From assembly GCA_036557285.1 (NCBI GenBank), contig DATBHW010000047.1:101001-137051 (forward strand): a stretch of DNA of 36,051 bases, written 5' to 3'. This DNA is from Ktedonobacterales bacterium. GTDB lineage: Bacteria; Chloroflexota; Ktedonobacteria; Ktedonobacterales; DATBGS01. Made by a program: the position numbers and the translations under genes. Below the pieces are notes generated by a model. The model was not told the DNA's origin, searched no databases, and saw only the letters and a program-made list of their open reading frames with translations. How positions within the stretch are numbered: position 1 is the stretch's first letter; every line of letters starts with the position of its first letter. This document shows, one piece after another, positions 1 to 36,051 of the stretch.

Positions 1-1
1 C

Positions 2-760
2 GCCTGGTATCGTCAACTCGAACTCGATGACGCCACCCTGGCCGCCAGCAGCGCCGTCTTCGCCCGCGCCCTCCAGGGAGGGAAACAGCTTACCCGCCGG
101 GAACTGGCCGCCGCGCTTGAGCAGACGGGCATCTCTACCGCCGGTCTGCGGCTCACCTTTCTCTTGAGTCGCGCCGAAATCGAAGGGATCATCTGTTCTG
201 GCGCGCGGCGCGGCAAGCAATTTACCTATGCCCTGCTGGACGAAATGGTTCCGGCTCCCAGGACGTTGGCGCGCGAAGAAGCGGTAGCCGAACTCGTGCG
301 CCGCTACTTCACCAGTCATGGCCCCGCCACCGTACAAGATTTTGTCTGGTGGTCAAGTCTCACCACCGCCGACGCCAGGGCCGGTCTGGACGTAGTGAAG
401 TCGCATCTGACCCGGCAAGTGATTGACGGCCAGACCTACTGGCTGGCGCCGTCCACCCCCGCCGCGCCCGCCGATCCGCCTACAGCCTATTTGCTGCCGC
501 CCTATGACGAATATACGGTAGCGTATACGGATCGCAGCGCCGTCCTTGACCCGGCCTATGCCGAACAGACGCGAAATGGCATCTTCAGCCCCATCATCGT
601 CGTAGACGGGCAAATCGTTGGCGTCTGGAGCCGCGCCTTCAAGAAAAACGCGGTGGTCATTACAACCAACCGCTTTATTCCCTTGAGCGAGGTCCAGGAA
701 CAAGCTCTTGCCGCCGCCAGGAATCGTTACAGCCGCTTTATTGGCCTACCCGCTGAATAA
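2..760 (+). CDS. Winged-helix DNA-binding domain protein (YcaQ/AlkZ-like, HTH_42), 5' partial
   Basis: The frame is open from base 2 to the TAA at 758-760, so the true start lies left of the window; the internal TTG at 164 is not a convincing start. The visible 252 residues contain the repeated winged-helix pattern of the HTH_42/YcaQ family. Examples are the stretch GPATVQDFVWWSSLT followed by a long helix, the segment LLPPYDEYTVAY, and a later stretch with VDGQIVGVWSR and the family-typical basic KK. Members include the DNA crosslink glycosylase AlkZ/YcaQ, but most are uncharacterised, and I cannot see the catalytic QxQ region in this fragment. It converges on the sigma factor gene, with 50 bp between the two stops and no clear terminator. 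The family call is solid; the glycosylase role is inference only. Confidence 0.8.
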   Translation, partial: AWYRQLELDDATLAASSAVFARALQGGKQLTRRELAAALEQTGISTAGLRLTFLLSRAEIEGIICSGARRGKQFTYALLDEMVPAPRTLAREEAVAELVRRYFTSHGPATVQDFVWWSSLTTADARAGLDVVKSHLTRQVIDGQTYWLAPSTPAAPADPPTAYLLPPYDEYTVAYTDRSAVLDPAYAEQTRNGIFSPIIVVDGQIVGVWSRAFKKNAVVITTNRFIPLSEVQEQALAAARNRYSRFIGLPAE

Positions 761-810
761 AAATCTCTATCCGTTTCACCTGTACCGCTGCCGTCCCTGG
801 CGGCGCAGCC

Positions 811-2007
811 TCACCATTCCAGCAGCCGTCGCTCCAGCAGCGCCTGCTCCGCGCGGTTGCGCGTCAGTTCCAGCGCCCGCAGCGCGGCGGCGCGCGCCTG
901 CTCGCGGTGGCTGAGTTCCAGCAGCAGTTCCCCCCGGATGGCGTGGAAGAGGTGATAGTTTCCCAGGCTCCCAGCCAGCGCGTCCACCTCCGCCAGCGCC
1001 GCTTCTGGCCCCGCCACCTGGCGCAGCGCCACCGCCCGATTCAGCCGCACTACCGGCGAAGGGTTCATCTGGAGCAAGATGTCATAGAGGACCATAATCT
1101 GCCGCCAGTCCGTGGCTGCCCATGATTCCGCCTCAGCATGGCAGGCCACGATGGCTGCCTCCACCTGATACGGCCCAGGCCGCCGCGCCGCTGCCGCCTG
1201 CTCGATCAAACCGACGGCTTCCGCGATCATCGCCCGGTTCCACTGTGAGCGGTCCTGATCGGGCAGCAGCACCAGTTCCCCGGCGGGCGTAAAGCGCGCC
1301 TCGGCTCGCGCCAGATGCAGGCGCATCAGCGCCAGCAGGCCCAGCGGCTCCGGCTCCCCTGGCATCAGCCGCGTGAGCAGCGCCGCCAGCCAGCAGGCGT
1401 CTTCAGCAAGATCGCGGCGCGCCGGGGCCGCGCCGCCGCTGGCTAAATAGCCTTCGTTGAACATCAGATACAGGACCGCCAGCACTTCACCCAGGCGGTC
1501 TTCTAACTCGTCGTCGCTGGGGATACGATAGGGGATTTTGGCCGCAACGATCTTGCGTCGCGCCCGCACGATGCGCTGCGCCACTGTCGCTTCGGATGTG
1601 AGAAAGGCGCGCGCGATCTCCGTCGTCGTGAAGCCGCAGATCGCCCGCAGCGTCAGCGCCACCTGCGCCGCGCGCGAAAGCGCCGGGTGGCAGCAGGTGA
1701 ACATCAGCCGCAGCCGATCATCCGGCTCGTGGGCAACCGGCTGGTCCAGTTCCGCCAGCTTCGCGCGATAGCGCGCGTCGCGGCTGAGTTGATTGAGCGC
1801 GCGACGCCGGGCCACCGTCAGCAGCCACGCGCCGGGCCGCTCAGGGATGCCATCCAGGGGCCAGTGTTCCAGCGCCACCACCAGCGCATCCTGAACGATC
1901 TCCTCCGCAACATCGAAATCGCCCAGAATGCGAACCAACAGGGCGGTGAGCCGCCCCGCCTCCTCTCGAAAGACGGCGGCAAGGGCGGCATGCGCCTCAA
2001 TGCTCAC
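811..2007 (-). CDS. ECF sigma factor with C-terminal TPR-like extension (ECF42 type)
   Basis: 398 residues, twice the length of a simple ECF factor. Region 2 lies at about 10-85 (helix with VAEEIVQDALVVALEHWP, then RPGAWLLTVARRRALNQL). Region 4 is at about 105-155 (LTLRAICGFTTTEIARAF, then TVAQRIVRARRKI). A helical alanine- and leucine-rich extension of about 230 residues follows. Sigma factors with this extension encoded next to a DGPF/YCII protein are the ECF42 group, which has no classical anti-sigma factor; the extension is thought to control activity. The start is GTG at 2007, which overlaps the end of the upstream YCII gene by 11 bases, so the pair is translationally coupled. The ribosome site is weak (GGTGG), consistent with coupling. 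The target promoters cannot be read from the window. Confidence 0.9.
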   Translation of the reverse strand: MSIEAHAALAAVFREEAGRLTALLVRILGDFDVAEEIVQDALVVALEHWPLDGIPERPGAWLLTVARRRALNQLSRDARYRAKLAELDQPVAHEPDDRLRLMFTCCHPALSRAAQVALTLRAICGFTTTEIARAFLTSEATVAQRIVRARRKIVAAKIPYRIPSDDELEDRLGEVLAVLYLMFNEGYLASGGAAPARRDLAEDACWLAALLTRLMPGEPEPLGLLALMRLHLARAEARFTPAGELVLLPDQDRSQWNRAMIAEAVGLIEQAAAARRPGPYQVEAAIVACHAEAESWAATDWRQIMVLYDILLQMNPSPVVRLNRAVALRQVAGPEAALAEVDALAGSLGNYHLFHAIRGELLLELSHREQARAAALRALELTRNRAEQALLERRLLEW

Positions 2008-2353
2008 TATGATCCACCGTCGGGCGGATTTCTACCGCGCCACCACCGGGCCAGCTTTTGGCAAGGCGCAGCGCCTCGTCCAGATCGGCCACGTTGATCT
2101 CAACATAGCCGCCAACCACCTCGTTGCCCTCAATGTACGGGCCGTCACGGACGATTGGCTCCTTCCTCCCCTCGAAGCGCACGGTGGTGGCAGTATGCGG
2201 CGGCTGAAGCTGATTACCGTCGCCCAGCTTCGCCGCGTGTTCCTCGAACCAGTGATACACCTTGCTGTATTGCTCGCTCCTCACTTCCTCGCTCGCCTGT
2301 TCCCATTCCCGCTGCAACTCCTGAGACCCACAGAACAACAGCACATACTTCAT
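1997..2353 (-). CDS. YCII/DGPF-domain protein, ECF42 partner
   Basis: 118 residues, the normal size for a single YCII (ferredoxin-like) domain. It begins MKYVLLFCGS, and the family signature reads RDGPY at 69-73, followed by EVVGGYVEI. A perfect ribosome site (AGGAGGT at 2361-2367, minus sense) precedes the ATG at 2353. It is the first gene of a two-gene operon with the sigma factor, overlapping it by 11 bases. DGPF proteins nearly always accompany ECF42 factors, either as the regulated gene or as a sensing partner; which one applies is not settled. No catalytic activity can be assigned. Confidence 0.88.
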   Translation of the reverse strand: MKYVLLFCGSQELQREWEQASEEVRSEQYSKVYHWFEEHAAKLGDGNQLQPPHTATTVRFEGRKEPIVRDGPYIEGNEVVGGYVEINVADLDEALRLAKSWPGGGAVEIRPTVDHSEH

Positions 2354-2651
2354 GGCCGATACCTCCTCTTTCTTGTTTCATCTGAAACAGAAGTAACTGC
2401 GCAACACTCATCAAATCAGTCACTTCTTTTTAACGACAAACAAGAAGGATGGGAAAACGACAACAACCGCGCCAATTGCTGAGAGTTGGTCTGGATAGTG
2501 CTTGATTTTCCGTCCGTGAGGGGCTATGCTGGGAGAACAAAAACTCCGCCCCTGGCGCCAGAGGTCGGCGTTGAACGATCAGCATGCGCAGAAAAAGCAC
2601 GAGTGGACCTGGCAATAGCACAGAGAGCCGGATACAATAAGGCTGCTGCAC

Positions 2652-2679
2652 TTGCATTTTTTCTGAAAATTGCTATGCT
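2652..2679 (+). promoter_or_regulatory. Promoter of the first S53-like gene
   Basis: The 368-bp divergent gap 2354-2721 holds this candidate and nothing else I recognise. TTGCAT at 2652-2657 is followed after 16 bp by TATGCT at 2674-2679, which has an extended TG two bases upstream. Transcription would begin near 2686, 36 bases before the ATG at 2722. Unlike several promoters further on, no hairpin repeat lies upstream of it. Confidence 0.5.
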
Positions 2680-2721
2680 TGATAGAGAAGGTACACGGTT
2701 CCATTCCGGGGAGGAAGGCCA

Positions 2722-4602
2722 ATGAGCCAGCGTCAGAGGCCGCCTGAGAGCGAGGCCGCTGCTACATTGGAATTGCTCGCGCTGCGCGGAGAGATAGACG
2801 ACCTTGACCTCAGCGAAGGCCGTCTGAAGTTGCAGGTGCTGCAACTTCAGATTCAGATCGCCAACTCCGAGCGCCCAACATCCGGCCCCGCAAACGCGCC
2901 AGCCGCCGATGCCGCTTCGCTGGCGAACGCCTCCCAGGAGCGCCTGGCCGCTTTGCAGGCCCAGCTTGCCGACGCCCAGGAGCGCCTGGCGCGCCTGAGC
3001 GCCCAGAAAGAGGCGCTGACCGAGCGAAAGCAAGCGGCTCAGAGCCGACTGAACAGCCTCCGCGCCAACTTTCAGAGCGGCCCCATCGAGGCGGGCGCGC
3101 GCTCTCGCCACGAGAAAACGAGCAGCGCCAGACGCCAGCGAGGACACAGGCCGCTGATCGTCCTGCTTTGCGGGCTGCTGCTCATCGCGCTGCTGGGATC
3201 GCTCATTCGCATTGTGCATCTCTCTTCGCTGGGCCTCTCGCTGCTCTCTCCCTCCAACCACACCAGGAAGGCTGGCCTTCCCGAACAGCCGCCCTTCTTT
3301 ACGCCAGCCCAAACCGCGCCAACCAACCAGGGCTGCCTGACCACCATCAAAGCCGCCTGCTACAGCCCTGAATACATTCAGCAAGCCTTTGGCCTGACCC
3401 AACTCTACAAAGACGGCTTCGATGGGCGCGGCCAGACCATCGTTCTGATCGGCGCGGGCAATACCACCACCCTGGAAGCAGACCTGCGCCAGTTCAATCT
3501 GGCCTGGGGCTTGCCCAACCTCCAACTCAACATCATCTATCCCGATGGCCCCCCGGCCCCCTACACCTGCCTCAACGGCGACAGCTTGCAATATATGAAC
3601 ACCCTCAATGTCGAATGGGCGCACGCCATCGCCCCCGCCGCGAAGATCGTGCTGCTCATCGGCTCCAACAAGGGCGGTCCGAAGCCGCAGGACAACTGTG
3701 TCCAGGCGTCCGTCCAGGACGACATCGCCTACGCGCTGGATCACTCCCTGGGGAACATCATCTCTGTCAACGCTGGCGGCAGCGAACTGGGCAATATCTC
3801 CGACACCGCCACAGAGAAAGCCAGCGAGCAGAAATATTTTGCCGCCGGGCACCAACTGCTCCAGCGCGCCGCTAAGGCCAGAGTCACGGTGCTGGCCGCC
3901 ACAGGCGACAGCGGCGCGACCAACCCCAACGGCTACCCCAAGTTTGCCGCCTACTGGCTCAACCCCAACGTCTCCTGGCCCGCCTCCGATCCTGACGCGC
4001 TGGCGGTTGGCGGGACGGTGCTGAAGCTGGGCAATGACGATGCCGAAGACGCCTACGTTGGCGAAACTGCCTGGGGCAGCGCAGGCGCTGGCGCGACTGG
4101 CGGCGGCTTGAGCGCCATCTTTGCCGAGCCGGACTACCAGAGATCCGTCCCCAACCAGGACATCTTCCAGGGCAAGCGCGGCATTCCCGATGTCACTTTC
4201 CCGGCCACAAACCTGCTCATCTACGCATCCAGCTACTATGGCGCGCTCATCCAGGCCAACCCCCAATGGAAGCATTGGGATCTGGCGAACAGCACCAGCG
4301 CCGCTGCTGCCTGCTGGGCCGGGCTAATCGCCATCGCCAATCAGATGAGCCAGGAGCCGCTTGGCTTCATCCAGCCCGCCCTCTATGACCTGCAAGGCAA
4401 GAACATGCGCGACATCACCTCCGGCGATAACAGCTATGCCAACGTCCAGGGCTATCAGGCGCTGAAGGGCTACGATCTGGTCACCGGCTGGGGGACACCC
4501 ATCGCCAACGTCTTTCTGCCCGCGCTGATCAAAGCCAGCGGGAACGCCGCTCTTGACTGTACCATTCACCTCTCGAACCCCTCTCAGCCCGCGCGCTGTT
4601 AA
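2722..4602 (+). CDS. Membrane-anchored S53 (sedolisin/kumamolisin) family protein lacking the catalytic Glu/Asp
   Basis: 626 residues. Residues 14-50 and 67-116 are heptad-rich (coiled coil), a single membrane helix spans about 143-165, and an S53 catalytic-type domain runs from about 208 (CYSPEYIQQAFGLTQLY) to the C-terminus. The nucleophile context NSTSA (Ser526), the oxyanion Asp (TGDSG, Asp396) and the C-terminal calcium site (DITSGDN, then GYDLVTGWGTP) are present. At the ExxxD catalytic pair, however, the sequence has Met292 and Asn296, where the paralogue at 7823 has Glu189 and Asp193. The SGTSAxxP-type motif is also eroded to STSAAAA. It is therefore predicted to be inactive, or a binder or regulator. 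No Pro-kuma prodomain is recognisable. Ribosome site GGGGAGGAAGG lies upstream of the ATG. The sequence seen supports family and topology; inactivity is inferred. Confidence 0.88.
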   Translation: MSQRQRPPESEAAATLELLALRGEIDDLDLSEGRLKLQVLQLQIQIANSERPTSGPANAPAADAASLANASQERLAALQAQLADAQERLARLSAQKEALTERKQAAQSRLNSLRANFQSGPIEAGARSRHEKTSSARRQRGHRPLIVLLCGLLLIALLGSLIRIVHLSSLGLSLLSPSNHTRKAGLPEQPPFFTPAQTAPTNQGCLTTIKAACYSPEYIQQAFGLTQLYKDGFDGRGQTIVLIGAGNTTTLEADLRQFNLAWGLPNLQLNIIYPDGPPAPYTCLNGDSLQYMNTLNVEWAHAIAPAAKIVLLIGSNKGGPKPQDNCVQASVQDDIAYALDHSLGNIISVNAGGSELGNISDTATEKASEQKYFAAGHQLLQRAAKARVTVLAATGDSGATNPNGYPKFAAYWLNPNVSWPASDPDALAVGGTVLKLGNDDAEDAYVGETAWGSAGAGATGGGLSAIFAEPDYQRSVPNQDIFQGKRGIPDVTFPATNLLIYASSYYGALIQANPQWKHWDLANSTSAAAACWAGLIAIANQMSQEPLGFIQPALYDLQGKNMRDITSGDNSYANVQGYQALKGYDLVTGWGTPIANVFLPALIKASGNAALDCTIHLSNPSQPARC

Positions 4603-4637
4603 GCCCGCGCGGGAGAGCGCGCGCCTGTACCGCCGCT

Positions 4638-5786
4638 TCAGTCCCTATACACCTCGATCTCCTCGCCCGTATGCGTAAAGTCCATAATCACTTTGACGCC
4701 GGGCGCTCCGGCGATGTTCTGCGGATCGGCTGCAAGCAAATGCTCAAACAGACGCGGGGCAGCGTCATAAGCGGCCAGGTGCGAGATGACCCTGGCATAG
4801 TTTGCCGAGTCATTGAGCAGAAGCTGCATAGCCTGCTGGAGATAACTGGCTGAAGCGCCGCTGTGACCCGTGAGCCAGAGCTTCTTTCCTCCTCGTGTCA
4901 CACACGCTTTTACCTCGTGTCCGAGGCCGCAGACGTTCGCTCGCCTGATCCCGTCCAGGTCCACCCCTGGAAGCTCAGGAAACTCCTCAGACGAGTCAGT
5001 ACCAGCGGTCAGGCTGATCCCGCCGTCCTCGCGCACCACGCGCAGCGCCTGCTTGAGCGCGGAGCGGGTGGCGGAACGCGGGGTACACAAGTAGGCCACG
5101 TCAACGCCCTGTCCTGCGGTTCGCTCCAACAGGATGTCCACCAGTTGAGGCGAATTGAGCAGAGCCTCTGTATCCGCGACGATGCCGCGCTTGACGGCCC
5201 AGTCCAGCCGGGCTGCTGACGTATCAATGAGAAAGACCTGAGCGCACCCCTGCCCCCGCGCGTACAGCGCATTGAGCAACCCGATTGGACCCGCCCCCAC
5301 AATGACCATGCGCTCAGGCGTGCAAACCTGTTCCAGCAGGCGTTGTCCATAGATCACCGTAGCAAACGGCTCAAGTAAGGGGCCGCAGACCAGGGGAATC
5401 CCTGCCTCATACGGGACCACCATGCCGCGCTCCAGTGCCGGTTGCTGTATCAGCAGATACTGTTGATACAGCCCCTCGGTACTGACTCCGAGTATATCTG
5501 CTGGATTGTTGGGGTTATTTGGCAAAAAGGTGACATACTGCCCAACGGAAAAATCGGCTGTTCCGGGGCCGACGGCTACGACCTCGGCCACCCCTTCGTG
5601 ACCCAGGATGCGAGCGCCAAGCGGTCGGGTTCCGCGCAGCAGGTCTAAGTCGGAGCCGCAGATGCCGACATACAGGGGGGCAATCAGGATTTCCCCGGAT
5701 CGTGGGCGTGGCGTCGGAACACGCTCGATGCCTATCTGGCCGGGAGCCGAAACAACCAGGGCTGCATGCGTTGACACAGTTTGCAT
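4638..5786 (-). CDS. Zinc-type medium-chain dehydrogenase (alcohol/polyol dehydrogenase family)
   Basis: 382 residues, MDR superfamily: a GroES-like N-terminal domain, then a Rossmann domain with GAGPIG at 164-169. Putative catalytic zinc ligands are Cys43 (GICGSD), His63-Glu64 (GHEG) and Glu139 (LEPFA). The four-cysteine structural zinc lobe usual after the GHE motif is absent: the segment at about 88-103 is Asn/Pro-rich instead. Such proteins oxidise alcohols, polyols or sugars with NAD(P). The C-terminal part, with AGAPGVKVIMDF, resembles glucose- or threonine-dehydrogenase relatives, but the substrate cannot be fixed. The ATG at 5786 has AGGAGAGG just upstream. It is a single gene convergent with the S53-like gene (35 bp apart). 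Confidence 0.85.
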   Translation of the reverse strand: MQTVSTHAALVVSAPGQIGIERVPTPRPRSGEILIAPLYVGICGSDLDLLRGTRPLGARILGHEGVAEVVAVGPGTADFSVGQYVTFLPNNPNNPADILGVSTEGLYQQYLLIQQPALERGMVVPYEAGIPLVCGPLLEPFATVIYGQRLLEQVCTPERMVIVGAGPIGLLNALYARGQGCAQVFLIDTSAARLDWAVKRGIVADTEALLNSPQLVDILLERTAGQGVDVAYLCTPRSATRSALKQALRVVREDGGISLTAGTDSSEEFPELPGVDLDGIRRANVCGLGHEVKACVTRGGKKLWLTGHSGASASYLQQAMQLLLNDSANYARVISHLAAYDAAPRLFEHLLAADPQNIAGAPGVKVIMDFTHTGEEIEVYRD

Positions 5787-5895
5787 CGCCTCTCCTCACG
5801 ATGAGATCATACGAGATATAGTCCCGCGCCCTTTTGGAGCGATGGCCTGGATAGCTGGTTCTCCTGCTGAGCAGTATAGCCCATCACAGCGCCTA

Positions 5896-6110
5896 GTTCC
5901 ACCACCTATCGGGGGTTGCCACTTGTAGCGCCGCCTTCCAGGCGGCTCAACGCTGGCCTGCTAGTGTGCTGGCCCGCAGGGCAAACGCTCGCCCTGGCGC
6001 AGCGGTGGCCGCCTGGAAGGCGGCGCTACAGGTGGCGCAGCGGTGGCCGCCTGGAAGGCGGCGCTACAGGTAACACGCCTCGCCTGCCAACCCCTCATGT
6101 TTGGCGTCCC
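5896..6110. mobile_element. Hairpin-repeat MITE copy 1
   Basis: The left end reads GTTCCACCA at 5896-5904, then a tract with ATCGGGGGTTGCC. A left hairpin arm (GTAGCGCCGCCTTCCAGGCGGC type) follows, then a middle segment. Two tandem copies of the right arm (GCCGCCTGGAAGGCGGC) come next, and a degraded right end ...TTGGCGTCCC stops at 6110. No target duplication is visible. The right end lies 42 bp before the -10 box of the 6199 gene. The rest of the 411-bp gap 5787-6198 holds that promoter and the upstream region of the dehydrogenase. Confidence 0.75.
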
Positions 6111-6127
6111 TTAACCACCCGCCGCAT

Positions 6128-6157
6128 TTGCCTTCCAACCTGGCAGCATGGTATACT
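6128..6157 (+). promoter_or_regulatory. Promoter of the 6199 gene
   Basis: TTGCCT (6128-6133), 18 bp, TATACT (6152-6157). The predicted transcript starts near 6164. This rules out the in-frame ATG at 6148, which lies inside the -10 region, and supports the start at 6199. Confidence 0.55.
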
Positions 6158-6198
6158 GGGTGGCAAGCATTGGCCGAGTTCAGGAGGGGGAGACGCTC

Positions 6199-7443
6199 AT
6201 GGACGACAACTACTTCGAGGTCGAGGACTCAACGCCGCTGCCGAAGCAGCAGCAGCACACCGATGACCTGCCGCAGATCGATCTGGAGCCGGAAGGACCG
6301 CGCCCGCCCTCCCGACGCAAGCGCCTGACGCAGATCGGCCTCGTACTTGGCGCGCTCGTCGTGGTCCTGGTGACATTTCAGAGCGCGCTCGCGCCATCTC
6401 ATCCTGCGCCCAGCGCCCCCACCCCCCTGCCGACCATCCCGCCGCCTCTCGCGGTGATCAGCAGCAATATTAACTTCGGCGCCGTCACCATCAACGGCCT
6501 ACGGCAGCGCGGCACGGTTCCCATGTTCTTCAGGCCACACGACACGACCTATACGGTCATCATCAACGCGTCCCCCTTCCGGCCAGTATCCTGCACCTTC
6601 ACGTTTTTTCGCGGCGCGCCTGAACCTACCGGGCCGGGCTGCTCCATCAACTCCGACAGCTTCCAGACGATCACCGCCAACGGCATCACCGCTGCTCCCT
6701 CCTACTGGGTTGAGATTGATTTCACAGCGAGGGATTTGCCAGCCGACCAGCGCAGCCAGATCAACGCGCTGCTGGCCCATTCGGTCATCGCAGAGCAAAC
6801 CACGACGGTTCCCGCAGGCTCTTATATCGCCACCAGCCTCAACGGAGGCGGCGCGATTACCAGTCGGCGCGCCGGCGCCGCGCTCAAGGGCACTGCATCC
6901 CTGGCCGCCAGCGACAACATCTGGCAGATCGGGTTCGATTGCATCGGGCTGATCTGCCAGGCCGTCGCTGACCCGCGAACCCTCAGCGCCTTCACCGGCA
7001 TGGCCTGGGTAATCGGTGTGCCAGCCGCGCTGCGCTGGCGCTTTACCACGTCAGCCGGGCAGATGCTTGGGGATGTCTCCTTTCCGGTTTTTGAGACGCT
7101 GCCAGCCCTGCTGACCTACTCGCCCGACAACGGTTGGAGTTTCTTATACGAGCTAGACTTTAACCCGCCCAGCACTGCGGCTTCGATAGGCATTGTGGAC
7201 TGCAATACCGGCGCCCAGGTGTTGCAGCAGCAAATCCAGTACATGAGCTTTGGCTTCGCCACGACCAGCGCCGACCAGGGAATCGAGGGCTGCCAGATCA
7301 CCTTGCAGGACACTGGCGGGACTGGCCGGGGCAGCTTCATCTGGCGCTTTGGGGTGCTGCTGGCTGCCGACAGCGAGGCCCACCATCGGCTGCCCCAACT
7401 GCCTGTCGCCCCACCGGCAGAGATCGCCGCTGTGCAGGGCTAG
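6199..7443 (+). CDS. Membrane-anchored extracytoplasmic protein, unknown function
   Basis: 414 residues from the ATG at 6199, which has GGAGGGGG at 6183-6190. An acidic cytoplasmic N-terminus (about 1-40) ends in basic RRKR. One membrane helix (about 45-63) follows, then a Pro/Thr/Ser linker and a roughly 340-residue outer region rich in beta-type, Thr/Ser/Gly-rich sequence with six or so scattered cysteines that could form disulphides. I do not recognise the outer domain. It sits between the two S53 proteins and shares their layout (short cytoplasmic tail, single helix, low-complexity linker, outer domain), so a role at the cell surface together with them is possible but not shown. Confidence 0.8.
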   Translation: MDDNYFEVEDSTPLPKQQQHTDDLPQIDLEPEGPRPPSRRKRLTQIGLVLGALVVVLVTFQSALAPSHPAPSAPTPLPTIPPPLAVISSNINFGAVTINGLRQRGTVPMFFRPHDTTYTVIINASPFRPVSCTFTFFRGAPEPTGPGCSINSDSFQTITANGITAAPSYWVEIDFTARDLPADQRSQINALLAHSVIAEQTTTVPAGSYIATSLNGGGAITSRRAGAALKGTASLAASDNIWQIGFDCIGLICQAVADPRTLSAFTGMAWVIGVPAALRWRFTTSAGQMLGDVSFPVFETLPALLTYSPDNGWSFLYELDFNPPSTAASIGIVDCNTGAQVLQQQIQYMSFGFATTSADQGIEGCQITLQDTGGTGRGSFIWRFGVLLAADSEAHHRLPQLPVAPPAEIAAVQG

Positions 7444-7469
7444 GCATTCGCCCGCAGCCTTTGTCTCCT

Positions 7470-7631
7470 GGTTCCACCAATGATCGGGGGTTGCCGCTGG
7501 TAGCGCCGCCGTCTCGGCGGCTCAACGCTGGCCTGCTGGTGTGCTGGCCCGCAGGGCGAACGCTCGCGCTGGCGAATCGTTGGCCGCCGAGACGGCGGCG
7601 CTACAGGTGGCCCCCGCTTTTCGGTAGAACC
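7470..7631. mobile_element. Hairpin-repeat MITE copy 2, flanked by a 9-bp target duplication
   Basis: 162 bp. Left end GGTTCCACCA at 7470-7479, right end GGTAGAACC at 7623-7631. The 9 bases immediately outside are identical on both sides: TTGTCTCCT at 7461-7469 and 7632-7640. Inside, left and right hairpins have matching variable cores (GCCGCCGTCTCGGCGGC and GCCGCCGAGACGGCGGC). No ORF is present, so any movement needed a transposase supplied elsewhere. The right end lies 41 bp before a -10 box. Confidence 0.85.
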
Positions 7632-7647
7632 TTGTCTCCTATTCCCC

Positions 7648-7677
7648 TTGACATATGCCTCTCCCTCGCTCTATGCT
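7648..7677 (+). promoter_or_regulatory. Promoter of the second S53 gene
   Basis: TTGACA (7648-7653), 18 bp, TATGCT (7672-7677). The predicted start near 7684 gives a leader of about 140 bases before the peptidase ATG, which contains the small ORF at 7728. Confidence 0.65.
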
Positions 7678-7727
7678 TGAGCAGCGAAAGCGCGCGAGTT
7701 GAAGCCGAAGGAGCAGGGCCATGCACG

Positions 7728-7826
7728 ATGACCAGGGAGAGCGCCAAAGACTTCCTGCCTGCGCTGGTTGACGCGGCCAATCAACTGCCACAAACCAACG
7801 CGCAAGCAGGAGAACCAGTGCTATGA
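7728..7826 (+). CDS. Possible 32-residue leader peptide coupled to the S53 gene
   Basis: ATG at 7728 with AAGGAG at 7708-7713, a longish spacing. It encodes MTRESAKDFLPALVDAANQL and twelve more residues, and its TGA (7824-7826) overlaps the peptidase ATG (7823) as ATGA. It lies wholly in the leader of a good promoter. The overlap suggests translational coupling, but no homologue is known to me and a chance ORF is possible. Confidence 0.35.
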   Translation: MTRESAKDFLPALVDAANQLPQTNAQAGEPVL

Positions 7827-9373
7827 CCTTTTCTTCAGAAGCGGGGCCAGGCAAGGACCAGACCGCGACGGACGCGCCGCTGGACGATTCGCCTGTTCAG
7901 GAGCAGCCCCCGGCAAAACCGAACACGCGCCTCTTGTTCCTCCTCCTGGGGGGACTGGCGCTCCTCGTCATCTTCACTCCGCTGGCCCTGACGCTCGCGC
8001 AGCGCCCCGCGCCAGCGCCCATCGCGCAGACAACGCCAGCCGCCAGCCCAACGCCAGCGCCCACCCCTACTGAAACGCCGCCAGCCTACACGCCCGCCGG
8101 AACCGCGCCCACCAGCGCGCAGTGCCAGAGCCTCATCCACGCGCCCTGCTACAGCCCGGAGCAGATGCAGCAGGCGTTCCGCCTGACCCCGCTCTATAGG
8201 CAAGGCTATGACGGGCGCGGCCAGACCATCGTGATCCTGGGGACAGGCAAGACCACCACCCTTGCAGCCGATCTGCACCAGTTCGATCTGGCCTGGGGCT
8301 TGCCCGATCCCACCTTCACCATCCTGCACCCCTTTGGCCCGCCCGCGCCCTATACCTGCGCCGGTGGCATGGACGATCTCCAGCTTGAAAATACGCTCGA
8401 TGTCGAATGGTCGCACGCGATGGCCCCAGGAGCCAGCATCATCCTGCTCATCGGCTCCAACGACTCAGGCGGCCCGCGTTCGGCAAACTGCGCCTACGCC
8501 GGGCTGCTGGACGCCCTGGCTTATGCCGTTGATCAGCATCTCGGCAGTGTCATCTCAATCAGCTATGGCGGCAGCGAACTGGGCGACATCTCCGAAAGCG
8601 CCAGCGAAAAAGCGCAGGACCGGCGCTTTTTTAATCAAGCGCACGCCCTCTTCGAGCGAGCGGCAAAAGCAGGCATCACCGTCCTGGCCTCCAGCGGCGA
8701 TGACGGCGCCACCAACTTCAACAGCTTCTCCAATCCCTCGTCCGTTTGGGACCACCCCAACATCTCCTGGCCCGCCTCTGATCCGGCTGTCCTGGCTGTG
8801 GGCGGCACCAGCCTGGCGCTGGCAGACGCCAACGGCCTCTATGGCTCCGAGACGGTCTGGAACGCCGGGGGCGGCTCAACCGGCGGCGGCCTGAGCGCCG
8901 TCTTTCAGGAGCCAGATTACCAGCATGCCATTCCCGATCAGACCGTGCTGCATGGCAAGCGCGGCATCCCCGATATTTCCTTCCCGGCAGCCGTCAATTA
9001 CGCTCTCTATGGCTCATTCCTCATCGGAGAGCTTGGCGCGCATCGCTCGCAGTGGAGCCACTGGGACATCATCGGCGGGACCAGCGCCAGCGCCCCCTGC
9101 TGGGCCGGATTGATCGCCATCGCCAACCAGATGCGCGGCAAACCGCTGGGCTTGGTCCAGCCCGCCCTCTACAGCCTCATTGGCAGAGAGATGCACGACA
9201 TTATTACCGGCGATAACAGCCTGCATGGCGTGACCGGCTACCAGGCCCGGCCCGGCTACGATCTGGCTTCAGGGTGGGGTACGCCCATTGCCGATACGTT
9301 TCTGCCCGCCCTGATTCAAGCCGCCGACCTGCTCGCCGCTGGCTGCCCCAACCGCTACCGCGCCTGCCCTTGA
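7823..9373 (+). CDS. Membrane-anchored S53 family serine-carboxyl peptidase (kumamolisin-like)
   Basis: 516 residues. A cytoplasmic tail of 36 residues, a membrane helix at about 37-59, a Pro/Thr/Ala linker to about 95, then an S53 domain to the C-terminus. All catalytic elements are visible: Glu189 and Asp193 (ENTLDVEW), oxyanion Asp293 (SSGDDG), Ser421 in GGTSASAP, and the calcium site DIITGDN with GYDLASGWGTP. It is a predicted acid endopeptidase held on the outer face of the membrane (type II topology). Classical S53 enzymes carry a prodomain of about 150-200 residues before the core; here only about 40 residues separate helix and core. AGGAG at 7808-7812 supports the ATG. It is the active-looking paralogue of the protein at 2722. 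Confidence 0.92.
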   Translation: MTFSSEAGPGKDQTATDAPLDDSPVQEQPPAKPNTRLLFLLLGGLALLVIFTPLALTLAQRPAPAPIAQTTPAASPTPAPTPTETPPAYTPAGTAPTSAQCQSLIHAPCYSPEQMQQAFRLTPLYRQGYDGRGQTIVILGTGKTTTLAADLHQFDLAWGLPDPTFTILHPFGPPAPYTCAGGMDDLQLENTLDVEWSHAMAPGASIILLIGSNDSGGPRSANCAYAGLLDALAYAVDQHLGSVISISYGGSELGDISESASEKAQDRRFFNQAHALFERAAKAGITVLASSGDDGATNFNSFSNPSSVWDHPNISWPASDPAVLAVGGTSLALADANGLYGSETVWNAGGGSTGGGLSAVFQEPDYQHAIPDQTVLHGKRGIPDISFPAAVNYALYGSFLIGELGAHRSQWSHWDIIGGTSASAPCWAGLIAIANQMRGKPLGLVQPALYSLIGREMHDIITGDNSLHGVTGYQARPGYDLASGWGTPIADTFLPALIQAADLLAAGCPNRYRACP

Positions 9374-9386
9374 GATCGCCCGGCTT

Positions 9387-9791
9387 CTATTCGAGCGGCG
9401 CGGTAAGCTCCAGTTGGATGCCATCGGGGTCGTTGAAACTGAGGATGGTAATCCCGAAGGGCACGAGGTCTCTGATCTCCCCGTGTTCCACGCCGCGCTC
9501 CTCGAACAGCGCCAGCGCCTTCTCCAGTTCAGCGCGATTGGCAACGCCAAAGCTCAGGTGATCCAACCCTACGCGATGCGGGCTGAAACGGTCATTTTCG
9601 ATAGCCAGGCTGGGATCCCAGGGCGGCGTCAGCCCCAGCAGCATTTTGCCATCGGTCATGACATAGCCTGGGGGCAGTTCCACCGCCAGCCTGAAGTTGA
9701 GCAGGCTGGTGTAGAAGGCCAGAGAACGAGCGGGGTCAGTGACGATCAGGCGCATGTGGTGGACACCAGTGGTGGTAATCTCTACGGACAT
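9387..9791 (-). CDS. VOC-superfamily protein (glyoxalase/dioxygenase fold)
   Basis: 134 residues, two beta-alpha-beta-beta-beta modules. The expected metal-ligand positions are filled by His12 (GVHHMRL), His78 (GLDHLSFGV) and Glu128 (DGIQLEL). Members include glyoxalase I, extradiol dioxygenases and antibiotic-binding proteins; the substrate cannot be inferred. AGGAAGGA precedes the ATG at 9791. It converges on the S53 gene, with 13 bp between stops. Confidence 0.88.
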   Translation of the reverse strand: MSVEITTTGVHHMRLIVTDPARSLAFYTSLLNFRLAVELPPGYVMTDGKMLLGLTPPWDPSLAIENDRFSPHRVGLDHLSFGVANRAELEKALALFEERGVEHGEIRDLVPFGITILSFNDPDGIQLELTAPLE

Positions 9792-9906
9792 CGCGTCATC
9801 CTTCCTTGAGGCGCATCTCGTCTTGCTCTCTCAGATGCCAATGGCCTCGATGAAAACCCGTAACTGTCTCTGCGCCTCTTTCTACCTATTACTGTAGTAC
9901 GATACA

Positions 9907-10120
9907 GCGGGGACTGGCAGCGCCGCCATCCTGGCAGCTTTCGCGGGGGGGGTGCGGGGACTGGCAGCGCCGCCATCCTGGCAGCCTTCGCGGGGGAAGC
10001 GGGGACTGGTAGCGCCGCCTTCCAGGCGGCTCGACGTGGGCGTGCCGCAGCCATGCCCCTGAAGGAGCAGCGTTTGCAGCAGCGCCGCGTTGGCCGCCAG
10101 GGATGGCGGCGCTACAAGTG
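9907..10120. repeat. Hairpin-repeat cluster with tandem left arms
   Basis: Three successive left arms starting at 9907, 9954 and 9999 (periods 47 and 45 bp), each beginning GCGGGGACTGG(C/T)AGCGCC. The first two have the core CCATCCTGG with one side of the stem decayed; the third is intact (GCCGCCTTCCAGGCGGC). A middle segment and a right arm ending at about 10120 follow. The cluster fills most of the 353-bp gap 9792-10145; the remainder is the upstream region of the VOC gene. Confidence 0.75.
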
Positions 10121-10145
10121 GCGGAGCTGCACGGTCTGAGATCGA

Positions 10146-11141
10146 TCAGGCGCCCAGGTCTTTGTTGACCTGATCGAGCGCCGACTTGACGGCTTGCAGG
10201 TCATCAAAGACAGGCTGCATATCGTGGAGCGACTTCACCAGAGCAGCCACATCCGCTTTCAACTGGGTATCTGCCGGAGGCGGCGCGGCCTCTTTCGCGG
10301 CGGCCAGCGCGTTCATCAGGTCTACGCCAATCGCTCCATGCCAGACCCCCACGTTGCTGACCCAGCAGAGTTTACACTGCTTGAACACCTGCCCGTTGCC
10401 GTTCCCTTTGCCTGGCTGTCCAGCGTCGGCAGGCCAGTAGGCATGTTCGTCTTCCAACGGCCAGTTGTCCTGCTCCCACCCTTTTAGCACCTCCTGGCGG
10501 AAACCGCCGCGTACCTGCTTCCCGTTCGGAGCCGTAAGAATTGCCCCGTCATCCTTCCATCCTGCCGGAATAGTTGACACCGAAGAACCTCCCTGGAGAA
10601 ATTGAAAGAGCGCAGCCCAGGGGTATGGCCCCGGACAGCGCGCCTTATTGGTCCCATCAATCGAATAATGTCCGGTGATCCCGCCATTCTTGTCAGCCGC
10701 GCGCGCCGGAATGTGCAGCCGCGAGGCCAGCCATTTGACTAGCTCAAAGCTCGCGTCTTGCTGCGCGGGTGTCAGCGGGTCGCCGTTGTCTGTGCGTGTC
10801 TTGCAATGTTCAATACTGACCGTGACAAAGTTGGGGTTCAGGCCGCCCAGGGTATTTCAGAAGGCATCGTGCTTCGCCCCCAGGATACCGTTGCCATAGG
10901 CCGCATCAGCCAGACTGACCATCTGAATGACCTGGCCGTTTTTCCCGATCACGAAATGGACCCCGTGATCGCGCTGCCCCTGAAACCATCTGGCTTGCTG
11001 CTCAGCCGTCCCGTCTCCAGAAGCGGTGCCATGCAAGATAATCCATTTTGGAGCATGTCCCTCGCGCCCATGCGAGCCGCGCGGATCATAGCCAAACCCA
11101 GGAATCGGCGCCCAGGACGCCCCTGGATATTCTGCGCTCAT
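10146..11141 (-). pseudogene. Phage-type N-acetylmuramoyl-L-alanine amidase interrupted by an in-frame TGA
   Basis: One continuous frame of 331 codons from the ATG at 11141 (AAAGGAG nine bases upstream) to the stop at 10146, broken only by TGA at 10859-10857 (codon 95). Before the stop: an Amidase_2 N-terminal half with zinc ligand His37 (IILHGTASG) and GVHFVIGKNGQV. After it, in the same frame: NPNFVTVSIEH, zinc ligand His158 (GHYSID) and Cys169 (RCPG). Residues 189-331 form a C-terminal region with LTAPNGKQVRGGFR and a helical tail, probably for wall binding. The enzyme would cut the amide between muramic acid and the peptide stem. The stop removes two of three zinc ligands, so the gene is dead unless the UGA is read through. 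A single TGG to TGA change is the simplest explanation. Confidence 0.85.
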
Positions 11142-11333
11142 AACAAGCTGCTCCTTTTGCAAAAGACCCCACGTTCAGAAATCCACGTCTCCCACACTAC
11201 AAAGCGGATCAGCGATCTATTTCAATGCGCAACAATGGATCGGCCCCTGCCTTCTTGCAGCGCAGCATGGGCCTGTGATCCGTTCGTTACGAACAACGGT
11301 ACAAGTGGTGAAGATTCGCAGCCGAGCCGCCGA

Positions 11334-11616
11334 CGGGCTGGCGGTTCATGATTTTGATTATCAAATTGGCTATTCGTCTTAGCCTGCTTCACACAACCGA
11401 CGGTTGGCCCCACCCCTGCTGCCTGGAAGGACGGCGCTACAACCCCGCCCCTGCCGCCTGGAAGGACGGCGCTACACCCCCCCCTGCTCGTGCGGAGGTT
11501 GTGTGAGGCGCTCTTAGCCTGCGCAGGCAGGCTTTGTGGCGTAGCCTTCAGCCGCCAGCCAATAATGGCCTGGGCGTACCGGATGAAAAAGTCAAAAATC
11601 ATGAACCGCCAGCCCG
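11334..11616. repeat. 22-bp perfect inverted repeat enclosing a MITE copy
   Basis: Positions 11334-11355 and 11595-11616 are perfect inverse copies (begins CGGGCTGGCGGTTCATGA), 239 bp apart. The right copy is the last codons and the TGA stop of the methyltransferase gene, so the gene end is duplicated in inverse at 11334. The interior carries the family-2 MITE. A 14-base piece of the same sequence (ACCGCCAGCCCGCT) recurs near 13376, just past the stop of the 13389 gene. The remainder of the gap 11142-11598 (11163-11333) shows only a short imperfect palindrome around 11280-11298 with GTTCG/CGAAC arms. Confidence 0.7.
11378..11517. mobile_element. Family-2 MITE copy A (CACACAACC ends)
   Basis: About 140 bp. 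The ends are CTTAGCCTGCTTCACACAAC at the left and the inverse of CTAAGAGCGCCTCACACAAC at the right. The interior holds a tandem pair of GCCTGGAAGGACGGCGCTAC units. It matches the element at 18179-18283 in inverse orientation over nearly its whole length, except that copy A has two internal units instead of one. Non-coding. Confidence 0.75.
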
Positions 11617-12387
11617 CTTGAGCGCGTAGCCGAGATAGGACGCCAGCGTATGGCCGCCTATCTGGAAGCGGGCCGCCGCGCCCATCTGGCCGATGGAGAG
11701 TCTGCCGCGCTTATAACGACGCAGCAGGCGAAGCAGGCTCAGGGGATTGGTCGCCGGATTCAGGCCCATGATCTCCTGGGCTTCCAGGCCATGCCGGGAA
11801 AGCCCGCGCTTGAGTTCGGCGGGCGTAATGAACTGCTCCCAGGCGTGCAGGTCCGGCGGCAGAAACGCCGTCGCCCGCCACTCCTGAAACAGCTTGATAA
11901 CCACCAGCTTGCTAAAAAGCGTGCGGTTGATCGTCTCGAAGCAGTAGACGCCGCCTGGCGTGAGGACACGAGCCGACTCCGCGATCACCCTGTCCTGATC
12001 GCCGACATGCTCCAGCGCATCGCAGCAGTAGACCAGATCGAAGCTGGCATCTGCAAAGGGAAGCTGCTCGCCTACGCCCACCTGATAGTCAATTACCAGA
12101 GCCGATTGTCGCGCGTGCGCACGCGCCGTCGCAATCGCTGGCTCCGCAGGGTCAATGCCCGTCACCCGACAGCCCAGCCGGGCAAACTCTTCGGCCAGCA
12201 GCCCACCGCCGCAGCCAACATCCAGCGCGCGCAGGCCGCGCGGATCGAGCCGCAGCCGCTCGGTCAACATCTGGCGGAAATAGCCGAAGCGCGCTGGATT
12301 CAGCGCGGTGCGCAGCAGCGAAAACGCCTCGTTTTCATCCCACCAGATGTCGCCCTGGAAGTTTTCGAGTTCAGGATCAACAGGCAA
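11599..12387 (-). CDS. UbiG-like class I SAM-dependent methyltransferase
   Basis: 262 residues. The N-terminal WWDENEAFSLLRTALNPARF resembles the UbiG (polyprenyl-hydroxyphenol O-methyltransferase) start. SAM motif I is DVGCGGG at 56-62, the acidic post-loop GIDP is at 77-80, and CCDALEHV and LTPGGVYCFETINR follow. UbiG methylates ubiquinone precursors, but Chloroflexota generally use menaquinone, so the substrate here is open. The start is TTG at 12387, with AGGTGA nine bases upstream; the gene begins 13 bp after the NTF2-fold gene stops, so the two are probably co-transcribed. Its 3' end is one arm of a 22-bp inverted repeat. Confidence 0.83.
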   Translation of the reverse strand: MPVDPELENFQGDIWWDENEAFSLLRTALNPARFGYFRQMLTERLRLDPRGLRALDVGCGGGLLAEEFARLGCRVTGIDPAEPAIATARAHARQSALVIDYQVGVGEQLPFADASFDLVYCCDALEHVGDQDRVIAESARVLTPGGVYCFETINRTLFSKLVVIKLFQEWRATAFLPPDLHAWEQFITPAELKRGLSRHGLEAQEIMGLNPATNPLSLLRLLRRYKRGRLSIGQMGAAARFQIGGHTLASYLGYALKRAGGS

Positions 12388-12400
12388 TTCAGCGGTTCAC

Positions 12401-12835
12401 CTAGCCAGGCATCTCAACGCCTAGCTGTCTGAGGATGCCAGGCAGGCCGCCATCGGGCGCCGGCTTGGCAAGATACTGGACAATTTTCCCGTCCTTGAAG
12501 GTGAAAACTGAGGTTTCCTCCGGCAGCGCGAACTTCTTGCCGGTAGCCGGAATGGGCGGCATACCAGGCAGAGCCAGTGTGCCGGTCTGCGTGCCGGTAA
12601 TCCTGTGCCTGATTGTCGCCGTGTCGCCGCTTTCCTCGGCCCCTGTCTCGTTGAACGTGAAGTCAGGACACGCGGCATTCATTGCCTGCATAAAGCCCAG
12701 GAAATCCTGTTTGGTCAGCGGCTGCGGCGTGACCCCCATAAAGCTGTAGTCATCCGCCATCAGACTGCTCACCGTAGCTACATCGCCAGCCGAAAACGCC
12801 TGTAAACTCTTGCGCGCCAGATCGAGCTTGCTCAT
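12401..12835 (-). CDS. SnoaL-like / NTF2-fold protein
   Basis: 144 residues, one cone-shaped NTF2-like domain. It shows an N-terminal helix (ARKSLQAFSAGDVATVSSLM), then ADDYSFMG, FMQAMNAACPDFTF, and closing strands with FTFKDGKIVQYLA. The family covers ester cyclases, ketosteroid isomerases and binding proteins; the last segment with GGLPGILRQLGV is typical of ester-cyclase-like members. Catalytic residues cannot be assigned safely. AAAGGAA precedes the ATG at 12835. It is the first gene of a likely two-gene operon with the methyltransferase. Confidence 0.82.
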   Translation of the reverse strand: MSKLDLARKSLQAFSAGDVATVSSLMADDYSFMGVTPQPLTKQDFLGFMQAMNAACPDFTFNETGAEESGDTATIRHRITGTQTGTLALPGMPPIPATGKKFALPEETSVFTFKDGKIVQYLAKPAPDGGLPGILRQLGVEMPG

Positions 12836-12964
12836 GTGGTTCCTTTCCTTTCAACTAAACCTTTCCTACCTAACCCACTGCGGGAATCGCGCCAGGCTCT
12901 TGCGGCATGCTCAGGAATCCGTATCTGTTCACCCTGCCACAATCTCATCATCCTGCTGTGAGCA

Positions 12965-12993
12965 AGTATACAGGAACGCGGCTCTTTTGGAAA
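12965..12993 (-). promoter_or_regulatory. Promoter of the NTF2-fold gene
   Basis: On the minus strand, TTTCCA (12993-12988), 17 bp, TATACT (12970-12965). Start predicted near 12958, about 120 bases before the ATG. The MITE end at 13010 is 40 bp from the first base of the -10 box. Confidence 0.5.
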
Positions 12994-13009
12994 GAGCAAA
13001 AGCGCCAGG

Positions 13010-13178
13010 GGTTCCACCACCTGCCACTTGTAGCGCCGCCTTCCAGGCGGCTCAACGTCGGCCTGCTGGTACGGTGGCCTGGAGGGCGAACGTTCACGCT
13101 GGCGCAGCGTTGGCCGCCAGGATGGCGGCGCTACAAGTACCATGCCTCGCTTGCCAACACCTCCTGTGTGGTGGAACC
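13010..13178. mobile_element. Hairpin-repeat MITE copy 3
   Basis: 169 bp with clean inverted ends: GGTTCCACCA at 13010-13019 and TGGTGGAACC at 13169-13178. GCGCCAG occurs just outside both ends (13002-13008 and 13179-13185), probably a worn target duplication. The left hairpin core (TTCCAG) no longer matches the right (AGGATG), unlike copy 2. The centre carries GCGAACGTTC(A/G)C. Confidence 0.8.
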
Positions 13179-13189
13179 GCGCCAGCCGC

Positions 13190-13300
13190 GTGTACCGCCG
13201 CCGTCCCTGGCGGCGCAACGTCGGCCTGCTGGTACGTTAGCCTAGAGGGCGAACGTTCGCCAGGCGAAGCGTTGGCCGCCAGGATGGCGGCGCTACAAGT
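13190..13300. repeat. Hairpin repeat, second unit without GGTTCC ends
   Basis: Begins GTACCGCCGCCGTCCCTGG and ends GGCGGCGCTACAAGT; it has the same left arm, middle and right arm as copy 3 but no terminal inverted repeat. The 88 bases after it (13301-13388), next to the stop of the 13389 gene, hold nothing I can name. The whole 553-bp gap 12836-13388 is therefore one promoter plus two repeat units. Confidence 0.7.
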
Positions 13301-13388
13301 ATATACGCCGCGCCTATCGGGGCGGGGAGTCCATGTAGACGGACTTGGCGGCTTGTCGCCTCCAGGCGTGGTTTTAACCGCCAGCCCG

Positions 13389-13772
13389 CTAGCGCAGCCG
13401 CCGCAGCAGCACCCGCTGATGCGTGCCATCGGGCAGCATCCCGGCGGGCAGCGCCTCGATAACCTCATACTTGGGCGCGGCGGCCACCGCTTCCGCCGTC
13501 GCCGTCGGCGTATCGGCCACAAAGATCACCCCGGCCAGGCTCAGCGTCGTGGGGGCCATCATCAGCAGATCGGCAGCAGGCTTCGGCGGCTGCCCGTTGG
13601 CATCGAAGACCGTTGGGTCTGGCGCGGCCATTGGCCGAAAGATCACGGAGACGGCGCTGTAGCCTGGCACGCCGCCCGATGCTGTCACCAGCGTAACGGT
13701 CTTTTGCCGCCCGGTCCATGTCTTGGCGATAACGCCCCGGATATGGGCAGCTTTGTGGTCATCCAATGGCAT
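13389..13772 (-). CDS. Small phage-like protein, possible head-closure/neck type
   Basis: 127 residues, soluble, with mixed beta segments (TVTLVTASGGVPGYSAVSVI) and a C-terminus ending KYEVIEALPAGMLPDGTHQR followed by VLLRRLR. The size and the ending resemble small head-tail joining proteins seen beside phage adaptor genes, but I do not recognise a defined family. AGGGAG lies upstream of the ATG at 13772. It is on the same strand as the other phage-type genes of the window. The phage link is an inference. Confidence 0.6.
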   Translation of the reverse strand: MPLDDHKAAHIRGVIAKTWTGRQKTVTLVTASGGVPGYSAVSVIFRPMAAPDPTVFDANGQPPKPAADLLMMAPTTLSLAGVIFVADTPTATAEAVAAAPKYEVIEALPAGMLPDGTHQRVLLRRLR

Positions 13773-13835
13773 CGTTCGCTCCCTTCTCTCACCTCTCCAA
13801 ATCTCTAACTCCCGCGCCGCTCTTTGGCGAACCGC

Positions 13836-14092
13836 GGTTCCACCAATGATCGGGGGTTGCCGCTCGTACCGCCGCCGTCCCTTCGGGAAGGGCCGCTTGC
13901 CTCGGCTATGCCTCGTCGAGCGAGAGGTCCTCGCTCCCGTTGGTCGCTCGCGCGTCCCTCCCGGCGGCCACCGCCGCGCCAGAGCGCGCGTGCGCCCTCC
14001 AGGCCACCGTACCAGCAGGCCAGCGTTGAGCCGCCGAGACGGCGGCGCTACGGGCTGGCCGCGCTTGTCAGCCCCTCATGTGTGGCAGAACC
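13836..14092. mobile_element. Hairpin-repeat MITE copy 4
   Basis: 257 bp; ends GGTTCCACCA (13836-13845) and TGGCAGAACC (14083-14092). The flanks GCGAACCGC and GCAAACGGT agree at 6 of 9 positions, perhaps an old target duplication. It contains extra hairpins with core GTCCCTTCGGGAAGGG in the left half and a matched GCCGCCGAGACGGCGGC right arm. It occupies over half of the 493-bp gap 13773-14265; the rest is the promoter and leader of the 14266 gene. Confidence 0.75.
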
Positions 14093-14130
14093 GCAAACGG
14101 TGAAACTCTCATGCTATTCTCAGATTTTTG

Positions 14131-14139
14131 TGCTATACT
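14131..14139 (+). promoter_or_regulatory. Extended -10 promoter of the 14266 gene
   Basis: TGCTATACT at 14131-14139 is an extended -10 (TGnTATACT). No good -35 lies 17 bp upstream, as is usual for extended -10 promoters. Start near 14146, giving a leader of about 120 bases. The MITE end at 14092 is 42 bp from the -10 hexamer. Confidence 0.5.
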
Positions 14140-14265
14140 TTTTGTAGTAACGGGAAAGGTTTCCAACAGCACAGACCAGACAATCCTCGCAAGAAGCCTG
14201 CTCCGTTACCCGTTGACTTGCTGCACAGGGAAGGCGCCTAAGCCGTTCAGAAAAGGGAGGTACCC

Positions 14266-14523
14266 ATGTCTTCCCTCGTTACCATAGTTGCCAGCTTGCG
14301 CGCCCTGTTGATGGGCGCGTTGCAGCGCCTGCGCGAAATGCTCTGGCCGCGCCCGGAGCGCCCTGCTCCCGCATGGGCCTATGCGCCCGCGCCCGGCAAG
14401 CGCAAGAACGCGCTCCCCAGGCCAGCCACCGGCCCCCTCGCTGATCCCGAATGGCGTCCCATGTGGCCGGGTAATCGGCCCCGCCAGCAGCCAGCAACTC
14501 CCGACGACACCAGCGATACCTGA
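14266..14523 (+). CDS. 85-residue protein with amphipathic N-terminus and Pro-rich tail
   Basis: ATG at 14266 with AGGGAGG at 14254-14260. Residues 1-27 form an amphipathic or weakly hydrophobic helix (SLVTIVASLRALLMGALQRL); the remainder is rich in Pro, Arg and Trp and probably disordered, ending DDTSDT. It has its own promoter (14131-14139) and a strong terminator 20 bp after the stop, so it is a single-gene transcript. No family recognised. The complete expression unit is why I call it real despite its size. Confidence 0.7.
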   Translation: MSSLVTIVASLRALLMGALQRLREMLWPRPERPAPAWAYAPAPGKRKNALPRPATGPLADPEWRPMWPGNRPRQQPATPDDTSDT

Positions 14524-14542
14524 AACCGACGAGATAGAGTTT

Positions 14543-14575
14543 CCCTGGAATGCTCGAAGCATTCCAGGGTTTTTT
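14543..14575 (+). terminator. Rho-independent terminator of the 14266 gene
   Basis: Perfect 12-bp stem CCCTGGAATGCT / AGCATTCCAGGG with a 3-base loop (CGA), followed by six T (14570-14575). It is the clearest terminator in the window. Confidence 0.93.
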
Positions 14576-14580
14576 AATGG

Positions 14581-14703
14581 CACCACTTGTAGCGCCGCCA
14601 TCCTGGCGGCCACCGCTTCGCCAGCGCGAACGTTCGCCCTCCGGGCCACCGTACTAGCAGGCCAGCGTCCAGCCGCCTGGAAGGCGGCGCTACAAGTAAC
14701 ACG
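14581..14703. repeat. Hairpin repeat between the 14266 and 14873 genes
   Basis: Left arm GCCGCCATCCTGGCGGC, right arm GCCGCCTGGAAGGCGGC (cores no longer paired), centre GCGAACGTTCGC. It starts 6 bases after the terminator T-run and ends with TACAAGTAACACG, like copy 1 but without a GGAACC end. With the promoter at 14717 it accounts for the 349-bp gap 14524-14872. Confidence 0.75.
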
Positions 14704-14716
14704 TCAAACAGCATAG

Positions 14717-14745
14717 TTGACGAGAACGCGGCTGCTTCGTATAGT
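14717..14745 (+). promoter_or_regulatory. Promoter of the 14873 gene
   Basis: TTGACG (14717-14722), 17 bp, TATAGT (14740-14745). Start near 14752, about 120 bases of leader before the ATG. Confidence 0.6.
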
Positions 14746-14872
14746 GTAAGTGGGCAATAATACGGGTGATCGACTCGCCTCTCGCGCAACGCCCAGGCTC
14801 AAGCTATTGGCGACTCGTGCTTTCACGGGAGATGTACGTATCTCCCGATGGACGAAAGAAGGATAGAACATC

Positions 14873-15958
14873 ATGGATCACCGGGAAGCGCCATCACCTC
14901 TCAGCCGACCAGTGGGCCGTCCCCCCGTGTGGGAAGACAAGGACCAGCAAACGCCAGAGTATACAGGGGGCGCGCCGCGCTGGCGCAGGCTGCTGAGTCG
15001 CTGGTATCAGCTTACCACCCCTGCCAGGCTCGACCCGCAGGCAAGCCTTGCCCGGCGTGAACAGGCCCGGCGCGCGCGCCTGGCGAGTACCCTTCTCTTG
15101 ATCGCCACCATCGTCTGGCTGGTATCCGGGGCAGCGGAGTTCGCCCTAAGCAGCTCCACCGCTGGACTGGCGCCGGTCTTTCTGACCGGGCTGGCCTTCC
15201 TGGGCTTCCTGATCTTCCTCAATCAGCGCGGGCTGGTTTCGGTAGTTGGCAGCCTGCTCATCATCCTGATTTACCTGAGTTTCATTCTGATCTTGAAAGA
15301 CGTGCCAGAGCTTGATCCTTCTGAAGTGGCGATCTTCGACCTGTTGATCTATGCCGAGCTGATCGCCGTCTCGCTGCTTCCATCCATGAGCATCTTTCCT
15401 GTGGCGATAAGCAACTGCTGCCTGATCCTGCTGGGCGTCTTCGGCCTTCAGGGGGCTGCTCCAGAGGCCGTCATGCAGACGCGCACCCTCGACACCTTCC
15501 TGGTACAACCCCTCACGCTGCAAATCCTCGTGGCGGTTGTAACCTATCTCTGGGTGCGCAGCACCGAACACGCCATCGCGCGGGCCGACCAGGCGCAGCT
15601 TCTCGCGGCGCTCAGGCAGCGCGAAGCGGATCGGAAACGGGAACTGGAGGCAGACATCCAGGAACTGCTGCGGGCGTTCAGGTTGGCCGCCAATGGCACG
15701 CTCACGGCCCGCGCGACGCTCAGCCAGGACCACGACCTCTGGCAGCTAGGCGCACTGCTCAACAGCTTGCTGAGCCGCCTGCAACGCGCCGAGCAGGCTG
15801 AAAACATGGTCCAGCGCACTACTGTCGAGGCCGGGCGGCTGGCGGAGGCCATCCAGGCAGCAAAGTCCGGGCGTCCTCCGCTCTGGCCCGCGCCCAGTGG
15901 GACGCCTCTGGACCAGGTGATCCAGGAAATTACTGGTCGTCGCCAGCCTCCCTGGTAA
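14873..15958 (+). CDS. Six-helix membrane protein with coiled-coil / HAMP-like C-terminus
   Basis: 361 residues; AGAAGGA (14856-14862) precedes the ATG. A cytoplasmic N-terminus of about 65 residues is followed by six hydrophobic helices (about 68-230) with one clearly acidic outer loop (KDVPELDPSEVAI). A charged coiled coil at about 235-272 (QREADRKRELEADIQELLR) leads into a HAMP-like piece (LAANGTLTARATLSQDHDLWQ) and a Gln/Arg-rich helix. The layout is that of a sensory membrane input plus signalling linker without any output domain. No kinase or cyclase motif is present. Function unknown. Confidence 0.82.
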   Translation: MDHREAPSPLSRPVGRPPVWEDKDQQTPEYTGGAPRWRRLLSRWYQLTTPARLDPQASLARREQARRARLASTLLLIATIVWLVSGAAEFALSSSTAGLAPVFLTGLAFLGFLIFLNQRGLVSVVGSLLIILIYLSFILILKDVPELDPSEVAIFDLLIYAELIAVSLLPSMSIFPVAISNCCLILLGVFGLQGAAPEAVMQTRTLDTFLVQPLTLQILVAVVTYLWVRSTEHAIARADQAQLLAALRQREADRKRELEADIQELLRAFRLAANGTLTARATLSQDHDLWQLGALLNSLLSRLQRAEQAENMVQRTTVEAGRLAEAIQAAKSGRPPLWPAPSGTPLDQVIQEITGRRQPPW

Positions 15959-16072
15959 CGCCTCTGCGCCGACACGCGAGCGACCAATCCTCGTCGTAAC
16001 GATCTCGTAACGGACGCATGGTACCCTGAGACGAGAAGAGAGTACTCGTCTTGTCCAGGAAGGAGGCGAACG

Positions 16073-17359
16073 ATGAGACAATTGGCTGACTCGCCAGCGC
16101 CTGCCGAGATACGCCTGCATGGACGCTGGCTGCTGATTGCCCGCGTGGCCTGGCTCAGCGTGGCGATAGTGAGCATTACCAGCTTTTTCCTGACCCTCCC
16201 GTTCACCTTCGCAGATCTGGAGCAGGTCTGTACCAGCGCGGCGTGCGATTTCCGCCTGCGCCCCCAGGACCTGCCTGTGCTGGCAGAATGGGGCCTGTCT
16301 CCCGCCGCCTTCGCGGCCTATGGCACGACGCTGAACGGGCTGGCATACCTGGCCTGGATCGCGATGGGGGTGCTCCTCTTCGCGCGAGGGTCCGCTGAAC
16401 CCCGCGCGCTCTTCTTCTCGTTCTGCCTGCTGGTCTCTGGCGGCGGCCCCAGCCCCGACCTGGCGATGGTCCAGCCGATCTGGCGCCTGCCGGTGGCGGC
16501 CTGGCTGTTCCTCGCCTCTATCTGCCTCTACCTGCTCTTGCTGCTCTTCCCGAATGGGCAGTTTGTCCCCCGCTGGGCGCGCTGGGTGGCGCTCGCCTGG
16601 ATCGTGCTCAATGTACCCGTCAGTTTCTTTCCAGACTTGCCTCTGCGCCCAGATACCTGGCCGGGCGCAGCCTTCACTCTGGGCTTCTTCGGGTACCCCA
16701 TTGCGGCGCAGGTCTACCGCTATGCGCGGCGCTCGACGCCCCTGGAGCGCCAGCAGACCAAGTGGGTGCTGCTGGTGCTGGGCCTCTTCCTGCTGCTGCT
16801 GCTTGGCGGCGGGCCAGTCGTCACTGGGAAGGCCACGGCGCTCTGGGTGGTGCTCGTCCTTGGTACCGCGCTTCAGGTAGCGATCCTCCTCATCCCGCTC
16901 GCTATTGCCGCCTCGATCTTGCGCTATCGGCTCTGGGAGGTGGACAGCCTGATCAACAAGGCGCTGGTCTATGGCCTCCTGACTGGCATCCTGGGCGCGC
17001 TCTACGCGGGCCTGATCATCGGCCTGGAGCATCTGCTGGGCCTCTTCGGCGGGACCGCCGCGCAAAACCCGATAGTGCTGGTCGTCTCCACTCTGGCAAT
17101 CTTTGCCCTCTCCCTGCCCCTGCGCCGCCGCATCCAGCGCCTGATTGACCGCCGCTTCTATCGCAAGAAGTACAATGCCGAACAAACCCTGGCCGCCTTC
17201 AGCGCCTCGCTCAGGAATGAAGTTGATCTAGAGCAGGTGCGCGCGAACTTGCTGGCGGTGGTGCAGGAAACCATGCAGCCCGCCCACGTCTCGCTCTGGC
17301 TGCGCCAGCCAGCCTGGCGCACTGCCGAGGCGCTCCCCCCGGCGGAAACGCTTGAGTAG
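16073..17359 (+). CDS. Eight-helix membrane protein, sensor-kinase input half without the kinase
   Basis: 428 residues; AAGGAGG lies just before the ATG at 16073. About eight membrane helices are followed by a cytoplasmic segment with RRIQRLIDRRFYRKKYNAEQ and then LAAFSASLRNEVDLEQVRAN. This arrangement is known from Chloroflexi and actinobacterial sensor histidine kinases, where a GAF domain and kinase follow. Here the protein stops about 30 residues after VVQETMQPAHVSLWLR, without H-box or ATPase motifs, and no kinase frame follows in the next 260 bp. It may be a truncated kinase or a stand-alone sensor. Spacing of 114 bp from the previous gene allows co-transcription. Confidence 0.82.
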   Translation: MRQLADSPAPAEIRLHGRWLLIARVAWLSVAIVSITSFFLTLPFTFADLEQVCTSAACDFRLRPQDLPVLAEWGLSPAAFAAYGTTLNGLAYLAWIAMGVLLFARGSAEPRALFFSFCLLVSGGGPSPDLAMVQPIWRLPVAAWLFLASICLYLLLLLFPNGQFVPRWARWVALAWIVLNVPVSFFPDLPLRPDTWPGAAFTLGFFGYPIAAQVYRYARRSTPLERQQTKWVLLVLGLFLLLLLGGGPVVTGKATALWVVLVLGTALQVAILLIPLAIAASILRYRLWEVDSLINKALVYGLLTGILGALYAGLIIGLEHLLGLFGGTAAQNPIVLVVSTLAIFALSLPLRRRIQRLIDRRFYRKKYNAEQTLAAFSASLRNEVDLEQVRANLLAVVQETMQPAHVSLWLRQPAWRTAEALPPAETLE

Positions 17360-17575
17360 GCAAGATGCGCTAGCGCGCTGCGCTCGGCATACGTCTCGTT
17401 CTCCTGCTGCGAGACCAGCGGACGCGGGCGGCCAGTTTTTCCTCGCCTTGAGCAATACGAACCAATCAGGACCGAGTATTACCGGTTTCGGGACGATAAT
17501 CAAGCCAGGAGATGATCACGGCTCCACTCGTGATCTCTGATAAGCGATAGAGCAGCGTTACGTCAGATTGACTGT

Positions 17576-17605
17576 GATGCGCCTGCACCAGTCGGCAGGC
17601 GCATC
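17576..17605 (+). promoter_or_regulatory. Hairpin immediately upstream of the DinB-gene ribosome site
   Basis: GATGCGCCTGC (17576-17586) and GCAGGCGCATC (17595-17605) form a perfect 11-bp stem with an 8-base loop. It ends 5 bases before AGGAGG (17611-17616) and 15 bases before the ATG. No T-run follows, so it is not a terminator; it may stabilise the mRNA or affect translation. Another inverted repeat (GATCACG/CGTGATC, 8-base loop) lies near 17514-17535. The rest of the gap 17360-17620 is featureless. Confidence 0.6.
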
Positions 17606-17620
17606 CCCGCAGGAGGACAC

Positions 17621-18181
17621 ATGGAGACCTTATGGAACACGGCGCTGTGGCGGCAGTTCGGCGCGGCTATTGAGATGCTGGAAAACGCCCTGCTGGCCTG
17701 CCCGGAGGCGCTGTGGCAAGAGCGCCTCTGGCGCAACCCCCCATCACCGGAGTTCCCGCCACCGTTCGCGGAGTTCTGGTATGTCACCTATCATACACTG
17801 GTCTGGCTCGACCTGTATCTCTCAGGCGTCCCGGAGGAGGACTTTGCTCCCCCGGCTCCCTTTGCCCAGAGCGTGCTCGATTCCGCCGAGGCGCTGCCTG
17901 CACAGCCCTATACCAGAGAGGAACTGCGCGCCTATCTCGCCGCTTTGCGCCAGAAGTGCCGCGCCACGCTCCTCGCGCTGACGGGCGAGCAGGCGCGGCG
18001 ACCCGTCTCGTATCCCTGGTCCAGGGGGCAGCCTATCAGCTTTCTGGAGTTGCTCCTCTACAATCTGCGCCACGTCCAGGAACATGTGGCCCAACTGAGC
18101 CTCTTTCTCGGCCAGCACGGCATCCCGGACGAGGCGCTCATCGCGGTTGCGCGCGCGAAGGATGAGCCTGGGGACCATTAG
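17621..18181 (+). CDS. DinB-family protein (four-helix metal-binding fold)
   Basis: 186 residues, all-helical. Candidate metal ligands of the DinB/YfiT fold are His in TYHTLVWLDLYLSG and the HVQEHVAQL pair near the end; PWSRGQPISFLELLLYNLRH is the typical third-to-fourth helix segment. DinB-like proteins include thiol-dependent transferases and many of unknown function. AGGAGG at 17611-17616 sits 4 bases from the ATG. The TAG stop (18179-18181) is part of the end of the family-2 MITE copy B, so the last codons may have been set by that insertion. Confidence 0.85.
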   Translation: METLWNTALWRQFGAAIEMLENALLACPEALWQERLWRNPPSPEFPPPFAEFWYVTYHTLVWLDLYLSGVPEEDFAPPAPFAQSVLDSAEALPAQPYTREELRAYLAALRQKCRATLLALTGEQARRPVSYPWSRGQPISFLELLLYNLRHVQEHVAQLSLFLGQHGIPDEALIAVARAKDEPGDH

Positions 18182-18283
18182 AGCGCCTGACACAACCTCC
18201 GCACGAGCAGAGGCGGGGTTGCAGCGCCGTCCTTCCAGGCGGCAGAGGTGGGGCCAACCGTCGGTTGTGTGAAGCATTCTTAA
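18179..18283. mobile_element. Family-2 MITE copy B
   Basis: About 105 bp. Left end TTAGAGCGCCTGACACAACC, right end the inverse of CTTAAGAATGCTTCACACAA plus CC. One internal GCCGTCCTTCCAGGCGGC unit. In inverse orientation it matches copy A (11378-11517) almost base for base outside the duplicated centre. The remaining bases to the next start (18284-18449) show nothing recognisable besides that gene's ribosome site. Confidence 0.75.
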
Positions 18284-18449
18284 GCGCGCGGTGGGCCACC
18301 TATGGGGTAGCTCTTGCCTTCCCACCCATGCGCTAAGATCGGACGCCACACAAACCTGACAACAGGTGTCTGGAAGAGGCTGGTATGCTTCAGCAGAAAG
18401 CGCGCCAGGCGCTCATCACCGCAGTTCATCCATACAGGAGGTATTTTCG

Positions 18450-18953
18450 ATGGAAGCACAACCTGCTGAAACCAGCGAGCCAGAAGCCAGTCGCCCGCGC
18501 ATGTTTGGCGGCCATCTTGAGCCGACGCGGCTCCCCTGGAAATGGGCAGTCGCTCAATTAGAAGTAGCCCGCAACTATTGGATCGCCACCACGCGCCCCG
18601 ATGGGCGGCCACACTGCCGCCCGGTCTGGGGCGTCTGGCTGGATGGCCTCCTCTACTTCAGCACTGGCGCGCTGACCTGGAAGAACCTGGAACACCATCC
18701 CGCGACCACCGTCCATCTGGAGAGCGGCAGCAAAGTCGTCATTCTGGAGGGCATCACCGAAGAGATGAAGAACCCCTCTCTGCTGGAGCAAGTGGCCTCC
18801 GCCTACGAGGCCAAGTACCATTGGAAGCTGGACACAGACGAACTCCCCTATGCCTTCCGGCCCCAGGTTGCCTTTGGCTGGTGTTCGGATGACGAAGGAC
18901 TCGACGGTGGCTCGGCCTTTCATGGCACAGCCACGCGCTGGAAGTTCCCCTGA
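18450..18953 (+). CDS. Pyridoxamine 5'-phosphate oxidase-like FMN/F420-binding split-barrel protein
   Basis: 167 residues from the ATG at 18450, chosen because AGGAGG ends seven bases upstream; the frame continues further up without a ribosome site. The fold signature is YWIATTRPDGRPHCRPVWGV, then LLYFSTGALTWKNLEHHPAT and TVHLESGSKVVILEG. Family members are oxidases or F420-dependent reductases that act on small substrates; cofactor and substrate are not decided by the sequence I can read. Single gene, convergent with the phage-type genes to its right. Confidence 0.85.
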   Translation: MEAQPAETSEPEASRPRMFGGHLEPTRLPWKWAVAQLEVARNYWIATTRPDGRPHCRPVWGVWLDGLLYFSTGALTWKNLEHHPATTVHLESGSKVVILEGITEEMKNPSLLEQVASAYEAKYHWKLDTDELPYAFRPQVAFGWCSDDEGLDGGSAFHGTATRWKFP

Positions 18954-18960
18954 CCCCCTC

Positions 18961-19090
18961 TCGTACCGCCGCCGTCTCGGCGGCTCACCGTTGGGATGCC
19001 GAGACGTGGCGAAGCACGCCAGCAGCGTTCGCATTGGTGCAGCGTTCAGCCGCCATTTCTGGCGGCGCACTCGTACCGCCGCCAGAGATG
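18961..19090. repeat. Hairpin repeat between convergent genes
   Basis: Left arm GTACCGCCGCCGTCTCGGCGGC, a decayed middle, then arms with GCCGCCATTTCTGGCGGC and the start of another GTACCGCCGCC arm. No GGTTCC ends. It fills the space between the stops at 18953 and 19111. Confidence 0.65.
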
Positions 19091-19110
19091 GCGATCCCGT
19101 CGCGCGCTGG

Positions 19111-20175
19111 CTAGAGCCGCTGCCAGCGCGCCGGTACATCGCCCCACTGCGCGATGGCCGCGTTGGCAAAAGCGCGCTGACGCCTGATCTCTTCTAGCCG
19201 CGCCAGAAAGCGGCCCAGCCTATCCACGCCCGCCTGCCGCCAGTGTTTAGGAATCATCGAATCATCCAGCCGGTCATGCACCGCGCCATCCTGAAACACA
19301 AAGTTATCGTTGGTCGGCGTCTGATAGGCCAGCAGCGCGTAGGCGCATGCCCCCAGCACCACCACATCGCGGTCAACTTCAGGGATCGTGCTGCCGTTCG
19401 CGTCAAGCTGGTGCTTCGTCCCAAAGGACACGCGCAGCGCCAGACTGGCATCCACCGGCAGTTCGGCATCGGCCAGCTTCAGCGTGAACGTCCCCAGGCC
19501 AGTATATTCTGTAAACGCCCGCCGGATGGGCGGATAGACCAGCAGCCCCGCCGTATTCACCGTCGGCGCTGCCGCGCCCAACGTGCTATCTGCCGCGCTG
19601 TCGTGATAGCTCGTCGTCGTCGTATCATCGAGCGTCGCCAGCAGCAGCAGCGCGCCCCCATCCGCAATTGTGCGATAGAGCCGCCGCGCCAGCACCGCCA
19701 CGCTGGCATTGGCCGCTGGCGTCGGCCCCAGCGGAATGTCAGTCAGGTCCGTCTGCTGAAGACCGCTCGTCGTCGTCACGCTCCCCAGCGGGCCGGGTGG
19801 CGTATCGCCGCTCGCCGTCACAAACGTCACCGCGTACTGATACAGGCCCAACCCCAGGCCCACACCAGCAGCCACCGCCAGCGTCGGGGCGCTGGCAGGC
19901 GCGGCAATGGCCGAGCCAGGCACGAGCAGCGGAAACTCGACGCGCTCCACCCACCAGGCTCCGCTCGCCGGACTCATCCCCGCCGGAAAGGGATACGTGC
20001 GCTGGCCGGGGATGCTCGCCATATCCACCACCACCATATGGGGCGCGTAGGCGCTGTAGCGGTCCACCGCCTTATCCAGCGCCCGGTCAAGATCGCTGGT
20101 TTGCCAGCGTTGATCTGCCCCGGCAGGGTCAAACAGGTCTTGCCGCACCGCATTTTCAAGATCGGTCAGATTCAT
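19111..20175 (-). CDS. Phage structural-type protein, adaptor (head-tail connector)-like
   Basis: 354 residues. The N-terminal part (MNLTDLENAVRQDLFDP, then WQTSDLDRALDKAVDRYSAY) and the C-terminal part (VDRDVVVLGACAYALLAY to LARLEEIRRQRAF) resemble phage gp6-type adaptor proteins. Between them lies an inserted Ala/Thr-rich, beta-sandwich-like domain (about 85-215) with the pattern LYQYAVTFVTASGDTPPGP, like an fn3-type or surface domain. GAGGAGA lies upstream of the ATG at 20175. It starts 22 bases after the stop of the tail-type gene, so the two form an operon. Intact, although its phage neighbours are not. Confidence 0.65.
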   Translation of the reverse strand: MNLTDLENAVRQDLFDPAGADQRWQTSDLDRALDKAVDRYSAYAPHMVVVDMASIPGQRTYPFPAGMSPASGAWWVERVEFPLLVPGSAIAAPASAPTLAVAAGVGLGLGLYQYAVTFVTASGDTPPGPLGSVTTTSGLQQTDLTDIPLGPTPAANASVAVLARRLYRTIADGGALLLLATLDDTTTTSYHDSAADSTLGAAAPTVNTAGLLVYPPIRRAFTEYTGLGTFTLKLADAELPVDASLALRVSFGTKHQLDANGSTIPEVDRDVVVLGACAYALLAYQTPTNDNFVFQDGAVHDRLDDSMIPKHWRQAGVDRLGRFLARLEEIRRQRAFANAAIAQWGDVPARWQRL

Positions 20176-20197
20176 CTGTATCTCCTCTGCTGACGGT

Positions 20198-20956
20198 CTA
20201 CGCCTTCAGCGCCAGTTGCGACCAGTAGATCGTCGCGGCGCTGACCGCCAGCGCAACGTTCACCTGAAGTTGCAGGGTGTGTGTACCCGCCGCGATAGTC
20301 TGATAAAATGCAAACGTAAACATCTGGGCCTCGCTCGCCTGCGTCACCAGCGCATCTTTGCCGGGGATAGGCGGCTGCTGGGGGCCGATCTGCACGCCAT
20401 CCAGCAAGAAGACGACATGCAGCCCTGCCCCAGCCATGCCGAAGCGAAAATGCAGCGTAGCCAGCGCCAGAAACGTCGCGCTGGCTCCCAGCGTAAAAGT
20501 AAGCTGATTCAGGATATGAAAGTCAGGATCGTTGAACGTCACCGTTGAAGCGTTCGTATCCACCAGCGGCGGGCTGCCAGAGCCGCCGCTGGCGTCAATG
20601 ATGATCTGCTGGCCGCTCTCGCTGATGCTGACATTGCCGGATGGCCCCGGAACGAGCTGCACAGCGCCGGTCAGCGCCGCGCCGCCCGTGTCCCCGGTCA
20701 GGCTGGTCACGGGCGGGACCGGCGCTGCCGATGGCACGCGGTACACCGCGACCACAAGCGCGTCGTCAGGATTGAGTTCGTTGAAAAAGAGGATAGCGCA
20801 GTGATCGCCCGCCGCAATCTCGGCGGCCAGCAGATGCTTTGCCACCTGCACGCTCGCCAGATAATTGCCCTGGCTGGGCAAGACCTGCACCGTCGCCGTC
20901 CAATTCGTCTGATTGAAGTCTTGAATAATGCCGCGCCTGATAACTGCTGATTCCAT
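20198..20956 (-). CDS. Phage tail/baseplate-type protein with OB-fold-like N-terminus
   Basis: 252 residues from the ATG at 20956 (MESAVIRRGIIQDF), with GGAGA upstream; the frame is open for 180 more codons but without a ribosome site. Residues 1-70 (ATVQVLPSQGNYLASVQVAK, AGDHCAILFFNELNPDDALV) look like the OB-fold start of phage baseplate or tail-fibre proteins. A Gly/Pro/Ser hinge follows, and then a beta-rich domain (about 120-252) with alternating hydrophobics typical of jelly-roll fibre tips. First gene of the pair with the adaptor-like protein. The phage origin is inferred from pattern and neighbour. Confidence 0.6.
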   Translation of the reverse strand: MESAVIRRGIIQDFNQTNWTATVQVLPSQGNYLASVQVAKHLLAAEIAAGDHCAILFFNELNPDDALVVAVYRVPSAAPVPPVTSLTGDTGGAALTGAVQLVPGPSGNVSISESGQQIIIDASGGSGSPPLVDTNASTVTFNDPDFHILNQLTFTLGASATFLALATLHFRFGMAGAGLHVVFLLDGVQIGPQQPPIPGKDALVTQASEAQMFTFAFYQTIAAGTHTLQLQVNVALAVSAATIYWSQLALKA

Positions 20957-21013
20957 CGGGCCATGCTCTCCTATTCTCGAACGACAGGCCATACGCAAGG
21001 AGCAAGGGCTGCC

Positions 21014-21514
21014 ATGCAAGACCAACCCGACCCCTGGCAAGCGCCGCCTGCGCCGCGCTTCAACTCGCCGCTGGGTGTAATCATCAGCGCACTCATTGTG
21101 GGGCTGCTGCTCTGCTCGTGCGCCGCGACGGCGCTGGTCCCGGTCTTTGTCGCCAGTTCGCCGCAAGAAACCACAACCGATCACGCCTTTCAGGTACTCT
21201 TCACGGCGCTCTTTGTGCTGTTGGGGCTGCTGCTGCTGCTGACAGAGCGCCAGCTTCTCCGCCGAAGCTGGCCGCGAACGCCCGTCTCCTTCGCCCGTCT
21301 GCTCTTCACCACCGCCTCCGGCATCACCTTCTGGACCGGCCTGGTCCTCTTTGGCATCGCGCTGGCGCGGCTGACAGCGCCCGCCGTCGCCGACCCCCTC
21401 AACATCGCCTTCTGGGCGGTAGCGGCCCTCTGGCTGCTGACCGAAATCATCTTGAACGCCCGCCACCTGCTGCGCCCGCGCCGCGCCCGCGCGCCCGGCC
21501 ACGACGAACTTTAG
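21014..21514 (+). CDS. Four-helix membrane protein, unknown function
   Basis: 166 residues from the ATG at 21014 (AAGGAG at 20996-21001); the upstream in-frame ATG at 20963 lacks a site. A Pro-rich cytoplasmic N-terminus (DQPDPWQAPPAPRF) is followed by four hydrophobic helices (about 20-45, 57-77, 92-117 and 126-148) and an Arg-rich tail (RPRRARAPGHDEL). Divergent from the phage tail-type gene, with 57 bp between starts. No family recognised. Confidence 0.75.
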   Translation: MQDQPDPWQAPPAPRFNSPLGVIISALIVGLLLCSCAATALVPVFVASSPQETTTDHAFQVLFTALFVLLGLLLLLTERQLLRRSWPRTPVSFARLLFTTASGITFWTGLVLFGIALARLTAPAVADPLNIAFWAVAALWLLTEIILNARHLLRPRRARAPGHDEL

Positions 21515-21761
21515 GTTCCACTACATATGAGGTATTGGCAAGCGAGGACGCCACTTGTAGCGCCGCCATCCTGGCGGCCCACCGCTGCGCCGTCATCAAC
21601 GTTGCCCTTCCAGGCAACCCCACTTGTAGCGCCGCCATCCTGGCGGCCAACGATTCGCCAGCGCGAGCGTTCGCCCTCCAGCGCAACGTTCCGGCAGGCC
21701 AGCGTTGAGCCGCCTGGAAGGCGGCGCTACAGGTGGCCCCGCCCCGGTAGGGGGTGGAACC
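21514..21761. mobile_element. Hairpin-repeat MITE copy 5
   Basis: 248 bp. Left end GGTTCCACTA at 21514, right end GGTGGAACC at 21753-21761. Two left arms with core CCATCCTGG and one right arm GCCGCCTGGAAGGCGGC. It begins directly after the stop codon of the membrane gene; no target duplication is visible. With the promoter below it accounts for the 353-bp gap 21515-21867. Confidence 0.75.
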
Positions 21762-21778
21762 TATCCCGCCAGTCCCCC

Positions 21779-21807
21779 TTGCGCCTCTGGCTGCTCTGCC
21801 TTATACT
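21779..21807 (+). promoter_or_regulatory. Promoter of the 21868 gene
   Basis: TTGCGC (21779-21784), 17 bp, TATACT (21802-21807). Start near 21814. The MITE end at 21761 is 41 bp before the -10 hexamer. Confidence 0.55.
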
Positions 21808-21867
21808 TGAGTCGTTAAAATTGAAATGAGCAATGTACATGAGAGGTAAAAAGGTTACAGGCACGTT

Positions 21868-22809
21868 ATGGACTCACTCCCTTCCGTTCGGCGGCTGCCC
21901 TGGCTGCCGGGAACGTTTCTGATCACGCTGGCGGCTATGATTGCCGTCATTATCCTGGCAGACCGAACACTGACCCTGCGCACCGGCCTGGTGGTTGGGG
22001 CCATCATCGCGCTGGGGCTGCTGGGCGGCCTCTTCGTCTACAAGCGCAGCCTCAATCGCGCCCGCTGGGCCGGGCAACCGGCCAGAGGCGCTCCCCCCCG
22101 GCGGCCCGCCGGCCCCTACGATCCAACCGAGTATCTGACCCCCGCGCGCCAGGCAACGCTCCCCACGCGCTGGCCGCGCCTGCGGGCGCTCACGCGAGCC
22201 GCGCCGCTCTTTGGCGTCGGCCTCGCCTTCTGCTTTCACTATCAGGTCGCCTCGGACCTCTTCTCTGCCCGCTCGGCTGACAGCCTGCCCGCCGTCATCT
22301 CCGTCACGCTTCTGGCGCTGGGCTTCGCCGTCGGCCTGGCAACGCGGCCCTACGCGCTGCGCCCATCGCGCCCGGCCTGGATGGCCTGGGCCGCGCTCAC
22401 CCTCATCATCACCGAATGGCTCACCCTCTTTATGCTCTTCACCGCCACCTTCGACGGCTCCTATCGTTCGGCCATCGCGCCTGCCCTCGTGGCGCTGGGC
22501 GCTGTCGTCCCGCTCGTCACGATGGCCCGCGAACTCATGGACCGGCGCTACTCCGCCCAGCTTGCCGGAATGACCATCTCCGGCCCAGGAGCCAAACCCA
22601 GTCGGCTGCGCGCCCTCTGGCGCAGCGGCGGCGCGCGCTTCGCCATCGGCGCGCTGGGCCTGCTGGCCCTGGCCGCCTATATCCTTCTCACCGCGCCGCA
22701 CCTCAGCGGCCCTTCGCTGGTGGTGCGCGTCTGGCCCATCATCCTCGCCGTCGGCTGCATCCTCATCCCGCGCGGCAAAGTGGAGAACATCGGCTCAACA
22801 CTGGCCTGA
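21868..22809 (+). CDS. Multi-pass membrane protein, paralogue of the 23905 gene
   Basis: 313 residues, about seven to eight hydrophobic helices. It opens with a motif PWLPGTFLITLAA near residue 11. A basic Arg/Pro-rich loop follows helix 2 (about 60-105), then TRAAPLFGVGLAF and a block with GFAVGLATRPYALRPSRPAW leading to TEWLTLFMLFT. The same blocks recur in the same order in the 23905 protein. No known family. It has its own promoter and ends 63 bp before the next gene. Confidence 0.78.
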   Translation: MDSLPSVRRLPWLPGTFLITLAAMIAVIILADRTLTLRTGLVVGAIIALGLLGGLFVYKRSLNRARWAGQPARGAPPRRPAGPYDPTEYLTPARQATLPTRWPRLRALTRAAPLFGVGLAFCFHYQVASDLFSARSADSLPAVISVTLLALGFAVGLATRPYALRPSRPAWMAWAALTLIITEWLTLFMLFTATFDGSYRSAIAPALVALGAVVPLVTMARELMDRRYSAQLAGMTISGPGAKPSRLRALWRSGGARFAIGALGLLALAAYILLTAPHLSGPSLVVRVWPIILAVGCILIPRGKVENIGSTLA

Positions 22810-22872
22810 GCTACAAGGCTTCTTCTCACCTCTGGTGCGCTCGTTCGTGTCCACCATGACAGGAGGTTGACT

Positions 22873-23541
22873 ATGATCCAGGCGTCCAGGATCAAACGGC
22901 TCTGCGAAAGCCTCACCATCAAAATGGCCGACACCGTTCCAGAGCCTGTCACCAGGGCGATTCTAGCCAGCCTGGTTGAAGCCGTGACTGAACAGCGCGA
23001 AGAGATCAACGAAAAATTAGATAGGCTGCTTGGCAGCCACTACAAAAACGGCATCAATTATCTCAACGACGCAAAAGTGGTGGAACATGCCGCCAGAAGA
23101 CAGAAATGGATCGAAGCGGCCCTGAGCGAGTTCATGAGCGCGTCAAGCCTGGAAGAAAAGCCGCTGATGACCGCCAAATCCGCGTTTTTTGTCGGAGTCT
23201 GTTACTTCCTGCTCGGTGAAAGACTCCTGGCCCTGAACTGGTACGAGAAAGCGTATCAAACCGTCTGCGACATAGAAAACGCCCTGCTCAAAAAAGCCAG
23301 ACAGAACCCGCTGATCAACGCCGGGCTGCTGCTGAGCCTGTATGGCTCGCCCGTCTATGGCTATCGCAAGTTCCAGCAATATCGAACACGAAAGCACCTT
23401 AAAGAGTTCCACGAGCGATTTGTCGTGCCTCTGTCAGATTTGCTCTCTTCGCTCAACTCGCAGGTCAACACCCGTGAAACAGCGCGCCAGCTAGAAACCT
23501 CCTACAGCGGGCTGCTTGAACTCCTGCCGGAAGAGGAATAG
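22873..23541 (+). CDS. Helical protein of unknown function
   Basis: 222 residues from the ATG at 22873, six bases after a perfect AGGAGG (22861-22866). Mostly alpha-helical: the N-terminus has TEQREEINEKLDRLLGSHYK, a TPR-like middle has FFVGVCYFLLGERLLALNWY followed by EKAYQTV, and the helical C-terminus ends LLELLPEEE. There is no membrane segment of full length, except that LINAGLLLSLYGSPVYGY is moderately hydrophobic. Its Lys/Glu-rich composition is unlike that of the Ala/Arg-rich neighbours. I recognise no family. Confidence 0.78.
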   Translation: MIQASRIKRLCESLTIKMADTVPEPVTRAILASLVEAVTEQREEINEKLDRLLGSHYKNGINYLNDAKVVEHAARRQKWIEAALSEFMSASSLEEKPLMTAKSAFFVGVCYFLLGERLLALNWYEKAYQTVCDIENALLKKARQNPLINAGLLLSLYGSPVYGYRKFQQYRTRKHLKEFHERFVVPLSDLLSSLNSQVNTRETARQLETSYSGLLELLPEEE

Positions 23542-23549
23542 CGCGCCCC

Positions 23550-23777
23550 AGGCGCGGCGTCTGTACCTGTAGCGCCGCCGTCCCCGGCGGCCACCTGTAG
23601 CGCCGCCGTCCCCGGCGGCCACCGCTGCGCCTGGGCGAACGTTCGCCTTCCAGCGCGAGCGTTCCGGTAGCCCGACGATGAGCCGCCAGGGACGGCGGCG
23701 CTACAGGCGCTCCGCAGCCCCTCCTGCCGCCTGGAAGGCGGCGGTACCAGTGGCGCCCCTTGATGGGTGGTGGAACC
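23550..23777. mobile_element. Hairpin-repeat MITE copy 6
   Basis: Right end TGGTGGAACC at 23768-23777; the left end is not GGTTCC but a CAGGCGCGGCGTCTGTACC tract that recurs at 26913, so the left limit is approximate. Two left arms with core GTCCCCGG, centre GCGAACGTTCGC, a GATGAGCCGCC tract shared with the 26797 cluster, and two right arms. It fills most of the 363-bp gap 23542-23904. Confidence 0.7.
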
Positions 23778-23795
23778 CTGGGGTGGCTGATACAG

Positions 23796-23824
23796 TTGAC
23801 ACCTCCAGCAGATACAGCTATACT
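23796..23824 (+). promoter_or_regulatory. Near-consensus promoter of the 23905 gene
   Basis: TTGACA (23796-23801), 17 bp, TATACT (23819-23824): eleven of twelve consensus bases at optimal spacing. Start near 23831. The MITE end at 23777 is 42 bp before the -10 hexamer. Confidence 0.8.
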
Positions 23825-23904
23825 CGTGCGCACAGCGGGCGCTCGGCGGGTGGGCCACCAGCAACGCGCGCCCGCGCAAACCGCCGTTCTGGAGGTGAAG
23901 CAGC

Positions 23905-24855
23905 ATGTTTCGCTTGCTCCAACAACAACGCTACCCCTGGGCGCCGGGGTCGTTTATCCTGACGATTGCGCTGCTGGCAGTTCTTGGCCGCCTGCTTCCT
24001 GCCCCGGATAACTCCGGCCACTTCAGCGGCGGCGTCCTCACCATCGAGCTTGGAGCCATCGCGCTGATCGCTGCCCTGGTCATCGCCGCCCTGGCGCTGA
24101 TACACCAGCCTCAGCCCAGCCCGTTTGCGCGAGCGCCAGGCGCCCGCTTTACCCGCGCTCGCCTGGCGCGGGCCACCGCGCGGGCAGCCGTCCCGCTGGG
24201 CGTGGGCGCTGCCCTGCTCTGTCAGGGCATTGGGCGCTCGTTGGTGCAGAACGACTCAGGCGCAGCGCCCAACCCTACCGGCGTCGCGCTGCTGCTCATC
24301 GCGCAAATCTGCTTCTTTAGTGGCTTCGCCCTCGGCATCTTCTTCCGTCCGTTCACCCTGGCCCGTGTGGCCCGGCCCGCGCTGCGAAGCTTGCTCTGGC
24401 TGCTCGTCGTCGTCGAATGGATCGCGCTCTTTGCCGCCGCCACGCTGGCGAGCGGCCTGGGCCAGAAAAGCCCTGAGAACATCGTCCAGACATTGCCCGC
24501 GCTGCTCTTTGTGGACGCAACCAGCCTGGCGCTCATCATCGGCAGCCTGCTGCTCTTTCGCCGCGCAATGGCCCAGGCCGAGCGAGACGCGGGCGGCCCG
24601 ATAATCCACAGCGACTGGCCGCGCGCCTTCTGGGACGTGGGCAGCGCGAAAGTCTGCCTCTACGGGCTGGCCCTGGCAATTCTTGGCCTGGGGACACTTC
24701 CCGCGCTGAGTTCGCCCGACTCGCTCTGGATCGGTGCGCTCTGCGCCTGCCTCCTCTTAGTCGTCGCCGCTGCTGTCGCGCCTTCGCCCGCGCCCGCCGC
24801 CCTGCCCGCGTCTGCCGCGACCAATGGGGCCGCCAGCATAGCAGGCAGCGCCTAG
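23905..24855 (+). CDS. Multi-pass membrane protein, paralogue of the 21868 gene
   Basis: 316 residues, about eight hydrophobic helices. Blocks shared in order with the 21868 protein: PWAPGSFILTIAL at about 11-23, ARAAVPLGVGAALL, and FFSGFALGIFFRPFTLARVA leading to VVEWIALFAAATLA. The C-terminus is an Ala/Pro-rich tail, probably disordered. GGAGG lies upstream of the ATG at 23905. The next gene starts 21 bp after its stop, so a transcript with the nucleotidyltransferase is likely. No known family. Confidence 0.78.
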   Translation: MFRLLQQQRYPWAPGSFILTIALLAVLGRLLPAPDNSGHFSGGVLTIELGAIALIAALVIAALALIHQPQPSPFARAPGARFTRARLARATARAAVPLGVGAALLCQGIGRSLVQNDSGAAPNPTGVALLLIAQICFFSGFALGIFFRPFTLARVARPALRSLLWLLVVVEWIALFAAATLASGLGQKSPENIVQTLPALLFVDATSLALIIGSLLLFRRAMAQAERDAGGPIIHSDWPRAFWDVGSAKVCLYGLALAILGLGTLPALSSPDSLWIGALCACLLLVVAAAVAPSPAPAALPASAATNGAASIAGSA

Positions 24856-24876
24856 CCGAAAGAGAGGAAACGCTCC

Positions 24877-25689
24877 ATGCCCCACACCGACGCGCTCACT
24901 GCATTTGCAGAGCGAGCAGCCGACAGCTTGCGCGCTGACGAACGAGTACGCGCCCTCTGGCTTACCGGCAGCCTGGCAGCAGGGACCGCCGACGCCCAGA
25001 GCGACGTTGATCTGCGTGCCGCCGTCCCGGCGCAGGACTTCGCAGCAGTCGAAGCGTGGTGGCCGCGCCTGCTTGACCGCATTGCCCCGACCGTCTGGAG
25101 ACGGCGCTGGCCGGGGCCGCCTGACGAAGCCATCATCGGCGCCATCTCTACCGACTATCTGCGCTTCGATGTCGTCATCCAATCGGCAGCAGACACCAGA
25201 CTGCGCACCCTGGAGGCGGCGCGCCTGCTGTTCGATAAGGATAACCTGGCTGAACACATCGTTCTCACGACTCCCACCAGGCACGATCCGCTCGCGCATG
25301 TGTCATATGTCGTTGAAGAATATATCCGGCTGGTGGGCATGCTGCCCATCGTCGTCGAACGAGACGACGTGGTAATCGGCATGGAAGGCCACTTCGCCCT
25401 GCACAGCCTGCTCCTCAGTCTGCTCCTCATGGAAAATGGTATTGACCGCAACGTCACCGGCAAGCGTCATGTCGCCGCGTTCCTCACCGACGAGCAGCGC
25501 GCCCTGCTGGCGGGCGTACCCCCGCTGGAGCCAACAATGGCATCGGTCATCCAGGGCCGTCTGGCCTACGCGCGGCTCTTCTTTCCACGCGCGCAGCGCC
25601 TCATGGAAGCCAATAGCCTGACCTATCCAGCGGAGTTCGAAACAGCGACCAGGCGTCACCTGGCGGAAACGCTCGGCCTGAGCCTCTGA
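24877..25689 (+). CDS. Nucleotidyltransferase-fold protein (aminoglycoside-nucleotidyltransferase-like)
   Basis: 270 residues. The polymerase-beta-type motif is complete: GSLAAGTADAQSDVDL at 31-46 with Asp43 and Asp45 as metal ligands, and a third Asp98 in LRFDVVI. An all-helical C-terminal domain follows, as in antibiotic nucleotidyltransferases (adenylylation of a small molecule or protein). The sequence does not show the substrate; many such chromosomal genes have no resistance phenotype. GAGAGGAAA precedes the ATG. Stop and next start lie within 60 bp, consistent with one operon 23905-26449. Confidence 0.85.
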   Translation: MPHTDALTAFAERAADSLRADERVRALWLTGSLAAGTADAQSDVDLRAAVPAQDFAAVEAWWPRLLDRIAPTVWRRRWPGPPDEAIIGAISTDYLRFDVVIQSAADTRLRTLEAARLLFDKDNLAEHIVLTTPTRHDPLAHVSYVVEEYIRLVGMLPIVVERDDVVIGMEGHFALHSLLLSLLLMENGIDRNVTGKRHVAAFLTDEQRALLAGVPPLEPTMASVIQGRLAYARLFFPRAQRLMEANSLTYPAEFETATRRHLAETLGLSL

Positions 25690-25744
25690 TACACCTATGA
25701 ATACACCTCATCACCAACCTGCTGACTCTGGAGAACACCACCAC

Positions 25745-26449
25745 ATGATGTCATCACCGCAGGGGACGCTCGCGCTGGTCGGATCAGGCGAGTTTTTGCC
25801 CCCCATCGAGCCGCTGGACCGCCTTCTGCTGGAGCGGCTTTCCGGTCCGGCCCGCGTCATCGTCTTGCCCACCGCCTCCGCGCCCGATGGGCCGGGCGTG
25901 CCGGAACGCTGGGCCAAAATGGGCAGCGAGCATTTCACCCGCCTGGGCGCTGCCGTCGAAGCGGCCATGCTGCTCACCCGCGCCGACGCCGAATCAGAAA
26001 CGCTCGCCGCGCAGATCGCCGCCGCCAACTTCGTCTATTTCTCCGGCGGCAAACCGCAGTACCTCGTCACCACCCTGCGCGACACCCCCTGCTGGCGAGC
26101 TATCGCGGGCGTCTTTGCCGCTGGCGGCGTCGTCGCTGGCTGCTCTGCCGGGGCAATGGCTCTCGCTGATCGCATGGTTGATTTCCCCCGCTTCTGGCGC
26201 ACCGTCCCCGCGCTGGGCCTGGCCTCTGGCCTGGCGGTGATCCCCCATTTCGACGAAATGCCGGGCATCTTCATCAACCTGGGCCGCCTGGCAAGCCGCA
26301 AAACCAGCGTCGTTGGCGTGCCTGGCTCGACAGCCCTGGTCGGCTCCGACCACCACTGGACCGTCCAGGGACACAGCAGCATCACCGTCTTCACCGGCAA
26401 AGGCAAGACCATCTATCCCGTTGGCGAACAGGTATCGCTCGCGGGCTAA
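25745..26449 (+). CDS. S51-like peptidase / cyanophycinase-type (class I glutamine amidotransferase-like) protein
   Basis: About 234 residues from the tandem ATGs at 25745/25748 (CTGGAGAA lies upstream); an earlier in-frame ATG at 25697 has no site. Core features are ALVGSGEFLPP at the start, the substrate-side loop FSGGKPQYL, the nucleophile elbow GCSAGAMAL (Ser) and IPHFDE with the likely catalytic His. S51 members are dipeptidase E and cyanophycinase, which cleave Asp-X or beta-Asp-Arg. No cyanophycin synthetase is in the window, so the substrate is undecided. Length fits the family. Confidence 0.85.
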   Translation: MMSSPQGTLALVGSGEFLPPIEPLDRLLLERLSGPARVIVLPTASAPDGPGVPERWAKMGSEHFTRLGAAVEAAMLLTRADAESETLAAQIAAANFVYFSGGKPQYLVTTLRDTPCWRAIAGVFAAGGVVAGCSAGAMALADRMVDFPRFWRTVPALGLASGLAVIPHFDEMPGIFINLGRLASRKTSVVGVPGSTALVGSDHHWTVQGHSSITVFTGKGKTIYPVGEQVSLAG

Positions 26450-26484
26450 GCATCGCTGCCCCCTTTGAGAAAGGACTACCGGAT

Positions 26485-26784
26485 ATGCTGAAACGTATCC
26501 TTCTCTTTACTGGCGCGCTGGCTGTGCTGCTGCATCTCAGCTTCGATGAGCAGGATTACTACGCCCGGCTGACCCGCCTTGAAGCCCTGATGAATCTGGT
26601 CTTGCTGCGCCTGGGTATTGACCCGAATACGGCGTTTGCCGGACCTTCAGAACAGATCAAATGGCTGCTCATGCAAGGCAAGAAGATCGAAGCCATCAAA
26701 GTCTACCGCGAACAAACCGGCCTGGGCCTGAAAGAAGCCAAAGACACCATTGACGCCATAGAACGCCAGATGCGCGGCTACTAG
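26485..26784 (+). CDS. Small membrane protein with ribosomal L7/L12 C-terminal-like domain
   Basis: 99 residues; AAAGGA upstream of the ATG. A short N-terminal hydrophobic helix (LLFTGALAVLLHL), an LxxLEALMNLVLLRLG helix, then at 64-95 the L7/L12 tail-like motif KIEAIKVYREQTGLGLKEAK. In the ribosomal stalk this fold binds translation factors; stand-alone copies with a membrane helix are known in several phyla with no assigned role. It follows the S51-like gene by 35 bp. Confidence 0.8.
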   Translation: MLKRILLFTGALAVLLHLSFDEQDYYARLTRLEALMNLVLLRLGIDPNTAFAGPSEQIKWLLMQGKKIEAIKVYREQTGLGLKEAKDTIDAIERQMRGY

Positions 26785-26796
26785 CCGCTCGAAGCT

Positions 26797-27043
26797 ACTT
26801 GTAGCGCCGCCTTCCAGGCGGCTAGCCGCTCGACAGTGCGAACGCTCGTATTCAGGGGCGACGTGCGCGCTAGCCCAACGTTGAGCCGCCTGGAAGGCGG
26901 CGCTACACGCGGGCAGGCGCGGCGTCTGTACCTGTACCGCCGCCTGGAAGGCGGCCACCGCTTCGCCAGGGCGAACGTTTGCCCCGGAGCGCGAACGTTC
27001 CGGTAGCCCGACGATGAGCCGCCTGGAAGGCGGCGCTACAAGT
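26797..27043. repeat. Hairpin-repeat cluster, two units
   Basis: First unit 26797-26905 with matched arms (GCCGCCTTCCAGGCGGC / GCCGCCTGGAAGGCGGC). The second unit runs about 26913-27043, starting with the CAGGCGCGGCGTCTGTACC tract shared with copy 6 and ending with the shared GATGAGCCGCC and a right arm. No GGAACC end found. The remaining 27044-27219 of the 435-bp gap holds the promoter below. Confidence 0.72.
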
Positions 27044-27140
27044 CAACCGCCCTTATCCGGCCAGACCATATGGACCAGTGGGAATACCTGGCAATCGAAA
27101 TGGCTATTGAACACAAAGATTACAGGGCGCATCAAGCCAG

Positions 27141-27170
27141 TTGACAGGCTATCAGGCACTATGTTAGACT
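27141..27170 (+). promoter_or_regulatory. Possible promoter of the zinc-ribbon gene
   Basis: TTGACA at 27141-27146, then 18 bp to TAGACT (27165-27170), a 4-of-6 match. Start would be near 27177. The -35 is perfect and the -10 weak, so this is tentative. Confidence 0.4.
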
Positions 27171-27219
27171 TGCCCATGAGTTTAGGATGGTGGTCTCCAC
27201 CTGGGGAGGAAAACAACTC

Positions 27220-28236
27220 ATGCAGTCAGGCTTTTGCACCAACTGCGGCCAGCCCCTTGCCGCCGGGGCCGTGTTCTGCCCATCCTGCGGCACACGCGTC
27301 GAAGCGCCGCCAGCCGCCGCTTCCGCCACAACTGTCAACTCCGTTCCACCGAGCGCGCCACCGTATACCCCTGGCTCCAATCCCCCGGCGTCGTTCAGCC
27401 CGGCCACCTCTGCCCCGCCCGCTGCTCCGCCCAAAAGCCAGACATCAACGCTCATCGGCTGGCTGATCGGCTGTCTCGGCGTCTTCCTGCTTGTCATCAT
27501 CCTGCTGGTCGCCGCCGTCATCTACGGCATCCTCTCGCAGAAGCTCATCTTTTTCGCCATTGGCCTGGGCGGTCTGTTCGTCGTCCTCCTCATCGCCGTA
27601 GCGATTGAACACCAGGTTCGACGCCTGTATCGGCGCTTCAAGGGTACGCTCGGCGTTGCCAATGGCTCCAGCGGCTTTTCACCGCGTTACCAGGGCGCGT
27701 CTCGCAGCTATCGGGAGCAGCCACACTTCAGCCTGTTCCGCTTTCTCTTCTCGCTGGCGGTCCTGGCCGGTCTGGTCTATGGCGGCCTCTTCCTCTACTA
27801 TACCCAGGAGTTTACCGGCAACTGGTCGGGCGTCCTCACCATTGGGGGCGTCCAGCAAGGGGTACTGGCGAACATACAGATTTCGCTCCCGCTGCACAGC
27901 CCCACAAACCCTTCCTTCTCCGATCTGCCCTCGCTCACCTTTACTCAGGTCGAGTTCAAGCCAACGACGGCTCGCGCCTGCGTGGGCAGCCAGAACATCT
28001 ACCAGCTTTCCGGCACAGCTTCCCGGCTGGACGCCTCGCGGGTCGAGATGACCCTGAAAACCGGCGCGGTGACTGTCCCCCTGCATGGCGCTTACAACAG
28101 CGGGAAATTCACGCTCAGCGGAACCTCTCAGGGCAAGCCCGTCACCCTGATCTTAGAGAAAGGCAGCGATCAGGCAGGCTATCTTGCCATCTGCCCTACC
28201 CGCCTTCTAGCAACCAAAAGCAGCCGCTCCATGTGA
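27220..28236 (+). CDS. Zinc-ribbon membrane protein
   Basis: 338 residues from the ATG at 27220 (GGGGAGG at 27203-27209). The zinc ribbon lies at the very N-terminus: Cys6/Cys9 (FCTNCG) and Cys20/Cys23 (FCPSCG). A Pro/Ala/Ser linker (30-75) follows, then membrane helices at about 78-104, 109-129 and 171-194, and an outer beta-rich domain of about 140 residues with TGNWSGVLTIGGVQQG near its start. Such proteins are common in Chloroflexota; the ribbon probably mediates protein contacts. Function unknown. Single gene after a repeat cluster. Confidence 0.82.
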   Translation: MQSGFCTNCGQPLAAGAVFCPSCGTRVEAPPAAASATTVNSVPPSAPPYTPGSNPPASFSPATSAPPAAPPKSQTSTLIGWLIGCLGVFLLVIILLVAAVIYGILSQKLIFFAIGLGGLFVVLLIAVAIEHQVRRLYRRFKGTLGVANGSSGFSPRYQGASRSYREQPHFSLFRFLFSLAVLAGLVYGGLFLYYTQEFTGNWSGVLTIGGVQQGVLANIQISLPLHSPTNPSFSDLPSLTFTQVEFKPTTARACVGSQNIYQLSGTASRLDASRVEMTLKTGAVTVPLHGAYNSGKFTLSGTSQGKPVTLILEKGSDQAGYLAICPTRLLATKSSRSM

Positions 28237-28241
28237 GACCT

Positions 28242-28385
28242 GCCACTTGTAGCGCCGCCATCTTGGCGGCTCAACGCTGGCCTGCTGATAGGTTGGCCCG
28301 CAGGGCGAACGCCACTTGTAGCGCCGCCATCTTGGCGGCTCAACGCTGGCCTGTTGGTACGTTGGACCGCAGGGCGAATGCTCGC
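28242..28385. repeat. Tandem pair of left half-units of the hairpin repeat
   Basis: Two direct copies, starting at 28242 and 28311 (period 69 bp), each with GCCACTTGTAGCGCCGCCAT at its start and the middle segment, but no right arm. Lies between convergent genes. It is the last member of the family in the window: none occurs from here to base 36051. Confidence 0.75.
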
Positions 28386-28432
28386 CTCTTCTAACCTCTT
28401 TTCTTCTCTTCATTGCTCTCTCGCTGTCTGCC

Positions 28433-28843
28433 TCAGCTTTTGATCTTCTCCCGCTCGGCGTGGATGTCTACTTCCTCGCCCGCAAACTGAAAGAGCAGGC
28501 GCATCGCCGTCTCATCGCTCACCCAGCCCTGCTCTTTGGCGGAAGAGAGCGCGCTAACCACCGTCGCCGTCGCCTGCGCCAGCATCAGATTATCCGCCAC
28601 CTTCAGTTCGGGGAAGATCACCGTATACGACTCATCCACCCCCGCAGGCAGCGTACCCGCGCGCTTGGCCTCCACAATCACCCGGTCCAGCACCGTTCGC
28701 AGCAGATGCTCCATCACCTGCTGGCGGCGCTGAAACCGCAGCAGCGTGGGCAGCGTCATCTCAGCAGCGGTGGCGCGGTTAGCGTTGCCGCCATCGGCCA
28801 GATAGTGCTCAGGAACTCCGGCGCCTGCTAGCTTACCAGTTTC
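28433..28843 (-). pseudogene. C-terminal fragment of a phage portal protein
   Basis: 137 codons, in frame from just after a TAG at 28844-28846 to the stop at 28433. It starts GAGVPEHYLADGGNANRATA and continues EMTLPTLLRFQRRQ, then FPELKVADNLMLAQATATVV and ETAMRLLFQFAGEE. This is the order of the C-terminal clip/wing and crown helices of siphophage portal proteins. The preceding two thirds (ATP-independent DNA channel body) are missing, and homology ends where the AT-richer island begins. An ATG at 28759 could start a 108-residue product, but no ribosome site supports it. A remnant, not functional as a portal. Confidence 0.7.
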
Positions 28844-28938
28844 CTAAAGTATTTGGCGGGTTAGACACGCTTCTCTTGCGCATGAGCGCCATCTGCACTG
28901 CTCTGCCTCACAGTATCAGCGTGTGAGAGGAGCAACCG

Positions 28939-29676
28939 GTGAAACAATTCGCAACCATCGAGAAGCTCGATACTGCCATTCTCTACGCCCTGGAGCTTGC
29001 ATCCAGCCTCAGTGTGATTCTGCTTGCTTTTGGTCTGATTGCCTCAATGGCAAACGTGCTGACCAAAGGCTCAATCCTGACCTCAAACGCCGTCATGCAG
29101 GAGATCTGGGCCTGGAGCCAGTGTGCAGCCATTGACGCCAGCGTCCCAGGCACCATTATGCGCAGCTTCCACTATTGGAAGCAAAGGGAATGGGTGAAAG
29201 CGATTCTCTACACGTTGCTTTCAGCCCTCTTACTGTTCACAGCAGCCATTGTGTCAAACATTGAGGCTGTCCAGCAGACCTTAAACATCACCCTGGACAA
29301 TGCCTACCTGCATGTGTTCGTGTCAGTGGAAGCGCTCATCTGGATACGCTCGATTGCCATTGTGTTAATCATTGTCGCGCATGCGCTGCGCCACGTTGGA
29401 CAGTCAAGCAACGGAAATATCCGTTCCTTGACAAAGCCTGGACAGACAGCCAAAACGCACACAGGACAACCAGCACCGACAACTGAACAGCCTGTACAGG
29501 AGAAAAAGGCCGGACAGCATACAGCTAAGCTGCCAACCCCAATCAATCAGAACTTCAGCCGTGTCAAGGAGTATCTGGCCGACCACCCGAAAGCCTCAGC
29601 CCGCGAGGTTGGCAGAGCGTTAGAGTTATCACCGACCAGTGCTGCAAAGTGGGTCAAAAAAGTTCGTGCTGCCTAG
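28939..29676 (+). CDS. Membrane-tethered helix-turn-helix protein
   Basis: 245 residues; GTG start at 28939 with GAGAGGAGC upstream. Three hydrophobic helices (about 22-42, 87-107, 131-151) are followed by a Thr/Gln/Pro/Lys-rich linker (155-205) and a C-terminal winged-helix-like domain at 206-243 (FSRVKEYLADHPKASAREVG, then SPTSAAKWVKKV). The HTH is of the kind that opens plasmid and phage replication regulators. It sits 19 bp upstream of the primase-polymerase start and begins the AT-richer island. It may anchor DNA to the membrane or regulate replication; inference only. Confidence 0.75.
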   Translation: MKQFATIEKLDTAILYALELASSLSVILLAFGLIASMANVLTKGSILTSNAVMQEIWAWSQCAAIDASVPGTIMRSFHYWKQREWVKAILYTLLSALLLFTAAIVSNIEAVQQTLNITLDNAYLHVFVSVEALIWIRSIAIVLIIVAHALRHVGQSSNGNIRSLTKPGQTAKTHTGQPAPTTEQPVQEKKAGQHTAKLPTPINQNFSRVKEYLADHPKASAREVGRALELSPTSAAKWVKKVRAA

Positions 29677-29695
29677 TTGCTATGATGGTGATGCT

Positions 29696-30589
29696 ATGGC
29701 AGAGCGTGAGCCGATGAACCACAAAACAGAGCGTTTGCAGGGGAGTGTGCCTGAACAACTTCAGGCATACCCCCAGTTTGTTGTCTGGCGGCCAGTAGAG
29801 ATCCAGGGAAAAGTCAAGAAGATTCCGTTTAATCCCAACACCGGTGAAACAGCTTCGCCTACGGACCCTGCTACCTGGGGAACGTTTGCCGATGCCTTGC
29901 GAGCCTATATGAAGGGAGCAGGCAAGGGCATTGGTTTCAATTTTGCCACCACAGACCCCTTTACCGGCATAGACCTCGATCACTGCATTGATGAGAACAC
30001 AGATGTGATTGCCCCTTGGGCAACGCCCATCCTTGACCTCTTCCCAAACACGTATCAAGAGCGTTCGCAGTCAGATCATGGCATTCACGTCATCATCATT
30101 GGGCATGTTCCACACGGACGAAGAACAGCCAACATCGAAATCTACTCCGAAGGCAGATACTTTGCCCTCACCGGCAACAGGCTGCCAAACGCGCCAGCAA
30201 GCGTTGTAGAGTACCAAAAAGCGTTAGACGACCTCTACCATCGCTTAGCCCCCAAACCTGCCCCAAAAGCCCTGGAAAGGCGTCAGAGACTCTTCTATCA
30301 TGTCCTTCCAGACGAGAGAGTGTTAGAGAAGGCAATGAATGCCAAGAACGGCGCTCAATTCGCAGCATTGTGGGCAGGTAAGTGGGAAGGTACCTACTCA
30401 AGTAAGAGTCACGCAGACTGGCAGTTAGTCATGTGGCTGATATATTGGTGTAACGATGATGTTGAGCAAGTAGAGCGGCTATTTCATAGGTCAGGCTTAT
30501 ACGATGGGAAAACCGACTCCATGCGAGGAGATGTCACCTACCTACGGCACACCATCATTTCCTTCCTCAACAAACGGAGACCTCGATGA
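29696..30589 (+). CDS. Primase-polymerase (archaeo-eukaryotic primase type, NrS-1 polymerase-like)
   Basis: 297 residues from the ATG at 29696. The N-terminal AEP core is preceded by YPQFVVWRPVEIQGKVKKIP and TDPATWGTFADAL. Motif I is GIDLDHC (Asp93, Asp95), motif II QSDHGIH (His131), and motif III IEIYSEGRYFALTG (Glu148, Arg154). A C-terminal helical domain (about 215-297) with KNGAQFAALWAGKWEG and RLFHRSGLYDGKTDSMRGD matches the helix-bundle region after phage NrS-1-type polymerases. It would prime and extend DNA for a plasmid, phage or satellite. No helicase domain is fused. Its TGA overlaps the ATG of the 40-residue ORF that follows. Confidence 0.85.
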   Translation: MAEREPMNHKTERLQGSVPEQLQAYPQFVVWRPVEIQGKVKKIPFNPNTGETASPTDPATWGTFADALRAYMKGAGKGIGFNFATTDPFTGIDLDHCIDENTDVIAPWATPILDLFPNTYQERSQSDHGIHVIIIGHVPHGRRTANIEIYSEGRYFALTGNRLPNAPASVVEYQKALDDLYHRLAPKPAPKALERRQRLFYHVLPDERVLEKAMNAKNGAQFAALWAGKWEGTYSSKSHADWQLVMWLIYWCNDDVEQVERLFHRSGLYDGKTDSMRGDVTYLRHTIISFLNKRRPR

Positions 30590-30708
30590 AGAAAGCTACC
30601 CCAAACTGTGTTCTCATCCTGTTTTCCTGTGTGGTATGTTGCAGAAAAGAGATCCAGACATTTGTGGATGGGAGAACGGTGAGAGCAGCAAAGCGAGGCA
30701 CCACATGA
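30586..30708 (+). CDS. 40-residue Cys-rich peptide coupled to the primase
   Basis: ATG at 30586 overlaps the primase stop (ATGA), and its own TGA (30706-30708) overlaps the ATG at 30705 in the same manner. It encodes MKKATPNCVLILFSCVVCCR then a basic 20-residue tail; cysteines at 8, 15, 18 and 19 lie in a short hydrophobic stretch. The double ATGA chain is the main evidence. No family recognised. Confidence 0.45.
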   Translation: MKKATPNCVLILFSCVVCCRKEIQTFVDGRTVRAAKRGTT

Positions 30709-30917
30709 GCGAGGAGCCACTCCATACAGACCTCGATACACTGACTGAAGAAACCGCACGAAAGATCATCTGGACATTACAACCAGGAACCAGTAGCGGA
30801 TCTCCGCTGCTCACCATCAAGCAACTGCTGTACAACTTTCTGGATGCTGCCCGTGAGCAAGAGTACCAAGAGGCGCTACGGCAGCAACTGCGGGAAGAAC
30901 AAGATCAGCAAAACTAG
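30705..30917 (+). CDS. 70-residue acidic helical protein, third gene of the primase chain
   Basis: ATG at 30705 inside ATGA with the preceding stop; GAGG at 30695-30698. Acidic and helical (TEETARKIIWTLQPG, then AREQEYQEALRQQLREEQDQ). No family recognised. Its position suggests a replication accessory or regulator. The 260 bp after it (30918-31177) contain no feature I can support, apart from a 13-codon ORF at 31121 with GGGGAGC that may be chance. Confidence 0.55.
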   Translation: MSEEPLHTDLDTLTEETARKIIWTLQPGTSSGSPLLTIKQLLYNFLDAAREQEYQEALRQQLREEQDQQN

Positions 30918-31177
30918 TCAAATGGTGAATATCTGCCTCTGCGAAAGCAAGGGCGTTTCTTCTTCTTCCCCTAGACCGCCTTTTATTCTTCCATACAGAA
31001 AGTCTAACTAGAGTGGTCTGTTTTTGTGTCTTGGCGCTTGGCTGGTATGGTATTGTTGTCGCTAGAGCAGAGCTTGTGTTGGAGATACAGCCGGAGCAAA
31101 TCCAGGGAACATTACGGGGAGCATGTTGGATACCTACGCACCCCTGAGTACATACAGCGATTGAAGCTGCAACATCT

Positions 31178-31942
31178 ATGAACAACCTACTATTGGGATT
31201 AGACACTCTCCCTCAAGACGTTCTAAAAGAAGATGGCTTGGAAGAATATGAGCGCAATCAAGCGTTTTTCTTCCGCGTTCTCGCTGAACTCAACGTCAAC
31301 ATTTTCATTGCGGAGCGCATCATATGCTTTCCCTATGAGGAACTGTTTAGCGAGGGGCCATTCTACCATATCTTTCTCGGCCAAGTGATAGATAACGCTC
31401 TGGAGATGAGTATCTTACTCATCACAAAACTGGCTACCGATGACGGGAAGGATGTCCATACGCTCACAGGATTCAAAAACCAACTTTTCAACCTCACACG
31501 GCCAGAGTACCAACAAGCCATCTGTGAACGGCTAGCTGCAGTGCGTTTCGATGCCCAAACCCAAGTACTGCTGAGAAAAGCAAAAGAGATACGAGATCAA
31601 TCCCTTGCTCATTATTTAGATGATTTCTTCGAAGCATCTTTCAACCCGACCAAAAAGCTTGTACGGCTAACTCTCCCTGAGATTCAGAAACTGCGCGACG
31701 TGTTAAATAGCCTGCTGCACACCCTTACTATCAACACCGACCAGCAATGGCTGCCTAACGAATATGTGAACGGCAAACCAGATATTGCCGCCATCCTAGA
31801 GCTACTGATTTCAACTAGTTACTTGCTCAGGATGCCGCAAGATGATCCAAAAAGATGGGAATACCGACGCCCCAAACTGTCTGCTGACCAGATGACCCTT
31901 CTTAATTCCTATCGAAGACAATTCGGCCTCAAAGAAGGCTAA
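31178..31942 (+). CDS. HEPN-like protein (AbiU2-type)
   Basis: 254 residues, all-helical. The pattern EIRDQSLAHYLDDFFE at 138-153 gives R139-x5-H145, the R-x(4-6)-H signature of HEPN ribonucleases and specifically the 'iRdk..AH' block of AbiU2-type abortive-infection proteins. A helix with GQVIDNALEMSILLITKLAT precedes it. HEPN proteins often cut RNA in phage defence or toxin systems. No antitoxin nucleotidyltransferase lies beside it. The start lacks a strong ribosome site (weak GAAG), so the exact start is uncertain. AT-richer codon use than in the left part of the window. Confidence 0.5.
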   Translation: MNNLLLGLDTLPQDVLKEDGLEEYERNQAFFFRVLAELNVNIFIAERIICFPYEELFSEGPFYHIFLGQVIDNALEMSILLITKLATDDGKDVHTLTGFKNQLFNLTRPEYQQAICERLAAVRFDAQTQVLLRKAKEIRDQSLAHYLDDFFEASFNPTKKLVRLTLPEIQKLRDVLNSLLHTLTINTDQQWLPNEYVNGKPDIAAILELLISTSYLLRMPQDDPKRWEYRRPKLSADQMTLLNSYRRQFGLKEG

Positions 31943-32057
31943 AAAGCCGTCTCAACATCTATTGATTCTTTTGGGTAGCTCGTCGGCATCGTTCAGCCAG
32001 CGCGTCTAACTAGCCAAAGGCTTACTAAATTCATGGGTTAACTCAAGGGGAAGATGT

Positions 32058-33272
32058 ATGCCACCCAAGAAAAAGAAGCGTGTTCCAATCCCAGAAGACC
32101 TATCAGATGAAATCCTTTACTTGTCAGATCGAACGTGTTGCAAGTGCCATATTCCAAAGAAACCCATCCAGCTTCATCATATTGATGAAGACCCATCGAA
32201 TAACAATTCTCAAAACCTCGCTGTCCTCTGTCTTGAATGCCACGATGAGACGCAAGCGAGTGGAGGCTTTGGGAGAAAACTGACTGCTGGGCAAGTTCGT
32301 CTCTACAGAGATGCTTGGTTACAAGAAGTGAGAGAGCGCAGAGCATACAACGTTGCCCAGACCATTCCCCCTGTCGTGTTGCAAGCCGATACGCCAACTG
32401 ACGTGGTTAGACAGTATGAGGAAGTAATGCGTGAAGTGAAAAAGGGGGAAGCAGAAAGGCTTCTATTGCAAGCAGAAAATTTTACTGCAAGCCTGCGAGA
32501 AAAAAATGTATTGGTGAACCAAGCTGTCTCGACCTACCCTCCGTTTAGACCAAGAGAATTGAGACAGTTAGGCATTGACATGAGTGCTGCTGTTATTGGG
32601 AATGTTGACTATCTCCAAGAGAAAAGCATGCAAGCAATGAGAAATTATTATGAAACATTGCTTATCCCACCACAGCTTGAGTCAGACGATAGAATGTTTT
32701 ATATCGAGCATGCCATCAGGTACTTAGAAGAGACGGCATTACCGACAGCCGATGATGCAGTAGGTTTAGTGTATCTTGCCTGTATGTACGGTTGCACTCA
32801 GCGTAATGATGACATGATGCTTGTTTTATCTAAGGCATGTCAGACCAAGCCAATTGTGCAAGTGATGAAAGACGAATATCGGGTATGGCCTATGCTCTTT
32901 ATGCTGGTGGATGCCTGGTGCTCCGATCCCAACAAAATTGAGCGATTACGGGAAACGCTTGATCTACCCCAACCAACAGAGCACTATTTTTGCACCTATA
33001 TGATCCAAGAATACCCCCAGAATCCGAAGTCCCATACGAGTTATAGCGAATGGGTAGCGGTGCGAAAACCAGAAGCGCCAGGAGAAAAGGAAATGGGAAG
33101 CGTGGTTCTTAAAATTTCAGCACCATATCCTCCAGAAGAAACTACGTATGCCTTTTTCCTGTATCATAACGGAGCTACAGAAACCATTGTGCCAGCAGAT
33201 AAAAGGGTTCCTGTTGAAGACCTGTATATGAGGCTTCGTGACTTGTGTATCTTGTTTTGCCCTCTTGATTGA
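32058..33272 (+). CDS. HNH-nuclease-domain protein with long C-terminal region
   Basis: 404 residues; AGGGGAAG precedes the ATG. A Lys-rich start (PPKKKKRVP) is followed by an HNH zinc-finger nuclease at about 25-65: CCKC (27-30), LHHID (His40, His41), Asn53 and CLECH (58-62). The roughly 300-residue remainder is helical, with a coiled-coil stretch (YEEVMREVKKGEAERLLLQA) and a beta-type end; I do not recognise it. HNH nucleases fused to unknown domains are frequent defence effectors, and here the neighbours are HEPN and primase genes. Nuclease fold seen; role inferred. Confidence 0.75.
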   Translation: MPPKKKKRVPIPEDLSDEILYLSDRTCCKCHIPKKPIQLHHIDEDPSNNNSQNLAVLCLECHDETQASGGFGRKLTAGQVRLYRDAWLQEVRERRAYNVAQTIPPVVLQADTPTDVVRQYEEVMREVKKGEAERLLLQAENFTASLREKNVLVNQAVSTYPPFRPRELRQLGIDMSAAVIGNVDYLQEKSMQAMRNYYETLLIPPQLESDDRMFYIEHAIRYLEETALPTADDAVGLVYLACMYGCTQRNDDMMLVLSKACQTKPIVQVMKDEYRVWPMLFMLVDAWCSDPNKIERLRETLDLPQPTEHYFCTYMIQEYPQNPKSHTSYSEWVAVRKPEAPGEKEMGSVVLKISAPYPPEETTYAFFLYHNGATETIVPADKRVPVEDLYMRLRDLCILFCPLD

Positions 33273-33375
33273 GCCGAGCTTATACATGACGAACCAGCGC
33301 GGGTATATTGGTAAGGCGTGCCGCTTTATTTTATGCAAATTTTCGCGGGCGGCCTAAAAAGAGAGGAGAGGAGAG

Positions 33376-33528
33376 ATGAGCCAGGGGAACCAAGAGGAGC
33401 AACATTGGTTACGGAAAAAGCTTGCAGAAGCCCTCATTAACAACGCTATTAGTCTGCTATTTTTGGCGGCATTGGGGCTTTTCTTATCAGCCAGATCAAG
33501 ACTGTTAGATTATCAACTTTTTGGGTGA
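33376..33528 (+). CDS. 50-residue single-helix membrane peptide
   Basis: ATG at 33376 preceded by a run of GAGAGGAGAGGAGAG, one of the strongest ribosome sites in the window. Charged start (MSQGNQEEQHWLRKKLAEAL), one hydrophobic helix (about 21-38: INNAISLLFLAALGLFLS), then ARSRLLDYQLFG. It lies 103 bp after the HNH gene on the same strand. Size and topology fit small membrane toxins or small regulatory peptides; nothing more can be said. Confidence 0.55.
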   Translation: MSQGNQEEQHWLRKKLAEALINNAISLLFLAALGLFLSARSRLLDYQLFG

Positions 33529-33734
33529 TTGACGTTTCTCAGAATACTTTTCGTTTTTCTCTCAGAGAACTTTTCTAGGGAGGTTCTTCAAGCAGCCTAA
33601 GAAGCGGCTTCATTTATGAATGGGGGTTGCCCATGGTAGGAACAGAAAGATGGAATAGGAACATAGCCCAAATGGGCCAGATTCGTATAGTACCATGCTC
33701 AGCCTAGCTCTTCCGAGAAAACAGCAAGGAGGCG

Positions 33735-33860
33735 ATGCTCAATTTCAAACGGATATCTGAATTCAGCCACTATGCAGGAGTGGGTATCCTTTGCTTTGTG
33801 CTCCTTCCCTGGTCTATATGCTTCATCCTGTTCGCGGGAAAGGTGAGAACCGCTCTATGA
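33735..33860 (+). CDS. Possible 41-residue membrane peptide
   Basis: ATG at 33735 directly after AAGGAGG (33726-33732), a spacing of only 2 bases, which is short. Encodes MLNFKRISEFSHYAGVGILC and a second hydrophobic half (FVLLPWSICFILFAG), one membrane helix. The rest of the 413-bp gap 33529-33941 shows only the palindrome at 33901. Could be chance. Confidence 0.3.
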   Translation: MLNFKRISEFSHYAGVGILCFVLLPWSICFILFAGKVRTAL

Positions 33861-33900
33861 GGTAAGCGGCACGTAGAAGGCGAACACGAGGTAAGATCAG

Positions 33901-33922
33901 GATACGGGCAATTGCCCGTATC
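33901..33922. terminator. Perfect 22-bp palindrome after the HPP gene
   Basis: GATACGGGCAA followed directly by its inverse, no loop. It starts 19 bases past the stop of the minus-strand HPP gene. There is no T-run on either strand, so it is a weak terminator candidate or a protein-binding site. Confidence 0.35.
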
Positions 33923-33941
33923 TAGCTGTTCCAACTCGCCT

Positions 33942-34635
33942 TCATCGCTCTCTTTTTGGTCCCCAGAATGGATAGGGGATACCAGCCAGACGATTGATGA
34001 CCAATGCCTGAACAATGAGCAAGACCACCGCTCCCATCAGGATCACCAACTGCACAGGCTTGGTGATGATGCCCAGCGAGACGATGAGCGTCGTGGCCCC
34101 AGCGGGAGGATGCGGTGCACGTAGCAACACCATGAGCCCAGCAGTCAGACCGAGGGAAAGCCCAGCGGCAACAACACGCGGCCCGCTGACACCCACAGCC
34201 AGCGCTGGCCCGGCAGTTGTTAGCCCAGTCACGACTAGGCTGAAATACCCAGCCAACACGCCGATGCCTTGCCCTATCAACGTATTGCGGGGCGAGGCCG
34301 AGGGCGCAGTTGGGGTATAAAAGAAGAGGAAGGCTGTCGGGCCAAGGGAGGGAAAGATAAAGGGGGCTGCCCGTAATGAACGCTAAGCCTGCCATCATCC
34401 CGATGCTGATGCAGCCGTTGATGAAACTAAACAGCGCCAGCATGGGCATACTGGCATAGTGTTTGAGGAGCCAGGACAACTGCGCGCGCTGCAGGATGCC
34501 GCGCACCACATCCGCCATTTCCCAGCCGATGGGGTGTTCGCGATCCAGGTGATAGCGGTTCTGGGGAGTTGTCGACTCTTCTGCGGGCCTCAACGGCTCC
34601 TGAGAGGATGCGTCCGGCTCCTGATTGGTTTCCAC
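33942..34635 (-). pseudogene. HPP-family membrane protein with a one-base frameshift
   Basis: The GTG at 34635 has AAGGAG eight bases upstream. The first frame gives a charged N-terminus (about 1-55) and the first helices to residue 92 (FITGSPL). It then runs into an unlike, Cys/Arg-rich reading. Moving one base at the AAA run at 34359-34361 restores the family core: IFPSLGPTAFLFFYTP, then PSASPRNTLIGQGIGV, APHPPAGATTL (the HPP motif) and an end at 33942. The total length 694 is one more than a multiple of three. HPP proteins are membrane proteins, some linked to nitrite transport. Either a disabled gene or a sequencing error; the intact reading would be about 230 residues. Confidence 0.8.
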
Positions 34636-34735
34636 GCCGTACTCTCCTTCTCTTCTCTCACAAGACCTGGGTGCGATGGCGCGGCCACAGCCAGGCGGCC
34701 AGCGCGGGGCGCATCTCCCCCTTTTCTGTAAGCAA

Positions 34736-35989
34736 TTAGGACGGGGCGACCCCGCCAATCTGCGATGGTCGTGGAGGCAGATGTGTGGGCGAAGGGCGCC
34801 CTTGCGCGACGACGAACGAGAGCGCACCCATGATACTTGCTACCACGGCACTGGCTGCGAAGATGGCCGGAAACGCCACGCCGTGATCGCGCAGCGGGCC
34901 CACCCCGAAGGCGGCAACACCGAAGCCGATCGGATAGCAGGCGACTATTCCACCGGCCACCTTGCCCGCTAGCGCTGGGAACCTCTCTTGCCCGAAGCTG
35001 ATGGTCAGCGGGAGGAGGGCCGAGCAACCAAGCCCTGCCAGAGCGAATGCGAGGACGCTGAGAACTGGCGTGTCCCTCGGCAAGGCGGCGATCAGCAGGA
35101 AGGCGGCCGCAAGCACGAACGGGAGGACATGGTACGTCAGTCGGCTTGGGACCCACCGCTGGATGGCTGCGAACAGCACGCGCCCGGCGGTGACCACAGC
35201 CCAAAACGCCGTCAGTGCGAGCGACGCGACTGCTGCGGTGAGGCCGAGATGCTCGGTGAGCATGAGCTGCGACCAGTTCCCATTCACGGTTTCGCAGAAC
35301 CCATAGAGCACAGTGAAGCCCGCAAACACCCAAAACGGGCCCGGGATGCTCGTCCTCCGGCCGGTCCTTCCCTCTAGGCGTCCTTGTGCCTGTGCGCTTT
35401 GGGGAGCGGGCGCCGCTTCGAGCGAAAGCCCCAGACTGACGATGAGCAGGACCAGGAGCAGGAGCGCTACCAGCAGCGGAAGCCCTTCCCAGAACCCCAG
35501 GCCCCCAAAGATCGCGACGAAGACAGGCGCCAGGGCCGTCCCGAGCCCGAGCAGCGCATTGAGCACGAGCACCGATCGGTCAACGGCCTCCGGGGAGAAT
35601 GCGGCCGTCAAGGTATTGAGTGCAGGCACAGTCAGGCCGAAACCAACCCCCACGCAGGCGGTAGCCGCCAGTAAGAGGGGGACGGCAACGGTCTGATCGG
35701 TCATCACCACTCGGCTCGCGATCAGCAGGAGCATGGAGACCAGATCGGCCACCAAGCCCAGCAGGTAGACGCGCTTCCTGCCGAAACGGCCAGTCAAACC
35801 GGTTCCAAGCAGCGAGGTGCTGATCGACGTGATCACCAACGGCAGAAAGAGCGTCCCGTATTGGGTGTGAGACAGATGGTACTTGTCCGGGGCAGTAAAG
35901 ATCGTGCTCGCCGCCGGGAAGGTAACCAGGGCAATGCCCTGCACGAGCCCCGCCGCATAGACCGTACGTTTCTCAACCTGGGTGGCCAT
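34736..35989 (-). CDS. MFS-family transporter
   Basis: 417 residues with two sets of about six hydrophobic helices joined by a charged loop at about 205-220 (QGRLEGRTGRRTS). The first loop contains GRFGRKRVYLLGLV, the MFS motif A position, after SHTQYGTLFLPLVI. AGGAGGAGC lies just upstream of the ATG at 35989. Substrate unknown. The HPP gene begins 100 bp after its stop on the same strand, so the two may be co-transcribed. The final 62 bp of the window (35990-36051) is its upstream region. Confidence 0.87.
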   Translation of the reverse strand: MATQVEKRTVYAAGLVQGIALVTFPAASTIFTAPDKYHLSHTQYGTLFLPLVITSISTSLLGTGLTGRFGRKRVYLLGLVADLVSMLLLIASRVVMTDQTVAVPLLLAATACVGVGFGLTVPALNTLTAAFSPEAVDRSVLVLNALLGLGTALAPVFVAIFGGLGFWEGLPLLVALLLLVLLIVSLGLSLEAAPAPQSAQAQGRLEGRTGRRTSIPGPFWVFAGFTVLYGFCETVNGNWSQLMLTEHLGLTAAVASLALTAFWAVVTAGRVLFAAIQRWVPSRLTYHVLPFVLAAAFLLIAALPRDTPVLSVLAFALAGLGCSALLPLTISFGQERFPALAGKVAGGIVACYPIGFGVAAFGVGPLRDHGVAFPAIFAASAVVASIMGALSFVVAQGRPSPTHLPPRPSQIGGVAPS

Positions 35990-36051
35990 CTCGCCTGCTC
36001 CTCCTCTGCGTGCAGATCACGGGTACACCTTGCTTCCCCCACGTGATGGGG

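Follow-up and report, generated by a model that had tools for sequence, protein, structure and literature searches.

The six repeat copies in the window (the whole 36,051-nucleotide stretch of Ktedonobacterales DNA analysed here) belong to a genome-wide swarm of MITEs that lie at a fixed distance upstream of predicted promoters of the sigma-70/sigma-A type. These MITEs have terminal inverted repeats (TIRs) of the ISKra4 type, with the outward end GGTGGAACC, and were probably moved in trans by a Mutator-like DDE transposase of the ISKra4 group that is directed to promoters; we put the probability of this reading at about 0.88. The transpososome would dock on a promoter already engaged by the RNA polymerase holoenzyme and cut the DNA, with a 9-bp stagger, on the upstream side of the polymerase-promoter complex, at about -53 to -45. 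A copy inserted in this way would land ahead of the gene and leave the promoter core unbroken. The promoters are predicted, and the spacing observation on which this reading builds is real and genome-wide.

The sequence-only reading had proposed a constant distance between these elements and the next -10 box. Counting from the terminal base to the first base of the -10 box, we recomputed the distances in the window as 42, 41, 42, 41, 42 and 40, identical to all six earlier values; the first is uncertain by about 1 bp, the gene-facing end near 6110 being degenerate. The -10 hexamers of the predicted promoters facing the six copies are TATACT in five cases and TATGCT in one. By the same terminal-base counting, the -35 boxes of four of the six copies (6128, 7648, 21778 and 23796) start 17-19 positions from the end, while the genome-wide distances given below are counted as intervening bases. 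The sequence between the element end and the -10 box differs in every copy, so the earlier statement that the spacing does not come from a shared copied promoter holds. The coordinates are given in Table 1. At the other side of the first copy, its left end faces a TATACT at 16 bases (window 5825-5894), ahead of a minus-strand ORF (4638-5786), the -35 region of which may have been replaced by the element.

Table 1. Positions in the window of the six MITE copies, their target duplications and the predicted promoters that face them.
Feature	Position	Strand	Remarks
MITE copy 1	5895..6111	.	Left end AGTTCCACCA; degenerate at the right, where the boundary may be off by 1 bp
Promoter facing copy 1	6128..6157	+	TTGCCT 6128-6133, TATACT 6152-6157
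Target duplication of copy 2, left, 9 bp	7461..7469	.	TTGTCTCCT
MITE copy 2, complete, 162 bp	7470..7631	.	
Target duplication of copy 2, right, 9 bp	7632..7640	.	TTGTCTCCT, perfect match to left
Promoter facing copy 2	7648..7677	+	TTGACA 7648-7653, TATGCT 7672-7677
MITE copy 3, complete, 169 bp	13010..13178	.	Near-perfect 8-bp duplication, 13002-13009 and 13179-13186
Promoter facing copy 3	12965..12993	-	TATACT 12970-12965; weak TTTCCA 12993-12988
MITE copy 4	13836..14092	.	Right end GGCAGAACC
-10 TATACT facing copy 4	14134..14139	+	Without a good -35
MITE copy 5, complete, 248 bp	21514..21761	.	
Promoter facing copy 5	21778..21807	+	TTGCGC 21778-21783, TATACT 21802-21807
MITE copy 6	23562..23777	.	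Intact at the right end; start approximate because the left end could not be recognised
Promoter facing copy 6	23796..23824	+	TTGACA 23796-23801, TATACT 23819-23824

Beyond the window, the genome (5.1 Mb in 82 contigs; its named relatives are Ktedonobacter) has 152 exact GGTTCCACCA sites, against 9 for the reversed control. Our sample consisted of the first 100 of the listed GGTTCCACCA places, each with up to 20 kb of context and picked regardless of neighbouring promoters, which amounts to 1.14 Mb of the same genome and 103 exact element ends. Outward of these 103 ends, the interval 38-41 bases away contains a total of 33 -10-like hexamers where chance would give 2.45 (P 7e-26); the background is flat, at 0.59 per position at 0-36 and 0.61 per position at 43-109. 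For the 98 outward ends the peak falls at 39 and 40 intervening bases (15 and 13 ends, respectively, with 0.33 expected at each), and TTGACA-like -35 hexamers peak at 16 intervening bases (10 ends, against a background of 0.34). Hence, the genome-wide distance distribution, which the sequence-only reading would have expected to be flat if its idea were wrong, has a sharp peak at 38-41. A promoter at the right spacing faces at least one end in 35 of the 41 complete elements of the sampled stretches, where random positions give 1.7 by chance; in the other six, no promoter could be recognised at that position. Of seven motif matches lacking the element interior, none has a promoter at this spacing. 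When the strict signature was scanned in all species genomes, it was found in six stretches only, two of them from Ktedonobacterales.

The structure of the elements bears out their identification as MITEs, since they are short, non-coding, multicopy transposons bounded by TIRs and flanked by 9-bp duplications. The 41 complete copies measure 68-335 bp, and one element of 460 bp was found separately. Their terminal inverted repeats, GGTTCCACCA and TGGTGGAACC, bear an outward terminal C as in the ISKra4 group, and the two element ends can be told apart (GGTTCCACCAnttATCGGGGG and GGTTCCACCAnAnATGAGGTGTTGGCAAGCGAG). A 9-bp target duplication with at least 7 of 9 matching bases flanks 28 of the 41 complete elements, perfectly in 13 cases (shuffled pairings give 0.7), and 4 further complete elements fit an 8-bp duplication. 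Both end types are used at similar rates, with promoters facing 26 of 75 left ends and 9 of 20 right ends; the oriented insertion known from p-MULT 3, with only the right end beside the promoter, is thus not what we found. Going outward from the element, the target duplication comes before the -35 box, which means that the promoter is host target DNA outside the element. The interiors of the MITEs (at 5925, 7500, 13030 and 21557 in the window) consist of GTAGCGCCGCC...GGCGGCGCTAC palindromes that resemble GTAG-tagged REPs (PMC3733652). Palindrome units of this type also occur away from the MITEs: for 152 of 339, the nearest exact MITE end is over 400 bp distant. Six matches to the Y1 transposase (PF01797) were found in the genome.

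Which transposase could have moved these elements? ISKra4 and subgroup-d transposases were not found in the genome of the bacterium itself (the assembly is 97% complete), and its sampled stretches yielded the 460-bp element but no full-length IS with GGTTCCACCA ends. Judging from sequence similarity, the source was probably an ISKra4-group mobiliser that is now absent, or undetectable, in this genome. Related elements with GGTTCCACCA ends are thinly spread among other Ktedonobacterales, and at least one further genome of the Chloroflexota has them too. In one of these elements, which is 403 bp long and comes from K. racemifer (L100 3001-3403), part of an ISKra4-family transposase survives (NF033572, E 4e-6); this remnant and the subgroup-d transposase share 54% identity (E 4.4e-18). 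Similar remnants lie within GGTTCC-ended elements of two relatives (G032 and G027), and the identities of the three range from 51 to 60% (E 4.4e-18, 2.7e-15 and 3.7e-12). Furthermore, intact ISs of the subgroup-d type have ends similar to those of the MITEs, e.g., GGTTCTACCCAAAACCTGGGG. Instead of a target duplication, the K. racemifer element is flanked by near-identical inverted copies of one and the same promoter and gene start (TCTCCCATCATCCC..TTGAC..TATACTAAACAAAATG). In the genome from another Chloroflexota family (G119), a 167-bp GGTTCCACCA element (L193 1343-1509) has a TTGACA/TATGAT promoter on one side, spaced as elsewhere, and perhaps a divergent one on the other. We also considered ISAs1 as the mobiliser. 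ISAs1-like transposase genes, recognised by eye, occur in two species (L099 and L101) immediately beyond a GGTTCCACCAACAATCGGG end of the K. racemifer type, and the sequence in between is the same in both; this candidate was rejected because these ORFs are not part of the element and probably represent a separate insertion.

Full-length copies of ISKra4-family elements in five relatives follow the same rule. They form ten groups and must be recent, since copies within a group are 99.7-100% identical. Seven groups (a, b, c, g, h, i and j) have 9-bp target duplications, and most of their copies have, at one end, a TTGACA at 16 bp and a TATAAT-like box 39-40 away. Where an IS end has a strong promoter at 15-17 bp, the -35 box is at exactly 16 in 13 of 15 cases, with the -10 box mostly at 39. 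The rule is less clear in the few copies seen of groups d, e and f, which have the most MITE-like ends; one IS copy with MITE-like ends (L216) fits it. In three copies of groups d and f (L164, L170 and L171, from G044/G045), a TATACT lies only 8-10 bases outside one end, which places the insertion inside the promoter and not upstream of the -35 box. These are 3 of the 10 copies with the most MITE-like ends, a small sample counted post hoc, and their placement is possibly a second insertion register. One group e copy in G044 (L168) is inserted beside or within the end of a group d IS. The history of an insertion could be followed at valS, where one species (G040) carries an IS. The promoter there, TTGACATTTG...TCGATAGACT, is also conserved, apart from minor differences, in four other species (G039, G001, G036 and G038) that show no IS at valS, and hence the promoter is older than the insertion. 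This conclusion uses valS only, as the upstream alignment in the corresponding empty-site comparison at yajQ was poor.

How is the distance set? When the spacer of the promoter lengthens from 17 to 18 bp, the distance to the -10 box shifts by one and that to the -35 box stays constant, although the 18-bp class is small (7 cases from MITEs, 1 from an IS). The mean distance to the -35 box is 16.3 bp with 17-bp spacers and 16.1 bp with 18-bp spacers (the means range from 16.0 to 16.3). The ruler is therefore set from the -35 side, and it is more accurate to give the spacing as 16 bp between element end and -35 box, with 39-41 bases to the -10 box. Both boxes are at the right place for 22 of 95 ends, against 0.24 expected (about 90-fold), and the -10 box alone for 14 of 95, against 2.7 expected (about 5-fold). 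A -35-like box alone is at the right place for 6 of 95 ends, against 7.7 expected, which is no enrichment. This suggests that a -35 box is insufficient as a target on its own, even though the -35 side sets the distance.

These combinations bear on whether the transposase could read the promoter DNA directly, through a -35-like motif, bendability or melting, and dispense with the polymerase. The sharpness of the signal and its being keyed to the -35 box are what such a mechanism would produce, and we regard it as a possible, if clearly less probable, alternative. However, a -35 box alone occurs at chance frequency and the two boxes together at about 90 times expectation, which fits occupancy by the holoenzyme better than recognition of a single motif. 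The pattern fits docking on a holoenzyme-occupied promoter, and it would be the polymerase itself, rather than promoter DNA, that guides the transposase.

The sequence-only reading had left undecided whether insertion is guided or whether only copies at this limit survive or help transcription. In the latter case, insertion would be nearly random, and the copies just upstream of promoters would be those that persist or aid transcription as an insulator, a UP-like element or an activator site. Some selection surely acts, since insertions in core promoters or genes would be purged, and the element boundary does match the upstream edge of polymerase contact. Yet a survival edge predicts a plateau at larger distances, where we saw only the background of 0.61 per position at 43-109, and helix-phased activation predicts peaks about 10 bp apart, of which there was no secondary trace. 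The distance distribution led us to reject both models. In addition, the nearly identical, recent IS copies already have the same spacing, and the rule is common to several end sequences (GGGTGTGATTCA, GGGTGAGCGTCAT and GGTTCCACCA). We consider post-insertion selection very unlikely as the source of the spacing. The evidence favours targeted insertion over the survival of lucky copies. Targeting accounts for the recent copies, the target duplications and a peak this sharp, as well as for the fact that either end can face the promoter; the older promoter at valS is further support.

It is barely conceivable that the promoter belongs to the element or is provided by it, which would make the spacing internal to the repeat. 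Outward -35 boxes are frequent in transposon ends, but the sequence between end and -10 box differs from copy to copy, the valS promoter exists in species without the IS, and the position of the target duplication, between the end and the -35 box, refutes the idea. Least credible of all is a coincidence produced by choosing degenerate -10 hexamers by eye, a bias that the sequence-only reading itself admitted and that proved unfounded, because a mechanical genome-wide scan with fixed criteria, on ends sampled regardless of promoters, still shows the peak (P about 7e-26) and the control pattern gave 3 matches against 75.

The swarm, together with the many recent autonomous copies in relatives, constitutes a natural insertion data set on how a transposase recognises promoters. 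It points to a distance set from the -35 side, to a -35 box that is insufficient alone and to a promoter that precedes the insertion. In this bacterium, a considerable number of genes now have the same short sequence just upstream of the polymerase site. The GGTGGAACC ends at about -53 could have been kept as shared upstream elements or insulators, although we think this improbable; if true, promoter-targeted transposition would have given many genes of the lineage rewired upstream regions.

Placement upstream of promoters is already reported for full-length elements of the ISKra4 type. Those of the ISKra4 group (p-MULT 4) insert 15-17 bp upstream of the -35 box of sigma-A promoters and generate 8-9 bp repeats, four K. 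racemifer elements (ISKra2, ISKra4, ISKra5 and ISKra6) being among the cases (Guerillot et al. 2014, PMC3942029). ISLre2 and TnGBS have the same 15-17 bp spacing, and contact with the polymerase initiation complex was proposed for these elements, with the yeast element Ty3 as a model for targeting via the transcription machinery (PMC3942029). The analogy with Ty3 is limited to its precise integration beside promoters; Ty3 is a eukaryotic retroelement guided by TFIIIB/TFIIIC to Pol III promoters. The MITEs share with the ISKra4 group the 8-9 bp duplication, the outward terminal C, the -35-spaced insertion with either end facing the promoter and the remnants of its transposase family inside like-ended elements of relatives. 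Unlike ISKra4 ISs, they are short (68-335 bp), carry no transposase, have GTAG-tagged palindromes in their interior and number well over 100 ends. They also differ from TnGBS and ISLre2 (p-MULT 3), which are large ICEs or autonomous ISs with mostly the right end toward the promoter, in using both ends. Like other bacterial MITEs, such as RUP, NEMIS, Nezha and MITEAba12, they are small, non-coding, mostly intergenic, bounded by TIRs and flanked by target site duplications. To our knowledge, which includes a search of the open-access literature, base-exact promoter targeting is not known for these or similar MITEs. Within the same literature, three aspects appear to us to be new: a large non-autonomous swarm in a genome without a detectable ISKra4 transposase, a -35-keyed spacing combined with dependence on the -10 box, and an ancestral promoter at valS.

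Follow-up and report, generated by a model that had tools for sequence, protein, structure and literature searches.

Short elements with ISKra4-type ends and REP-dimer cargo upstream of promoters in a Ktedonobacterales genome: a probable non-autonomous Mutator-like MITE family

Two described systems are closest to the repeats considered here. For the ISKra4 group (p-MULT 4), the consulted parts of PMC3942029 (Genome Biol Evol 2014) report 8- or 9-bp direct repeats and sigma-A promoters located at 13-17 bp on both sides, and for p-MULT elements they report circular forms in which 6-10 bp of donor flank lie between the ends. GTAG REPs, their dimers, and RAYTs are described in PMC3733652; for A. 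variabilis and H. neapolitanus, its consulted parts mention that REP dimers occur enclosed in other palindromes and offer no explanation. We analyzed a window of 36,051 nucleotides (G000:C47:101001-137051) from the genome of a Ktedonobacterales bacterium (5.1 Mb, 82 contigs). In this genome one mobile repeat is nested in another, an ISKra4-type MITE being wrapped around a RAYT-type REP dimer.

A 162-bp element, for which an earlier note on this DNA had reported a 9-bp duplication, spans positions 7470-7631. The duplication was found as described: a perfect direct repeat, TTGTCTCCT, is present at 7461-7469 and 7632-7640, abutting the inverted ends. The left terminal inverted repeat (7470-7490, plus strand, GGTTCCACCAATGATCGGGGG) was assigned by the end consensus and by its match to ISKra4-type ends, and the right one (7611-7631, minus strand, read on that strand as GGTTCTACCGAAAAGCGGGGG) by the latter match; each is 21 bp long, and 16 of the 21 positions (76%) are complementary. 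The interval between them is occupied by a first REP, composed of GTAG and a palindrome (7500-7521, plus strand, GTAGCGCCGCCGTCTCGGCGGC), the spacer of the REP dimer (7522-7582), and a second, inverted REP (7583-7604, minus strand, GCCGCCGAGACGGCGGCGCTAC). The two GTAG-tagged REPs form an inverted dimer, which makes the interior fold into a single long hairpin (z -8.5). A 121-codon open frame crosses the element, but the length differences among copies (160, 161, 162, and 163 bp) would put any frame out of register. Beyond the right flank, a promoter of the sigma-70/sigma-A type, TTGACA-N18-TATGCT (7648-7677, plus strand), is the only promoter-like site within 7430-7850; its TTGACA starts 16 bp past the element, with TATGCT 18 bp further, and it presumably drives the gene of a subtilase-domain protein (7823-9373, plus strand).

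Other copies lie in the window as well. A diverged second copy of 169 bp (13010-13178, plus strand) retains the worn 7-base duplication GCGCCAG, which had likewise been pointed out earlier and is indeed found at 13002-13008 and 13179-13185. A further copy of 257 bp (13836-14092, plus strand) has flanks matching at 6 of 9 positions, and in a degraded copy of 248 bp (21514-21761, minus strand) the duplication is gone. In another degraded copy (5895-6108, plus strand, the end coordinate being approximate) the left end and the REPs are recognizable and the right end has decayed.

The element ends matched the genome 205 times at up to 3 mismatches, versus 8 times for the reversed pattern. Stretches were read at 60 loci from the searches, 60 loci chosen deliberately, and 5 transposase loci, as well as in the window. 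Copies were called from the two ends alone, with the flanks unused, and removal of strand duplicates reduced 117 raw entries to 97 copies, a lower bound for the genome, as reading was confined to stretches around end matches. The copies vary in length between 68 and 388 bp, and 17 of them form a 175-bp class with an average identity of 91%. Two types of right end, GGTTCCACCAATTATCGGGGG and GGTTCTACCAAATCTGAGGTG, occur in the family, the commoner of them (GAGGTG) in 61 copies.

A duplication of 8 or 9 bp flanks 71 of the 97 copies. The flanks are identical at all 9 positions in 40 copies and at 8 of 9 in 21, an exact 8-bp repeat is present in 10, and the others match at 7 of 9 positions (7 copies) or fewer (19 copies), leaving 26 copies with no 8-9 bp duplication. 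For the raw entries, at least 8 of 9 flank bases are identical in 70/117, or in 82/117 if exact 8/8 repeats are included. With the right flank shifted by 1-15 bases, no more than 0-2 of the 117 raw entries reached at least 8 matches, and shuffling the flank partners gave a mean of 0.06 entries. A more loosely defined list of 82 rows, which includes 1-bp-shift duplicates and one chance pair, was left out of all counts. The duplications are not explained by chance, and the frequency at which they accompany copies defined by their ends, against a chance level of about 0.06, supports the earlier reading of the duplication as a mark of transposition. Base preference in the duplicated 9-mers is not strong. 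Being short and multicopy, with inverted ends and a target duplication, the elements have the attributes of MITEs.

A search for paralogous empty sites returned 10 spanning matches for 71 queries, several of which were self-overlaps and two of which were short REP matches; the only convincing one, at L051, matches at 82% over 97 bp. This locus (G000:C34 near 40182) contains several TGTTTCACGTGAAACA sites within positions 600-1790, which we take to be parS-like, and the element duplication adjoins one of them. When 68 reconstructed empty sites were compared with crude open frames of at least 150 codons (3 of the 71 had been left out for short flanks), 35/68 fell in such frames versus 55/68 random nearby positions, a weak test in GC-rich DNA full of open frames. 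The left ends examined led to no autonomous element; 57 ends that lack a partner seem truncated, degraded, or swapped or run into the border of a contig, and the only long end pair (2,293 bp) was taken as a chance pairing. The plasmid records searched contained no match to the element, and a search of Rfam gave no score near the gathering threshold. A contig scan for the end yielded one Chloroflexi MAG and one Pirellulaceae match, the latter judged to be a chance one.

Several loci retain traces of copy history. At L013 (G000:C35, positions 1461-1826), two elements stand head to tail with a 9-bp spacer, GACACGGAC, between them. The pair as a whole is flanked by a 9/9 duplication, and the spacer is identical to the duplication that flanks a different copy, L094; we calculate a probability of about 5e-4 that one spacer would by chance match, in either orientation, any of about 71 duplications. 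The arrangement may be the footprint of a circular intermediate. A second end lies exactly 9 bp away at L105 and L118. Elsewhere, the flanks of L071 (G000:C56:15715) and L091 (G000:C67:1769) have been exchanged reciprocally, so that each duplication is split between both loci, as a result of either recombination between copies or misassembly.

The spacing between element and promoter seen in the window recurs across the family. Promoter-like sequences are located 15-17 bp from an end, on either side, in 44 of the 97 copies, with a maximum at 16 bp (33 copies) and smaller numbers at 15 bp (5 copies) and 17 bp (6 copies). As a control, 23 other offset triplets gave 0-2 copies each, with the mean being 0.4. 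Both orientations are represented: at distances of 13-18 bp, the promoter-like site lies beside the right end in 21 copies and beside the left end in 25. The distances of 15-17 bp fall within the range of 13-17 bp upstream of sigma-A promoters reported for some members of the ISKra4 group. Among 17 related loci, checked with up to 2 mismatches to the two hexamers, sites at 15-17 bp were also detected at L203, L212, L228, L229, L187, L196, and L238, and the remaining ones, including three autonomous copies in genome G044, had no clear promoter-like site at that distance. L196 (3697-3863, genome G119, Chloroflexota) has similar ends and stands 16 bp before a promoter-like site. A TTGACA-like peak at 12 bp beside seemingly standalone REPs (5/74) was discarded, since it arises from TTGCCA in unmasked right ends of the MITE, which had contaminated this control.

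The ends themselves point to the ISKra4 family. In a search of 400 genomes of the phylum, the end was present in 12 including the window's own, with 143 matches in the latter and 1-4 in each of the other 11. The window-type right end agrees with those of ISKra4 elements from the same order at 19/21 (L222/L238) and 18/21 (L206) positions, compared with 6/21 for the ISKra4 subgroup with GGGTG ends; the agreement of the commoner, GAGGTG type with autonomous ends is weaker (12-16/21). Three elements (L206, L236, and L237) share one and the same sequence of 1,485 bp but have three different 9/9 duplications; they carry GGTTCTACCCAAAACCTGGGG at one end and encode a full-length ISKra4 transposase of 452 aa (NF033572, 211.5 bits at a cut-off of 205). 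L222/L238 carries GGTTCTACCAAAAACCGGGG and an ISKra4 remnant inside, and at L187, in a genome of the same order, two such ends enclose a C-terminal remnant of an ISKra4 transposase (E 1.7e-7). GGGTG ends with 9/9 duplications were found at 6 of 30 ISKra4 loci, and duplications are absent at L222, L211, and L216. The element resembles ISKra4 members in its 8-9 bp direct repeats and its homologous terminal inverted repeats, the 21-bp ends falling within the 18-39 bp, terminating in C, that are typical of the group.

The earlier note had proposed to look for a transposase gene flanked by the same ends. Such genes were found in related genomes, where they belong to the ISKra4 family, but not in the window's genome, for which the family search gave 0 matches; in total, this family was present in 28 of 47 genomes searched, the window's own not being among them. 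The transposase partner is accordingly deduced from other genomes of the order. As the search detected no ISKra4 transposase gene in the genome, and the element itself contains none, we classify the element as an ISKra4-group MITE rather than as an IS. The transposase search in the window's genome returned DDE_Tnp_1 (5 matches), ISL3 (1 remnant), IS256 (1), ISKra4 (0), and Y1/RAYT (6) families. One DDE_Tnp_1 match proved to be an element with CAGGGC ends of its own and a 9-bp repeat. CAGGGC ends, a 431-aa open frame, and the 9-bp duplication TCCTGATGC are present at L062 (G000:C24:37892), presumably an ISAs1-like element.

The interior of the element belongs to a different system. The earlier note mentions neither the promoter targeting nor the RAYT-type REP dimer that makes up the palindromic part. 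REP hairpins number 846 in the window's genome at up to 1 mismatch, 16 in G003 from the same order, and no more than 5 in each of the other 59 genomes, which is about the control level. Exactly one forward and one reverse REP are present in 72 of the 97 elements. These repeats share with GTAG REPs and BIMEs the GTAG tag, the palindrome, and the arrangement in inverted dimers, and a RAYT gene is found near such REPs. Among the 6 Y1/RAYT matches, the gene at L235 (NF047646, 79.9 bits at a cut-off of 80) has REPs of the element type on both sides, and the gene at L234 (82.5 bits) has related REPs on both sides. Length classes such as 247 and 319 bp result from insertions into one of the two REP loops; GC-rich inserts of about 72 bp or more are located there in L069, L077, L080, L094, L097, and L111, and constitute a third level of nesting. 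A 68-bp copy, L114 (G000:C5:80568 region), has both ends, no REP, and flanks matching at 7 of 9 positions. In it, CCACC is followed immediately by AGTAACAC, with none of the TGTAG...CTACA that separates the two in other copies, and a 26-base pattern across the join matches exactly at L114 alone in its own genome, the other 36 of 37 matches having REP sequence on one side. This single copy is compatible with either an ancestor or a deletion. At L195 9633 (genome G203, same phylum), similar ends surround a different GTAG...CTAC hairpin pair.

The element is very probably a non-autonomous MITE of the ISKra4 group (p-MULT 4, prokaryotic Mutator-like) that was moved in trans with a REP dimer as cargo. 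This interpretation builds on the observed ends, duplications, copy number, and promoter spacing, and on the agreement of the ends with those of ISKra4 elements that bear a transposase in other genomes. A transposase supplied in trans would have recognized the GGTTC(C/T)ACCAA... ends, and an ISKra4 transposase would have moved the element end to end. It would insert in either orientation upstream of a promoter, at about 16 bp from the -35 box, and would duplicate 9 bp, sometimes 8 bp, of the target. The GTAG-type REP dimer inside the ends would be a passenger from the RAYT/REP system of the same genome, probably acquired in one or a few events and amplified together with the ends thereafter. 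The ISKra4 transposase that we infer to be the mover would by now have been lost from the genome or be missing in the assembly.

Alternatively, the whole unit could be a REP or REPIN spread by a RAYT transposase (HUH, Y1), with the flanking ends hitch-hiking. The genome does combine RAYT genes with 846 REP hairpins, and as the 97 elements hold just 177 hairpins (counted with a slightly different motif), most REPs are located elsewhere and have spread without element ends. A RAYT mover is nonetheless very unlikely, given that the duplications adjoin the outer ends and not the REPs in 71 of the 97 copies, that the 68-bp copy has ends without a REP, and that the ends match DDE-type ISKra4 elements. 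Moreover, Y1 transposition is not known to duplicate its target, and the whole element, with its duplications, differs in this from RAYT-mobilized REPINs. Hardly more credible is a mover from ISL3, IS256, or some other DDE family whose ends start with GG; traces of these two families are found in the genome as an IS256-type gene and an ISL3 remnant (L138) with GGCTCCACCAACCACCAGGG about 150 bp past the stop codon. ISL3 was favored at first for the GG-TCT-CC start and the end at L138, and was dropped in view of the ISL3 elements of relatives, where the ends could be fixed at 5 of 29 loci, which show 8-bp duplications and GG(C/G/T)TC(T/A)-type ends unlike those of the element; the combination of 8-bp direct repeats and GGCTCT-type ends seen in the ISL3 family is not that of the element. 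The search around the ISL3 and IS256 loci of the window's genome revealed no inverted repeat accompanied by an 8-9 bp duplication, and both the promoter spacing and the end identity favor ISKra4 over these families.

The least probable explanation is that recombination or gene conversion among the repeats accounts for most of the spread of the copies, the direct repeats being secondary. The reciprocal exchange of flanks between L071 and L091 indicates that copies recombine, or that the assembly was misjoined. However, recombination creates no direct repeat particular to each of 71 sites and sets no fixed 16-bp distance to a promoter, and as the main process it is refuted by the site-specific duplications.

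The biology of both the ISKra4 group and REPs is known, whereas their combination within an ISKra4-type MITE appears to be new. No description of an ISKra4 MITE with REP cargo was found in the literature searched, most subscription journals and ISfinder lying outside this search. REPs are usually discussed as being moved by RAYTs; here, a DDE transposon would be the vehicle, depositing them at a fixed distance upstream of promoters, and such a vehicle could explain why REP dimers have been seen within other palindromes. The family also offers a natural experiment on promoter-targeted insertion, with dozens of sites, a precise 16-bp spacing, and both orientations, and it persists in a genome in which the search for ISKra4 transposases gave no match. 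A broader idea, possible rather than probable, is that two mobile systems have fused: promoter-seeking Mutator-like MITEs might repeatedly take up REP dimers and deliver them upstream of promoters, more than once in Chloroflexota (cf. G203), with a cargo that may affect downstream expression.

With the ISKra4 group, as far as it is covered by the consulted parts of PMC3942029, the element shares the 8-9 bp duplications, the GG...CC inverted ends, the end sequence, and the site of insertion, which is upstream of sigma-A promoters at a distance of about 16 bp and on both sides. It differs from that group in having no transposase gene, in its length (68-388 bp versus about 1.5 kb in the relatives examined), and in carrying REP cargo. 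The interior resembles the GTAG REP dimers (BIME/REPIN) of the RAYT system, as presented in the consulted parts of PMC3733652, in the tag, the imperfect palindrome, the inverted dimers, and a RAYT gene flanked by the same REPs. Unlike the dimers of that system, those described here are located inside transposon ends, as a cargo whose movement would have left a 9-bp duplication. Modular MITEs such as BOX elements are short and non-coding and fall into modular length classes. The present family is similar to them in these respects, but its ends are different, and its length steps result from the number of REPs and from the inserts in REP loops.
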